Assembly: GCA_027604185.1 (NCBI GenBank)
Contig: JADGKB010000082.1
Location: 1-63,793, forward strand
Length of the DNA stretch: 63,793 bases
Direction of reading: 5' to 3'
Source: Boothiomyces macroporosus
Lineage: Eukaryota > Chytridiomycota > Chytridiomycetes > Rhizophydiales > Terramycetaceae
The position numbers and the translations under genes are program-made. Positions 1-63,793 of the stretch are shown here, piece by piece; position 1 is the stretch's first letter, and the number at the start of each line of letters is the position of its first letter. Below the pieces are notes generated by a model that did not search any database, had not been told where the DNA came from, and saw only the letters and a list, made by a program, of their open reading frames with translations.

Positions 1-374
1 GTCAGCAAATTTTTTGCTGTACATTTTTGAATTTGTTCAACTTTGAAACCCCCCATTTGTCCTGTAATTGTCGCGTAGAGGCAGATGAAAGCCATGAGTT
101 TGTACAACCAAATTACAAATGGACTCGGAAAAACAAATCGGATTGTAATTGATACATCATAAATTAAAAGCAAGATGTTGATTATTTGAATAAAAAGGTA
201 TGCTTTCGCGCTTACACCAATCCACTGGATTTGAATTAGTATATTCATTATCGCTGATGATAAAATGTATACAGCAGAAATTGAAAGTGCAATAATCCCA
301 ATTATCGAACGAGTGTCAATCCCTATTTCATCTGAACCGTCTATTCCTTTTCCTATGAGGAAAATGGAATTCAT
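1..374 (-). CDS. 7TM-like membrane protein, partial (runs off left edge)
   Basis: A minus-strand reading frame is open from an ATG at 374 to the window edge. It encodes hydrophobic segments with the same layout as the gene at 453-1366: a GKGIDG/GIGIDG motif, then a first membrane helix, an A-Y-x-F-I-Q-x-I-N-I-L-L-L helix and a third helix. It is clearly a tandem paralogue of that gene. Only about the first three membrane segments lie in the window, so completeness cannot be judged. The frame is also open a little upstream of the ATG. The substrate or ligand is unknown, and calling it a receptor rests only on the topology of its neighbour. Confidence 0.6.
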   Translation of the reverse strand, partial: MNSIFLIGKGIDGSDEIGIDTRSIIGIIALSISAVYILSSAIMNILIQIQWIGVSAKAYLFIQIINILLLIYDVSITIRFVFPSPFVIWLYKLMAFICLYATITGQMGGFKVEQIQKCTAKNLL

Positions 375-452
375 ATAAGTGACGTTTCTAAGGACTATTT
401 TGCAATAACAATGATGAAATTACACACCATGATTAACCCACTTAAATATAGG

Positions 453-1366
453 TTATTTATTGAGTTTTTTTGATTGTACAGAATGTATCGAACTGTCATT
501 TTTATCCTTTGCTTTCTGGACAGTATTTCTTTCAAATACCAATCGAATGAGCCCAAATATTACAGTCAAGAATAGAATGTGACCCATACCAATTACTCCG
601 CCGATTAATCTAGTATTAATTACTATTACGAAAGACTGTTGCGTACATTGGGGGAGGTCACCACTGCAGATATAGCCAATATTACTATATTTACCCAATC
701 AATTGCTATAGCCAGAGTAGTCACAATGAATAACTGATTTAAATGCATGTTGCTGCCCTCTGAAGACCCTTCCTGTTTCTTGAATATGATGGAGCTTGAG
801 ACGTAATAAGCATGAAAGCTTTCATAAGCAATACAAATCAATCCAAATGCCAGTATCCCACAAAAGTTAGCTAATTATTACTATACTGTCCACTTATCTA
901 TTACCGGAAACGGTTTTCCCAAGGAAAATATTTTAGATATGGATCCCAAACTGCACGCAAGAAGCATCAATGTGAAAATGATTCGAAATCTCTGTATCCT
1001 AGATCTTGTAATAAGTACGCTTTGTTTGGCAAAGATTTGAAGTACTCTTAATTGTCCCAAAATAGTTGTATACATGCACGCGTATCCGAGTATTTTGTAT
1101 ACCCAAATTAGTATTGGACATGGTAATAGGAATCTAATCGTAATGACTATATAAAACACTAATAATAAAATATTAATTGACTGGATGAAACGGTAGGCAT
1201 TTGCGCTGATACCGAGGTAATTGAATCCGACAACAATATTCATCAGAACTGCAAGGATAGTATATATTCCGCAAATTATCATGGAAAGTATTCCAATTGA
1301 CGTTTGTAGATCTATTGGTATTTCTGGCTCACCATCTATTCCAATTCCTAGTGCGAAAATGTTCAT
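453..1366 (-). CDS. 7TM-like membrane protein, tandem paralogue, reading frame not fully resolved
   Basis: Starting from the ATG at 1366, about seven hydrophobic segments can be followed. Four lie in the frame ending near 881, two in the stretch 841-640, and the last in 617-453, ending in a short polar Lys-rich tail. A 20-nt GT-AG intron (gtaatagtaattaatactag, minus strand) joins the sixth and seventh segments cleanly. The junction near 840-890 does not resolve: the obvious short intron there leaves the frame shifted by one. It may therefore carry a frameshift, use unusual splice sites, or be decaying. It shares its N-terminal half with the partial gene at 1-374. No known receptor family is recognised. 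Confidence 0.5.
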
Positions 1367-1436
1367 TGAGTGACGTGTCAAAGAATTGGTAGCAGATTAT
1401 TACAATTATAACATTGTCAAGGTAAATAACCCATTT

Positions 1437-1820
1437 TCAAAGAAGATTGATGCTCGAATCGGTTGCTACAAAGTCTAATAGTATTTTACCATTTGATACA
1501 CTTGGTGTGATAATCAATGACACTGTTGACAGCCACACACCTGCCTGAAATACACGGAATCATACCAGATAATATACTCTTGATGCAGTTTAACACCCAC
1601 AAAGATTATCAAGGGTTTGAAATTGGTCTTTTGAGTCACTGAGAACATAGATTGTGTATGATATTTCAACCCAGAAAGCTACCTTTGAATCACTGCTAAT
1701 GCTTTCTAGTGAGGGAAGTTTAGGGCGATGGTTCCACCAACTTGGCGCATAAATTAAAGAACTAGTACACGGAAACAAGCACTGCATTCCAATCACGCCC
1801 GCATGTTTGAACCAACTCAT
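1437..1820 (-). CDS. small spliced protein, unknown (about 114 aa)
   Basis: An ATG at 1820 opens a frame that, after removal of an 18-nt (gtgttaaactgcatcaag) and a 21-nt (gtatgattccgtgtatttcag) intron, continues without stops to TGA at 1437. The product has two mildly hydrophobic stretches, one near the N-terminus and one in the last 40 residues. It lies immediately upstream of the 7TM gene at 453-1366 and could be a displaced N-terminal piece of a related gene rather than an independent gene. I do not recognise it. The intron placement is consistent with other genes here but is unproven. Confidence 0.35.
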
Positions 1821-1906
1821 AATGCGAACGAGTACTATGCATTGGATGAGCCAATAATAAGAATCAAGCTTCTTTCGGACAAGAAAATTTTCAGTCTAAT
1901 CTGGAA

Positions 1907-3978
1907 ATGTTCGCCTGTCGGTATGGAGAAAATTGCTACAGGATAAACATGAACCACTTGCAGGATTTTGAACATCCAGTTTCTGTTTACATGTCCAGAA
2001 CGGCAGTCATTTATGATTCAAATACGGATGAATTTTTGTGGAAAGCGCATTGCAAAGACCGAGAGCAGTGTACGGATACTAGTGAATTGCATTTGCAAAA
2101 GTACTGGCATGCAGGAGATGACTGTTTAGATCCTAATGAGGGGATACTTAAATATGTTAGCCAAATCAAGGATAGAAAGTATCAGACAGAACAAGACCCT
2201 GTAAATATGAGTGATTTACAAATTCTAGGAAACTCAACAAAAACTGGAAAGGAATTGAAATTGTTGAAGGAGCTCGCATTAAAAACAGTTGCACAAGCAA
2301 TTAACGAAAGCCCATTGGATTATGTTGATTATTTTAAAGATATTTCCTCGGAAATTGCGAATAGTTACTTTCCACTGTTGACTTATTCCACTATGGAGAA
2401 ACTAGTTGAAGCAAATGCATTTGACTGGCTAGGCAATGAAAAGTCATATTACGAACATCATCAGAATTTAGAAAATCGTTACAGGTCAATGTTTGTGTCT
2501 GACCGTGAAAATAAGGCATTGGAGGACCCTTGTTTGATGATGGGTAGCGTCTTTATCGGCTACGAAACAAAAGCATTTGTACCAAAAGAAACTGATACAC
2601 TGTTGCTGGAAAGTCCTTTTCATCCAGGCAGTGCCTTTGCATCAAAAGAGCTTTTTAAAAAGCAGTGGCATCATTTGACTGGTGGAGTATTTCAAGATAT
2701 TGACTTGAACAACTTGTTTTTTGCAGGAGGTGCTGTTTTAGCTGCTTTACAACCGTTTGATCCATCAAAAGATATCAATGAGCAGTTGATCGAAAAGGGT
2801 TATTATAATTCCGACATTGATATCTTTGTTTATGGTATTTCTGATCCAGAAGAAGCTACCGAAAGGGTGCAGAAATTTTGTGAGGATATCCAAACACAAG
2901 TTGATGATGTTTTATTTGTCAGAAACCACAATACGTTAACTATAGTTAGAGAATATCCGCTCAGACAAATCCAGGTTATATTTCGATTGTACAAATCTCC
3001 AAGCGAAATTCTGATGGGATTTGACATTGACTGTTGTTGCGTGGGCTATGATGGGAATGATGTCTATGGTATTCCTAGATTTTTTGGGGCTGTTACATAC
3101 CAAAGAAATGTAGTCGATCTATCTAGGAGATCCCCAAGTTATGAATACAGATTGTACAAGTACTCTAAAAGAGGGTTTGGGGTTTTGATAAAAGACAGAA
3201 AGATAGACATTGAAGAAATAGATATGGATGTCGATGAGCTTTATGGTTTACCCAAGCTAGTGGATTTATCAGAGGGCGGAGCTACCGAGTTGCACCGTAG
3301 ATACAAAGGCGGTAAAATTCCAAAAGCGAGTTCCTCAGAAAGTCCAAGTGAAGAAGCGGCAAGAATACAACGTAATTTTCACTAAAAATAGAGGAGCTGA
3401 AAATTGCCAAAGTCAAAAAAGAGTGTATAGATTGTGATGAGTACATCAAAATGGTGTCGGGACAGCCTTTTGAAATTAGAAACAAAAGACATAAGGGTGG
3501 TCTCCTTCCAGACAGTAGGGTTACAGAAATCATTGATATTGACCGTTATGTAGAGAGTAACTCTTTTGCATATTCCAACTATATGACAATCAAGATTCCG
3601 TATTCTGCTAATTGGAGTTTGGCAAGAATTGAGGAACTAATTGTCAATGTTAACAAAAAATTCTTGAATTGTCAAACTTATGGTACACTCCAATTTTTGT
3701 CGTTTGCAACAGCTCAAATGGATGACAATGAAGATATTTCAGATATATTTATACCTGATTGCATAGAAATAGCTCGCTTTTCTGAAGATGTTTTTGAATC
3801 CAATTTATCATTCGTAGCAGTTATCGATGGACGTGAATGTATTTCCGAATATTCGCCCGATGAATGCTGGTTGATTGATAATCCTGGACAGCAAATGCTT
3901 ACTGGTAGTTTCGAACCTATCCAATCCGAAATTGATGACTGGATTACGGGCAAATCACCATACGATGAAGACGAATAA
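1907..3978 (+). CDS. tandem-PBZ zinc finger protein with nucleotidyltransferase-like domain, copy A
   Basis: Two exons joined by a 20-nt intron at 3372-3391 give 683 aa. Residues 4-23 and 49-68 each fit the PBZ spacing C-x5-C-x6-H-x5-H exactly; the first reads CRYGENC...NMNH...H. PBZ fingers bind poly(ADP-ribose) in DNA-repair proteins such as APLF and CHFR. Near residue 273 there is FFAGGAV and near 300 NSDIDIF, the GG...DxD arrangement of nucleotidyltransferase-fold enzymes, followed by a conserved FDIDCCCVGYDG block and RRSPSYEYRL. The C-terminal exon carries another conserved block ending in DECWLIDNPGQQMLTGSF. Activity is not established; poly(ADP-ribose) binding is inferred from the zinc-finger spacing. 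It is a tandem duplicate of the gene at 4231. Confidence 0.8.
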
Positions 3979-4230
3979 AATCATTGCATAAACACTTGAT
4001 ATGAGGATTGCAATTAATAAGATGGCTCCCGCGGATTATAAATATCCTTTCTATCAGAGTGATTCTATAACGACTGCAAAGAAACGCGTCACATACTAGC
4101 TTTCTGAATTTCATGTACTGCTAAATTAAATCTTTGGAGCTTTTATCTCGGCTAGTCATGTTCAATTTGGGTGATGGCTCTTTGGTGAACTAACTGTGCC
4201 ACTAGTCCAAAGAGTTTTGCAAATCTCAAA

Positions 4231-6286
4231 ATGGCCGAATGCAGATATGGAGCAAATTGTAGAAGAATCAACATGGACCACCTCAAAGAACTCAAACATC
4301 CAATTTCTGTGTACATGTCTCGTACGGCTGTAGTACATGATGATCAAAAGGATGAATTCAACTGTATTCCACATTGCAAGGATAAAGATAGTTGTCAAAA
4401 TAGTAACCCAAAGCACCTCAAAAACTATTGGCATCCGGGTGACGAGTGTGTTGATGTTGGAGAGGTATTGGAAAACGCTGCCGAGCAGATGCGAGGTAAG
4501 CAATTACAGACTACTCAACCACCTATGTGTATGGACGACTTGAAAATCAGCTTAAACGACAATAACACTGGTGTAAACGATGCAGCTTCATTCAAATCCC
4601 TAAAGGAAATTTCAATGGCCAAAGTCGCCAAGTCCATTAACGAAAACCCGTTAGATTACGTTGAATATTTCCAAAACATGTCGGAAGAAATTGCGAAAAC
4701 TTATTTCAAGCTATTGACTTTTCATGCGCTTGAACAACTAGCTGCAGCGAATGCATTCGAGTGGTGGAGTTCAAACGATTCACTAGTAGATTACTGTATG
4801 GCACAAGAAAACAAATACCGTGAAATGTTTGTTAATGATCGAGACAATGAGGAGCTCAAAGATCCTTATTTGATGATGAGCAGTGTCTTTGTAGGGTACG
4901 AAACAAAGCATTTACCAGAATCTCAAAGTGACACATTACTGCTTGCAACTGATTTTGAAGAAGGTCCAGCTTTTGCCTCACGAGAATTGTTCAGGAAACA
5001 ATGGTACCATATCACTGGAGGTGTTTTTGAAAATGTAGATTTGTCAAACCTGTTCTTTGCTGGCGGGGCAGTTTTGGCTGCTCTTCAACCGTTTGACTCA
5101 ACAAAGGATATCAATGAACAGATGATTGAAAGGGGTTATTACAACTCCGATATTGATATATTCGTCCACGGAATTGAGGATACCGTGGTTGCTACAGAAA
5201 GAATCAAAAAGTTTTGTGAAGATATACAGACAAAGACTGGGAATAATCTCCTATTCGTTAGGAATCGCAATTCACTGACAATTGTACGTGAATTCCCTCT
5301 TCGCCAAATTCAAGTGATATTCAGACTCTACCATTCGCCTAGTGAAGTTTTGCTTGGGTTTGACATTGATTGCTGCTGTGTTGGGTATGACGGAAAGGAA
5401 GTGTACGGCATCCCACGTTTCTTTGGAGCAATTACTTATCAAAGGAATCTTGTCGATGTAACAAGAAGATCCCCCAGCTACGAATACCGTTTGTACAAGT
5501 ATTCCAAAAGAGGTTTTGGAGTACTTATTCGTGGCAAGAAAATTGAACTTCCAACTATTAACGAAGAAGATGAAGGTTCACTCAGTGGTCTCCCTAGATT
5601 GGCCTCCTTGTCCAAAGGATGGTCAAAGAAATTGTATCCCCGCTACGAAGAGGATGAAGACGAACAGAGTGAAGCGGAAATAAGCGATAACTCAGACTTG
5701 CAAAGTAATCATACTTAATTTAGAAAAAAGAAAGATTAGCAACATGAAAAAAAGCCCAATTACATTTGATGATTTCGTTAAACTTGCCCAAGGTGACTTG
5801 AATGTGATCAATTATAAAATCGGTCGAGGATCGCTCCTCCCTGACATGCGAACAACCGAAATAATTGATATCGACAGATATACTGAAGTTAATTCATTCA
5901 AGTATTCAAACTACATGACAATCAAAATTCCTTATTCAGCCAACTGGACTTTGTCAAGAATCAAGAACTTTGTTCAATATCTTAACCAAGCTTTTAGCAT
6001 GAATCACAACTATGGTTCTTTTATGGACATGGAATTTACAACCATACTCTCTGGCGGGGATGAGGATTTCTATGACATTCCAAATTGTGTAGAAATCGTG
6101 GATTCTGCTGATAAGGTGTTGCAAGAGGACTTGGGGTGCGTTGTTGTTGAAAACGACAAGGAGCTGTTGTCCAAATACTCACCAGATGAATGCTGGTTGG
6201 TGGATAACCCAGGACAGCAAATGCTGACTGGGAGTTTCCAACCAATATTTTCAGATATGGAGTCTTGGATAAGTGGGTCCGCCTAA
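4231..6286 (+). CDS. tandem-PBZ zinc finger protein with nucleotidyltransferase-like domain, copy B
   Basis: Paralogue of the preceding gene in direct orientation, 678 aa after removal of a 19-nt intron at 5705-5723, which sits at the equivalent position. It keeps both PBZ fingers (CRYGANC...MDH...H and CKDKDSC...KH...H), the FFAGGAV and NSDIDIF motifs and the DECWLVDNPGQQMLTGSF C-terminal block. Divergence is spread through the linkers, especially after the zinc fingers, so this is an old duplication without recent homogenisation. The conserved acidic residues argue that any nucleotidyltransferase-type activity is retained in both copies. The gap of about 250 bp between the genes holds no recognisable feature. 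Confidence 0.8.
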
Positions 6287-6460
6287 GCAACTGATATGAA
6301 TAAATCTCCGATGTTTAGCAGTTATTCTAACCAAATATTGTCAGTTTGGGACATAATACAGACTGCAGCTCAATCCGCTTCATTAATGCGGCTGTATAAT
6401 ATTGCACCCATCCAGTCTCTTTGGTTTCCACTCAATGGATAGCGGTTGGCCCGAAATTCG

Positions 6461-7359
6461 ATGACTGGAAACCCTATTTGTGTGGCTGGGTCCCAATTTA
6501 ATTTTTGTGTTTTAAAGTTATTCTTTACAAAACTGAACGTCCAGGCCGCAAAAGATCATCAAATGAAAAAGTTGGCTGTCCGTATAGGGACTAGCGTGGA
6601 CAGTCTAGAATTAATCAATCCAAACGACGAAGGCAATCCTACAAAAATAGAATCGGCGGAATTCAATGGGTTTGCAGTAGTCCGCATCAAGAATTTCAAT
6701 GGAGTGCATCCGTCTGGAACAGAGCGAATAGAGTATAATCCGTATTTCGAAGGAAAGAAGCATATGTTCAGCCTGCATATCCAGGGTAAGTTTCTCAAAG
6801 ACTGGGATGCAAACGAGATTGTTTGGGCTTCACAGTGGGACAAACCGATAAATATACCAGCACTATTCATTAAATTCTGGCATATGATTGCTCCTCATGC
6901 AATGTCTGACCTCAGCGGTCCAAAACCATATTTCCAATCGTACGCAGTTACATCTAGCTCACTGATTCAGACATGGGAAAAAGAGCCGGATAATTTTGTC
7001 AATCATATTCAAGAAGACTTGTCAAACATTCTGCCGTCTCATCTTCCAATAAAGCGGCAAAAATCATTCTTGTTTGGATCGGAAGAGAGCAACCTTGTCG
7101 CTTCCAGAAGAAGAATACTAACCGTGGAAGAAAATAGAAAGTCTGTTAGATTCCCAGCTGGAAAAACCATTGGTAATTCTTTACTGATTTAGCGTTTGAA
7201 ACTTTCAACACTTTCTTTGATCCAAACAACTTTCATGTAAGAATTCCTGGGACATACTATGACCTGCAGAGTGTTTTAGGAGACCAGCCTTTGCGGATGT
7301 ATCTAAGATCAAAAGATGGATCCGCGGTATTTGTGATTGTCGAACTGTCCTTAGAATAA
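6461..7359 (+). CDS. DUF1769-family protein
   Basis: The core matches the fungal DUF1769 family: a basic VRIG start, then AVRIKNFNGV, then a Y-F-x-G-x-K-x-x-F-S-L-x-I-Q-G-x-F pattern, and further on a D-K-P-x-x-I block (fungal proteins have similar DFDRPL). A 20-nt intron (gtaattctttactgatttag, about 7172-7191) removes an apparent stop and adds about 58 C-terminal residues, giving 292 aa. The first in-frame ATG is 6461; a second ATG at 6563 begins exactly at the conserved domain and may be the true start. Biochemical function is unknown for the family. The 3' end lies 28 bp from the convergent VPS41 gene. Confidence 0.7.
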
Positions 7360-7387
7360 TCGTATAGTAATAATAATAAAAAGCCAA

Positions 7388-10258
7388 TTATAATATTTTT
7401 ATTGTATTGGTGTTGTTTGAGCAAATAGGGCAGGATAGTTCTTTGAGCTTGAACATCTGGCTTGGCTGTTTTTGTAACGGAATCATGTACTTGTCCGTTC
7501 TTTTAGAATACACGGAGGCAATAGCTCTATCATTACCTGACACTTTGGATTTTTCAAATGAAGTATCAGTCTCTATTTCCGTTTCGAATGTCATATTGAT
7601 ACAATTTGCATGAAAGTAATGATGACAAAAGAACACAACTAGGTTATCTGATTCCCGAGTTATTGGTTCGTCACAGATAGAGCATGGGGCATCTGGTGAT
7701 ATCTTTATACCTCTTCTCTGTTTGTTGTTTAGTTGGGTAAACGAGTCCCACGAATCTGATAAAAGGATCTTTTCGCATCCTTTCTGAAGCGATGTCTATA
7801 TTAATAAAGAATACTTGAACGCTACAGTCAGTCATTACTCGCATAAGCGCCTTCTTCAATCCCGGGATAGGCAATTGCAATGGAATCCGTTCTATTACCT
7901 TTAATGGTGATATATGGTTGCCTAAATTCTCAAGAATACCAACAATAAATGCTAGATTAAATAGAATAGATACGTGGTTTATCCATGGCATAATTCAGAA
8001 ATTCTTCCCACAAGGAGCTGTCATTGTGTTCTTTGGCAAACTCAATTGCTAAATTTACATCCCCCACTCTCTCGATAATCAGCATTAATGCTTTGCGATT
8101 GTCACCCATCTTGCCGAGCAAGTACATCATTTCAGGAATTAAATCACGCTGTTCACATAATTCATATGCCTATGTTAAAGCAGAGCTACTTTTGGATATG
8201 AATAATTAGAACTAGTTCGTAGGAAATCAATTAGTCTTGGAGGATCAAAGTCTGCATACAACTCAACTTGTAATTCATGATATGCAGAGCCTTCCAGGTG
8301 GTCTTTAAGGAATAGAGCATCCAAATATACATGTAAAAATTCTCTGCTTTTGTCCAATGCTTTCACAGCTACAGAAGGAGGTACGTGATCTGTATGCTCT
8401 ACAAGCAATTGAATTCCTTTCGAGCCAACAAGGGCCCTGACATGTTTGATGGCATCAGACGCGTTGTGGTTCAATGAAATTGGGATAGTTGCAAATGGAT
8501 TCGAACTGTTTTCAATTTCATGCCTTGTTAGCTATAAATTACTTTGAATAGTTGATGATCAAAAAAATATTGTCGTGTAAAAATGCAAGCAGATTTTGTT
8601 CCATAATTAAATCAATCTGGCCAGGAATGTTCAGCTTCATTGCATAATATATTGCTCGATCGGTCTGATGATCATGGTTAAAACTAATTAATGAATAGTT
8701 ACAGTTTAACAAGAATTTCATAGATGAGATCTGGGCTATTGCTTTTCTTTAGCAATAATTCCACTGTCTTGATTACAGTCTTGATATTGTAAATGTGAGG
8801 CGGCCAGATTGATACCAGCTCCAACAAACTCTTCAAGTCAGAGTTGATGTAATCATTGATAATCAATTCGTAGATTGAGGAATTCAATTGAGGGTTTGCA
8901 ACCGGAAGTACTTTGTAAATGAAACCAAGTTGTCTAGCTTCAGCAAACTGATAGACCCAGCTTTCCCAAAGTTGAGCGTTAGTTCCTAATACTTTTGAGC
9001 ACACTACTGCAGCACCTTCATAATCCTTGGCATCCATCAGTGATTTTAAATACTTTTGCCCAATATTTAAAGTCAATTCGTCAGCATCTCGTTCTACCAT
9101 TTCTTTTTTGTGTTCATCAACCAAGTCGAGTGCTTCTTGATAGTTCTCCAAAGATATCAGCCATTCAATATGGTCCTTAATATCCCTTGGCTTTGCCACT
9201 ATTATATCTTTCGGTGAGCTAATGTAATAAGTAACATCAGATATAGTATCAGATGCCAAATACTCTGCCATCAAATATTTCTTACCTAATCTGTAATCGT
9301 TGGCTTGATAGTTTTCAAATCCTCCAATAGATAAGACATCATTGGCAACTTCTAATCCATCCAGCCCTACAATATGTATCTCTGGCGGAGAAGAGGTTTT
9401 TCTGTTCAAGAACACATCCAAAACGTCAGTATTTTCGTCAAGAGCGTTTGTAATAAAGCTCAATAATAGAATATCATCCTGAAATGGTGCAATACCAGCA
9501 ACTACAAACTCTGTTCGAAATTGGTGAGTGACTAGAACGTATTTTGGGGACAGACCAGAGTTTTTATCCATCGCAGACCTCTCTTTGATTGATATAATCT
9601 TTACAGTATCTGCCCAACCAATGAAAAATTCTTCAGAGTTTTTCCAGCATATATTGCATCTATATGGATCACCTCTTGGGCTATGGCTTTTTTCTATGGT
9701 TGCGAATTTCAGGGAAGATGTAATATCGTAAACATTGGTCCCTTTATCATTAGCCCAGACAATATAATTTCCATTCCAAGAAAGAGCAGATATTGATCCC
9801 TCCCCAGAGTGCAACACCGTTTGAGTATTTCCAAACCATCCTTTTCCAGTCATAGTCAGCGATCCGGCAATACCCCCAGAAACTAACTGTCTTGAGCTCT
9901 TTTTCCCGTATTCTGGCTCTAATGCGACTCCAAATATCGGCCGCTTGTAATTAAAACTGTAATTTTCAGTCGAGTAGAGAGAGTTGACGATAACGTTGCC
10001 GTCACCACTCGCTGATGCTATAAATTCTCCTGTTGAATCGATACTAATATGGTTTACTGACTGTGTATGCGACTGCCATCTCTTTACTGGTGTTCCGATC
10101 AGATCTATCAATTGCACTGCTCCTTGAAGCGTTCCGATAGCAAGAAACCGATCGGATACTGACAAGCATGTTATTGAGTCCTTTTGAAATTCTTCAGAAT
10201 CAAATGCGAGTCTGGAATATTTTAACTTTGGCTCTTCAGCAACACTTGATTCAGACAT
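7388..10258 (-). CDS. VPS41: VPS41-like HOPS complex subunit
   Basis: The N-terminal half (from the ATG at 10258) is a WD40-like beta-propeller beginning after a short acidic leader, with SVSDRFLAIGTLQGAVQLID and repeated ISIDSTGEFIASASGDGNV blades typical of VPS41. The middle is alpha-solenoid (clathrin-heavy-chain-like repeat). The C-terminus is a RING-H2 zinc finger: C-S-I-C...FFCHHYFHANC...CPIC. At least five introns of about 18-20 nt interrupt the second half, for example gtaactattcattaattag and gtataaagatatcaccag. VPS41 acts in the HOPS tether for vacuole and lysosome fusion with Rab7/Ypt7. The upstream TTG codon in frame is not a plausible start. The 3' end converges on the DUF1769 gene. 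Confidence 0.9.
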
Positions 10259-10317
10259 TGAAAAAAAGCTCAAGACAATTCTTGGTTGAAATAATTTATT
10301 ACAATATTTTGAGGTAT

Positions 10318-11042
10318 TTAATTAGAACCTTTGGAGAATTTAGAAGACAAATTCTTGGCGTCGTTCAAGATGTCATCTCTTGATTTGGTATCCATTCTTC
10401 TCCCAACAATATCCCGCTCCCTGTCAAACCGCTTATGGCTCAGATCATCCGCCTTGTAAGATTTACTTTTGTACATGTTTTCTTGGAATTCCTCCAACAA
10501 GGATTTTGGCTTTTCCTCCCGCTCCTCCTCCTTTGGCTTCTTTTTTGGAGCAGCATCTACTATTGGCTTGCGTTTCTACATTTAAATTGAGTTTACGGTT
10601 TCCGCCAATCTGCGTTCCCTTTCCTGCGGTGTTTCCGTCCAAGATACATCCACAGTAGTAGATTCAACTCCGCGACGACTAAACGTTTTCGATTTTTGTT
10701 CTAATCCAACTATATCAGTGAAATTTACTTTGTGCTCTCTTTGCTTCAGGAGGAACTAACATCCAATCTTCCCGTTTTGACTTTGTCTCGACTGGCACCG
10801 GTTTATTTATTGGTTTGCTGGCTCTGTTTTCGATCGCTGCTATTTTGGCTTGTAACTCTTGCTCTTTTAATGTCTACAAGTTGGTCCAAGTTTACCTTTT
10901 CATCAACGTCTGGCAACACTGGTCCATAGTCATCATCACTCTCGCTTTCTTCTACTGGCGTTTCCGGTTTAGCTGCTCTGATCGTCTTTGACTCTCTTTG
11001 CTTTTGCAAGTGAGGAGGAAGTGATGGTCCAAACCTTTCCAT
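10318..11042 (-). CDS. GPALPP motif / DUF3752 protein (GPALPP1-like)
   Basis: Starts MERFGPSLPPHLQ, followed by an acidic DDDYGPVLP, both versions of the GPALPP motif. After removal of three introns (22, 19 and 21 nt) it continues through REDWMLVPPE and ends in the DUF3752 signature with LLEEFQ, a basic helix, FDRERDIVGRRMD and DILNDAKNLSSKFSKG. Total 220 aa. The family is conserved from fungi to animals and is suspected to work near RNA processing; no biochemical function is certain. The intron assignments are well supported because each restores the conserved frame. Its start codon lies 7 bp from the start codon of the divergent GatC-like gene. Confidence 0.85.
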
Positions 11043-11049
11043 CAAAAAA

Positions 11050-11400
11050 ATGAAAATGCAATTGATAAAGCGGATTCATTCAGCAATACCAAAGAAACCT
11101 ACTTGGTCGACTTCCATATTTAATACAAAGACTCTGGAGCACATTTCAAAAGAAGAAGTGGTAAGGCTGGCGGAGAGAGCGGCATTAGAGATTGATTCTG
11201 TGGAAAGCTTTACAAATGAAATAAATGCCTTTGCTTCAATGGTATCTCATGTGAAGGGCTCTGAAAAGGAGCCAATTTGCTCCCTAGTAAACCATTACAA
11301 CCAGGAATCCCCAGACAATCTATCTAGCAATGGCCCCACTATGAGCCCGCAGACGTTATCAAAGCTAACCCTATCAGACGGTTATTTTGTTGCGAAATAA
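11050..11400 (+). CDS. GatC-like glutamyl-tRNA(Gln) amidotransferase subunit C, mitochondrial
   Basis: A 116-aa intronless ORF. Residues about 30-70 contain I-S-K-E-E-V-V-R-L-A-E-R-A-A-L-E-I-D followed by F-x-x-E-I-x, matching the GatC pattern (ITxEEVxxLAxLAxLEL ... ExExFxxxL). GatC is the small bracing subunit of the GatCAB transamidase that makes Gln-tRNA(Gln) in mitochondria. The first about 25 residues are basic (KRIHSAIPKKPTW), suitable for mitochondrial import. Weakly conserved short proteins are hard to assign, so the call is moderate. The gene is divergent from the GPALPP gene with an extremely short shared upstream region. Confidence 0.5.
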   Translation: MKMQLIKRIHSAIPKKPTWSTSIFNTKTLEHISKEEVVRLAERAALEIDSVESFTNEINAFASMVSHVKGSEKEPICSLVNHYNQESPDNLSSNGPTMSPQTLSKLTLSDGYFVAK

Positions 11401-11446
11401 AACAATGTAAATATTCTGCGATACGTCATTTTTTCGTTTTCGAATC

Positions 11447-13827
11447 ATGAGCAAACTAGAGCGAAAGCAAAGATTAAAACAATTGGAAAAAGAACGCCAG
11501 CTCTTCTACTCCAGATCAAACAATGATAAAGACAGCTCAGCCGAAGATTTGTACGAATACAAGAAGCGGGAAGAGAAGCCTGAAGTACAAAAGGAAGTTG
11601 AAAAAGTAGACGCAATGATGGATAGATTCAAATCCCATGGATTGAAACCTCATGTGGATGCGTTTGAGAAACTAGTGTCAAAAGACCACAAGAATAGGGT
11701 GAAGGTAATTTGTCTTTTACAAAGTATTATGTTTCGGACAAGTCTCTTTTGGAGGACGAACGAGCAAGGAATGCCATGCTCGAAGAATCTTACGAAAAGC
11801 TGCTGTTGCAGGTACAGCAATTGCAAAACACCCATCTTACTGACTTGAGGAACTCTGAACAAAGGTTTCATTCTGCTTCATCTGCATTGCAAAAAGCCCT
11901 CGTGTCAAAGTCTGAAGAATTGATTTCGCTCTCCAATAAGCTTGCTAGCAGTCAGGGCAGATACGAAAGAGACTCTAGAGAGTGGGCAAAGGAAAGAGCA
12001 AATTTCATCGCACAAATAGATACGCTCACTGCTACCACTGCCGAACAAGATGCGAAATTGGCCGATAGGGATCGCAAGTTGGCAGAATTAAATAAACTTC
12101 GAAGAGAATTAGCTGAAAGAATTGCTGGAAGGGAGCAGGATTTAATCAAATACGGAAAAGCACTTCGGGATAGAGAAACGGATTACATTGGTGAAAAGGA
12201 AAATAGAATAAAATTAGAAGCCAAACTTTTGAAGCTGGAAAAAGAGTTTGAGCGAAAAGAAACTGAATTGCGCGATCTGCAATCGGCGTTCAATAGAAAG
12301 CAAGCAGAACTAGAAGACTTTAGTGCAGTTAAACTTACTTTGAATGAGACCAAGAGGGATTTGGAGGATTTACAAAGACGCGAAAAGCATTTCATTGCCG
12401 AGCTGGATCAAGTGACAATCAGAGAAAGAAAGCTGTGTGCGCAAGTTGAAGAATATGCCAGTACTGAACGAAAAAATATTAATGAAATTACAAAATTAAA
12501 TGAAAAGCAAGCGGCTTTGATTAATGAAAATGAAGACTTGCGAAGACTCGAAAGCAGACTTCAACAGGAATTATCAATTGCGCAATCAAAGAATGAGCAA
12601 CGCGATGAAGAGTTAGGTAAATTGGACAAGCAGGTTCGTCAGTATCAACAGGATGCTGCCAAATTATTGCAAGAATTGTCAAACATCCAAATGGCTGCTC
12701 AAGAATTGAAAAACAACAATAATACTTTATCTAAAGAGCTGATTAGTTACAAACAGATTGAGCAAAATCTATCTCGTGATAGAGAGGCATTGTTGTCCAG
12801 TGTCAATACGCTGCAAAAGGAGTTGCAAACAAAGAATGCTGAATTGGATCATGCTGAAATGCAAATGAAGGAACTTGCTGGAAGATTAGAGGCTGAAATT
12901 GCCCAACAAGCCGAAAACAAGGCAATCAACAAAGAAAAGTTTAATAATGTCTCTGTAAAGATTGCTGAATTGCAAGACACTTTGGCTGAAACGCAAAATC
13001 AACTAACAGAGCTTCGCTCCAATGAAAAAACGCTTCGGGCTGCTCTCAAACAAAGAGAAGACAGTTTGAGATCCCAAAGCGCTTCTTTGGTTGAATCCGA
13101 AAATAGAATTCAAGAACTGTTGGCCAACATGTCAAAAGAAAACTTGGAATTCGAAGCATACAAGAACAAGAAGCGAGATGAACTTTTGGCAATTCAAGAT
13201 AAATATTCCCTTGCAAAACAGGCAATGGAAGCCGATGTAAACCAGCTTAGATTCCAATTTACCCAAAAGCAAACTCAACTTGCGAATGCTATTGAAGAGA
13301 TTTCTCACCTCAAATCTGAACTTGCTGAATATGCAACTGCAAAAGCCTCGTTAGAAACTAGAGTGTCAGAGTTGCAAGCTGCTGAAGGTTCCTATCAAAG
13401 ACAGATTGCTAATTTGAATGCCAATTTAAATCAAAATAAGCAGGAACTATCTAGAGTTACTAATAGACATACTTCCTTGATGGATCAAACGAAACGCCTT
13501 GATGAAGAGTTACAAATGTATAGAGAGAGCACCACAAATAACCGTGATGCTGACATTAGTCGCTTGCAAAACAATATGGAGGACTTGTCCAAGCGTCTAA
13601 AGTCTCAAGTAGATACTCTCTTGGAAAGAGATTCAGAACCGTCGCATTCTCGATCTAATAGTGCTCAAATATCTCCATTAAAAACTAGGTTTTCAATAGT
13701 TAGCGGAGCAAAGGACATTGCTTATTCACCCAAATCAATTCCAAAGACCACGGATGAATTTGAACAAATTGATCGGCTACTGAATAGGACCTACTCCAAA
13801 TCGCCTGCATTTGTTGGTAAAGAATAA
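11447..13827 (+). CDS. long coiled-coil protein (about 786 aa), unknown
   Basis: The short first exon (MSKLERKQRLKQLEKER...) joins through a 20-nt intron (gtaatttgtcttttacaaag, about 11706-11725) to a long exon beginning YYVSDKSLLEDERARN. From about residue 95 to 730 the protein is almost uninterrupted heptad-rich sequence full of Glu, Lys, Gln and Leu with no Pro, a long parallel coiled coil. The last about 60 residues are Ser/Pro-rich (ISPLKTRFSI, SPKSIPKT). The organisation fits a cytoskeletal, centrosomal, basal-body or tethering protein. I cannot assign a family, and coiled-coil similarity would be misleading. Confidence 0.75.
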
Positions 13828-14167
13828 ATGTATTATTGTTATTGATTTATCTCACTCGGCCAATTCAACATTGCTCCACAAATTGTGTTTGAATTGAGCC
13901 AGTCTATCAATCAATAAGGAAAAAGTGTTAATGGCCAGGTTACAGTGACCAGGTACCCAGACGTTTGCCGCACAATAAAAAAATGCAGTCAAAGGAAATG
14001 GAGCTGTAATCCCTCAATTCCTCGTCTACAGGAGCGCTACTCCAGCAAGCAGAGCTTATCCAGGCTATGGTAATTAGCAGTATCATCCAACGGGCTCAAG
14101 ACGCAAGGAGGCTACAGACAATTCATGTGACACTTGTGAAAAAGTTTGAAAAACAAAAGCAAATCAA
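13828..14167. other. intergenic region with unresolved short reading frames
   Basis: There is no confident gene in this 340 bp. On the minus strand a 48-codon frame (14086 to 13940) begins with a signal-peptide-like MILLITIAWISSACW and contains a GKR dibasic triplet. A partly overlapping minus frame ends near 13850 with QFKHNLWSNVELAE. On the plus strand a helical frame (GALLQQAELIQAMVISS...) runs into the start of the next gene. They cannot all be genes, and no set of short introns resolved them. Confidence 0.4.
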
Positions 14168-15556
14168 ATGCCAATACCAGGAACGCCTCCCTTCCTAACA
14201 TACCGACCTAGCCCACTATGGTGGTCGAAAAGAAACTCTCAGGATACACTCGCAAGCTTTGATCAGCCGAATTTTAATTTAGAGCATTCCAATGAGAGTG
14301 ATCAAACCCTAGCCACAGCAATTTCACAAGACACTATACAGATGATTAAGGACTGTTTGAAGGACGAAAGCAAGTCGCTGTTGAAATCTAAAGGATTGTT
14401 TGATATCAGTAGCGAGCTGCGGTCGTATGGTGATCAGAACAAGAAAACTGTTACGTTTAGTCAACCGCTAGTAACTTTTATTGGACAAACATCGACCGAG
14501 TATTATAAAATACTGGAGTTGAAGAGATCAGTTATGGGCGGGGATGAAATTGTTGATCTCTCGAAACAGCAGGATGCAGAAGAATGGTCTGACATTTCAG
14601 ATGAAACAGCCCCGGTTAGCGACAACAGTATTCCCAGATCTCTTGCTAGCCTATCCAATTGTTCCATAGAGATCAGACCTCCTTCAAGGCTTTCTGAAAT
14701 ATCATCAGATTCTGATGGCTGTCCCGATTCGATCTCTCTTGTTTCGATTGATTCAGAAGACGACTTTAGCAGCAAACCTGTGGATATAGACCTAGAAGTA
14801 TTAGTAATTGACGAACAAAAATCAGTAAAAACCCCAATTAATGACAATATTCAACTTGATCATAAAAAATCTAAGCTCAAACGGATGCCCACCTTCCAGA
14901 TCAAGAGGGAAAGGGAAAGTATGGAGATTCAGAATGCTAAAATACATGGTGCTTTACCTGCAACCAGGACTGTACACGTAATACCTAAACCGGCAATCCC
15001 TAGCACCGATGAAGTACCGATCACCCTCCATCAAGCTCAACAGAAAGGATCAAATCTGAAGAAAAAGTCGAAATTTGAAAAGAAAAAGAAGAGAGATGTA
15101 GAATTTGCAAATGATGGAAGATGGATCGAGGACAGTACTACTGTACCAATGATTGCCAGGTCAGTTGTTGTAGATAAATCGCAGTTGAAGCTTGATATGA
15201 AGGATAGCGCAATTTCTATAACCACTCAATCCACACAGTCTGTTATTGACAGAGAATTACCATTAGAAGAAATATCTGTATGTTCTGCGGATTCTGCTTG
15301 GTTGAATGACGGCGTGCCAGAAGAGATTTCAGTTTGCTCGGCAGATAGCGAGTGGTTAAATGAACCCTCTCTACAGATAATCCCTCAAGCACGATCAATG
15401 AAACCATCTCCTCTTGCATATACCATCGATGATGAATCTTCAGACTTGTCTTTGAATTCAATTGAAGATTGGTCAGTTTCTCCAATCCCAAGCCATAAAC
15501 AAACTAGTATTTCCAAATTGAAGGAAACCTTTAGAAAGATTTTTTCCAAAAAGTAG
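14168..15556 (+). CDS. Ser/Asp-rich low-complexity protein (462 aa), unknown
   Basis: A single open exon. The protein is rich in Ser, Asp and Glu and predicted mostly disordered, with basic Lys-rich islands around residue 300 (KKKSKFEKKKKR) and at the extreme C-terminus (KLKETFRKIFSKK), which may form an amphipathic membrane-binding helix. It contains a KTVTFSQP sequence that resembles a PP1-docking RVxF motif, and two consecutive copies of EEISVCSADSxWLN around residues 375-402. No domain is recognised. The absence of introns over 1.4 kb is unusual beside its neighbours. Function unknown. Confidence 0.65.
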   Translation: MPIPGTPPFLTYRPSPLWWSKRNSQDTLASFDQPNFNLEHSNESDQTLATAISQDTIQMIKDCLKDESKSLLKSKGLFDISSELRSYGDQNKKTVTFSQPLVTFIGQTSTEYYKILELKRSVMGGDEIVDLSKQQDAEEWSDISDETAPVSDNSIPRSLASLSNCSIEIRPPSRLSEISSDSDGCPDSISLVSIDSEDDFSSKPVDIDLEVLVIDEQKSVKTPINDNIQLDHKKSKLKRMPTFQIKRERESMEIQNAKIHGALPATRTVHVIPKPAIPSTDEVPITLHQAQQKGSNLKKKSKFEKKKKRDVEFANDGRWIEDSTTVPMIARSVVVDKSQLKLDMKDSAISITTQSTQSVIDRELPLEEISVCSADSAWLNDGVPEEISVCSADSEWLNEPSLQIIPQARSMKPSPLAYTIDDESSDLSLNSIEDWSVSPIPSHKQTSISKLKETFRKIFSKK

Positions 15557-15758
15557 TGTAATTGTTTAATATATTGTATATCAGTTTCTAATCTTGTTTT
15601 TCATTCTGTTGACTTTGTCTTCAATACTGTGATTGATCGTGAAGATTCTATAAATTTGGAAATCTGTCATGCTTGACCATGATCCGTCCAATTCGTTAGA
15701 ATTGCTCTCATACGACAAAGCATTTAATAAACTCGCTCTTTTATTATAGTACAAAATC

Positions 15759-16390
15759 CTACAAGCTGGCTGTATCCAAATGCTTATCAACAGTATCTCT
15801 AATAACCGCAGGAATAGGCTGAGGGTCCAATGTAAACGCAGGATTAGAGTTCGCAAGATTAAGGTAATAGCTCTGTATGGTTGACTCTGAGCAAGCCAGC
15901 CTCCAGTCCAGCACTTTGCAGAATTCCAGTTCGATAATGTTCAATTCTGATAGTGATATCCCGCCTACTTTTGCAAAGAATGAATTTGTAGAGTAAACGT
16001 CTGATATGTACTTGCAACTGGCTGTTACTGATGCGATGATGAATCTAGATTAGAATTGGGGCACCTGTGAGCTGTTAGGCTGGATATAGTAAAGTTGGGA
16101 TATAGCTTGCACATTCTGTCCACAAATACTAGGAGCATGATCAACACACTCTTTTCTACAATGGTATATTTGAATATTCTGGTGAGGTAGTCCTGAATGC
16201 TGATTCCAGGCGGTGATCGAGAGTGGAATCGGGTTATATTGGCTAGCGTGACTGGGATATTATCATTGTACTGGAGCAATTTATTGAACATGTCTACGAT
16301 CAATCTGATCAGGTATTCTGGTTGGCATTCAGTATAATGCGGTGGTAATACCACAGTCTGCGTTTCAATCTTTTGCTTTTTCCGTTGCAT
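15759..16390 (-). CDS. Pho80/Pcl-type cyclin
   Basis: Two exons joined by a 20-nt intron (gtgccccaattctaatctag) restore the diagnostic cyclin core LTAHRFIIASVTASCKYISD, then NSFFAKVGGISLSELN, then LEFCKVLDWRL, giving about 203 aa. This is the PF08613 type of cyclin (Pho80, Pcl6/7, CNPPD1), which partners a Pho85/CDK5-like kinase. Residues before the cyclin box include a basic leader (QRKKQK) and YLIRLIVDMFNKLL. The frame stops at TAG near 15759. A possible 25-nt intron would extend it with a Ser-rich tail to 15581, so the C-terminus is uncertain. Role (phosphate sensing, polarity or other) is not deducible. Confidence 0.85.
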
Positions 16391-17190
16391 ATTGTCAGTC
16401 TATTAGCTTGACCAGACTTAATTTTCTCTGTATTTAAGGAAAACGCTTGGTTGCCTTTTTGATCAGAGGGATGGGAACTCTTAAAAAAACGTGTTGGGTG
16501 ATTGCTTCACCTAGAATAAACAAATAACGAACGGCAACGACCGGCTATGAGTGAACTACAGCAGAGCAAGTCTTGGATTGCAATAAGTTTGAGTTTGCTC
16601 AAATATCTAGCAGGTTTTCCATTGAACCCGACGCTTTCAAACAGAGCACCCCTAATTTGGAGGACACGAGGTCATCAGCCAATTTCCCTTAATTGAATGA
16701 ACAAGCATAGACGAATGTTTAAAAAAGTTCTTTACACTCACACAGTTCGCTACCCTCTAACATGGCAGATATTTTCTGTCTAGTGTACTAGAGCAGCTCG
16801 CTGCTTGAAAAGGATTTTTTTCTTCTGCACAAACGTTTTTCTAATGACACCCAGCCAAATTTGCTAATAGCTAGATAAATTAAATGAATGGGCTTAATTT
16901 GAAGTAAACGAGAGATAGATACTGGTGAATTACTGAATAGTTTGGAATTGCCCAGATAATAGTCTCATTTAAAATAACTTGATGTCAATAAAGTTGCGGT
17001 TTTGCCTATACTTTTATTTTGAAACTAAAGAGCTGAGCGGTTGACGGTTAACACTACGGCAAAGCGGTAGTACGGCATATATCCAACACCAAAGAGCTTT
17101 TGTAATTGGGTTTCCGTCTCTGGATGAACTGCGAATTCTAAAATAGAGTAATGGAATTAAATATAATACGAGACAATCAATGAAAAACCC
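16391..17190. other. intergenic gap of about 800 bp
   Basis: No convincing coding exon, tRNA or repeat is seen. A 48-codon plus-strand frame starting at 16547 lacks any signal or domain. The region probably holds the promoter of the cyclin gene on one side and the 3' end of the 7TM gene on the other. In this gene-dense window the gap is unusually long. Confidence 0.5.
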
Positions 17191-18041
17191 TTATTTATCT
17201 ATCTCGGTTTGATGCTCTCGATTGTTGAAGCATTTCACAATATCCTTCAGATAAAACAAATTCACAAGTCCAAGAATATTCAAGAGGGCATAGTTTCCAT
17301 GGGTAATATTCACCAGAGCATTAGACCCTAAAACTTTATCGTACCCAATTGCTCCAGCGTTAATGCTATTGAACAAGCAACACAAAGCTGAAATGATCCA
17401 CCAAAGAGAGTATACAAAAGTAGATATCCTTGCTTTTTTGACTTTTCGATAAAGCAGCTTTTCCTTTACTTTTTCTTTCAAAAACTTGTGCAATTTTGTT
17501 GACAGCGTGTAATATTGTACAAGTATATGAATAGAGATAATAAACAAATTGATAGGGTATCCATACAGCTCCCACTACTATTAATGATATTTACCATGTG
17601 AATTACTTTGTTGGATATGCTGGTGAATAAGTAACTTCCTCCAAATATCAAATTCAAACAGACTGAAATCACTTGCAAAATTATCAATTTACGATCCGTC
17701 AATCCAAACAAGACTTTGAAAGCCCTTAAATGCTCGATTTCCATCATCTGCAAACACAAGTTGTGGATAAATACCAAAATATACTCTACACTGCTCCAGT
17801 AATATCCACAACTAGAGTAATTGATTAGCATCCAAGATATGTAAACTCTAATTAGAATGCCAAAGACAGAAATCAAGTTGATTAGGATATAAAATTGTTT
17901 GAATCTGTAATTTTGCCCATGTAGCTTTAGTTTAATGAAAAATAAGAGGTTCGTGATGCAAGAGAGTAGGATTGTTAGGATATAGAATACAGTTAGTGTG
18001 AGGAATTGGAGAGTGTTATTGGATGATAGTGTATAAAACAT
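17191..18041 (-). CDS. seven-transmembrane protein (276 aa), receptor-like
   Basis: A 20-nt intron (gtaaatatcattaatagtag) joins two exons, giving seven hydrophobic helices: about residues 12-37, 47-70, 80-105, 115-135, 148-172, 200-222 and 245-265. The N-terminus has an N-x-T (SNNT) possible glycosylation site, and the C-terminus is a short charged tail (NNREHQTEIDK), as expected for an N-out 7TM receptor. It does not share obvious motifs with the 7TM families at 1-1366 or 54647-59114. Ligand and G-protein coupling are unknown. Confidence 0.65.
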
Positions 18042-18218
18042 TAGAATATTTTAGATTTACGTCACTTTTAACTATCGCGGAGATATATCCCACTGCGATA
18101 CGATGGAAATTCATTTCCGCTAAATAACACAATGTTCACTAGTTGTGGTACTGCCCTAGGATCTGCTTCTTTGGAATTATAAACGTGTAGTGTTCCAATG
18201 GTTTATTACGATAGAGGG

Positions 18219-19333
18219 CTACGAAAGACATCCTGGGCAGTTATGAAGTACTTCATGTATATACTGCTCGCAATCAGCACAAAACACATTTTGACATTTC
18301 CTACATTGAAAGTTACTGCTAGATTTGCAACAAAAGCAAGATCCTTCGCCATTGACAAAGCTAGCAACTGGAAATAGATGGTGGTAAGATCTAGACAAAC
18401 TTGGTGAACTAACCAGGGTTAGCAAACATACTGGGCAGTCTCTTGGTATTTCGCAAACAATGATTTTACATCTGGGGCATTTATGTCCGCTTGTAATCAT
18501 TTTTAAATGACTCGTTAATTAACAGTTACCATGCACATACTATATCTTTTACTTGTATAGTATTAGGGAATCCCATCTGAATCATCTGTGATTTAGTAAT
18601 CAAAGGTGGTGGTGGGATGGTATTAAATAGTAAATCTCTGTAATGCCCTTGGTTTTGAACAACTGTAAATGTACCACCAGTAGCTTTACAAATCATTTCG
18701 CATATATGCATTTGGGCGGATAAGTTGATAATTGATACTCTAATACTATCACTCTTTAATTTATCAATTGTTTGGTTCAAGTCATCTGGATCGCACGTAT
18801 TTAAGGCACCATAAAGGACTAGGATTTCTCTAGATACGTGATTCGGGACTGTAATTAACGCTTGCCTAGCTAATTCAAGACTGTTTTGCAAACTTGGTTC
18901 TCCACTAGGTGTGTATCTTACAGAAACTATTTTGTTTAATGCAGCTGGTGAGGCCAACCAGTCACTCAACCTTTCAGCTAATCCATCTTTTGTTGCTAAT
19001 AATAGGATTGAAGAAAGAGGGTTCTGATCCAAGAATTCTGTAAAATAAGATGAAAGTAGAGTAAGGGTATGATCCAACCTGTTCGGTCTCAAATCCAACT
19101 CTGCCATTGTTCTATATTAATAGATAGTACCTGGAGCAATCGATGACGATGACTAATTGCCTAATAATTCCACGTTGCACTGCCATATCAATCCTATTCG
19201 TCTTTTTCTTTTTAAGAGCCATGACTGATTTCAGTATGGATCCATTCTCATCCTCTTTAAGCACATCCCAGGATCGTTTATACTGCTCTTCCCATGCATA
19301 ATTATTTGTTTTCTGTTCCTCGTCGTCTTCCAT
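18219..19333 (-). CDS. SSL1: TFIIH subunit p44/SSL1
   Basis: Two 19-nt introns (gtactatctattaatatag, gtaactgttaattaacgag) give 358 aa. The order is acidic N-terminus with the W-E-x-x-Y-x-R-S-W motif, von Willebrand-A-like domain beginning QLVIVIDCSR(T)MAELDLRPNR, the ATGGTF segment, then the C4 zinc finger (CHLKMITSGHKCPRCK, with a conserved LSRSYHHLFP) and the C-terminal RING-like zinc domain (CFCC...CRKCQNVFCADCEQYIHE...CPGC). SSL1/p44 activates the XPD helicase within TFIIH for transcription initiation and nucleotide-excision repair. All family landmarks are intact. Confidence 0.95.
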
Positions 19334-19472
19334 TTAGATTTTGAAAATTTTCCAAAAACTTGTCCTTGAAGAATATCTATTATATAATCGTGTGAGATGA
19401 TTAATGTATTATAATCATGTGAATTCAGTGGCAGATACAGCAAGCAAAATGTGTTGAAACTTTTTGAAAAAA

Positions 19473-19758
19473 ATGTATCAAAATGAATACAGTGATTCGC
19501 TACACTCTAGAGTCTCACAGCTGAAACAAATTTCTATTGATATCGATTCAGAGCTGCAGTATCAGAAAAAAATGATGAAGGATATGGTATTTCTAGTTAA
19601 TGTAGGAATCTGAATTTGATTTCTTTGGAACTAATTTACAAGGAGCAATGAAGAAGGTCAGGCATTTGTTGAAGACCCAAAGTGGGAGCTGGATGTGGAT
19701 TCTGATGATGTTTGTGCTTGCTGTGTTTATGTTTATCTATTTCTTCCTAATAAAATAA
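19473..19758 (+). CDS. BET1: BET1-like Qc-SNARE (88 aa)
   Basis: The two exons are individually too short to stand out. They join across a 19-nt intron (gtatttctagttaatgtag, about 19589-19607) to give a SNARE motif, residues about 8-62, with heptads LHSRVSQLKQISIDIDSEL, then DFFGTNLQGAMKKVRHLLKT, followed by a C-terminal membrane anchor (WMWILMMFVLAVFMFIYFFL). Short length, tail anchor and the SEFDFFGTNL...M segment match Bet1/Sft1, the Qc-SNARE of ER-Golgi transport. It is divergent from SSL1. Distinguishing BET1 from SFT1 needs a tree. Confidence 0.75.
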
Positions 19759-19881
19759 TGTACAGTGGGGTATTTATAGTTCAAATAAGGTTATGCAACT
19801 CTATTACGGTTATGAAAATCTTAATTTAATATAAAAAGATGCTTGAATATCTTTATTAGGGAGGTCTTCCTATGGTGCTCG

Positions 19882-20269
19882 TTAGGACAGTTTAAAATTC
19901 AGCAAAGCTTTCTGGATTTCTGCAAACTGGTTGGCCATAGCAATAAACAAATCCTTCTGATCCACATTCTCATTGAACAGCTTCATCACAAAGTACCAAA
20001 CAAGGATCATCCCAACAAGAATTACAATTACTTTAAGCGCAAATACAATCGGCTTCAAGATTAACTTTATACTCATCAGTATAAATTGGATTGTTAGAAA
20101 AGTCAGCAAGATTGCAATCTAGGTTAGATTAACTTACAATTAAAGTTGTTTGTTCAGGGTAGAGATTGAACTCTGTTGGGATGGATTTCTGGATCAACTG
20201 GCTTGTATGATAAATTACATTTAACAGTGAGACTGCTATTAGTTGAATCAAGTTGAAGATTTCAGACAT
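19882..20269 (-). CDS. small two-helix membrane protein, possibly Apq12-like (122 aa)
   Basis: Start ATG at 20269; a 19-nt intron (gtaagttaatctaacctag) joins two exons. The product has a short N-terminal helix, then two hydrophobic segments (IAILLTFLTIQFILM and VFALKVIVILVGMILVWYFV) separated by SIKLILKP, then an amphipathic polar tail. The architecture resembles the Apq12 family of nuclear envelope and ER proteins that affect nuclear pore assembly and membrane fluidity, but no diagnostic motif was seen. Convergent with BET1. Confidence 0.5.
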
Positions 20270-20406
20270 TTTTTTTCTCTAGACAAAATTATAATACTCC
20301 TGGAAACGCATACTGATATTATTAGGAATACTTGATATTTCAAGATATCTATAATTAACCAATCAAATAATACAAGACGGTAGAACAACAGATTGGTTAA
20401 CAGTAG

Positions 20407-21089
20407 TTAGATAAAGTAGTCTTTATTGTAGACCAAATAATACGAAATTACCAATCCAACCATAAAGAAAAAATACGTATTAAACAGAATATCTACATTA
20501 ATCAGACTTACTATTTCCCGTCAAATCAGATGTATCAGTTAAATCTACACTTTCTTCAGTTTCAGCAGTACTAGCACTTTCATCCATCATTTCTTGCAAC
20601 TCTTTTTGATCAAATGTATTTATTATATCTACCAGTGCCTGTTGCTCATCAATCTCTTCCAGTGTTTCTAGGATCCATATCTTTCCTACATGCTCAGTCT
20701 CCCATCCCATTCTGTACAAATCTAGAGTTTCTTTTAATTCAATGTCGTCGTGTTTGATTAGTTCTATATCTTCTCTAAAGTAGTTTAGGTAGCTGTCGTT
20801 TACTCTTAGCGATACTATTAGTGTATGGCTGGATGGAACGTAATGTCCAGTCTTGCTTCTCGTGGCTATTATATCAATGGTCCATTTGAAGGGCTTAGAT
20901 TGAGATACTAGAGTGGTATTGTATCCCAAATAATCATTTTTTAGCTTAATTGAATTATCTTGTAAATAGACTGGTTCTTGTTTGCTGCAAAAATGGATTT
21001 TGCCGTTTTGTTCCTGCAAGATTTTGGACTTGTCAGCAATCGGGTAAAGCAAATACATTTTGAACGCGAAAATTAAAAAAAATGTTTTT

Positions 21090-21112
<23 letters not shown>
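20407..21112 (-). CDS. single-pass membrane protein, unknown (228 aa)
   Basis: Start ATG at 21112; a 19-nt intron (gtaagtctgattaatgtag) adds a C-terminal exon. The protein has an N-terminal signal or anchor (FFLIFAFKMYLLYPIA), a lumenal domain of about 150 residues with two N-x-T/S sequences, an acidic Ser/Thr-rich stalk (EESVDLTDTSDL), a C-terminal membrane helix (FFFMVGLVISYYLVY) and a very short tail ending NKDYFI. This is a type I topology, suggesting the secretory pathway. No family recognised. The first 23 nt of the gene overlap the 3' end of DLD in another frame. Confidence 0.65.
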
Positions 21113-22668
<1,556 letters not shown>

Positions 22669-22921
22669 TTTTAAAGATGGAAAAAAAGAGGAATTTAATA
22701 TCACCAGAAAAGGAAGGTGAAAACCTGCTGATTAACTACGCAATAAGAGCAAGAATCACCACTGAATACCAGTAGAATTTTGGAAATGAAGGAATTGCGT
22801 AAAAATGCGGATAAATTTTCAACATGGAAAATTGCCGAAATGAATAGAAAACAGAGATATAACAATAAAAGAAAGTAAATTGAAGCTACTAGTTTGCAAT
22901 TTTTTACAGATCAGAAAACAA

Positions 22922-23442
22922 ATGTCGAGTTTGCAATCACTTGTAATGGAGAGAAAATATCCCGAAATCCTAAAAGAATGTGAATTACTAGAGCTACAAG
23001 GAAACACTGTCATCCAGCTGCTCGTGCTCATAATAACCAACAATTTGACCGAAGCCAGATTGTAATACAATGCTAACTTAGTCTAATCAAGAGAACTAAT
23101 GTACGGTCGCCGCTATTCACCCATTTGATTGGAATCGTAAACAACTTGTGGACAATGAACTATCAGTTTGAATATATCAATGTGGATCATGAAGAAGCAA
23201 TGGTTAAAGAGTTGTACAGTCAAATGAAGGAGCGAATCAAAGAGGAAATCAAAACTTCATTCAGGGCTTATGAATCAGTTGAATTGGACATACTAAAGCA
23301 ATATATGGAAGAAGACGAAATTGCAGCATTTGGCCGTGTAAGCGATGGATATGTTTACCCTAAACCAGTTACTGTTGAATCGACTCGAGACTACAATGTG
23401 GTTGAGCAATTGTCTGATTATATTGTCGGATTGCGTTATTAG
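22922..23442 (+). CDS. COP9 signalosome subunit 8-like PCI protein (166 aa)
   Basis: A 20-nt intron (gtaatacaatgctaacttag) joins LTEARF to LIKRTN, recreating the N-D-x-x-x-A-R-F-L-x-K-R pattern shared by CSN8, RPN12 and eIF3k. An N-terminal helical repeat (MSSLQSLVMERKYPEILKEC) is followed by LWTMNYQFEY and then a winged-helix-like end (EEDEIAAFGRVSDGY). The length and the short C-terminus match CSN8 better than RPN12 (about 270 aa). CSN8 is part of the cullin deneddylase. eIF3k remains an alternative. Confidence 0.55.
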
Positions 23443-23565
23443 TGAGTAATAAAAAGGTCAATATTGAAAGGATGATTTCTAGAATAGTCCCTAGGAATTG
23501 TATCCAAAGTATTTCATATATTTTTTCTCCCACAAATTTTTATATTTTTTTTTTGAAAACAGAAA

Positions 23566-24320
23566 ATGAATTTCCATACCATTAAAGTGGAGACGTCCTA
23601 TTCACCAATAACAACCGGGGATTTACAGACGCATTTCACTCACAAGCAGCCTAGTAAAAGAGTTTACCATGAATTGTTTGTCCGTCTTAATTCTTCAAAA
23701 CAAGATTTTCCAGAAAACACATTGTTCATGGTCAATATTCCTGTCGACACTTCCGAAGCACATTTGAAAGAACTGTTTAAAGATTATGGAGAAATAATTC
23801 AAGTAAAGCTGCCTGTTACTATGAAAAGCGGATCAAACTGTCATGTTGTGTTTAAAGACAAGGAATCGATTGATATGATTCTTGAAATAGATACATTGAA
23901 ATGGCCTGATATCCCAACTGCTAAATATACTATTGAAAAACCAGATATAACTGTATTGAAAGAAAAAGTGGATGAAGCAATGTTATTGTTTGAAGACTTG
24001 GAAAAACTAGAAAAACAAAGAAAGCTGGATGCTCGTAATGTCGTTGATGAAGATGGATTTGTACTTGTTACTCGCCAAGGAAGAAAGAATAACCTAGATG
24101 GTAAAGGAGGTTCACAGGCTACTCTAACTAAACAAGAAGCAGAGAAACTTCAACCAAAGAACCACGCTCTACAAGACTTTTATAGATTCCAAATGAGAGA
24201 AAGAAAGAGAAATGGTAGATTCATTCTAACTTAGAACTTGCGGAATTGCGAAGAAAGTTTGAGCTCGACAAGGAAAAGATTGAAAAGATGAAGCAAGAAT
24301 CTCGCTTTAAACCATACTAA
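23566..24320 (+). CDS. RRP7: ribosomal RNA processing protein RRP7
   Basis: One 20-nt intron near the end (gtagattcattctaacttag) gives 244 aa. N-terminal H-E-L-F-V-R, then an RRM-like domain (residues about 50-110: NTLFMVNIPVDTSEAHLKEL, then HVVFKD), then the conserved C-terminal Rrp7 domain: DEDGFVLVTR, and at the very end DFYRFQMRERKRNELAEL...FELDKEKI. Rrp7 acts in small-subunit processome assembly and 18S rRNA maturation. The last exon encodes the family's hallmark tail, which strongly supports the splice. Separated by 68 bp from the next gene on the same strand. Confidence 0.92.
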
Positions 24321-24388
24321 TCCGTCAAGTTGATATTCTAACCCGTATTAATAAACTGCTTTTTTAAAACTTTTTCTACGCGCTTCTA

Positions 24389-24674
24389 ATGATTCATAAC
24401 GAAGATCAAGAACTAGAGCTACTACAAACAGTACAATCAACTAATATAGTTTCTAATCCATATCGCGTCGCAAGATTACAAGAAAGCGATACCATTAGCA
24501 GATAAACTACATGAGCTTGATCCAAAGAACCCAATGTTTATAGAGTATAAAGTGGTATTGGCTAAAAGACAGAAACAAATTGAAGAGGCTCTACTTGAAG
24601 GAGAATCTGAAGAAAGTGAAACTGAAGATGAAGAGTCTGAGGAAGATGAAGAGTCGGAAAATGAATTGGAATAA
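24389..24674 (+). CDS. ERICH2-like acidic-tailed small protein (88 aa)
   Basis: A 19-nt intron (gtacaatcaactaatatag, 24431-24449) joins two exons. The N-terminal half reads ELELLQTFLIHIASQDYKKA then LADKLHELDPKNPMFIEY, a TPR-like helix pair. The C-terminal half is an acidic run of Glu/Ser (ESEESETEDEESEEDEES). This order matches glutamate-rich protein 2 (ERICH2) of animals: LLxxFLxAxxxxDYxxAxxLxxxxLxxxPxNP followed by an acidic tail. ERICH2 is reported mainly from ciliated and testis tissue. No function is assigned here. Confidence 0.5.
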
Positions 24675-24853
24675 AATATTTAATGAGACATATTGTAGAA
24701 ATTTGGTGTACTAGAGATATGGATAAAGGGTGCTTGGATATCTTTATTTGACATTTACTAATTTATTATAGTACCTCATATGAACGCATACTGGCACCAT
24801 ACGTTATTTCAATTATAATTGTCAAGCTGACTGTTTGAATTCGTACAAATACT

Positions 24854-25983
24854 TCAGAACAAGTTGTAGACAACACCTGCTAGTATCTCTGTGGTTAGTA
24901 TGTTAATGTAATCCTCATATTGCGGACTGACGTATCTTGGGTATGAAAAATTAAAGTTGAGCATAAACTTGTTTCCACCAATAGGATGTAAATCCACTCC
25001 GCGATATGGATAGATTCTTTGTTTGGCGGTAATCGGATCGTGGTAAAAGACCTGCCAAATATTGCTTATAGAATTGTAAAATACCCGGAATGTCAAATCT
25101 TCAAAGCCATCTACTGATAGTTCAGTCTTTCCGATTAGTTGTGCCCCATAAATCAAGGTAGAATCAAATGGAAGAAAGATATCCCTTCTATTGAACACAC
25201 TAGAGTAAGCTGTTCTTTTAATGTCGTGCACAGACAGAAAGTAATAGTCATTGACCCAAATATAAATTTCATCTGTTAGTTGTAGTTCAAATTGACGAAC
25301 CAACTCAAAAGTTTTCCCGCCATTGTGCAAGTCCTTTTGAACATGAAAGAATGCAGCTCCATGCCCACTTTCTGGGATGGTTATAGTTCCTAGAATATCT
25401 GGACACGATGGGCAGCCTACATCAGAACGTGGAACAGGGTTATAACATCTAGCAGCGCTTCCGATTACATAGGTCGAATCAGCAAGATTGGTCAAATCTA
25501 TTTTCCAACCACTAGTCAATCCTGTGATTGGATCATTGAATAGATTATGCATTAATATTTTCCAGTCCAGATAAATTTCAGCAGAGCATAATGGGAGGTC
25601 TCTATTGTAGTAATTCTGAAATTTGCTTACCATAGTAAAAAGCTCATGTTTTTCTTTTGAAAGTACAGCAGTTGGTTGAAGTAGATTGGGGTCAAAGGTA
25701 GTCTTTCTTAACTTTGATAGTCGGGCATTTCTATTAGTAGATTGTGCAGATTCTTTCTTTACCAAAAACTGCAAACCAGGATCGCCTTTACGAGAGTCAT
25801 AAAAGTAAAAGTATTTGTTGAATTCAGATGGATATGGGAATAGGCGAATGTCAAGTTCATAATCGCCAAATTCTAAATCAGAGAAAATTTACCACTGCCA
25901 GAGGTTTCCGAGTCGGAATCAGAGGTCGAACTAATGTAGCAGTATTCTGAATTGATAGGTATTACTTCAAAATCTTCATTCAT
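24854..25983 (-). CDS. family X protein, copy A (369 aa), unknown
   Basis: A 20-nt intron (25873-25892) joins a short acidic Ser-rich leader (YISSTSDSDSETSG) to the main exon. The C-terminal 230 residues are the conserved part shared with the copy at 36323: W-K-x-x-x-H-x-x-x-x-D-P-I, a CPSCPDILG motif, FELQLTDEIYIWV, LSVHD, the N-R-x-D-I-F-L-P block, DPITAKQRIY, VDLHPIGGNKF and a terminal AGVVYNLF. It looks like a soluble beta-rich domain with no signal peptide or membrane helix. I do not recognise the family. The gene is divergent from the secreted-peptide gene at 26479. Confidence 0.7.
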
Positions 25984-26478
25984 TGAATTCTATATTGAAT
26001 GAACTTTCAACATGACATGGTCTGTTGAACTGCCACACACGGGTCTTTCTAAATTTGGAATCTCTGGACTAGCCCTTACCCAAAATGCAAAGTGCAAATA
26101 GACAAATAATTCCACACTTATCATCGTCTCAGTCTGCAGGTAACTCGAATATTCCCAAATTTTCAGTTTTATGCTGCTACAGAACTGCATTTGACGAAAC
26201 CTACATGAAAACTGCTTGTGATCGGTGAGGGGGTTTTGTGGTCAAATTTCATGACCAGGGACTTGATTGAAAGAAAATTACTTTGATAGAACCACGAACA
26301 ATCTGCAATCTTTACAAAGTGCAGATAGATTTTGTTAAATAGTCTATTAATTCGAATATTCGAATATGTAGATGATACGATGAGCGAATTGCAACCAAAT
26401 TTACTATCAGTGTTGTGCACAAACATGGGCGCCACTCCTGTGGGTGCTTGAGGTGGTGTCTGTTGTAATTCTTTCCCA

Positions 26479-26601
26479 ATGAACTTCTTTTCAATTGTCT
26501 CTCTCTTGGCATTAACAATTGCAGCTATCCCACTAGGTGATTCTTCATCTCAAGCTCCAGTCAATTATTCGGATGGTAGCAGGGACAATGGTAATCAATA
26601 A
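26479..26601 (+). CDS. small secreted peptide, copy A (40 aa)
   Basis: ATG at 26479 encodes a classical signal peptide (MNFFSIVSLLALTIAA) and a mature part of about 24 residues beginning IPLGDSSSQAPVN and ending YSDGSRDNGNQ. A second gene with the same plan lies at 38092: a hydrophobic leader, then D...S...AP......V..DG.R.N. Each is divergent from a copy of family X. No Cys is present, so it is not a defensin-like peptide; it could be a signalling peptide or the remainder of a precursor. Below usual ORF thresholds, so likely unannotated. Confidence 0.5.
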   Translation: MNFFSIVSLLALTIAAIPLGDSSSQAPVNYSDGSRDNGNQ

Positions 26602-26823
26602 AGAGCTGTATTTCTTTGCTATTCCTATTTTTTATTTCTATCGTGTTTATATCTTGGATTTAAAGATCGATGCTCCCACTTCATTAGAACCTTGGTCCTA
26701 TTCCCCTCAGAACTCATCGTATGGCATGTAATTTGATAATCACATTTGCTTATATTAAGCGAACGGGTTAAATAACAGTTCAAACTAATTCGCACAACGC
26801 TTATCTACGTGCAATTCAAAAAA

Positions 26824-29800
26824 TTATTTATATTTTTGACCAGAGTTCTTTGCACACTCCTTAATTGCTAAACTGTTTTCTTCACCTGTTGCTTCAACTA
26901 GGTTTGAAAACAGCGAGTCTGGATTTTCTAGCAAGGCGTGTGGAGAATCGAATTCTACCAAAACCCCTTTCTCCAGAACCATAATTTTATCAAAGTCGGC
27001 GACCGTGTTCAACCTGTGAGCAATGCTGATGACAGTCGATCCGTTTAGTTCGTCCTTTAGCACCTTTTGAATCATCCTGTCCGCCTCTCCGTCCACCGAA
27101 GAGCTGGCTTCATCAAGGATAAGCACTTTGGGTTTGTGGGCGATAGCCCTTGCCAGACACAGGAGCTGGCCCTGTCCTACCGACAAGTTAGACCCGTTTG
27201 CAAGCAGCTGATAATCCAGTCTTTCTGGCAGCTGCGAGATGTAGTCTTTGAGGCCAGCCTTGTCCAGAGCGAGCCAGAGCTCCTCATCAGGGATGTCGGC
27301 ATCAAGCGTAAGGTTGAACCTTACAGATCCAGTGAACAGGTTGGCTTCTTGCGAAATCATCTGAATGCCGTGTCGCAGCTTGGACAAGCCAACGGTGGAA
27401 ATATCTATGTTAGCCCAGCTCTTACCCACTCCGTCGATTAATATTGCACCGGCTTTTGCCTCTACCAGTCTAAAGAATGCCGACGCGATCGTAGACTTTC
27501 CTGAGCCAGTTCGGCCAACCACCCCGACTCTCTCTCCAGATTGGATAGAGACGTTCAAATTCTTGATGACATTAACCTCAGGCTTGGAGTGGTAGGCAAT
27601 ATCTAGGTTTTTGATTTCAACACTCCCGTTACTGGGCCAAACAGTTATCTTCTCGTCATCAGGGGTGGAATCAGCCGCTTCTTGATCAATTTCAAAGCTA
27701 TACTCTACTATTCGCTCCAAACTATTCATCTATCTTAGTTGAAGGATTTACATTGCCTTTGTTGAACGTTATATAATTCAAAAACATTGTCAAGTCTTTT
27801 GAGGTTGAATCAGATTGGGATAAGGCCAGCCCTACTAATGCACTAAATGCCGTATTGTGTTCGTTAAATACAATAGATAGTAATACAATTGCTGAAGTTA
27901 CCAGACCATTCAACAGGTTTACTCGGAGTTCGAAAAAGTTGATATTTGTGTCATACATATTGAACATGGAAATATAATTGTCGCAGTATTTGTAAAACAT
28001 TTCTTTGAAAAAAGAATCGCACTGTAGAAGATTAATTGCTAATGAACCAGACAGTGCTTCAGCAATCAGAGACGTTTGCGGAGATTCCGAAAGCTTATAC
28101 AGTCTTGTGCATTCCAAGTTTGCTCTGTCGAATTTTTTCTGCATTAAAGATATTGTTATCAGCACTGCTACCAATATGACTTTTGTTAATACTGAATACC
28201 AATCACGATTTTGTTTGAAACGCAAATAAGCACAGATTTTCCAACAACTGATAGCCCATAAGTGGTCAAAAAATACAGATCAGCATACATTAGAGTATTC
28301 AAGTCAGACAAGTCCCTGGAAAAACGATTCAATATCCTTCCAATTGGATTTTCTTCAAAGAAATACAATGGTGAACGTAACACAGAGGCTGCCATTTGCT
28401 GGAAATAGAATCTACTGTTCGCTAACCCACCGTTGAACCAAACAACAGACAGGATATCTAGAGTTAGATAAAACTACAATTAACAAAAACACGTCCAATT
28501 GCAGATGCTGAGAGCAGCTCTATGTAGAACATGGATTGACTACTGGAATTAGAAGTATCAGAAGCCCAAGCTGTTAATATTACCAACCCTGCAAATTCAA
28601 GGGCAAAATTCAGCAAGTAGCCCATAACGACGACTAAATACCACAAAGTACTAGTGATACCAGTAAATAGCGTTTTGTAAACTTCCAATCGAATTTTGCC
28701 CTAACGTTAGTTAATTCAACCTCGTGCTTCTTTTCCTTCTTCACGATATCCGCTGCCTTGGTCTTTGGAGCTTCGACCACACGCAAAGCGTCATTAGCAG
28801 CCACAGTAGCAGCAGACTCTGATGCCTCCTCGTCATAGTGATAGCCAGACATCATGCGGCTAAAGATGCCGTCCGGATTGCTCATCAGCTCTGCAAACGT
28901 TCCGCTCTCTGCGACCCCGCCGTTTTCCAGCACAATAATCTGGTCCGTCTGCTGCATGTATTGCAGCTGGTGCGTAGCGAGTAGCACGGTTTTGTCTCTC
29001 AGCTCCTTCTTGATGACCTGTTCGAACACGTGCTTTCCGACATATGCATCCAGTGCCGCGAGAGGGTCGTCCAAGAGATAGATGTCAGCGTCGGCATACA
29101 GGCAGCGCGCTGCACGTTACTCCAATATTACCTAGGGACACTCTAGCCTTCTGTCCTCCAGACAGGTTGATGCCGCTTTCCCCAACGTTGGTGTACATTC
29201 CGTGCTCAAACTCGTTGAGGTCTTTGGCCAGCCCACACGCTTGGATGCACTCCACCAGCCGCTTTTTGTCGCTTGGCCTGCCAAAGGCTATGTTCGACTC
29301 GATCGTGCTCATCATGATCCACGGCTGCTGGGTAGCGTACGCAACGTCTCCATTGATATACACCTGTCTGTCAAGTAACGCAAACCTCTCCGCTTTCAGC
29401 TGCCAGCTCGTTGACCAGTCCGTTAAACAGAGTGGACTTTCCAGAGCCTGCCGCGCCGACAATCCCGACCAGGCTGCCTTTTTTGACCTCGATGTTCACG
29501 CTTCCGAGCGCAAAGGTATCTTTGTTTTCGGCAAGATCAGAGCTGTCAACTTTCTGCCTCTTGCCGTGTCGCAGTGCGTTCATCTTGCGCTCGTGCATCT
29601 TTTTGACATAGTCGGCGTCAAACCACTTCCACTTTGCGTCGATGGTTTTGACAGCCACATCTTCCCTGTACTCTCTCTGCACAAGCGGCGCTTTCTCTTC
29701 GCTGGACAAGTAATCAGAGAGGATTGTGATTGCTTCTTTAAATTCAAGCATTTCCACTATGATGGGGTTCAAGATATAGATCTGATCGGCAATTGAGCTG

Positions 29801-30946
29801 AGATATAGATAGGCGGGAAATACTAAAGCAGGATCAATTGAATGCCCTGCAAAGTAATACAGCACAAACGTGATTGCTGAAAGCAGAATTCCAATTGAAC
29901 TAATTGCCGCAACTTTCAAACGAATGATTAGGAAGATACGACTCTGTTTAGAAATGTATCTATCTGTACTCTTTTGAAGGATGTTCAGATAGTAGTTTGT
30001 CAAGTTTGAAATTTTGATATTTCGAATACCTAAGCATCAATGAATATCTACCAGCAAACACTTCGCGCAATAATGTAATTCGGGAATCCAGGATAATATT
30101 CTTGCTTACGTTCATTTGATTCACTTTTGCCGACAAGTAATAGGTTAAAAGAACAATTGCAATCACTGATACAAAACTGTAAACAATCGTTGAACCAATT
30201 AAACTGTAGAGAAATACAAGGTTGAGAATAACATATAGTAGTGGAGTGAACCCCTTGTATACTATTTGCAGACTGTTTTGGAGACGCTGAATGTCTCGGT
30301 TGAAAACATTTATCAGGTAACCAGAGTTGTAATTCTAGAGTTAATTCAAGCTACCAGCATAGATTTACCATTTAGCCTCATCGCTTTTTCGAAAAATATG
30401 CAGTGCATTACTTGAGCATATCTGCTTTGAAATACAACAGTAAGATTTTTGAAGAGAGACTGCAATAGCGGAGTTATCAAGGAAATAGAAATGAGTATAA
30501 CACAGACATAGGCTGGGTTTTGAAACCACAATGTAACAGTACTATTTGGGTCCAAGAAAGCAATAAGCTAGATTCAATTCTCACGTACCTGTCCTATTGC
30601 CAATGGCTTCACAGCTAGTAGCACTGTTAGTACCAATTTAACAAAAAAATTAATCATGCTATGGTGAGAAACCAAATACACATCCTTTATAACAATTCTT
30701 GCAACATGCAGGTACAAACTGGGTTTTGTTTGAGTGATCCCCATATGGTAATCATTAACCTTGGCAAAATATCCATCCATTAGAGTAGCCAACTCCTTTG
30801 AAGGTTCAGCAACAGCGGGGTATTCCTCTGATTAGTATTCATTCAACCTCCTCCATCAAATTGGCATTTGCGGTCAAGTCGATATATCCCCAGGCCCAAG
30901 CCATTGTAATGAGATTATACAAATCATATTTGATGCCATTTTTCAT
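26824..30946 (-). CDS. ABCC-type (MRP-like) ABC transporter, copy 1
   Basis: Start ATG at 30946; several introns of 19-22 nt, at positions shared with copy 2. Order: short cytosolic N-terminus, six-helix membrane domain 1 (with the GYLINVFNRDIQRLQ intracellular loop), NBD1 with Walker A GAAGSGKST, signature INLSGGQKARVSL and LLDDPLAALD, membrane domain 2, and NBD2 with Walker A GRTGSGKST, signature LSVGQGQLLCLARAIA and LILDEASSSVD. NBD2's LSVGQ form and the truncated Q-loop spacing of NBD1 are typical of ABCC/MRP. There is no TMD0. Likely an exporter of conjugates or peptides; substrate unknown. From 26867 to 29727 it is nearly identical to copy 2. Confidence 0.85.
26867..29727. repeat. near-identical 2.86 kb tract shared by the two ABC transporter genes (first copy)
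   Basis: Corresponds base for base to 31363-34223 with offset 4496 and no visible indels, introns included. Both ends are abrupt: at the last about 20 codons of the genes, and inside the linker between membrane domain 1 and NBD1. Outside these limits the paralogues diverge strongly. This is the pattern of a gene-conversion tract. Confidence 0.85.
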
Positions 30947-31328
30947 GCTTTTTTGATAGAGAATTTTCAAGGTGGTGAATTAGACACAAGACGGTTTTGT
31001 GCGACCTATTAGCCCCTTTTGGACATGTTGTTGCCCAAAATAGTGATTCAAATTTCTCAATGAAAAATAAGTATCTTTGATACCACAGAGTGCAACCAAA
31101 ATTATTGTTATACACGATATAGCAAATCTGAGCTATATGTGACAACTTTTCAAGTAACCAAGAGATCGCTCCTCGACTGTTGGGTTAAATTTGAAATTGT
31201 TAGTAGCTACAAGTGCGTATTGTCCAAATCAAAGACTTCAATAAACACCAAGGATATTGGTGTCTGAAGATGAAACAAACTCAAATCAGTATAAAGCCCA
31301 CACATGAACTAGAATCTATGAATAAGAT

Positions 31329-34300
31329 TTATTGTCTACTTTGTTTAGCAATTTCTCGAATCGCTAAACTGTTTTCTTCACCTGTTGCTTCAACTAGGTT
31401 TGAAAACAACGAGTCTGGATTTTCTAGCAAGGCGTGTGGAGAATCGAATTCTACCAAAACCCCTTTCTCCAGAACCATAATTTTATCAAAGTCGGCGACC
31501 GTGTTCAACCTGTGAGCAATGCTGATGACAGTCGATCCGTTTAGTTCGTCCTTTAGCACCTTTTGAATCATCCTGTCCGCCTCTCCGTCCACCGAAGAGC
31601 TGGCTTCGTCAAGGATAAGCACTTTGGGTTTGTGGGCGATAGCCCTTGCCAGACACAGGAGCTGGCCCTGTCCTACCGACAAGTTAGACCCGTTTGCAAG
31701 CAGCTGATAATCCAGTCTTTCTGGCAGCTGCGAGATGTAGTCTTTGAGGCCAGCCTTGTCCAGAGCGAGCCAGAGCTCCTCATCAGGGATGTCGGCATCA
31801 AGCGTAAGGTTGAACCTTACAGATCCAGTGAACAGGTTGGCTTCTTGCGAAATCATCTGAATGCCGTGTCGCAGCTTGGACAAGCCAACGGTGGAAATAT
31901 CTATGTTAGCCCAGCTCTTACCCACTCCGTCGATTAATATTGCACCGGCTTTTGCCTCTACCAGTCTAAAGAATGCCGACGCGATCGTAGACTTTCCTGA
32001 GCCAGTTCGGCCAACCACCCCGACTCTCTCTCCAGATTGGATAGAGACGTTCAAATTCTTGATGACATTAACCTCAGGCTTGGAGTGGTAGGCAATATCT
32101 AGGTTTTTGATTTCAACACTCCCGTTACTGGGCCAAACAGTTATCTTCTCGTCATCAGGGGTGGAATCAGCCGCTTCTTGATCAATTTCAAAGCTATACT
32201 CTACTATTCGCTCCAAACTATTCATCTATCTTAGTTGAAGGATTTACATTGCCTTTGTTGAACGTTATATAATTCAAAAACATTGTCAAGTCTTTTGAGG
32301 TTGAATCAGATTGGGATAAGGCCAGCCCTACTAATGCACTAAATGCCGTATTGTGTTCGTTAAATACAATAGATAGTAATACAATTGCTGAAGTTACCAG
32401 ACCATTCAACAGGTTTACTCGGAGTTCGAAAAAGTTGATATTTGTGTCATACATATTGAACATGGAAATATAATTGTCGCAGTATTTGTAAAACATTTCT
32501 TTGAAAAAAGAATCGCACTGTAGAAGATTAATTGCTAATGAACCAGACAGTGCTTCAGCAATCAGAGACGTTTGCGGAGATTCCGAAAGCTTATACAGTC
32601 TTGTGCATTCCAAGTTTGCTCTGTCGAATTTTTTCTGCATTAAAGATATTGTTATCAGCACTGCTACCAATATGACTATTGTTAATACTGAATACCAATC
32701 ACGATTTTGTTTGAAACGCAAATAAGCACAGATTTTCCAACAACTGATAGCCCATAAGTGGTCAAAAAATACAGATCAGCATACATTAGAGTATTCAAGT
32801 CAGACAAGTCCCTGGAAAAACGATTCAATATCCTTCCAATTGGATTTTCTTCAAAGAAATACAATGGTGAACGTAACACAGAGGTTGCCATTTGCTGGAA
32901 ATAGAATCTACTGTTCGCTAACCCACCGTTGAACCAAACAACAGACAGGATATCTAGAGTTAGATAAAACTACAATTAACAAAAACACGTCCAATTGCAG
33001 ATGCTGAGAGCAGCTCTATGTAGAACATGGATTGACTACTGGAATTAGAAGTATCAGAAGCCCAAGCTGTTAATATTACCAACCCTGCAAATTCAAGGGC
33101 AAAATTCAGCAAGTAGCCCATAACGACGACTAAATACCACAAAGTACTAGTGATACCAGTAAATAGCGTTTTGTAAACTTCCAATCGAATTTTGCCCTAA
33201 CGTTAGCTGTTTCAACCTCGTGCTTCTTTTCCTTCTTTACGATATCCGCTGCCTTGGTCTTTGGAGCTTCGACCACACGCAAAGCGTCATTAGCAGCCAC
33301 AGTAGCAGCAGACTCTGATGCCTCCTCGTCATAGTGATAGCCAGACATCATGCGGCTAAAGATGCCGTCCGGATTGCTCATCAGCTCCGCAAACGTCCCG
33401 CTCTCTGCGACCCCGCCGTTTTCCAGCACAATAATCTGGTCCGTCTGCTGCATGTATTGCAGCTGGTGCGTAGCGAGTAGCACGGTCTTGTCTCTCAGCT
33501 CCTTCTTGATGACCTGTTCGAACACGTGCTTTCCGACATATGCGTCTAGCGCCGCGAGAGGGTCGTCCAAGAGATAGATGTCAGCGTCGGCATACAGGCA
33601 GCGCGCTGCACGTTACTCCAATATTACCTAGGGACACTCTAGCCTTCTGTCCTCCAGACAGGTTGATGCCGCTTTCCCCAACGTTGGTGTACATTCCGTG
33701 CTCAAACTCGTTGAGGTCTTTGGCCAGCCCACACGCTTGGATGCACTCCACCAGCCGCTTTTTGTCGCTTGGCCTGCCAAAGGCTATGTTCGACTCGATC
33801 GTGCTCATCATGATCCACGGCTGCTGGGTAGCGTACGCAACGTCTCCATTGATATACACCTGTCTGTCAAGTAACGCAAACCTCTCCGCTTTCAGCTGCC
33901 AGCTCGTTGACCAGTCCGTTAAACAGAGTGGACTTTCCAGAGCCTGCCGCGCCGACAATCCCGACCAGGCTGCCTTTTTTGACCTCGATGTTCACGCTTC
34001 CGAGCGCAAAGGTATCTTTGTTTTCGGCAAGATCAGAGCTGTCAGCTTTCTGCTTCTTGCCGTGTCGCAGTGCGTTCATCTTGCGCTCGTGCATCTTTTT
34101 GACATAGTCGGCGTCAAACCACTTCCACTTTGCGTCGATGGTTTTGACAGCCACATCTTCCCTGTACTCTCTCTGCACAAGCGGCGCTTTCTCTTCGCTG
34201 GACAAGTAATCAGAGAGGATTGTTATTCCTTCAGCAAATTCTAACGCTTGAGTGATAATCGGATTTAACAAGAATACCTGATCAGCGATTGAGCTTAGAT

Positions 34301-35442
34301 ACATGTAAGCTGGGAAGATAATAGCAGGATCCAATGTATTTCCAGCTAAATAGTAGGCAACAAAGGTTACCAGTGCAAGAAGCACAGCAGTAGAGTTTGT
34401 CATTGAAACCTTTATACGATGAATGATATATATCTTCAACTGCTTAGCAATGTAATTGTCTGTACTTTTTTCAAGGATATCCAAATAATACTTTGTCAAA
34501 TTAGATATTTTGATATTTCGAATGCCTATGATTAAGATTACCATACCTCCAATTACTTCTCGTAGTACTTTAATTCTGGAATCCAAAATGATATTTTTGT
34601 CTACATTCATTTGATTTGTAACGGATGAAAAGTATGTCATCAACAGGAATATCACACCCACAGTTAAAAAGCTGAACACTACAGTCCAGCCTATTACTGT
34701 ATATAGAAAGATAAAGTTGATAATGATATAAAGGAATGGAACAAACCCTTTGTAGACTATTTGCAGACTGTTTTGCAAGCGTTGTATATCCCTATTGAAA
34801 ACGTTGATAAGGTAACCAGAGTCATAGTTCTATCGTTACATCTACTTACCAATTTGGATTTGCAACTTAGTCTCATTGTCTTTTCAAAGAAAGCGCAGTA
34901 GAGTACTTGAGAATATCTACTCTGAAAGACATCAGTGAGGTTCCTAAAAAGTGCTTGCAGGAATGGAGTTGATAGGGATATTGAAACCAGTACGACACAA
35001 ATATAAACTGGGTTATGAAACCATAATGCCAAAGTGCTGTTTGGATCAAGGAGAGCAATAAGCTACTGTAAGAGAAAAGACACCTGTCCGATAGCAAGCG
35101 GTTTAACAGCTTGCAAAACGGTAAGGACTAATCTGACAAAAAAGGTAATCATCCTGCGGTGAAAAAAGTAATTACACTTCCTTAACGACGATTTTTGCAA
35201 CATGCCTGTACAAACCTGGCTTTGTTGGACTGATTCCCGCATTGTAGTCATTAACTTTGGCGAAATATCCGTCCATTAGATTAACCAAATCCTTGGATGG
35301 GTATACTACTGATGGATAATCCTAGGTTAAGCATTTATTCTACCTCCTCTTTTAAACTTGCCTTTGCAGCCATATCTATATACTTCCAGGCCCACGCCAT
35401 GGTAAAGAGACTGAACAAATCATATTTTATCCCACTCTGCAT
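31329..35442 (-). CDS. ABCC-type (MRP-like) ABC transporter, copy 2
   Basis: Same architecture, orientation and intron positions as the neighbour at 26824, start ATG at 35442. The C-terminal two thirds (31363-34223, from the end of membrane domain 1 through NBD2) match copy 1 with only scattered substitutions and no length change (constant offset 4496 bp). The N-terminal membrane half is clearly diverged, for example FHNPVYICVVLVSISLSTPF here against FQNPAYVCVILISISLITPL. Both NBDs have intact Walker A, signature and Walker B motifs. Copies with one homogenised half and one free half may share energetics but differ in substrate choice. Confidence 0.85.
31363..34223. repeat. near-identical 2.86 kb tract shared by the two ABC transporter genes (second copy)
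   Basis: Partner of the tract at 26867-29727. Differences seen are single substitutions, such as the two to three bases around the LTNVRA/TANVRA codons. Both NBD segments inside the tract look markedly richer in G and C than the membrane-domain segments and the flanks. Confidence 0.85.
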
Positions 35443-35579
35443 CAATGTCTGTGGATAAAGAAAATTAGCGAGGACCTTTAAGGTGCATGACTTTTCTGTG
35501 TAACAATCGTACCCGCTTTTTAGGTAACTCTTTCCTTTTAAATTCGATTGATAAAAATAATCTCACTGTTCAAACGAAA

Positions 35580-36070
35580 CACAAGAATGTCGTTTGGATT
35601 GAAGTTTGGGCGAGATAAAGATACGCGGAATGTTTAGGTTGGTGAACGATTTGGTGCAAGTCTGCATGAAAAATTGACGTATAATTTTTCCATATTAACA
35701 ACATTGTATGAATTACATCTTTTGAAACAGCTGCCTGTAGCTCCTCTAGATGTAGACTCAATTGAGACTGTACCGAAAATAGAAATTGATGGTGCATCAT
35801 TTGATGGATTCTTTGGAAATCTCTTTGCCCAACAACTACATTTTTTTGTTTTGACTATTTTCAGGTTTCTCTACAAGCAGTGCTATCAGTTGTTGGTCTT
35901 TCCACACATCGCGTATATATATGCCACAAACATTTCAATTGGGAATATGCCATGTCTCGTTTATGCATCGTTTACTATCGGTTTATGAATGATTGCTCAA
36001 TGTTTGTATACTTGACAATTCGCAACGAATTTACAAAATGTGTCGTTGGTTGGAGAGCGACGCAACAATG
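35580..36070 (+). CDS. possible small spliced gene, structure unresolved
   Basis: A plus-strand frame around 35695-35840 (LYELHLLKQLPVAPLDVDSI, then KIEIDGASFDGFF) joins through a 17-nt candidate intron (gttttgactattttcag) to a frame that runs to a stop near 36069 (VSLQAVLSVVGLSTHRVYIC...WEYAMSRLCIVYY). The start is unclear: an ATG at 35587 hits a stop unless further introns exist. No family is recognised. It lies between ABC copy 2 and family X copy B. Confidence 0.3.
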
Positions 36071-36322
36071 ACTCTGTCCACAGATAATTATTCATCAAGC
36101 TGATTCTGGAAAAGAACTATCTTGAAACTATTGACATTGAGATTCAATTTCCTCATCAGACAGCAGTATTTACAATACCTACATCGCCATATATTTCCAG
36201 ATGAGGTACTGGTGATAAACGATATAATTTACAACTTTAAAATAAGCTTGTGTTTGACTTGGCCCAATTAACGTTTGACTTTAGAGTGCAAAGTAATATA
36301 CAGAAATATTTTTATTACAAGA

Positions 36323-37594
36323 TCAAAAGAGGTGATACTCGACCCCTGCAATCACCTCTTTCCTCAGATGATTGACAAACCCTTTAAACTTGGGAGCAAT
36401 GAAACGAGCGTATGAAAAGTTAAAGTTCAAAATGAACTTGTTGCCACCAAGAGGATGCAAATCAACGGCTCGATATTCATAGATTCTCTGTTTACTTGCG
36501 ATTGGATCAGTATAAAAGAACTGCCAAATGTCATCAGTCCTATTGTAAAACACTTTAAATTTCACGTCTTCAGAAAAGTCGACAACTTCTAGCTCCGTTT
36601 CGCTTTTCACTATTGCTTTGAAGATCAAAGAAGTATCGTAAGGAAGAAAGATATCATTTCTGTTGTAGACATTGGTATAATTGGATCGCTTGGTGTCATG
36701 CACCGATAGAATATAGTTGTCGTCAACCCAAAGGTAGATTTCATCGGTAAGCTGCATTTCAAATTGAGGAGTCAATTTCACAGTTTCGCCACCTTGGAAC
36801 AAGTTACTGTCGACTTTAAAGTAATATGCAGCTTCATCTTCACGAACATGGACTACTCCAAGGATATCTGGGCAAGATGGGCAACTGTTAGGTGTTCTTT
36901 CAATAACCTGACTACATTTTAAAGCAGCTCCAATGGTGTAATGGGAATCGCCAAGTGTTTTTAAGTCTATTCTAAAACCGGCAGTCAAACGAGAGATTGG
37001 GTCTCCATAAAATAAGTGGATCACATTCTTCCAATCCAAGTACTCTTCTCCGATACCGAGAGGAATTCTAGAGTTGTAATAGGCTTGGTATTTTTCCAGT
37101 GTCCTAGGATTGTGCTGTATAACGAACTGCCCGGCTGTACCATTAACACTACTGCTTTCCATGGAATCACTATTTTTCCTAATTCGCTTCAACAGGTTAC
37201 TTCCATCAGAAATTGTTCGCTTTTCAGTAATAGCTTGGGTATTAACATATTTCTCTTCAAGTTTGCTCCTATTTCTGTTCACTTTTAATTCCTCGGAAGT
37301 CGTCTCTATCCCTGATTTAATAAACGTTGATGGCGGGCTTGGCATTCTTTTTTTGCATAACTTGACTCTAGAGCCATTCAACAGGTTTTCGTAATATAGC
37401 GGATATCTTTTGAGGATTGGTGATGGTGGTGTGAGTGTTATGTCCATTTCGTAGTCTGGTAGACCTTAGGTTAAGGCTAATTTACCATCAATGCAGTCAG
37501 TCTCTTCTTCGGACTCTGAACCTGAGCTGGTTTCAGAATAATATGAATCTATTGAATCGCTGTCGATCTCTTCTGCAAGGATTACTCCTTGCAT
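36323..37594 (-). CDS. family X protein, copy B (416 aa), unknown
   Basis: Paralogue of 24854-25983, with a 21-nt intron (37465-37485) at the equivalent position after an acidic Ser-rich leader (DSIDSYYSETSSGSESEEE). The central linker is longer and basic (KSGIETTSEELKVNRNRSKL). The conserved C-terminal domain keeps CPSCPDILG, QLTDEIYLWVDD, LSVHDTKR, DIFLPYD, DPIASKQRIY, VDLHPLGGNKF and the terminal AGVEYHLF. Two Cys in CPSC are invariant between copies and may bind a metal. The gene is divergent from the secreted-peptide gene at 38092, as copy A is from 26479. Confidence 0.7.
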
Positions 37595-38091
37595 ATGAAT
37601 TTGTTAACTTTCCTCGGGGGTCCATGGCTTTATAAGAAAGTCCACAGTTAATTTCCAAATTGGGGTGAACCAGTGGGCACAGACTCTGAAACTCCGCTGT
37701 TAAAGCCATTCAAAGAAGATAGAGACAAGAGAGAAAAGGGAATTCAAAGAGATGCGAATTCTATTCTATATGGAACTTTATCCAGCCGAAATGGCTTTTA
37801 ATCGGATGTTGGGGACATTTTTTAATTTTTTATGCACTGATGGTGGGCCGCTTCTTGAGAATGACAAAATGTTGCACCCGAACGCAAACTTACACCAATT
37901 GGTCAGGATAACTTGGCACATAGTTTACGAGCGTGAATAAGGTAATGCCGGACCGTGTTTTCTTGGAAAAAGATAGAATTCATTCAATAATTTGACATTA
38001 ATAGGACCCATTTGAATACGTTTTGACCACATGTGGTCCGTGCAAAATGATTGAGGTGCATAAATTCCCACAGTTTCTCTCGCTTCCAAGC
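37595..38091. other. bidirectional intergenic region between family X copy B and peptide B
   Basis: About 500 bp that presumably drives both divergent genes. It corresponds to 25984-26478 beside copy A. It contains a 62-codon plus frame (37752-37940, MRILFYMELYPAEMAF...) with no recognisable domain, which I do not accept as a gene. No shared motif between the two intergenic regions was obvious by eye. Confidence 0.4.
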
Positions 38092-38220
38092 ATGAAGTTC
38101 CTAAAGGCCCTCTGGCTGCTTGCAATTGCAGTATCAGCCGTAGCAATTGATAACACCTCAAATGCCCCAGATACCTCCATACCAGTTCAAATGGTAGATG
38201 GAAACAGAGGAAATGATTAG
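38092..38220 (+). CDS. small secreted peptide, copy B (42 aa)
   Basis: ATG at 38092 gives a signal peptide (MKFLKALWLLAIAVSAVA) and a mature part of about 24 residues beginning IDNTSNAPDTSI and ending QMVDGNRGND. It pairs with the 26479 gene in leader length, mature length, AP and DG-x-R-x-N landmarks, and position next to a family X gene. An in-frame upstream ATG at 38047 would bury the signal peptide, so 38092 is preferred. No Cys. Function unknown. Confidence 0.5.
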   Translation: MKFLKALWLLAIAVSAVAIDNTSNAPDTSIPVQMVDGNRGND

Positions 38221-39436
38221 AATTTTGTTAATAAAGAGTAAAGTTGTGTGTATTTGCCCACTTGCTGTCTTGGATTCAGGCTATAGTTTTCGATAAGGTA
38301 TGATTAATTTGCCCTCGCAAGTTGAATTTAGTCAGCTTACTTGGATGGAAATTGGTAAATAGATTCATTCACCAGCTTTATTCTAACTGAATTCCTTTCA
38401 ATTGACCATTATCTTGGTCGAGGAGCTAGGATAGAGTAATGTCTTTGAATCTACTTTTGAATGATCAAACGTGAAATATTTTTGATGGGGGCATCAATGC
38501 CCATTTGAAGATATGATGTGCTGAAAGTGCCTTTTATGATTTCATCACCAGAGTGATTTGTGGAGACTTGCGCTAATTCGAATCATTGAAGCAGTCATTT
38601 GTAATGTTTCAATTCAGATACCCATATGCATGCAAAACTGGTGAGTGAAAAAGGTATTGAGAAAAATAAACGTCGTGGAAGATTAGTGTTTCAAATAGTA
38701 CTTGATAAGAGCTAAACTACAATGGTGGTTTTATATCTCTCCCGTAACTTTTTTGACAACGAATTGATTGGTGTAATTGCAAATGACTTTTTTGAAATGT
38801 CTCGTCTTGCTACTGGACTTTACTTTACACGACATCAAATATACATGTTGCATGTCTCTGGGTAAAAGTGGTTGGTGTATTGAAACACATTCATGGTCAG
38901 TAGTATGTGCATCAAGTAAGAATGTAAAAAGTCCACCTATCTTTCTCGACTAGCGCAGAATCTGTTAGCAATCTCAGCATGCAACTGTGCTATTCGCGGC
39001 TTACCAGTAGCAGTATTTTTCTCAACATATAATACACGTGCATTTACCATTTCAATTACAACTAAATTTGGATGCATGTATACAATTACACTGCTAGTGA
39101 TATGCAACATAGTTAATAACAAGTTCAAAAGTAGGGGAGACGCTTACTAGAATGTGTAGTTGTTTAATCCCCAGTTTGGCGATTGAACACAAGCAAGCAC
39201 AGTGAAAACGTCTCAACCTTTAAACAAAATGCAAACACTTTGTGTTTCGCTAAAGACTTTACCTTGGATTTATCATTCTCAAGTTTTAATGTAGACAACA
39301 ACAAGTACAGCAGTACCAAAATAACCATTAGGATGCAATAGTTTATCCATGTAGAAAGTTTCCCTTTGCTCCCTCAAACCGAGTTTTGACTTACACCAGC
39401 ATAGCTATACCACAAAGCCAATCATAAAAAAACAAA
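38221..39436. other. intergenic gap of about 1.2 kb
   Basis: No gene is supported. A 63-codon minus frame at 38937-39128 (VVIEMVNARVLYVEKNT...) looks somewhat protein-like but has no start, neighbour exons or family. This is the longest unassigned stretch in the window and follows the duplicated accessory region. Confidence 0.5.
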
Positions 39437-40196
39437 TTATAGTTCCTGCTTATATTCAACAACATCTCTGTTCTTATCTACCACAAGTACCAATCTCTTG
39501 CCCTCCATGAAATCCTTTCCATAATACAGACGGTAACAAGGCATGAATCGATCTACAAAATCTTTAACTTGGCTTTTATCCATTCCACTTCCCTTTTCGT
39601 TAATCATCATTTCTTCCTGCTCCCATCTCCATTCATACACAATTTCAATATCTCTAGTTTTCAACTGAACAAAATAATCCAAATATGAATACAGCTGATT
39701 AAATTCTTTCAAGTGATCGTTCACTAGAGCGAGTTCTGGTGGTGGTGAATCTACCGCTTGGAAACCTAAGCACCAACCTTCCAATAAAATGATTTGAGGC
39801 TTTTGTGCAACTGGCCATTGATCAATAGGCAATCGATCGCCTTTACCGCTGTGTAAAGACTTTTCATATTTCGGTATTCTAGTTGCTTTACCGTCAATCA
39901 AATCACTAATCACTTGAACTCCGAGTTTCCAATCAATCGTTCCTGGTAATCCCCGTTGTTTTAACAATGGATGCGTTTGCGTCTGCTGCTGAGAGTAAGG
40001 GATATACAAGTCATCCATCGAGAAATAAAGGAGAGAAGGAAAGTAGGATGAAAGTGAGTTTACTAGTGTGGTTTTACCGATTCCTGACTTAGGATAGAGT
40101 ACCTTGCGGGCCATTTATTCCTATTACTAGCGGCCTCTTTTTGTTCTTTTCTAAACACAGTCTAATGAACTGCGCAACAATTTCCTGTTTTTTCAT
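39437..40196 (-). CDS. P-loop kinase, Tda10 / D-glycerate 3-kinase (GLYK) family
   Basis: A 19-nt intron (gtactctatcctaagtcag) falls inside the P-loop. Removing it gives PLVIGINGPQGIGKTTL, and the whole protein is 246 aa from the ATG at 40196. It continues with LLYFSMDDLYIPYSQQ (the catalytic DD-x-Y of the phosphoribulokinase/GLYK group), R-G-x-P-G-T-x-D, PKYEKSLHSGKGDR and ILLEGWCLGF, all diagnostic of Tda10/GLYK. These enzymes phosphorylate glycerate or a related small sugar acid. The fungal Tda10 substrate is not firmly known. Confidence 0.9.
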
Positions 40197-40345
40197 TAGG
40201 AAAAGATAAGATTTTACCATTGTACAAGTCCATTCATGAGGAATGTATTTCTAGGACCTAACTGTAGTCAAACACAAGGATACTCCCACCTGCTGTATAT
40301 TCGCAATAACTAGATCCCAAAATAACGCTAACAGATATTACTTTA

Positions 40346-40837
40346 TTATACAGAGTCGTCATGGAAATTCCACTTTGATTTTTTAGAAGACTGTGGTGCT
40401 GTCCTTACATAGCGAGCATCATCTGGTGGCGGTTCCTACATTAACCATCATATACCAAAACAGTGCATGAGCTGAGCATGCTTTGAATAGATAAACAAAC
40501 GCTTTCAACCGTCAGCGCTGGAGACCAGTGATCATACAGTATTGATAGACAGATATGACCATTAGAATAAATATGGGGATGAACTGGCACTGGCTTTACA
40601 AATTGTACCTTGTAAGTAAATCAATACTTCTGGTGCTTCCATCGGGTACTTTGATCCGAAATTCACTTGCAGCTCAAACTCCTGTCCTTCGTAAAGCGTC
40701 CCTTCTGATCCTTTAATTTTTATATTCCAAGTACTCAGTGAGTCAGTAGATAACAGAGTGATTCCATCAAGCGGTGTAGTACTGAGCTGGCGAAGCTCCT
40801 TTTGTACTCGTTTGGTAAAAATCGTCGATTGCGTCAT
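40346..40837 (-). CDS. UBE2W: ubiquitin-conjugating enzyme E2 W-like
   Basis: Introns of 19 nt (gtattgatttacttacaag) and 20 nt (gtatatgatggttaatgtag) give 150 aa. UBC fold with YPMEAPEV, the HP-H-x-Y-S-N-G-H-I-C active-site region with catalytic Cys in NGHICLSIL, DHWSPALTVESVCLSIQSML, and the special UBE2W tail PPPDDARYVRTAP...KKSKW.FHDDSV. UBE2W attaches ubiquitin to the N-terminal alpha-amino group of substrates, and its C-terminal tail is needed for this. The tail here is well kept. Adjacent to and downstream of the DENN gene's 3' end, head to tail. Confidence 0.93.
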
Positions 40838-40859
40838 TTTAAAAATGAGAGTTTATTTT

Positions 40860-43800
40860 TTACACAATAGGGTAATCCTGCGAATTACTTTTTACTAGGA
40901 CGTCTCTAGAGTTTACTGTCGGTCTGCTCAGCTCATCTATAGAGTCTGTCAATTCGCAATCTGGGAGCGCTGAAGGAGTCCTAGATCGCAGCACTTTTAA
41001 TGAAGCAGAGTCCTTCTCTCCCGTATCTTTAAGTGTAACTGTTGGTCTACCAAAATCATCATCAAGGTCAATCTGCAAACTAACGTTACTCCTATCCAAG
41101 TGTGAATTTAGGGTGATGGTGGGTCGTCCGATTTCTCTTAATGAATTTAATTCGTCATCATCAAGCATCTCTTCGTCTGTAGATGTATTAGATGCCTGTG
41201 ATTCCCTAATTGGTAAGTCTGACACCCAATCTGAAACTCTATTCTCTTTCCATTCGGATACACGTTCATGGGTAGGCACTCTTTCAATACTGGGCTCTGA
41301 TAGCTGCTCTTGCCAATCTGAAACATTGCTTGGCTGTCTGCGAGGTGGTAGCGCTGGTGGATTTTGTGGAAGAGTCTCTTTTCTACTCTGAGGAATATTC
41401 TTCAAATGCTGTTCATAGATTGTGATTACTCTAATCAATCTAGAAATAATTCGCTGTAATTCTTCTTGATCAGAACTGTGTTAGCAAAGAATACCTGTCA
41501 ACTAGTTGCTCTTCGTCACAAGCCTTCAACAGAATCAAGTTTTGTTCGTGCAAATTATGAATGGCTCTTTCTACTTGAGAGTATCTTTGACTTGACAGAT
41601 GAGAAGCTTCGTACATGTCAATCACTCTTGTAACTTGCTCTAATCGCTCTTCAAGTAAATCTCTTCGCTGATCATCAGATGAGAATACAGGTACTTCAGA
41701 AGCGTCTGTTTTCTGAAAACCTTTCCATTTCAACTTCATCCATTTGGTAAAATCTTGCTTTCCTTTCTATATTAATTTGTATTACCATTGCTGCTATTCT
41801 TGCTCTATTTACTAACTCGTTGGTATGAGAACGCATCATTTGTAAATCCGCTTCGGTTAGCAACTGCTGAGGTGTTCGAGGTTGTACTTCATATACAGAC
41901 TTCCATTCAAATACATCTACGGAATAATAGTTGTCTTTTTTAGTATCAAGTACCTGTTGGCAAATCATCTTGATTTACAGGCATAGCCATTATTGTGCTA
42001 CTAATCTGATACGTTTGTTCATTCAAGAACGGTGTGGTCTCTTTAGTGAATCGCATTTTGGATCTGTTCAATTTCTGCTTTATACTTTCATCAAAAAACA
42101 AGACTTGGTAGTCAGTTTCAGGTCTCTCAATTCTATCCAATACAAACTGTGCAAACGCTTGCGTTTCTACCACTATACTCATAAACGCCTGAGTTAATGA
42201 TTATTACTCTAGTCTCAGAATCAAACTCTGACAAGAATTCTGCTTTTTTAAAGAAATTGTCTGTTCCCGTATCTGAATTATTGCTTCCCAATTTCTTTTC
42301 ATCCGGGAAATTCAAATTATGCCGGTAGTTTTTCAATAAGGATGTGAGCACTTTAAAGAATGCTACAGCAATCTTTTCATCTTGAAAAGTGAGAGGGCAA
42401 GGACTAGCATCTGTTAGAACCATACAATCTTGATGGCAAATGAGATGGCAACCTTGATTAGATTCTATTTACTTTGGCACATTAATACTGTACATGACTT
42501 TGGGTTGTATTCCGTAACACAGAGATGGCACTCTAATCTATTGGTTTTTTTAATTCTTTCGGCTTTAGCATGTGTACTGGTATCAGTTCTTCGTCTAAAC
42601 AATTCTTTCGATGCTCCTCTTTGCTGTCCGGGCACCCTTTTTGGGGGACCATACCTTGGGTCTGCGACTTGACTGACGTCCGATCTTGAGTTTCCATCTG
42701 ATGAATCAGAATTAGTTGTAAATCGATCCGCATAATCGTCGTCATTTTCATCTTCTTCATCAATATCAACTTCTCGCACTTCATTTAAAATCAATTCATG
42801 GAAAATATGGCCTTCTTTGTAAATCAATGGTGCTTCGATTGGTGATATTGTTAATGGTTCGTTTGTAGGAACGGCTTTTGAATTTAAAATTCCATTATAA
42901 TTTTCAATGCTTATTGATGGTGTGTGTTGCGCTGGTGTTTGTAATATTGAAGATTTTTTACTAGACATTGCCATGAATTTATCAAATATACTTATTCGCG
43001 GTTTTTCATCTACACTTGGGGAAGCTGCTACTGATTGCGTGTTTGTTGTACTCTACCGTTAATTCTAATTACTCTGCTCCACCAGTTTGGTTTGGAAAAG
43101 AACGCGGAGGATGGAGTTGGTGGTATTTCCTGTTTCGGCTCATCGTTTGCTGCCTTTGCAAATTTTTGAGGATTTTTCATTACTGATTGCAAAGAGTATA
43201 CGGACTCTTCAGATGGTGTTTCTAGTGTCAACATCAATTACCAGATGGCACACTACTTTCTAAAACGGACGCTCTTGGCGTAGCAACAAAAGATCCTACT
43301 GATAATGCCAGCGATGGGTTTTCATTCAAACTAGTGTTGATTGATAATTTTGTTATTGGAGGTGCTGCAACTGAAGGCACGCTATCAAGTTGTGTGTTTG
43401 ATGCCATATTTACATTATCAAATGATTGAATTATCATTGAAGAAGATGCTGCAATTGAATTCGAGTTGAGTGTTGAAGACCCAGCGGTCTTTGCTGAGGG
43501 AGCGCGTAAATGTCCAATCGCTGCTCTCGATTTTTCATGTAAAAATGGATTGCTGTATATTGAATACAGCAATTTCGGTATATCTCTAATCTTTCGTCTT
43601 CCAATTATTGAGTTTGCTGATTTTATAAAGTGTTTATCCTGTGGAAAAGTACATTTCATTGTTTCTGGAACTCCAAGGTTTTTATATGATGGTGAAGTTG
43701 CAGTGTTGGATTTACCACTATACTTTTCCAATATTGAAATCAATTTCCGTCGTTCTCTTCCAGGCAATTTTACTTTTAATGGAGCAAAATCCAGAACATC

Positions 43801-45133
43801 GTTGTCGATGTCTACTACTGCAGCCTAATTTAAAATTTGATTACATCTGGCGGTCTCCATTCCGCAGTTTTCCATTCTGGAAAAGATTTCTTTTGGATGC
43901 CGACCAAGAATGGAACTGGTGCTTGTAGGTAGTTTAGCAATCTTTTTGGAAGTACAGGGATTAAAATATGGTGCCAATAAAATGGATATAGCCATCCGCA
44001 TATTATTTCGCAACTTAGAGTCAGCATTGAAGAGTGGTCTGATAGTAGTATGACTTTTACATCCATCATCAACAATTCAAACAAGGTAACAATATGCTCT
44101 AATGACATACACCTAAATAGCGGATAACAGGAATACTTGGTTAGTCTCAATGTACATTTTTAACTAGTGGGATGGTATTTACAGGTGGTCTATGTATGTA
44201 CAAAACGTAATCCGCAATTGATATTCCTACTTCTAATTTTCCAGGAGGTGGTAAAGGCACCTCATACAACAAATTTATCACACATCTGGATTAGCTTACT
44301 ACAACCTTTCGAACGCAAATCTCTCAAATTCCCCATCACGGCAATTCTTTAGCATTATACACAACCAATCTTTCAAAAAGTCGTACCATGGCCATCTGCT
44401 TAATATTCCAATACATGTAGGCAAGTAAATATTGTCTAATTGAGCAAGAACACTGTGACGCAAAGGCGACATTAATTCCTCCAACAATCCAATATTCTCT
44501 TCTGCTAGCGCAGCAGATTCTTTACTTGAATCTTCAATCCCCATTTTCAGTTTTAATAGTCTCTCTTTCTGCACTGCAAGTTGTGTTTGTACATGTTGCG
44601 CAAACTCATAGTCAGACTCTACCAGATTCCGATTCCTCCAGTCAGTAATCAAATCATCCAATTGCTTGGACTGCTCCTTGGTCGGCGACACGTATGTAGT
44701 AACACAAACGCCATACGATTTTGACCCGTCAGCCTCTGTTGTAATCTTGGTTAATTATCGCTTACAAATGAATGAAATGTATCTTTGGGTTTTTCAGTTT
44801 CTTGACTTACAAATGTAACATCATTTGGAAAGCAAAACTATATTAAATCAATGATACAAGTGGAGTGTAAACTGGGAATTTGCAATTGTCGCCATAATCT
44901 TCTTTTGGATATCTGAATATGGTCTCTGGTTCGTATCGATAGTGCAGCGGATGTATTTCCTTTATTTTTCTTGTAGGATCCAGAATTTCTTTTACTTGCT
45001 CCACAGGCTCAGGATTATCTTCTATTTTGTCTACCACTCTTTTCGCTGTTAAATTTGATTCAGGTCCAAGACCAACTCGAAAGTAATAATCTGCAAATCT
45101 GATTACTCCTGGCGAATCCTGTATGTTGTCCAT
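40860..45133 (-). CDS. DENN (AEX-3) domain protein with C1 zinc domain, putative Rab GEF
   Basis: A large multi-exon gene, about 1300 aa. The N-terminus from the ATG at 45133 is uDENN-like (VIRFADYYFRVGLG), continuing across 20-nt introns into FCFPNDVTF and YGVCVTTYVSP. The core DENN domain lies at about 43830-44150 (LFRCMSLEHIVTLFELLMMD, VILLSDH, YLQAPVPFLVGI). A Ser-rich linker is followed by a C1 (phorbol ester/DAG-type) finger: ECHLC...CQSCHLICHQDC...C, itself split by a 20-nt intron. Then a dDENN-like block (DRIERPETDYQVLFFDESI, then TPFL) and a repetitive acidic tail with several RPT(V/I)TL motifs. DENN proteins exchange nucleotides on Rab GTPases; C1 suggests recruitment to lipid membranes. 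Confidence 0.8.
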
Positions 45134-45186
45134 TTGAATGTAAAGATATTTTTGTTTGCTTTTTTGGTGACGTGTTTTCTTCAGAT

Positions 45187-46008
45187 ATGCGAACAGAACG
45201 TTCCGAATCATACCGCCTGAGACACGATGGGATTGGAACAGTTAAATTACCTTTTGATATAAATCAAAATAGCCCGCAAAATATTGAAAGAGGGAACCAG
45301 AGATTGAACGCCTCTTTGGCCTTCAGATTGCGCAAATATACGTGAGTTGACAACTAACCTAGGCCACTATGTTTGCAAGCAATTAAATCAGACAACCCTA
45401 ATGACGATCCAGATCATGAATACAACGATTCTATTATTGGGAATGCTGTCTACTCTGCTAGTTCTGTGCAAAAAAGAACCAACACCCCAAGCAGGCCTCG
45501 CATAGAGGTACACCAAATTAACCAGCAGGAAATCCCAATCCCAACGACTGTTAATGAGCAAATAGAAGATATAGACGATAAATCAGACTTTCACGGCAAT
45601 CACGAGGGTACCCATTTATAACAGCAGATGCGACCTCTTTAGACGTTTCTACTCAAAAGCGTTTTCTTAGTAAAGCACAGTTGTTGCTTCGCCAATCGCC
45701 TACCAGAACAAAAAAGGTGCGTCAAGCTAATTTAGGACGCAATTGACCGTGAAAGAATGCTGCAAAAGAATAGCAAAGTGGTAACAAAGTACGACGACAT
45801 TCGCAAAATCTTGGGCTGGGGTCCATCTTTAGGTACCCAAAGGGATGTAGTTGACCAGGCACACACATATAGATATTTAACAGTCCCATTGGCAAAACCA
45901 CGATTGCGAAATATCACACGAGGAGGTAAGCCAACTGGAGTAGTGGTGATTACAAACAGCAAATCGCCATTTCCTAAAATCGAGCTTCCGCCTGTTAATT
46001 TATACTGA
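45187..46008 (+). CDS. hypothetical protein (254 aa)
   Basis: Four exons joined by introns of 21 (gtgagttgacaactaacctag), 17 (gtacccatttataacag) and 19 nt (gtgcgtcaagctaatttag) make a continuous frame from the ATG at 45187. The middle is disordered and acidic. The C-terminal half is compact (KVVTKYDDIRKILGWGPSLG, YRYLTVPLAKPRLRNITRGG) and looks like a folded domain, but I do not recognise it. It is divergent from the DENN gene, with only 53 bp between start codons. The 17-nt intron has a second AG three bases downstream, so one residue could be alternatively included. Confidence 0.6.
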
Positions 46009-46044
46009 AACATTGTGAAATAAATGCAAATAGTGTCTATTAGT

Positions 46045-47170
46045 TTATTTCTGTAAAAGATACTCTTCTATGAGCGAGACGGTCTTTTCAATAGCTTCTC
46101 TCGAAACTTGGTGGTGACATACAAATCTCATTGCTGTTGATCCGCCACCTAATACTTTGATTCCATGAGGTGCAAGTAGATCCATAATATCCTGAGCAGT
46201 AACTTGATACTTTTTAAAGTCCACCCAAACCATATTTGTCTCTGTTGGAATAGTAATGGACAGTCCAAGTCTTTCAAATTCTTTGGACAAACATGCAGCG
46301 TTTGCATGGTCGACTTCCAAATTCTTTAGGTGATTGTTCAATACAAATAAGCAAGCCGTTGCTAAACCACCAGCTTGCCTCCAACCACCACCAAACACTT
46401 TACGGAAATGTCTAGCTTTCTTGATGAATTCCTTGGATCCAACGAGCACAGATCCAATTGGAGCTCCCAATCCTTTAGAAAAACAAAGAGACACAGAATC
46501 GAATGGAGAGCAGGCTTCTTTGAGTGACTGACCATTCTTGACAATAGCATTCCAGAGTCTTGCTCCATCTAAATGCATTTTAACTCCATTTGCGTGGGCA
46601 AGGTTGGAAATTTTGACTTGCTCTTCAAACGGAAATACCTATATTAACACCTAGTACCCTTCCAGCTAAAGTGTTTTCAAGACAGACCAATTTAGTCGGA
46701 GCATGGTGAACATCATCATCCAAAATCCAATTCTTTTCAATCAATTCAGCAGTCAAGTGGGACCCATCAGGTTGCATCAATGGAATAACCATTGCTGAAG
46801 AGTGAAATGCAATGCCACCAGCTTCGTGTGAATTAACATGGGCTCTAGTATCACAAACAACACTATATGGCGGCTGTAAAAGGTGGGTTCTGATTGCCAA
46901 TTGATTCGTCATAGTCCCGGATGCACAAAATAATCCAGCTTCCTTTCCAGCTAGTTGCGCAACTGTATCCTGAAGTAGATGAATACTAGGGTCGTCCTAA
47001 ATTAGTTTTTGCTGTACGTCAAACACATCGTCACCAACATCCGCAGCAGCAATAATTTTGCTCATTTCAGCTGTTGGCTTGGTGACAGTATCGCTTCTGA
47101 AATCCGCAATAGTCCTAACAAGTGTATTTGATGGCTTGGTGGTAATGTTGTAGCTGAATTTATCGACCAT
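46045..47170 (-). CDS. GLY1: low-specificity L-threonine aldolase, intron-containing copy
   Basis: PLP-dependent fold-type I enzyme, 361 aa after removal of 19-nt (gtactaggtgttaatatag) and 21-nt (gtacagcaaaaactaatttag) introns. Motifs: [11 protein letters not shown] at the N-terminus, [44 protein letters not shown], and the PLP lysine in [17 protein letters not shown], then [15 protein letters not shown]. The enzyme cleaves threonine to glycine and acetaldehyde and is the main glycine source in many fungi. It has no obvious mitochondrial leader. A second, intronless copy lies at 49923. Confidence 0.93.
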
Positions 47171-47267
47171 TTTGGGGAAAAATCTGGACCGGCCGCCAGC
47201 TAATTAAACCCAGTCACTGGATCAAGATAAGTCTCATGAATAGCTTTTTTATTAGCGGTTTATTTGG

Positions 47268-48176
47268 CTAGCCGTTTATCGCACTCGCAAAACTATTAAT
47301 TCCCATACTAGACACACCAGCTGCCAACCCATTGATATCCTTTTGGAAATTTTTAAGAGGAACACGCTCTTCTATTTGATCTGCATGGATAACCATATTC
47401 TTTTGAATTTTCTGTAAAGTTGAAGGATCAAATAGTAGAAAAGTTCCTCTTTCCAGTTCCACTTCATCTTTAAATACAGCTTCCAGGTTTTCTTTGATTA
47501 CCCACAACTTGAAATCTTTGTGGAATCTCCAGTTTCTATGGTAGAGCTCCTGACTGGCCGCCTCTTGTAAAATATCCTTTGGGAGCGAGTAAAATATGTA
47601 AAACAAAGTCTGTTCAGGTAGCAGTGACATCTTTGATATTGCTGGCGGGATATTTTTGATCAAATACGCTGGAGGAGTTTTGAAACTTGGATCTGCACCT
47701 GCCGTTGGGGTATCAGAGAATGGATTAATAAAGGAAGAATGCACATTATCTGATGAGTTCAAGTCCAGTCCTAAAGTGGTCAAATCACAACCCAGGGACA
47801 GCATCGTCAAGTCAGGATTCGTCATGCGTATAACATCAATTAAACCAAGCAGACCAAACTTTTCGTTCTTTGGTTGCTGATCGTTGTATTCCTCTTTCTG
47901 TACAGGATTCGTTGGGATATTTCCAAACAACGTGCCTGTAGTCTGGCGATTTGTACTTGTAAACTCCATATTTCCAGGTGTCATTATCGACGACCCTACG
48001 TTATTGGTTCCCAAGAGATTCGACATCAATATTTCCTGCCTCGTTTGGTTCTGCAGTTTGCTAAGCTGACCTCCTAAAGCAGGGAAATCTTCCTTATTTA
48101 ACACTGGCTGCGGTTTCCTTCCACTAGCAATATTTGAAAACGAAATGTTTGGGTTAACTGCTGAATTGGGATTCAT
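47268..48176 (-). CDS. NOT2: CCR4-NOT complex subunit NOT2 (CNOT2)
   Basis: A single exon, 302 aa. The N-terminal region contains NKEDFPALGG, the short motif conserved in NOT2. The C-terminal half is the NOT box: FYSLPKDILQEAASQELYHRNWRFHK with the L-x-x-W-x-(I/V) strand and a following GTFLLFDP. NOT2 and NOT3/5 form the NOT module of the deadenylase scaffold controlling mRNA decay. It is short compared with animal CNOT2 (about 540 aa), lacking the long disordered N-terminus, which suits this compact genome. Confidence 0.9.
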   Translation of the reverse strand: MNPNSAVNPNISFSNIASGRKPQPVLNKEDFPALGGQLSKLQNQTRQEILMSNLLGTNNVGSSIMTPGNMEFTSTNRQTTGTLFGNIPTNPVQKEEYNDQQPKNEKFGLLGLIDVIRMTNPDLTMLSLGCDLTTLGLDLNSSDNVHSSFINPFSDTPTAGADPSFKTPPAYLIKNIPPAISKMSLLPEQTLFYIFYSLPKDILQEAASQELYHRNWRFHKDFKLWVIKENLEAVFKDEVELERGTFLLFDPSTLQKIQKNMVIHADQIEERVPLKNFQKDINGLAAGVSSMGINSFASAING

Positions 48177-48240
48177 TTTTGTAAAAATTTTGAGATTTGA
48201 AATTTGGTTTCAAGTTACAAGCAAGACTGTTCAGGAGGTT

Positions 48241-48340
48241 GCAGCCGAGTCTATTCCAAGAGAGCATTACAAAGTCTGATCCAAGAGGTTGGAGTCGAGT
48301 GTATTCCAAGAGAGCATTACAAACTCTGGTTCAGGAGTCT
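48241..48340. repeat. tandem duplication of a 50-bp unit
   Basis: Two adjacent 50-bp units share the core ctattccaagagagcatt / gtattccaagagagcatt followed by acaaa.tctg.t.caggag-type sequence. A third decayed partial copy (gaagtctggtccaggag) follows. It lies in the 320-bp gap between the NOT2 start and the F-box gene 3' end. No coding potential is proposed. Confidence 0.7.
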
Positions 48341-48495
48341 GAAGTCTGGTCCAGGAGACAGAACCCAATTCTACACCAGGGGACCATAGTTAAACCAGTC
48401 CAAACTGACCATGGCCAAGTCTGTTACAGTAGTTTGGAGCCAAGTCTTTAACGGCAGCTATCTTTGTAAGAGCACAAGATTGCGTAAACGGTTGG

Positions 48496-49908
48496 CTATT
48501 CAATGATTACTTTATTTAGTTTAGAACGGAGACTTCTTAGTGAATCTTCGTTTACCCTACTTTCTACGCCAATGTGTAAGGTCAACAATTTGCTGTTCAA
48601 GGCAAACAATCCCCTACCTACACTACAGCCTTTTACTTTGAGCACTCGTAGCCTATATTAAAAAGAAATTACTGTTTGCAGTGGGTGGCAATCATTTCAA
48701 TTACTTCATCAGTTACCCACAAGTTGTGTGCAATATCCAAATACTGCAAGTTTGGAGACTGCTTCAACACTTCTGGGTTCACCATTGGGCAGTAAGCCAA
48801 GCTAAGAACGTGATAGTCGCTTGGCACCAATTCTACCCTATTCGTATCACAAATCAGAGTGTTCAGTTTAAACATGTCTATTTTCTGCAAGCAAGAGTTC
48901 TTCATCACCAACGTCGTGATTGGACAACCCGCGATAAACTTCACCGCATCGTTAATAGGAACTGTTTCTTTCATCCCACTAAAATCCACTTGTCTTAGTT
49001 TTGTTAGACGTTTTAAATATTGCAAGCATTTCGTAGTTGCACGTGTATGCGAAATATCCAAAACTTCCAAACAATCCAAGGAGTATGCAAACTGACCAAC
49101 TTGGTGGTCAGTCACTGAAGTTTTGGCAAGGATCAAAGTGTGTATTCTTCTTGGTTTGTACAGGAGCTCAAACTCCCCTGTACAGCCTGCTAAATCGACA
49201 TATTCAAGATTTACAAATTTATCAAATATTAAATTACATAGTCTTTCATCCTGAATTAGTTAAGAATACCAATCTAAAGGTGAAGCACAGCTTGGTAATA
49301 GATTGCCAGACATCCTTGTGAAACAAGAAATCAAACACACCTTTAGCAGTTAATTTTGGGCACCGCAACTCTAACTCACGGAGCTGACGTTGAGGTGGGC
49401 CCAGGGCTGAGGAATTAATCAGCTTGGAATTCAATCTGATTACATGCGGATATCGATTTTCAATTATCGCTTGAAACTGTTTGCTAGTCAAGGGAATATT
49501 TCGTAAATCCAAAGTCCTAAAGATCAAAGAGTTGCGAAAGTGTTTATACAATGGTCTGCAAGTAAATAACAACCTATATTTTTCCTTGATCGAAAGATGT
49601 TTGGTGATGAGGAACAATAAATCAATTGAAAGTACTGCCAAATGACACTTGCTGTTTACATCCGCAAATAGTTTGTGAGTTAATTCCTTGTAAGTTTTGG
49701 TATGCCTGTTCCACGTCCCACATCCAAATTGTTCACCCAGCTTCTTTGCTTCCCGGACACATTCATCCGCTTTTCTCTTGTCTCCTAGTTGAAGAAACAA
49801 TATCGCCGCCTCTTGATATAAATGAACGCAGTTGGTATTCCGTTTGTGTAGCTTGATTTGGTTGTATTTTTCCACCAGCTGAGATCTGATTTCTGCATTT
49901 GAAAGCAT
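48496..49908 (-). CDS. F-box / leucine-rich repeat protein (457 aa)
   Basis: Three exons joined by introns of 19 (gtattcttaactaattcag) and 20 nt (gtaatttctttttaatatag). The N-terminus (residues about 1-75) has TPR-like helices (CVHLYQEAAILFLQLGDKRKADECVREA). An F-box follows (LSIDLLFLITKHLSIKEKYRLLFTCR), then a series of LRRs such as LRELELRCPKLTAKGVFDFL, LEVLDISHTRATTKCLQYL and LQYLDIAHNLWVTDEVIEMI. This is the plan of yeast Dia2/Pof3, which also have TPRs before the F-box and LRR and act in replication stress and telomere maintenance. Ubiquitin-ligase adaptor; substrate unknown. Confidence 0.8.
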
Positions 49909-49922
49909 AAAATTTCGGACAC

Positions 49923-50993
49923 TTATTTTATTAATGACTGGAATATTTCTAACGTTTTATCGATCGCTTGATCAGTGATTTGAGAGTGGACAACTAAGCG
50001 CATCTCGGAACTGCTTCCCCCAAATACCAATATTCCTTCTTTACCCAGGGCTTCTTCCAAGTCATTGCATGTAAGACCAAACACATCCATATCAATCCAC
50101 ACCATATTGGTATCGCATTTTTTAGTTAGTTTATATCCCATTTGCTGTAGCTGATTGGCCAGATATTTAGCCTTGATGTGATCTTTGATCAAGGCAGGGT
50201 AGTGATGTTCGATAGCATAAATGCATGGGGCTGCTAATATTCCAGCTTGTCTCCAACCACCACCAAACATTTTCCTAAAATGCCTTGCTTTTCTAATTAA
50301 TGCTTCTGATCCGACCAAAACAGAGCCTATTGGTGCTCCCATTCCTTTTGAAAAACATAGAGATACAGAGTCAAAAGGTTTGCATAGATCCACAAGGCTA
50401 GTCTTTGTAGCAGCTGAAGCATTCCAAAGCCTGGCTCCATCCAGATGCATCTTGACATTCTCTTTTTTCGCATATTCTGATATTTCATTCTGCAATTCTA
50501 GAGGATGTACCTGACCATTTAAAGTATTTTCAAGGCAAATTAATCTTGTTCGAGCATGGTGTATATCATCATCCAAAACGATTTCCCTCTTTATATCCTG
50601 AAGTGTTATAAAATTATCAGTTTGTATTGGTATGGTGTGTGCTCTAGAATGAAATGCAATCGCTCCTGCTTCGTACTGATTTATATGGGCCTGTTTATCA
50701 CAAATCAAGCTCTGCGGAGCATTGTTCAAGTGTGTTAATATGGCAAGCTGATTTGATAATGTTCCAGATGTTACAAATAATGCAGACTCTTTTCCAGTGA
50801 GTTGAGCTACTTGCTGCTCCAGTTGGACGACAGTTGGGTCACCATCCAATACATCATCGCCTACTGCTGCTTCTGTCATCACTCTGATCACATCCGCAGT
50901 TGGTTTAGTTACTGTATCACTCCTAAAATCCCCAATGATTCTTGATCTTATTGCTGTGGGAGTATAGATGCATCGATTGAATAGTTTGAACAT
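49923..50993 (-). CDS. low-specificity L-threonine aldolase, intronless copy, possibly mitochondrial
   Basis: A complete 356-aa open frame from the ATG at 50993. The short leader MFKLFNRCIYTPTAIRSR is basic and lacks acids, consistent with mitochondrial targeting. Motifs match the copy at 46045: [59 protein letters not shown] lysine in [17 protein letters not shown], and [15 protein letters not shown]. It lacks both introns of its paralogue. The two genes are 2.7 kb apart in the same orientation, separated by NOT2 and the F-box gene. Both appear catalytically intact. Confidence 0.93.
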   Translation of the reverse strand: MFKLFNRCIYTPTAIRSRIIGDFRSDTVTKPTADVIRVMTEAAVGDDVLDGDPTVVQLEQQVAQLTGKESALFVTSGTLSNQLAILTHLNNAPQSLICDKQAHINQYEAGAIAFHSRAHTIPIQTDNFITLQDIKREIVLDDDIHHARTRLICLENTLNGQVHPLELQNEISEYAKKENVKMHLDGARLWNASAATKTSLVDLCKPFDSVSLCFSKGMGAPIGSVLVGSEALIRKARHFRKMFGGGWRQAGILAAPCIYAIEHHYPALIKDHIKAKYLANQLQQMGYKLTKKCDTNMVWIDMDVFGLTCNDLEEALGKEGILVFGGSSSEMRLVVHSQITDQAIDKTLEIFQSLIK

Positions 50994-51323
50994 TGTAAAA
51001 ATAATTTCGCGCTTTGAATGTTGACACTGAATGATTGGCTTTGTTTTCAAGATATTCAAGTTGCGGAGTAATCATTTCAATTTCCATACTTGGCCGTTTA
51101 GGGAACTGGAAGAAATTTTAAAGTGAATGAATTAGACTGCTATTATTCATTGCAGAAATTCTCAATATCTGATGTATGGTTTGTCGAAATTTCTTTATAG
51201 TAATCCTTGGGAGCAGCAGTTTCCATAAACATAGCACTGCCAGCAGTTCCCACTGATGGTTTGATCTGCTTACGTTATCTGTGACAAATCACTGATTTAA
51301 AGAAAAAATATTGAATTCCCTCA
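50994..51323. other. intergenic region, divergent promoters
   Basis: About 330 bp between the threonine aldolase start and lipase 1 start. No coding frame or repeat is supported. Confidence 0.5.
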
Positions 51324-52260
51324 ATGATCTTATCGCCTGTGTACGTACTACTGTTCTTTATATCGTACTATGCTATTCCTACCCAACCACCTCCCTACCA
51401 GCGTGACCCTTCAGATATACCTACTGTAACGACATATTTCAAGTATTCGCTTGCTGCTTGTAAGATGTGCTAACATAGATTGCCAATCAATTTATCCCTC
51501 AAACAGTTTCAACTGCACTAACTGCCATGATTACCAAATTCAACAAACCACTGTGTATGGCTCTAACCTGGATTCAGCAACAACTGGCTTTGGATATGTA
51601 GCTAGAAACAATGCGACAAACACAATTATAATCGCGTTTCGAGGGACATTGGAATTCCAATCTTTCGTTGAAGACTTGAAGTTTTGGCAAGTAGATCCAT
51701 CATGGAAGCTTGCTTCACCACGTTTTATAAACTCAAATCCAAAAGGAATACAAATTCATGATGGGTTTCAGGAGACTTATCTAGAAATCCGGGAAACGAT
51801 CCTTTCAGCTGCATTCCACTTGGCAATGGCCCATCCGCAGGATGCCATTATTTTCACTGGTCATTCGATGGGCGGCGCGTTAGCTCTATTTGCTGCGATA
51901 GATTTCGATGACCGTTGGGGAATGCAAGAACGGTTTTCGATTTATACCTATGGTTTGCCTCGATCCGGTAATGCAGATTGGGCACAATATGTTGGAGGGC
52001 TATCTTTTCATGATAGGATTTATCGGTACTCGAACAAAGGTGATTTTGGTATCTGCTCGCTAATCATAGTTCCCCATCTCCCCTTTATGTTTCTTGGCTA
52101 TCGTCATGTGGGACAGGAGTATCAGATACAAGATTCAGGAACTCTTTCAAAATGTGTAGACGCTCCAGGAGAAGATGAAAGTCCGGCTTGTCTAAATGAC
52201 TTTTATGAATTGAATTACTTTAAACACACTTATTATTTTGGTGAGCATACCGATTGCTGA
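51324..52260 (+). CDS. secreted class 3 lipase, copy 1 (298 aa)
   Basis: Two introns of 19 (gtaagatgtgctaacatag) and 21 nt (gtatctgctcgctaatcatag). Signal peptide VYVLLFFISYYAIP, then the mature alpha/beta-hydrolase: SLAAYC, a Cys-rich strand, IIIAFRGT (oxyanion strand), the nucleophile elbow TGHSMGGALA with catalytic Ser, IYTYGLPRSGN, the catalytic Asp in the GDFVPHLPF segment and a C-terminal H in YFKHTYYFG. Same family as Rhizomucor lipase and feruloyl esterase. The second intron is in frame and stop-free, so retention would insert seven residues next to the catalytic Asp. First of three tandem lipases. Confidence 0.9.
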
Positions 52261-52463
52261 ATAAAAACTAAATTATATCACAGATGCATCCATACTGATC
52301 GGATCTAGGGTCACGCTCCGCAATCAAAGCGTAATTGAAAAAGATCATATGGCTCGGCTTAACAAAGATGTGTGTGCCTAGAATGTGCACAGCTATTCAA
52401 TTCAAAGGGAATTGACGGTCCGTATTTATTTATAATGTGCCTAATCTTTGAGGTGCTCGAACT

Positions 52464-53397
52464 ATGTGGTCTTTTATTGCAATATTCGCGCTATTTGTCA
52501 AAGCTCAGTCACAGATACTGGTGCCTAATAGCTTCCCGTTATATCTACAATACTCTGTTGCTTCATGTAGATTTTAATTAACGCAGATTGCCAAGAGATC
52601 TTTAACAACCATAATTTCAAATGCGGGAAAGCGTGCAGTGGTCCGCTAACAAACACAGTCTACGGAAACTCCACCTATGATAGCGCAACTACTGGGGCCG
52701 GGTTTGTAACAAGTAACCCAGATCAGCAAAATATTGTGCTGTCATTTAGGGGCACCTACTCCTTCATGTCTGTAATTGAAGACATCAAGGCATGGAAGAC
52801 TCCAGCAGGTAACCAAATATTCACAGAGATTGGTTGGCAAAACCCCCTAGTTTCTTGAATTCTAATTCATCTATTCAAATACACGCTGGGTTTGATGAAA
52901 CCTACAAAGCAATTAAAATCGGATTGCTGGAAAAGGCATTCCAATTAGCTTTAGCCAATCCAACGTATCAAATTGTATTCACTGGCCACTCACTAGGTGT
53001 TCTTTTTTAATCTAGGTGGTGCATTGGCCACGTTTGCTGCAGTTGACTACTTTAACCAGCATGGAATGGGTGATAGGATCTCAATCTACACATATGGCCA
53101 GCCAAGATCAGGTATCTTTCAATTAACTTGGGTAATTTGGCATGGGCAGAATATGTCAGCTCGCTTCCATTCAGTTCAAGAATTCACCGAATTACTAACC
53201 TGGGGGATCCAGTTCCACATCTGCCGTTAAACACTATGGGATACTATCACAACTACCAGCAATATCAGATTTCTAATGGCACTGTAACCATTTGTGTTTC
53301 TGAAGGCAGTGGTGAAAGTCCAAGTTGCATGAATGACTATTTCGAATTGAATGGTTTGAATCACGCCAACTATTTTGGCTGGAATACAAGCTGCTGA
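52464..53397 (+). CDS. secreted class 3 lipase, copy 2 (about 284 aa if a non-canonical intron is spliced)
   Basis: Signal peptide MWSFIAIFALFVKAQ. Four introns are needed: gtagattttaattaacgcag, gtaaccaaatattcacagag, gtgttcttttttaatctag and a fourth at 53112-53131 that starts GT but ends GG. With all four removed the family motifs line up: VLSFRGT, TGHSLGGALA, IYTYGQPRSGN, LGDPVPHLP and a final H-A-N-Y-F-G. If the fourth cannot be spliced, the protein is truncated before the catalytic Asp and His, and the gene would be a pseudogene or a product of sequence error. Confidence 0.75.
53112..53131 (+). other. 20-nt GT-GG intron or broken splice acceptor in lipase 2
   Basis: gtatctttcaattaacttgg has the usual GTA start and a TTAAC branch-like element, but the terminal AG is replaced by GG. 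Removal gives PRSGNLAWAEY, exactly the family sequence, and an integral codon count. No AG in the right frame lies close by. Confidence 0.65.
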
Positions 53398-53669
53398 ATT
53401 TGTCATTAATAAACGTAGAGTTGTAAAATTATAGTGAACTAACCCATAGTGCAATCACCTTGATCGGATAAATTGGTCCAATATTATAAATACCATTTAA
53501 AATTAACCTAACGCGGCAAGTTTCGCAACTATAGCGAGTGACTATCATTTACTGAGGCTTGGCAAGTCAGTCAGTTCAACTCTAGTGTCTGCCATTTGAT
53601 CATGTCATTGCGCATCATTGCGCTAGTAAATAAAACGACTTTAAATATCAGCAGTTCGCTCATTGATCA

Positions 53670-54515
53670 ATGATACAACTGCTTTTATTTTTCCTTCAGA
53701 AGATTGTGACAGCTGCTGAATCCTTGTTTCCTATTTTTGTCCAATACTCTGCGGCTGCCTATTGCACAGCTGTTGTTAACAATCACTCTTTTGATTGCGG
53801 AATTCCATGTTCTGGCTCAATTAATGACACCATTGTGTATGGTGGCAAATTCGATTTATACTCCTCAGGTGCGGGATACGTCGCGTATAACAAAAGGACT
53901 TCTTCAATAATAGTTGCTTTTAGAGGCTCTCAACCTGGAAACGTGCTGTTTGATCTAGAATTTTGGGAAACAACCGCACCTTCTTTTATTGAGACAATCA
54001 ACAGAAACGCACTGGTACACACCGGATTTCAGGACACATATATGCGAATTAGACAAGATATGTTGAATCTTACTTACCGTCTATCACAAATGTATCCTGA
54101 TTATTCAATTACATTCACTGGACACTCTTTAGGAGGAAGTCTGGCCACATTTGCAGCAGCAGAATTCAACCACCTGTATGGAAACGACAGTAGAATATCA
54201 CTTTATACTTATGGATTGCCTAGAACAGGAAATAGCGATTTTGCAATGTACATTGACAACTTGCCTTTCAAAGATAGGATATTTAGACTGACAAGATATG
54301 GGGATCCAGTCCCTCGACTTCCATTTGAACTACTACAATACAAGCATTACAAAACGCAATATGGGATTACAAATGATAATCAGGTATTCAAATGTCCAGT
54401 AATTGATGATTATGGGGATAATCCAGATTGTATGAATGATACTTTGCACTGGAACATTACCAATCACAACAAATACTTTGGCTGGCCAAAACACAACACT
54501 TGTGTTCATTTTTAA
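53670..54515 (+). CDS. secreted class 3 lipase, copy 3 (281 aa), intronless
   Basis: A single open frame with N-terminal signal peptide (MIQLLLFFLQKIVTAAES) and the full lipase core: VQYSAAAYC, IIVAFRGS, TGHSLGGSLATFAA (nucleophile Ser), LYTYGLPRTGNSDF, YGDPVPRLPF (Asp) and NHNKYFGW (His). Several N-x-S/T sites suggest glycosylation. It lacks all introns found in copies 1 and 2. The tandem set suggests a role in feeding on host or environmental lipids, which is inference. Confidence 0.92.
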   Translation: MIQLLLFFLQKIVTAAESLFPIFVQYSAAAYCTAVVNNHSFDCGIPCSGSINDTIVYGGKFDLYSSGAGYVAYNKRTSSIIVAFRGSQPGNVLFDLEFWETTAPSFIETINRNALVHTGFQDTYMRIRQDMLNLTYRLSQMYPDYSITFTGHSLGGSLATFAAAEFNHLYGNDSRISLYTYGLPRTGNSDFAMYIDNLPFKDRIFRLTRYGDPVPRLPFELLQYKHYKTQYGITNDNQVFKCPVIDDYGDNPDCMNDTLHWNITNHNKYFGWPKHNTCVHF

Positions 54516-54646
54516 TATATCACTTGAAAAAGGGTCGTTATCTCCATATAACACTGGCTATCTGTTATGCGACACTTAAAGCCAGAGTGTAGATTGATTT
54601 ATTGCAAGATACTTTGTATTGTATTTCCAAGTGTATATCTCCAAAT

Positions 54647-56062
54647 TCAAGCCTCTCTGTTTGATTTTTTAGTGATCGTGTCTTGATGTTTCAGAGTGCT
54701 GATTGTAACGGCATCATTAGGAGAGACCGGTTCTCCCAAAGGTGAATGATTAACCGTCCCAATGCGGTTTTGTTCTTTTGGTATATTGCGAGACTTAAAG
54801 TTTCTACCTTTCCTGCGACTAACTATTCTTTTCAACACTGTCTTGTAGTACATTGAACAGTAAATCATCCCACTATTGTGCGCAAATAATAGAAATTGAA
54901 GTATTCCTTGAGATGAAAAATAGTTTGCATCGCTTCCCAGTGCTATTGAATAAGTTCTTGTGAATGAGACATAAAAATAGAGCGCAAAAAGAACATAATC
55001 CAAAGTAAATACTGTCAAGAATTCATAATCGGAGCTCAATTCTCTTGCGGCTGCTAGTATAGAGTGCTTTTTGGTTTTGGAGGCAACATTTATAATATAC
55101 GTGAGTGACAGGAAGCATCCAATCGAATTGAAAGCTATTGTGAACATTGGCCAAAATATCTCTATATTACTTGTATACTTGGCCATTTCATAGATGATTG
55201 AAGATGGCGCAGATGAGGTGCTAATAAAAAACATTAAATAATTTCCTAGTAGCAATCCGAAATGCACTACAAAAATTACTGCAAGCAAAAGAATATACAT
55301 CCAGTTTGTCAAGTCAAATATTGTCCCAAGGCTTTGGGCTTTGATAATCGTACTTGACAAGGTAGCAATGTCAAAAAACAACTTTTCAACTCCCAATACT
55401 TTCCATTTTAAATCTCCGTCTATCCCAGAGATATTTAAAAGCACCATACAGATAATATTACTGCCAGACCATATAAAATTGCTGATTGCGTATACCAGTG
55501 ACAGCGAAGATCTCGTTTTGAGATATTTCAAAGTAAAGTATCCTAAACCAATCAGAGAGCCAACTATAGATACAAGCGTGCCAATGAATGATATTATTTC
55601 AACCGCAGTTTTGTACTGTAATTTGTAGGTTGATGGCGGCTGAATATTGGTCCACAGTATCGGTTTTGGGTTGTATTTCACAATTTCCAAATCCAGGACA
55701 GAATAATTGCCTTGGCACCCGGCACTCTTGTATTCAAGTAACGCATCAGCTGTACATATATAGTTTGAATCTATACAGTTCCCATCAGCCAATATATACA
55801 ATGAATCGGATACTCGACAATAATCGTTGCCGTTTGAAAATACAGGTGGAGTGAATATATACGCATTTGAAACACCAGTAAATGTTGATATCATGCAACA
55901 GTTTTCGTTGACTGACATTATTTGGTTGGGATCGCAAGATATTGCAGCCATTGGAAATAGCGCATTTGTGACATTGATTGATATCTTTTGTGGGGCTCCA
56001 ATACATCCTTCTGAGCTATTCCACTCAAAGACTGTAGCAGAAATGTAAGAAGAGGTGTTCAT
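54647..56062 (-). CDS. Cys-rich ectodomain 7TM protein, copy 1 (471 aa)
   Basis: N-terminal extracellular domain of about 160 residues with regularly spaced Cys: SEGCIGAP, the CDPN motif, NENCCMIS, YCRVSDS, G-N-C, YICTADALLEYKSAGC. Then about seven membrane helices starting VEIISFIGTLVSIVGSLIGLGYF, with the conserved YAISNFIWSGSNIICMVLLNISGIDGD after the second, and a Ser/Lys-rich cytoplasmic tail. Topology is like a chemosensory or adhesion-type receptor. The family is not recognised. No introns. Member of a three-gene tandem array reading in the same direction. Confidence 0.75.
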   Translation of the reverse strand: MNTSSYISATVFEWNSSEGCIGAPQKISINVTNALFPMAAISCDPNQIMSVNENCCMISTFTGVSNAYIFTPPVFSNGNDYCRVSDSLYILADGNCIDSNYICTADALLEYKSAGCQGNYSVLDLEIVKYNPKPILWTNIQPPSTYKLQYKTAVEIISFIGTLVSIVGSLIGLGYFTLKYLKTRSSLSLVYAISNFIWSGSNIICMVLLNISGIDGDLKWKVLGVEKLFFDIATLSSTIIKAQSLGTIFDLTNWMYILLLAVIFVVHFGLLLGNYLMFFISTSSAPSSIIYEMAKYTSNIEIFWPMFTIAFNSIGCFLSLTYIINVASKTKKHSILAAARELSSDYEFLTVFTLDYVLFALYFYVSFTRTYSIALGSDANYFSSQGILQFLLFAHNSGMIYCSMYYKTVLKRIVSRRKGRNFKSRNIPKEQNRIGTVNHSPLGEPVSPNDAVTISTLKHQDTITKKSNREA

Positions 56063-56271
56063 AAGATGACGTAGAGTTTAGAGTAAGAGTTGACACCTTT
56101 AATGCTAGTATCAACTGGCTGGACCGTGCGTATAGTAAATCCACTTTTTTATGTATAATCGAATGCCGGATCAAATTTGAATGCCAACATGTATATTAGA
56201 TATGTTGGATGGGGATATGTATTGATTCAAAATGATTAAATACAATATATTAATTGTAGCTGAAAAGTTAA

Positions 56272-57708
56272 TCATTGTGTTTCTTGTGTCTGCACGCTTC
56301 GAGGAACAGTGGAATCCTTTTTGTCTACTACCTGGTGTTGTTCTACCACAGTGACAGCAAATGTTTCCTTCTTTGTTGGCATTTCACTTGCTGTAATAGA
56401 AGCAATATCTTTAATGTCTGGTGCCATGGATTTTGGAGTTTTCTTTGTTTTGCGCTTGTTGACAATTCGGAGCAGAACTGCCTTGTAATGGATTGAAGCG
56501 ATAATCATCAGGCAGTTGTGTGCGAAAAATATAAATTGTAATATCCCTGTTGAACAATAGTAGTTGGTATCGCTGCGAAGCAAGGTAGAGTAAGTTCTAA
56601 TGCATGCCAAGCAAAAGTACCCAAGAAATAAGATGAAATCGGTGGCAAACAATGCTGATAACTTTCGGTCACTCGCTAACTCTCTAATTGCAAAGAATAA
56701 AGAGTACTTTTTGGTTTTAGATGCTACATTTACTATGTATGTCAGTGACACTACAGTTGCAACGTGATTAAAAAAGATTGCGAATAACGGCCAGTACAAT
56801 TCAATATTACTGCTGTATGAAACAATGCTGTAGTATGTTTTACTGCTGATGGCAAGGCTATCATTCATTCCCAGCATCAGATAGTTGCCAATTAGTAATC
56901 CAAAATGAAGACAAATTATCAAACCCATCATAACTGAATATTTGAGGCTGCTGATTTCCAATATATATTTCGAGCATTTAGACTTGATAACGATGGAAGA
57001 TAATGTCGCAAAATTAAAGAATAGTTTTTGTACTGCATAAACAGTCCACTTTTTGTCTCCATCAATTCCACTGACATTCAATAATGCCATACAGATCAAA
57101 TTGCTCACCAACCAAATGATGTTGCTGATTGCGTATATCATTGTTACATATGCTCTCTTTTTGATGTAGCTATTCACGAAATACGCAAAGAACCCAATTG
57201 ACCCTACAATCGATATTGCCACGCAAATGAATGAAAATATCTCCATTCCAGTTTTATATTGCAATTTATAACTAGAAGGCGGCTGTAAATTTGTCCAGTA
57301 AATCGATGAAGGTGTATAGTACACGATTTGCGGATTTGAAGAGATAAAAGAGCCGCTGCAAGAGCTATCAGGATACTGCATTAAAGTCCGTGTAGTACAT
57401 TGATATTGATTAATGCATGTGCCATCTGCCAATACATAGAAAGTCTCATTTACTTTGCAATAGCTGTATCCTGAAGACCCGAATGTAAAATCATTGAACA
57501 GGTATGTATTTGATACTCCTTTAAATGAATATATCATGCAGCAATTTTCGTTAACAGAAAGAAGTGTATTTGGATCGCAGCCTGCCGCGCTCAGTGCTGA
57601 AATTGGATTGGAAACATTCAAACTAATCATCGATGGGGCCAGACTGCATCCATACACAGAATTCCACTGAAATACAGTTGCTTGTGTAGTATTCAATAAA
57701 ATATTCAT
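56272..57708 (-). CDS. Cys-rich ectodomain 7TM protein, copy 2
   Basis: Paralogue of the gene at 54647, start at the ATG of MNILLNTTQATVFQWNS (57708); the in-frame GTG further upstream is not a eukaryotic start. It keeps the ectodomain Cys pattern (YGCSLAP, CDPN, NENCC, YCKV, CINQYQCTTRTLMQYPDSSC) and the membrane core (IYAISNIIWLVSNLICMALLNVSGIDGD). The C-terminal tail is longer and Thr/Ser/Lys-rich. No introns. The start codon is 45 bp (minus strand) after the stop of copy 3. Confidence 0.75.
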   Translation of the reverse strand: MNILLNTTQATVFQWNSVYGCSLAPSMISLNVSNPISALSAAGCDPNTLLSVNENCCMIYSFKGVSNTYLFNDFTFGSSGYSYCKVNETFYVLADGTCINQYQCTTRTLMQYPDSSCSGSFISSNPQIVYYTPSSIYWTNLQPPSSYKLQYKTGMEIFSFICVAISIVGSIGFFAYFVNSYIKKRAYVTMIYAISNIIWLVSNLICMALLNVSGIDGDKKWTVYAVQKLFFNFATLSSIVIKSKCSKYILEISSLKYSVMMGLIICLHFGLLIGNYLMLGMNDSLAISSKTYYSIVSYSSNIELYWPLFAIFFNHVATVVSLTYIVNVASKTKKYSLFFAIRELASDRKLSALFATDFILFLGYFCLACIRTYSTLLRSDTNYYCSTGILQFIFFAHNCLMIIASIHYKAVLLRIVNKRKTKKTPKSMAPDIKDIASITASEMPTKKETFAVTVVEQHQVVDKKDSTVPRSVQTQETQ

Positions 57709-57752
57709 TAAAAGTGAAAAAGAATGACGTTTATTGTGGCATCTGCAATGTA

Positions 57753-59114
57753 TCACATCATATTTCTTTGGGTCTCTTCAAGTTGCGTTTCTGCCAAGTC
57801 CATTACAGTTGGCACAGTTTGAACTTGAGGAGTGGCATTTCCATCGGTTTGTTTTCGTCCGGCTTTCTTCCCATAGCGTTTGGAGAGGAGACGCGCCAGT
57901 ACAAGTTTGTAGTGTATGGAACAGAGTATCATAAAAATGTGGTGCATAAATAGTATAAATTGTAGTATGCCAATAATTGCGAAATAGTTAAAGTCGTTTT
58001 GAAGTAGTAATGTGTTGGTTCTGATAAAGTACATAATCAAGTATGCAATGAGGCAGAATAATTTGGAATAAACCAAAAATAGAAAGAGCACATCATTCCT
58101 TAACTCACCGTATACGAATGAAGCGGAGTATTCTTTTGTTTTGGTTGCAATTGTAACAATATATGCTACGCATATCCAGCAGCCAAAAGAGTCGTAAAAT
58201 ATGGTGAATAATGGCCAAAGGAATTCAATTCGATCTGAGTACACGATCAAACTCAGACTAAGCGAATTAATTTCGTATCCACCCAGCATGGCATAGTTTC
58301 CAATAAGAATGGCAAAGTGAAGCACTAAAAGTCCAGCTAAAATTATACCAAAGATTCGGTTAGACATCCTGGATATGATTTTTATACTGTGAGTCTTGAT
58401 TATTACTGTGGATAGCGTTGCAAGGTTGAAAAACAGCTTGTCAACTGCAGAAAGGTACCACCTTTGTGCTTCATCCTGACTGGAAATGTTCAATGTTGAG
58501 ATGCATATCAAGTTACTTGCTAGCCAGATGATTACACTTGCAGAAAAGAAGAGTGATAGTTTGTCCTTATTCTTTGCGGAAACTTTAAAATAGTAGATAA
58601 ACAAACCAAAGGAAACTATGACTGAGATGCATAATAGTATGAAGCTTGTTATTTCTGTTCCAGTTCTGAATCCCATCTTGTAGTTTGAACGAGGTTGGTA
58701 TTCTGTCCATTGAATGTACGGAAACGTCAATTTGACAGTTTCGAATGGAATTGTTATGGAGCCTCCCACGCACCCCGCACTATCATACACCAGAAGTGAA
58801 TCAGCTGTACAATTGTATATTGACTGAACGCATTTCCCATTCATTTGAATAAGAACTGATGCGTTGTTTGTTGGTCGACAGTACGCCTGTCCAGAATTAT
58901 CCATACTCATTTGCTGCATAGTATACGAGTAGGAATTGCCGGAGCTGGTAGATATTATACAACAATGTTCATTTTCTGGTAGAATATCGTTTGGATCACA
59001 ATTGCGAGGTGCCGTGGTAGTGCTATTCAATATTAGTTGAGTTATGAAAGCCGGCGACCCTATACAGCCGCTTATGCTTTCCCATACAGATACATTAAAG
59101 AGACTGTTTTCCAT
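57753..59114 (-). CDS. Cys-rich ectodomain 7TM protein, copy 3
   Basis: Third member of the array, taken from ATG 59114 (MENSLFNVSVWESISGC) to align with its paralogues; an ATG at about 59165 would add a short extension. Ectodomain with SGCIGSP, CDPN, NEHCCIIS, YCRPTN, CVQSIYNCTADSLLVYDSAGC, then about seven helices including VIIWLASNLICISTLNIS. The aligned Cys positions indicate conserved disulfides. No introns. This is the first gene of the tandem array in transcription order. Confidence 0.72.
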   Translation of the reverse strand: MENSLFNVSVWESISGCIGSPAFITQLILNSTTTAPRNCDPNDILPENEHCCIISTSSGNSYSYTMQQMSMDNSGQAYCRPTNNASVLIQMNGKCVQSIYNCTADSLLVYDSAGCVGGSITIPFETVKLTFPYIQWTEYQPRSNYKMGFRTGTEITSFILLCISVIVSFGLFIYYFKVSAKNKDKLSLFFSASVIIWLASNLICISTLNISSQDEAQRWYLSAVDKLFFNLATLSTVIIKTHSIKIISRMSNRIFGIILAGLLVLHFAILIGNYAMLGGYEINSLSLSLIVYSDRIEFLWPLFTIFYDSFGCWICVAYIVTIATKTKEYSASFVYGELRNDVLFLFLVYSKLFCLIAYLIMYFIRTNTLLLQNDFNYFAIIGILQFILFMHHIFMILCSIHYKLVLARLLSKRYGKKAGRKQTDGNATPQVQTVPTVMDLAETQLEETQRNMM

Positions 59115-59400
59115 TCGGTTCACAGTAAAAACTATTTTATTGACGTTTATTGTGAATCTGACCATTGTATCCAAACAATGCATTAACAGGCATAGTTATT
59201 TGGCCAGCCAAAATACTGTGCGTGTAGAAAGATTGTAACAGACTCTGATGTAGATATGGAATTCAAGGGAAGCTGCGACACTCTCAATGGATACATCCAG
59301 AAATTGAGTACTTATGTTTTTCAAGGAACAATTCATCCAATCTCAGATACGAGTAAATGATTCAGCAACACACTCTCTTGCGACCACAGCAAATCGTTTA

Positions 59401-61041
59401 TTAAACACGTTGATCCCAAGGCGAATCATAAAGCGGGTATTTAGGTGGTGGAAACTCAAACGGGATGTCAAACCCAGGTCCCCATCGGAATCCTACAACA
59501 ATCCCAAGTTCATAATTGCTAATTTGAAAATCTCCCTTTTTCAGTGAGTACCCCCAAGCACTTTTAGTACCATTATGACTACCAAGGTACATGTACCCAT
59601 CAACAGGTTCATCCATACTCACAATTTGTATGCTTTGTTGACAGCTCTTGTTTGCAGAATAGATAATGATCTTTGAGTGCATAAGAGCACCTTTGGTTTT
59701 AGATTTTACATCTCGAAGACAGTGTCTAGGGAATTTTTCTGTCCAATATTTCTTGTCGAAAAACAGTGTGCCACCACCGTTTGGTCCGTTTCTGGAGTGG
59801 ATTACGGTGCTCCTAGATGGATACATTAAATAGAGTGGGGCATTCGGGCCCCTAGCACAGCTGTTCTGGAATTCCTTTAGCCACTGCGTTGTAGGGTTAC
59901 CCAAGGATGAAGACTATATTTAAATCCAATTACTTGGCAAACAACAAACGGATCCTGTACATTTTGATACTTTAAACTGCTTACAATCGATGAAAGCCTA
60001 AAATGTCCCCAATTCCACTTTTCCTTCCAATAATGCTTCCCCGGTATCGAAGTAACCAATTTCCCAATAGCACTACGAAAATCATAGTCTTCTAATGTCC
60101 GTACAACACTAATCGGAAATGCCATTGCAACTAGCATTTCAGTAAGTTCAGTGAAAAATTCACACTCTTGCTTGCCAGATTTAGGAAAATCTTGGATATA
60201 CACTATATTTTCAATAACTGCCCAGTCATACTCTATTAAATTCGCACTTGGTATAACTATCCTGATGAAATCTTCAAAGTACAGCAACTGGATTAGTTGG
60301 ATTTACCATGAATTTGCTATGCATTGAACCGTAGGACCCCATTGGGGGGAATACGTAGAGTAAACGCTCACTAACTGCTAATGTAAACTTGTTTTCCGGA
60401 AAATCTTTTGGTCTATGCGTGCATATCACTTTGTTGATATTTCTTGGGACATGTGAAAGTAACCAATCCTCATTTAAACAGAACGACGAAAAGACTGCTT
60501 TCTTCAAGTTTGGACCATCAATTAAATCACTAATAGAGAGGGTTGAAGTGCTATTAGGTACGCGGGTCATTTTAATCACTCCAGAAGCGTATTCCATGTA
60601 TTTAGTATGTTTCTTTGGTCTATTTTCTTCAAGTAGCTGCTCCACTTGCGTTAAAGAGTAATTCAAGTCATCCATATTGATCATTATGTCAGTATAAGTA
60701 AGCGATACTTGGGAATCTTCTTCATTTGATTTCCGTTTGTTCTTTTCGGGTTTGTCTGTTGCTGGATAATCAGGCAGTAAAAGATCTTGAATAGTTAAAG
60801 GTATTTTGCCGTTACTGTTTGACAATAGCTGTTTAATCAATTCAAGTTGGTTCGTTCCTTTTGTATTCGAGTCTGGTTTTTTGGGGTTGATTTTTGTTTC
60901 GCTGATTATTGAAATACCATCGGATTCTTGATCGGAATCGATTGTGATCACTTGAATCGCATTCGGATTAGGGTTAAAACAAATGCTGCACTCTTGGCCG
61001 TCTGCTTGAACCAATGTGCATTTCGGACAGGTCCAAGTCAT
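59401..61041 (-). CDS. TDP1: tyrosyl-DNA phosphodiesterase 1 with N-terminal RanBP2-type zinc finger
   Basis: Introns of 19 (gtaaatccaactaatccag) and 20 nt (gtaattggatttaaatatag) give 533 aa. The N-terminus is a RanBP2/NZF finger: MTWTCPKCTLV...CSICFNPNP. The catalytic domain has both HKD motifs, MHSKFMLLYFED with PSANLIEYDW, and ALMHSKIIIY with YLGSHNGTKSAWG, plus SSSLGNPTTQWLKEF. The first intron interrupts motif 1 directly after HSKFM. TDP1 hydrolyses 3'-phosphotyrosyl links left by topoisomerase I. The added zinc finger could bind ubiquitin or nucleic acid. Confidence 0.93.
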
Positions 61042-61103
61042 GGAAAATAGTAAAAACAAAATTCAAAAAAAAGATATTTAATGATTTTAAACTTTTTATT
61101 TGC

Positions 61104-62642
<1,539 letters not shown>

Positions 62643-62888
62643 GATCAACTCGTTTAGAAAAAAAAGAGAGAGGGAAAACTATCGCTATCGTAGATTTGAT
62701 TGGCTGAAAAATTACAACGCCACAGCAAATTGGGAAAAAGGAAAAAACGAATTTGAATTTTTCATCAGTCATCGTTTTTCATTCTGGGTGGATTTATTTG
62801 AACTGGGTATATAAATTGGGTTGGGATTGCTATTTTTATTGTCGGATCTATCACTAATTTCAAGTTGTTTTCATTCAGTTCTTTAAAC

Positions 62889-62983
62889 GAGATATTCGCT
62901 GGTTAATATACGAGATAATTGGTTCATCCATGAGATATTCGTTGGTTAATATACGAGATGATTGGTTCATCTATGAGATATTC
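62889..62983. repeat. 43-bp tandem repeat (about 2.2 copies)
   Basis: Units start at 62889, 62932 and 62975 with gagatattcgctggttaata / gagatattcgttggttaata / gagatattcacc. It lies in the intergenic space between the divergent ATP2 and ATP16 genes. The two full units differ by a few substitutions. Confidence 0.8.
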
Positions 62984-63159
62984 ACCTGCTAGTCCTTTAA
63001 TCTACTGGATAAAGACATGCAATCCGAGATATTAGACATGTGATCTGAAGATGGCTAATCCAAGATCTAAAGACATGAGAAATAAAACCGTCAAGAGATA
63101 TCCATTAATAAAAAACCCTTTTTTCCTATTGACAAAAATTTCTCTTTAATCTGAAAAAA

Positions 63160-63645
63160 ATGATTGCCAGAAGACTGTTAAAGAGTACCCTCATTTAATC
63201 CTAGTTCGTCAATACGCAACCGCTGCTAAACAATTGACAGTAAATTTCGCAGCCCCACACCAAGCATTCCTTACCGGAGCAGAAGTTACCCAAGTCAACT
63301 TGACATCAACTGAAGGAGACTTGGGTATCCTCGTTGGTCACATCCCAACAGTATTGCAATTAAAACCAAGTGTGATTTCATTCATTACTCCAAAAGGAAC
63401 TGAGAAATATTTTGTTTCAGGAGGATTTGCTGCAATCAACCCTGATTCTTCAATGAATATCAATGCAGTTGAAGCTTGCACTTTACAAGAATTGGATTTT
63501 GATGTAATTTATTTTAATGTAGGCGGCAAAGACTGCTTTAGATGCTGCTCAAAAAGCTGCAAAGACTGGTACTGATTTGGAAAAAGCTAGTGCAGAAGTT
63601 GAAGTTGAATTACTGGAAGCTGTACTTGCTGCAAAGAAGGCTTGA
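63160..63645 (+). CDS. ATP16: mitochondrial ATP synthase subunit delta
   Basis: Introns of 20 (gtaccctcatttaatcctag) and 19 nt (gtaatttattttaatgtag) give 148 aa. Short presequence MIARRLLKIRQYATAA, then LTVNFAAPHQAFL, STEGDLGILVGHIPTVLQL, the FVSGGFAAI strand and an Ala-rich helical hairpin (DAAQKAAKTGTDLEKASAEV). This is the F1 central-stalk subunit homologous to bacterial epsilon. It is divergent from ATP2, with about 517 bp between start codons. Confidence 0.95.
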
Positions 63646-63715
63646 AATAAACTATTTGTTTCTTAATAGATTCTTTAGATTAGGTTGGAGTTAAAGGATA
63701 AGGTTCCTTTGGCTG

Positions 63716-63793
63716 TTTAGTTACCACTACAGATTTCTTGGTGTACTCTGGTTATTTAGATTACCTCTATAGATTGCTTGGTGTACTCTGGCT
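63716..63793. repeat. tandem repeat of about 40 bp at the right edge
   Basis: Two units of tttag(a)ttacc..ta.agatt.cttggtgtactctgg start at 63716 and 63755. The second runs to the window end, so the array may continue beyond it. Nothing coding is seen. Confidence 0.7.

Follow-up and report, generated by a model that had tools for sequence, protein, structure and literature searches.

The chytrid fungus Boothiomyces macroporosus carries thousands of gene-interrupting segments of 19–22 nt. Their excess over chance is confirmed and large, and their sequence geometry is almost certainly best explained by U2-type spliceosomal introns that have shrunk to a near-fixed form. To our knowledge, introns of about 20 nt are near the shortest known for any organism; tiny introns are best known from reduced genomes and ciliate nuclei, and a 15 Mb fungus lies outside both settings. 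The window analysed here is a stretch of 63,793 nt, contig C82 of a single draft assembly of 15.2 Mb, and the sample used for frame rescue comprises this window and 18 other 10-kb pieces (243,793 b in total).

A single short length class

Within the window, segments of the form GT[AG]...YTAAY...AG number 26, 24 and 15 at 19, 20 and 21 nt, against means of 7.1, 7.0 and 7.2 in 20 dinucleotide shuffles, and other lengths from 14 to 60 nt depart little from the shuffles (at 27 nt, for example, 13 vs 7.7). In the frame-rescue sample, 204 GT...AG segments of 19–21 nt restore an open frame when removed, compared with a flank mean of 81.3; with a GTA donor and a YTRAY branch motif the figures become 93 and 2.3. 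For 31 other end pairs (15 GT..xx, 15 xx..AG and AT..AC), the excess over the flanks in the same sample never goes beyond z 0.4. When GTA, YTRAY and an open frame extending 90 nt both before and after the segment are required, counts at 18, 19, 20, 21, 22 and 23 nt are 2, 51, 65, 19, 9 and 3, and no count between 11 and 150 nt exceeds 9 outside the 19–22 nt peak. Intron lengths are mainly 19–22 nt with a mode of 20, and this narrow peak below about 25 nt is the main intron class. A few longer introns are also present, such as the first ATP2 intron, probably of 30 nt.

Genome-wide, a strict pattern gave 6,077 matches, as against 456 when its spacer was lengthened by 20 nt. Because this pattern has low sensitivity (it recovers 53 of 149 motif-selected introns and three of a gene-based list of 31, which includes two TDP1 introns known by motif and frame only), subtracting about 456 from 6,077 gives a rough minimum. 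Reversed-pattern controls exceed the forward counts outside 19–21 nt, and neighbouring lengths are therefore the better control. Scaling the 74 well-scored window introns described below to the whole genome gives, as a rough figure, about 17,600, and by such rough scaling the class exceeds 10,000 copies. GC–AG variants occur as well (GCAAGT–AG, 81 vs 27 reversed). Distinct sequences make up 146 of the 149 introns from the 244 kb sample, which bears on introner elements, that is, families of near-identical introns.

A sequence-only reading of the window had proposed spliceosomal-type introns of this size as a genome-wide and normal class of a fungus-like genome. Dinucleotide-specific frame rescue, the length peak and the genome count bear this out. 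Its range of 17–22 nt needs amending to mainly 19–22 nt, the lower bound of 17 nt being unsupported: the example placed at 45608-45624 (17 nt) is more plausibly a 20-nt intron, judging from the gene model and the likely branch position.

Introns in the genes of the window

Gene models were built with a model trained on the frame-rescued introns. A gene finder based on codon usage, in which intron length was unconstrained, was dropped, having either chained noise into long introns or returned few genes. The trained model over-splices, with many unsupported extras when long introns are allowed; 74 of its 133 candidate introns in the window combine a strong score with a branch motif, and all 74 are of 19–22 nt. 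Intron borders in DLD and ATP2 were tested independently with a motif-blind spliced aligner run against protein homologues, which itself yields some spurious short introns, in the variable transit peptides and, in a single case (P0021), at the end of ATP2. The introns, with the evidence for each, are as follows.

3372..3391, plus strand: 20 nt; motif and frame
5705..5723, plus: 19 nt, in a paralog of the preceding gene; motif and frame
7796..7814, minus: VPS41, 19 nt; motif and frame
7952..7973, minus: VPS41, 22 nt; within contiguous Vps41 TPR match
8170..8189, minus: VPS41, 20 nt; within contiguous Vps41 TPR match
8524..8542, minus: VPS41, 19 nt; within contiguous Vps41 TPR match
8684..8702, minus: VPS41, 19 nt; within contiguous Vps41 TPR match
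9265..9285, minus: VPS41, 21 nt; within the contiguous match of the spliced protein to the Vps41 beta-propeller
10576..10728, minus: two introns, 21 nt (10576-10596) and 19 nt (10710-10728); motif and frame
18511..18529, minus: SSL1, 19 nt; motif and frame
19112..19130, minus: SSL1, 19 nt; within the match of the spliced protein to the Ssl1 domain
21153..21173, minus: DLD intron 6, 21 nt; aligner exact, 4/4 homologues
21797..21817, minus: DLD intron 5, 21 nt; aligner exact, 4/4 homologues
22218..22238, minus: DLD intron 4, 21 nt, GC–AG; 21-nt gap in 4/4 homologues, borders exact in one and shifted 1–2 nt in three; in the GC–AG list
22340..22359, minus: DLD intron 3, 20 nt; aligner exact, 4/4 homologues
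22496..22515, minus: DLD intron 2, 20 nt; aligner exact, 4/4 homologues
22624..22644, minus: DLD intron 1, 21 nt, in the transit peptide; motif and frame; in public model P0142; not settled by the aligner
23062..24449, plus: three introns (23062-23081, 24215-24234, 24431-24449); motif and frame
26824..30904, minus: ABCC gene A, 12 modelled introns of 20–22 nt (30826-30847, 30659-30679, 30568-30588, 30335-30354, 30030-30051, 29364-29385, 29110-29131, 28701-28720, 28458-28477, 28180-28199, 27730-27751, 27405-27425); positions common to gene B
31329..35403, minus: ABCC gene B, 12 modelled introns of 20–22 nt (35322-35343, 35154-35175, 35063-35083, 34830-34849, 34526-34546, 33860-33881, 33606-33627, 33197-33216, 32954-32973, 32676-32695, 32226-32247, 31901-31921); paralog comparison with gene A
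40084..40102, minus: GLYK-like, 19 nt; gene model; motif CTAAG, outside the strict motif
40860..45211, minus: large gene, 12 modelled introns of 19–20 nt between 41476 and 44857; motif and frame only
45608..45627, plus: 20 nt instead of 17; gene model; putative branch A at 14, followed by 6 nt
46639..46657, minus: threonine aldolase-like, 19 nt; within contiguous Beta_elim_lyase match
46997..47017, minus: threonine aldolase-like, 21 nt; within contiguous Beta_elim_lyase match
51460..51478, plus: lipase 1, 19 nt; motif and frame
52049..52069, plus: lipase 1, 21 nt; motif and frame
52567..52586, plus: lipase 2, 20 nt; motif and frame
52997..53015, plus: lipase 2, 19 nt; motif and frame
59914..59933, minus: TDP1-like, 20 nt; motif and frame
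60288..60306, minus: TDP1-like, 19 nt; motif and frame
62374..62394, minus: ATP2 intron 2, 21 nt; aligner exact, 3/3 homologues
62555..62584, minus: ATP2 intron 1, probably 30 nt; gene model only, three homologues conflicting on borders
63185..63204, plus: ATP16, 20 nt; motif and frame
63504..63522, plus: ATP16, 19 nt; motif and frame

The two ABCC genes have conserved exon lengths though two of their intron pairs differ by 1 nt. In SSL1, a further modelled intron (18409-18427) was rejected, as it codes for a conserved zinc finger, seen in the protein and then in a Pfam domain match. Hand-made models of TDP1 and lipase 2 were set aside as wrong, the first for its start and the second beyond exon 4. 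The examples at 8684-8702 and 21153-21173 given in the sequence-only reading stand; amongst the junctions it named, those of DLD are supported by homology and one in SSL1 by its place inside a Pfam domain, the evidence for TDP1, UBE2W, GLYK and ATP16 being frame and motif only.

Intron geometry and the spliceosome

The donor is GTA with a weak remainder, the intron body is A+T-rich, and the branch motif, which emerged without being asked for, is YTAAY or YTGAY. This motif adjoins an NAG acceptor, as had been proposed from the sequence, and there is no space for a polypyrimidine tract. The putative branch A lies 5–6 nt before the intron end and at intron position 14–15, the tail having been measured on introns pre-selected for 4–8 nt after the branch A and the position following from length and tail. 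As in U2-type introns, the ends are GT–AG (rarely GC–AG) and the branch sequence is able to base-pair with the GUAGUA box of U2. We infer that these segments are spliced, and that the donor would be recognised by U1 and U6 and the branch site by SF1 and U2; the AG adjoining the branch site would then be chosen as acceptor, giving a lariat with a loop of 14–15 nt and a tail of 5–6 nt.

Canonical U1, U2, U6, SF1, U2AF65, Slu7 and Prp18 are all present in the genome. Both U2 copies retain the GTAGTA box, U1 retains ACTTACCT and U6 retains ACAGAGA; the U1 match is slightly below its cut-off (68.8 vs 69.5) and the by-exon score of U2AF65 is also below cut-off (230.7 vs 310.3). No evident change is seen in any of these seven components, and the visible spliceosome adaptation expected earlier is not supported.

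Could the frame breaks instead be assembly indels or signs of gene decay? The assembly is a single draft and the public annotation of these genes is broken, but errors would not yield one length class, GT–AG-only ends and a branch motif; moreover, borders match homologues exactly in motif-blind alignments and both ABCC paralogs have introns at identical places. We regard this explanation as next to impossible. That introns here are of ordinary length, the short segments being chance or a small subset, is also highly improbable. Longer candidates do exist, the 30-nt ATP2 segment among them, and public models contain introns of 39, 47 and 298 nt. However, no other length up to 150 nt is prominent, and the long introns of the public models remove conserved residues that the short introns restore.

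Most spliceosomal introns are longer than these segments, which might favour another removal route, such as DNA elimination of the ciliate kind, a self-splicing element or RNA cleavage outside the spliceosome. Against this, the GT/GC–AG ends are combined with a branch motif complementary to U2 at a constant distance, and spliceosomal RNAs and factors are found in the genome; a ribozyme, for its part, needs more than 20 nt. Such a route is thus very unlikely, and shrunken U2-type introns remain the preferred reading. SF1, U2AF65, Slu7 and Prp18 have been kept despite the lack of room for a polypyrimidine tract and a near-zero distance from branch to acceptor, and the genome therefore offers a test of the need for these factors and of the minimum intron that the spliceosome handles.

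There are consequences for annotation. Those public gene models that were checked miss several of the ~20 nt introns and encode truncated proteins, and public B. macroporosus proteins contain deletions, premature stops and false introns. The same faults probably occur in public proteins of Boothiomyces sp. JEL0866 and Terramyces sp. JEL0728. Faulty proteins of this kind affect phylogenomics and gene counts of early-diverging fungi.

Probable back-to-back intron arrays

Six supported arrays consist of two to five complete introns arranged head to tail, the AG of one abutting the GT of the next with zero coding sequence between them. An intron-pair pattern gave nine matches, compared with 0 and 0 in reversed controls; six of these represent five arrays (L038, L039 = L040, L042, L045 and L046), whereas the other three, L041, L043 and L044, lack support as arrays. 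Visual inspection of the strict-pattern genome list added five more candidates, among which L049 is supported, L047 and L051 are ambiguous, L050 is not parsable and L048 fails. Two arrays are clear tandem repeats, and the units of L038 are mostly as dissimilar as random introns. Candidate pairs in the 244 kb sample number one at gap 0, four at gap 3 and two at gap 5; since gap-0 pairs are no commoner than those at other gaps, random adjacency is possible in general.

We tentatively suggest that the spliceosome may act as a ruler, efficient only when the branch A lies about 14–15 nt from the donor. Longer insertions would then persist mainly as arrays of unit introns removed serially across zero-length exons, with tandem duplication of a unit as one route of intron gain. 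If so, the arrays of two to five units in the otherwise intact genes for Rpt1 and for ING-like, METTL2/6-like and BRE-like proteins would be its trace. Three of these arrays lie at C137:12034 (Rpt1), C92:40625 (ING-like) and C6:28632 (METTL2/6-like). It is a serious possibility, if one falling short of being probable, that each array is one longer intron, repetitive by chance: open frames do not distinguish a single intron of 38–101 nt from several units. Yet donor, branch motif and acceptor are kept in every unit, even where units are dissimilar (L038), and introns of 38–101 nt are otherwise without excess.

Comparison with known systems

The intron class itself is already known from ciliates, nucleomorphs and mikrocytids. 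No earlier report of such introns in a chytrid was found in an open-licence literature collection, and the accessible portion of a Rhizophydium paper (PMC13391722) contains nothing about intron length.

Chlorarachniophyte nucleomorphs (Bigelowiella natans and Lotharella oceanica) have A+T-rich introns with GT–AG and rare GC–AG ends, mostly of 18–23 nt with 19 nt commonest, in remnant genomes of <1 Mb that hold about 1,000 introns (PMC4035089). B. macroporosus shares the ends, similar lengths and A+T richness, but its genome is nuclear and of 15.2 Mb, with a mode of 20 nt, many more introns and canonical snRNAs. Stentor coeruleus has introns of 15–16 nt with the branch A at 10–11 and no strong branch consensus (PMC9505925). 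Both organisms are free-living and combine narrow lengths, a GTA donor with a loose remainder, conserved U1/U2 boxes and about 5 nt after the branch A; B. macroporosus differs in its 19–22 nt length, branch A at 14–15 and clear YTRAY. Paramecium bursaria, also free-living with short U2 introns, has a different length spread (median 24 nt, range 15–100; PMC12862383).

To these precedents, most of which the sequence-only reading had listed, mikrocytids must be added. Their introns (16–17 nt, n = 224; PMC10245619) are likewise short and uniform with conserved motifs, but belong to a parasite with a strongly reduced spliceosome, whereas B. macroporosus has thousands, of 19–22 nt. Encephalitozoon cuniculi, a fungal relative, also has short introns but is a reduced parasite with just 37, ranging over 22–76 nt (PMC3629993). 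The arrays recall ascomycete stwintrons, in which one intron interrupts a splice element of another (PMC8469720), in that two U2 introns would be removed serially where one is expected. Unlike these nested introns, none of the six supported arrays has a splice element of an external intron broken up by an internal one, and the B. macroporosus arrays consist instead of complete introns, up to five, set head to tail.

Short introns as a genome-wide class

Boothiomyces macroporosus belongs to the Chytridiomycota (Rhizophydiales, Terramycetaceae) and its assembly comprises 216 contigs and 15,203,306 bases, contig C82 being the window. The sequence-only reading held that very short GT–AG introns are a normal class in this genome, and counts at three scales bear this out. 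In the window, GT[AG]...YTAAY...AG segments (YTAAY being the branch motif) lie clearly above shuffled sequence at 19-21 nt, without open frames being required. In a 244 kb sample (the window plus 18 other 10-kb pieces of the assembly), GTA...YTAAY...AG occurs 63, 72 and 39 times at 19, 20 and 21 nt, against 7 to 25 at each remaining length between 12 and 80 nt; because a reversed control exceeds the forward count at most of these other lengths, neighbouring lengths are the better control. Genome-wide, GTAAN{5,8}YTAAYN{2,3}AG has 6,077 matches (2,992 and 3,085) against 893 in the reversed control, and the same pattern with a spacer 20 nt longer has 456 (reversed control 767).

We also counted, with no branch motif required, GT...AG segments whose removal connects two open frames at a point where reading without splicing runs into a stop. 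Counts at 19, 20 and 21 nt are 65, 101 and 38 and clearly exceed both those at adjacent lengths and those for four other end pairs. All five pairs show a background that climbs with length, and 10-11 nt is slightly high. A T-A-A branch motif near positions 12-15 emerges unasked from these segments. The signal is specific to GT–AG (204 versus 81.3 in 244 kb), with none of 31 other end pairs tested above z 0.4, and stands at 93 versus 2.3 once GTA and YTRAY are added (tested for 14 pairs).

Intron anatomy

The anatomy comes from 149 introns, 18-23 nt long and chosen because they start with GTA, carry YTRAY 1-5 nt ahead of AG and lie between open frames; 146 of the sequences are distinct. Lengths are 18 nt (2), 19 nt (51), 20 nt (65), 21 nt (19), 22 nt (9) and 23 nt (3), the three phases number 55, 50 and 44, and GC content is 0.304 versus 0.388 in the flanks. 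In 132 of the 149 the putative branch A is nucleotide 14 or 15, and in 125 it is followed by 5 or 6 nt, where selection allowed 4-8, in keeping with the earlier description of a branch motif adjoining the acceptor. Acceptors are TAG (85), CAG (38), AAG (22) and GAG (4). Since +5 is G in just 17 of 149, the donor is not GTAAGT but GTA followed by a loosely defined stretch. GC–AG introns with a GCAAGT donor are also found (81 by genome-wide pattern versus 27 in the reversed control).

Among close pairs of candidates in the 244 kb sample, four are separated by 3 nt and two by 5 nt, a hint of micro-exons, some of which may be chance.

Support from homology and protein domains

Intron borders were placed with a spliced aligner whose score rests on amino-acid similarity and which accepts any borders and lengths from 8 to 150 nt, GT/AG counting solely as a 0.01-point tie-break.

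Introns of DLD and ATP2 placed by homology
22496-22515 (-), DLD intron, exact with 4 of 4 homologs
22340-22359 (-), DLD intron, exact with 4 of 4 homologs
22218-22238 (-), DLD GC–AG intron, 21 nt, a 21-nt gap with 4 of 4 homologs
21797-21817 (-), DLD intron, exact with 4 of 4 homologs
21153-21173 (-), DLD intron, exact with 4 of 4 homologs
62374-62394 (-), ATP2 intron, exact with 3 of 3 homologs

The borders of 22218-22238 are exact with one homolog and shifted by 1-2 nt with three. Both proteins have a variable transit peptide, in which the aligner's short introns are inconsistent, and one homolog yields an extra intron at the end of ATP2. Protein domains point the same way. Unspliced Slu7 matches its profile in two pieces 17 nt apart (1-143 and 143-242; 154.6 + 94.7 bits), whilst the spliced form scores 295.1 bits over 1-253. 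Splicing leaves the Pfam domains of VPS41, SSL1 and threonine aldolase contiguous, with five of six, one of two and both introns, respectively, inside the matches. The earlier proposal that excision restores family motifs is supported by homology for DLD and by a domain match for one of the two SSL1 introns.

In lipase gene 2, removing a 20-nt segment (53112-53131, +) that ends in GG, not AG, would give the best match to the protein of its neighbours; the GG would be an uncommon acceptor or else an error in the base sequence.

Public gene models, relatives and tandem genes

The public proteins for ATP2 (P0001), DLD (P0142) and ABCC (P0242) are truncated or carry deletions because short introns were mis-modelled. 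P0142 has 383 residues versus 484 in the present spliced model. It fits a gene model in which the first 21-nt intron is used, a 298-nt intron then takes out conserved exons, a 39-nt intron replaces the real one of 21 nt and the end falls inside the last intron. P0001 has a false start followed by a 47-nt intron, and P0242 has 905 residues versus 1,275.

Indels in the proteins of relatives suggest that these species may share the trait. Both indels in DLD of Terramyces sp. JEL0728 lie at most 4 residues from B. macroporosus intron positions, what ABCC of Boothiomyces sp. JEL0866 lacks is precisely the exon bounded by introns 3 and 4 (residues 91-162), and three of eight indels in one Terramyces ABCC are near introns. 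Globomyces DLD agrees with the spliced B. macroporosus protein except for one transit-peptide indel.

Two tandem ABCC genes (26824-30904 and 31329-35403, both -) share 12 modelled intron positions. Their second halves are nearly identical, perhaps through either recent gene conversion or duplication, and their first halves about 70% identical. In this divergent half, exons are ~69-75% identical and keep their lengths (146/146, 70/70, 213/213 and 283/283; first exon 57/60), and of the five intron pairs, two show a length difference of 1 nt.

The window holds other tandem genes. The paralogs at 1949-3991 and 4231-6294 (+), the first with a PBZ zinc finger match, have one short intron each near the same place (3372-3391 and 5705-5723). 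Three genes at 54647-59183 (-) encode similar proteins with the look of membrane proteins; a search with the one at 54647-56077 gave no Pfam match.

Splicing machinery

The sequence-only reading had suggested looking for changes in U2 snRNA, SF1 and U2AF2. U2 has two copies, at 142.2 and 135.4 bits, both of which keep GTAGTA; U1 scores 68.8 bits, just below the cut-off of 69.5, and contains ACTTACCT; U6 (62.2 bits) has ACAGAGA. Slu7, Prp18 and the SF1 helix-hairpin are above cut-off, and the SF1 model matches solved SF1 (7vpx) over residues 92-399 with 269 bits. U2AF65 searched exon by exon falls below its family cut-off (230.7 versus 310.3); its spliced model matches solved U2AF65 RRM1-RRM2 with 212 bits, and further matches cover the U2AF59 peptide and the first part of the UHM. 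Among the components searched (U1, U2, U6, Slu7, Prp18, SF1 and U2AF65), no loss was seen and no such change was evident. Yeast work found Slu7 and Prp18 to be dispensable when the branch-to-acceptor distance is short; despite this, both are retained in B. macroporosus.

In the window, ARAGORN found no tRNA; neither there nor in eight other 10-kb pieces did any Rfam match come up to the gathering score of its family.

Probable back-to-back intron arrays

At six loci in the genome, two to five apparently complete introns (units) lie head to tail with zero exon between them; the products of the genes concerned include Rpt1 and ING-like, METTL2/6-like and BRE-like proteins.

Intron arrays, with open frame upstream and downstream once every unit is taken out
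L038, 3 units, 57 nt, open frame 144 and 519 nt
L039, 3 units, 57 nt, open frame 354 and 315 nt
L042, 2 units, 38 nt, open frame 249 and 324 nt
L045, 5 units, 101 nt, open frame 126 and 471 nt
L046, 2 units, 41 nt, open frame 81 and 459 nt
L049, 2 units, 40 nt, open frame 225 and 519 nt

Partial removal always leaves at least one side shorter than full removal does, the best results for L045 being 63 and 471 or 45 and 492. With both units out, L046 (the proteasome ATPase Rpt1) gives a gap-free alignment to solved Rpt1 over the join, which falls at residue 64. In L045 the join lies near 33, within the ING match (residues 11-119), and in L039 it lies near 116, within the BRE match (105-237); for the METTL2/6-like L038, solved relatives begin downstream of the join. 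L039 and L045 consist of tandemly repeated units, and the units of L038 are mostly as dissimilar as random introns. The DNA of an array reads the same whether its putative units leave singly or together.

Comparison with known introns

Searches of open-licence papers by title and abstract showed no report of such introns in a chytrid, which does not prove that none exists. The nearest geometry is that of chlorarachniophyte nucleomorph introns (PMC4035089); those of Stentor (PMC9505925) and mikrocytids (PMC10245619) also resemble it and those of Paramecium bursaria (PMC12862383) do so less, whilst E. cuniculi introns are given as 22-76 nt (PMC3629993). The B. macroporosus introns are best placed as a known intron class in the setting of an unreduced fungus, and the tandem arrays are their most novel part.
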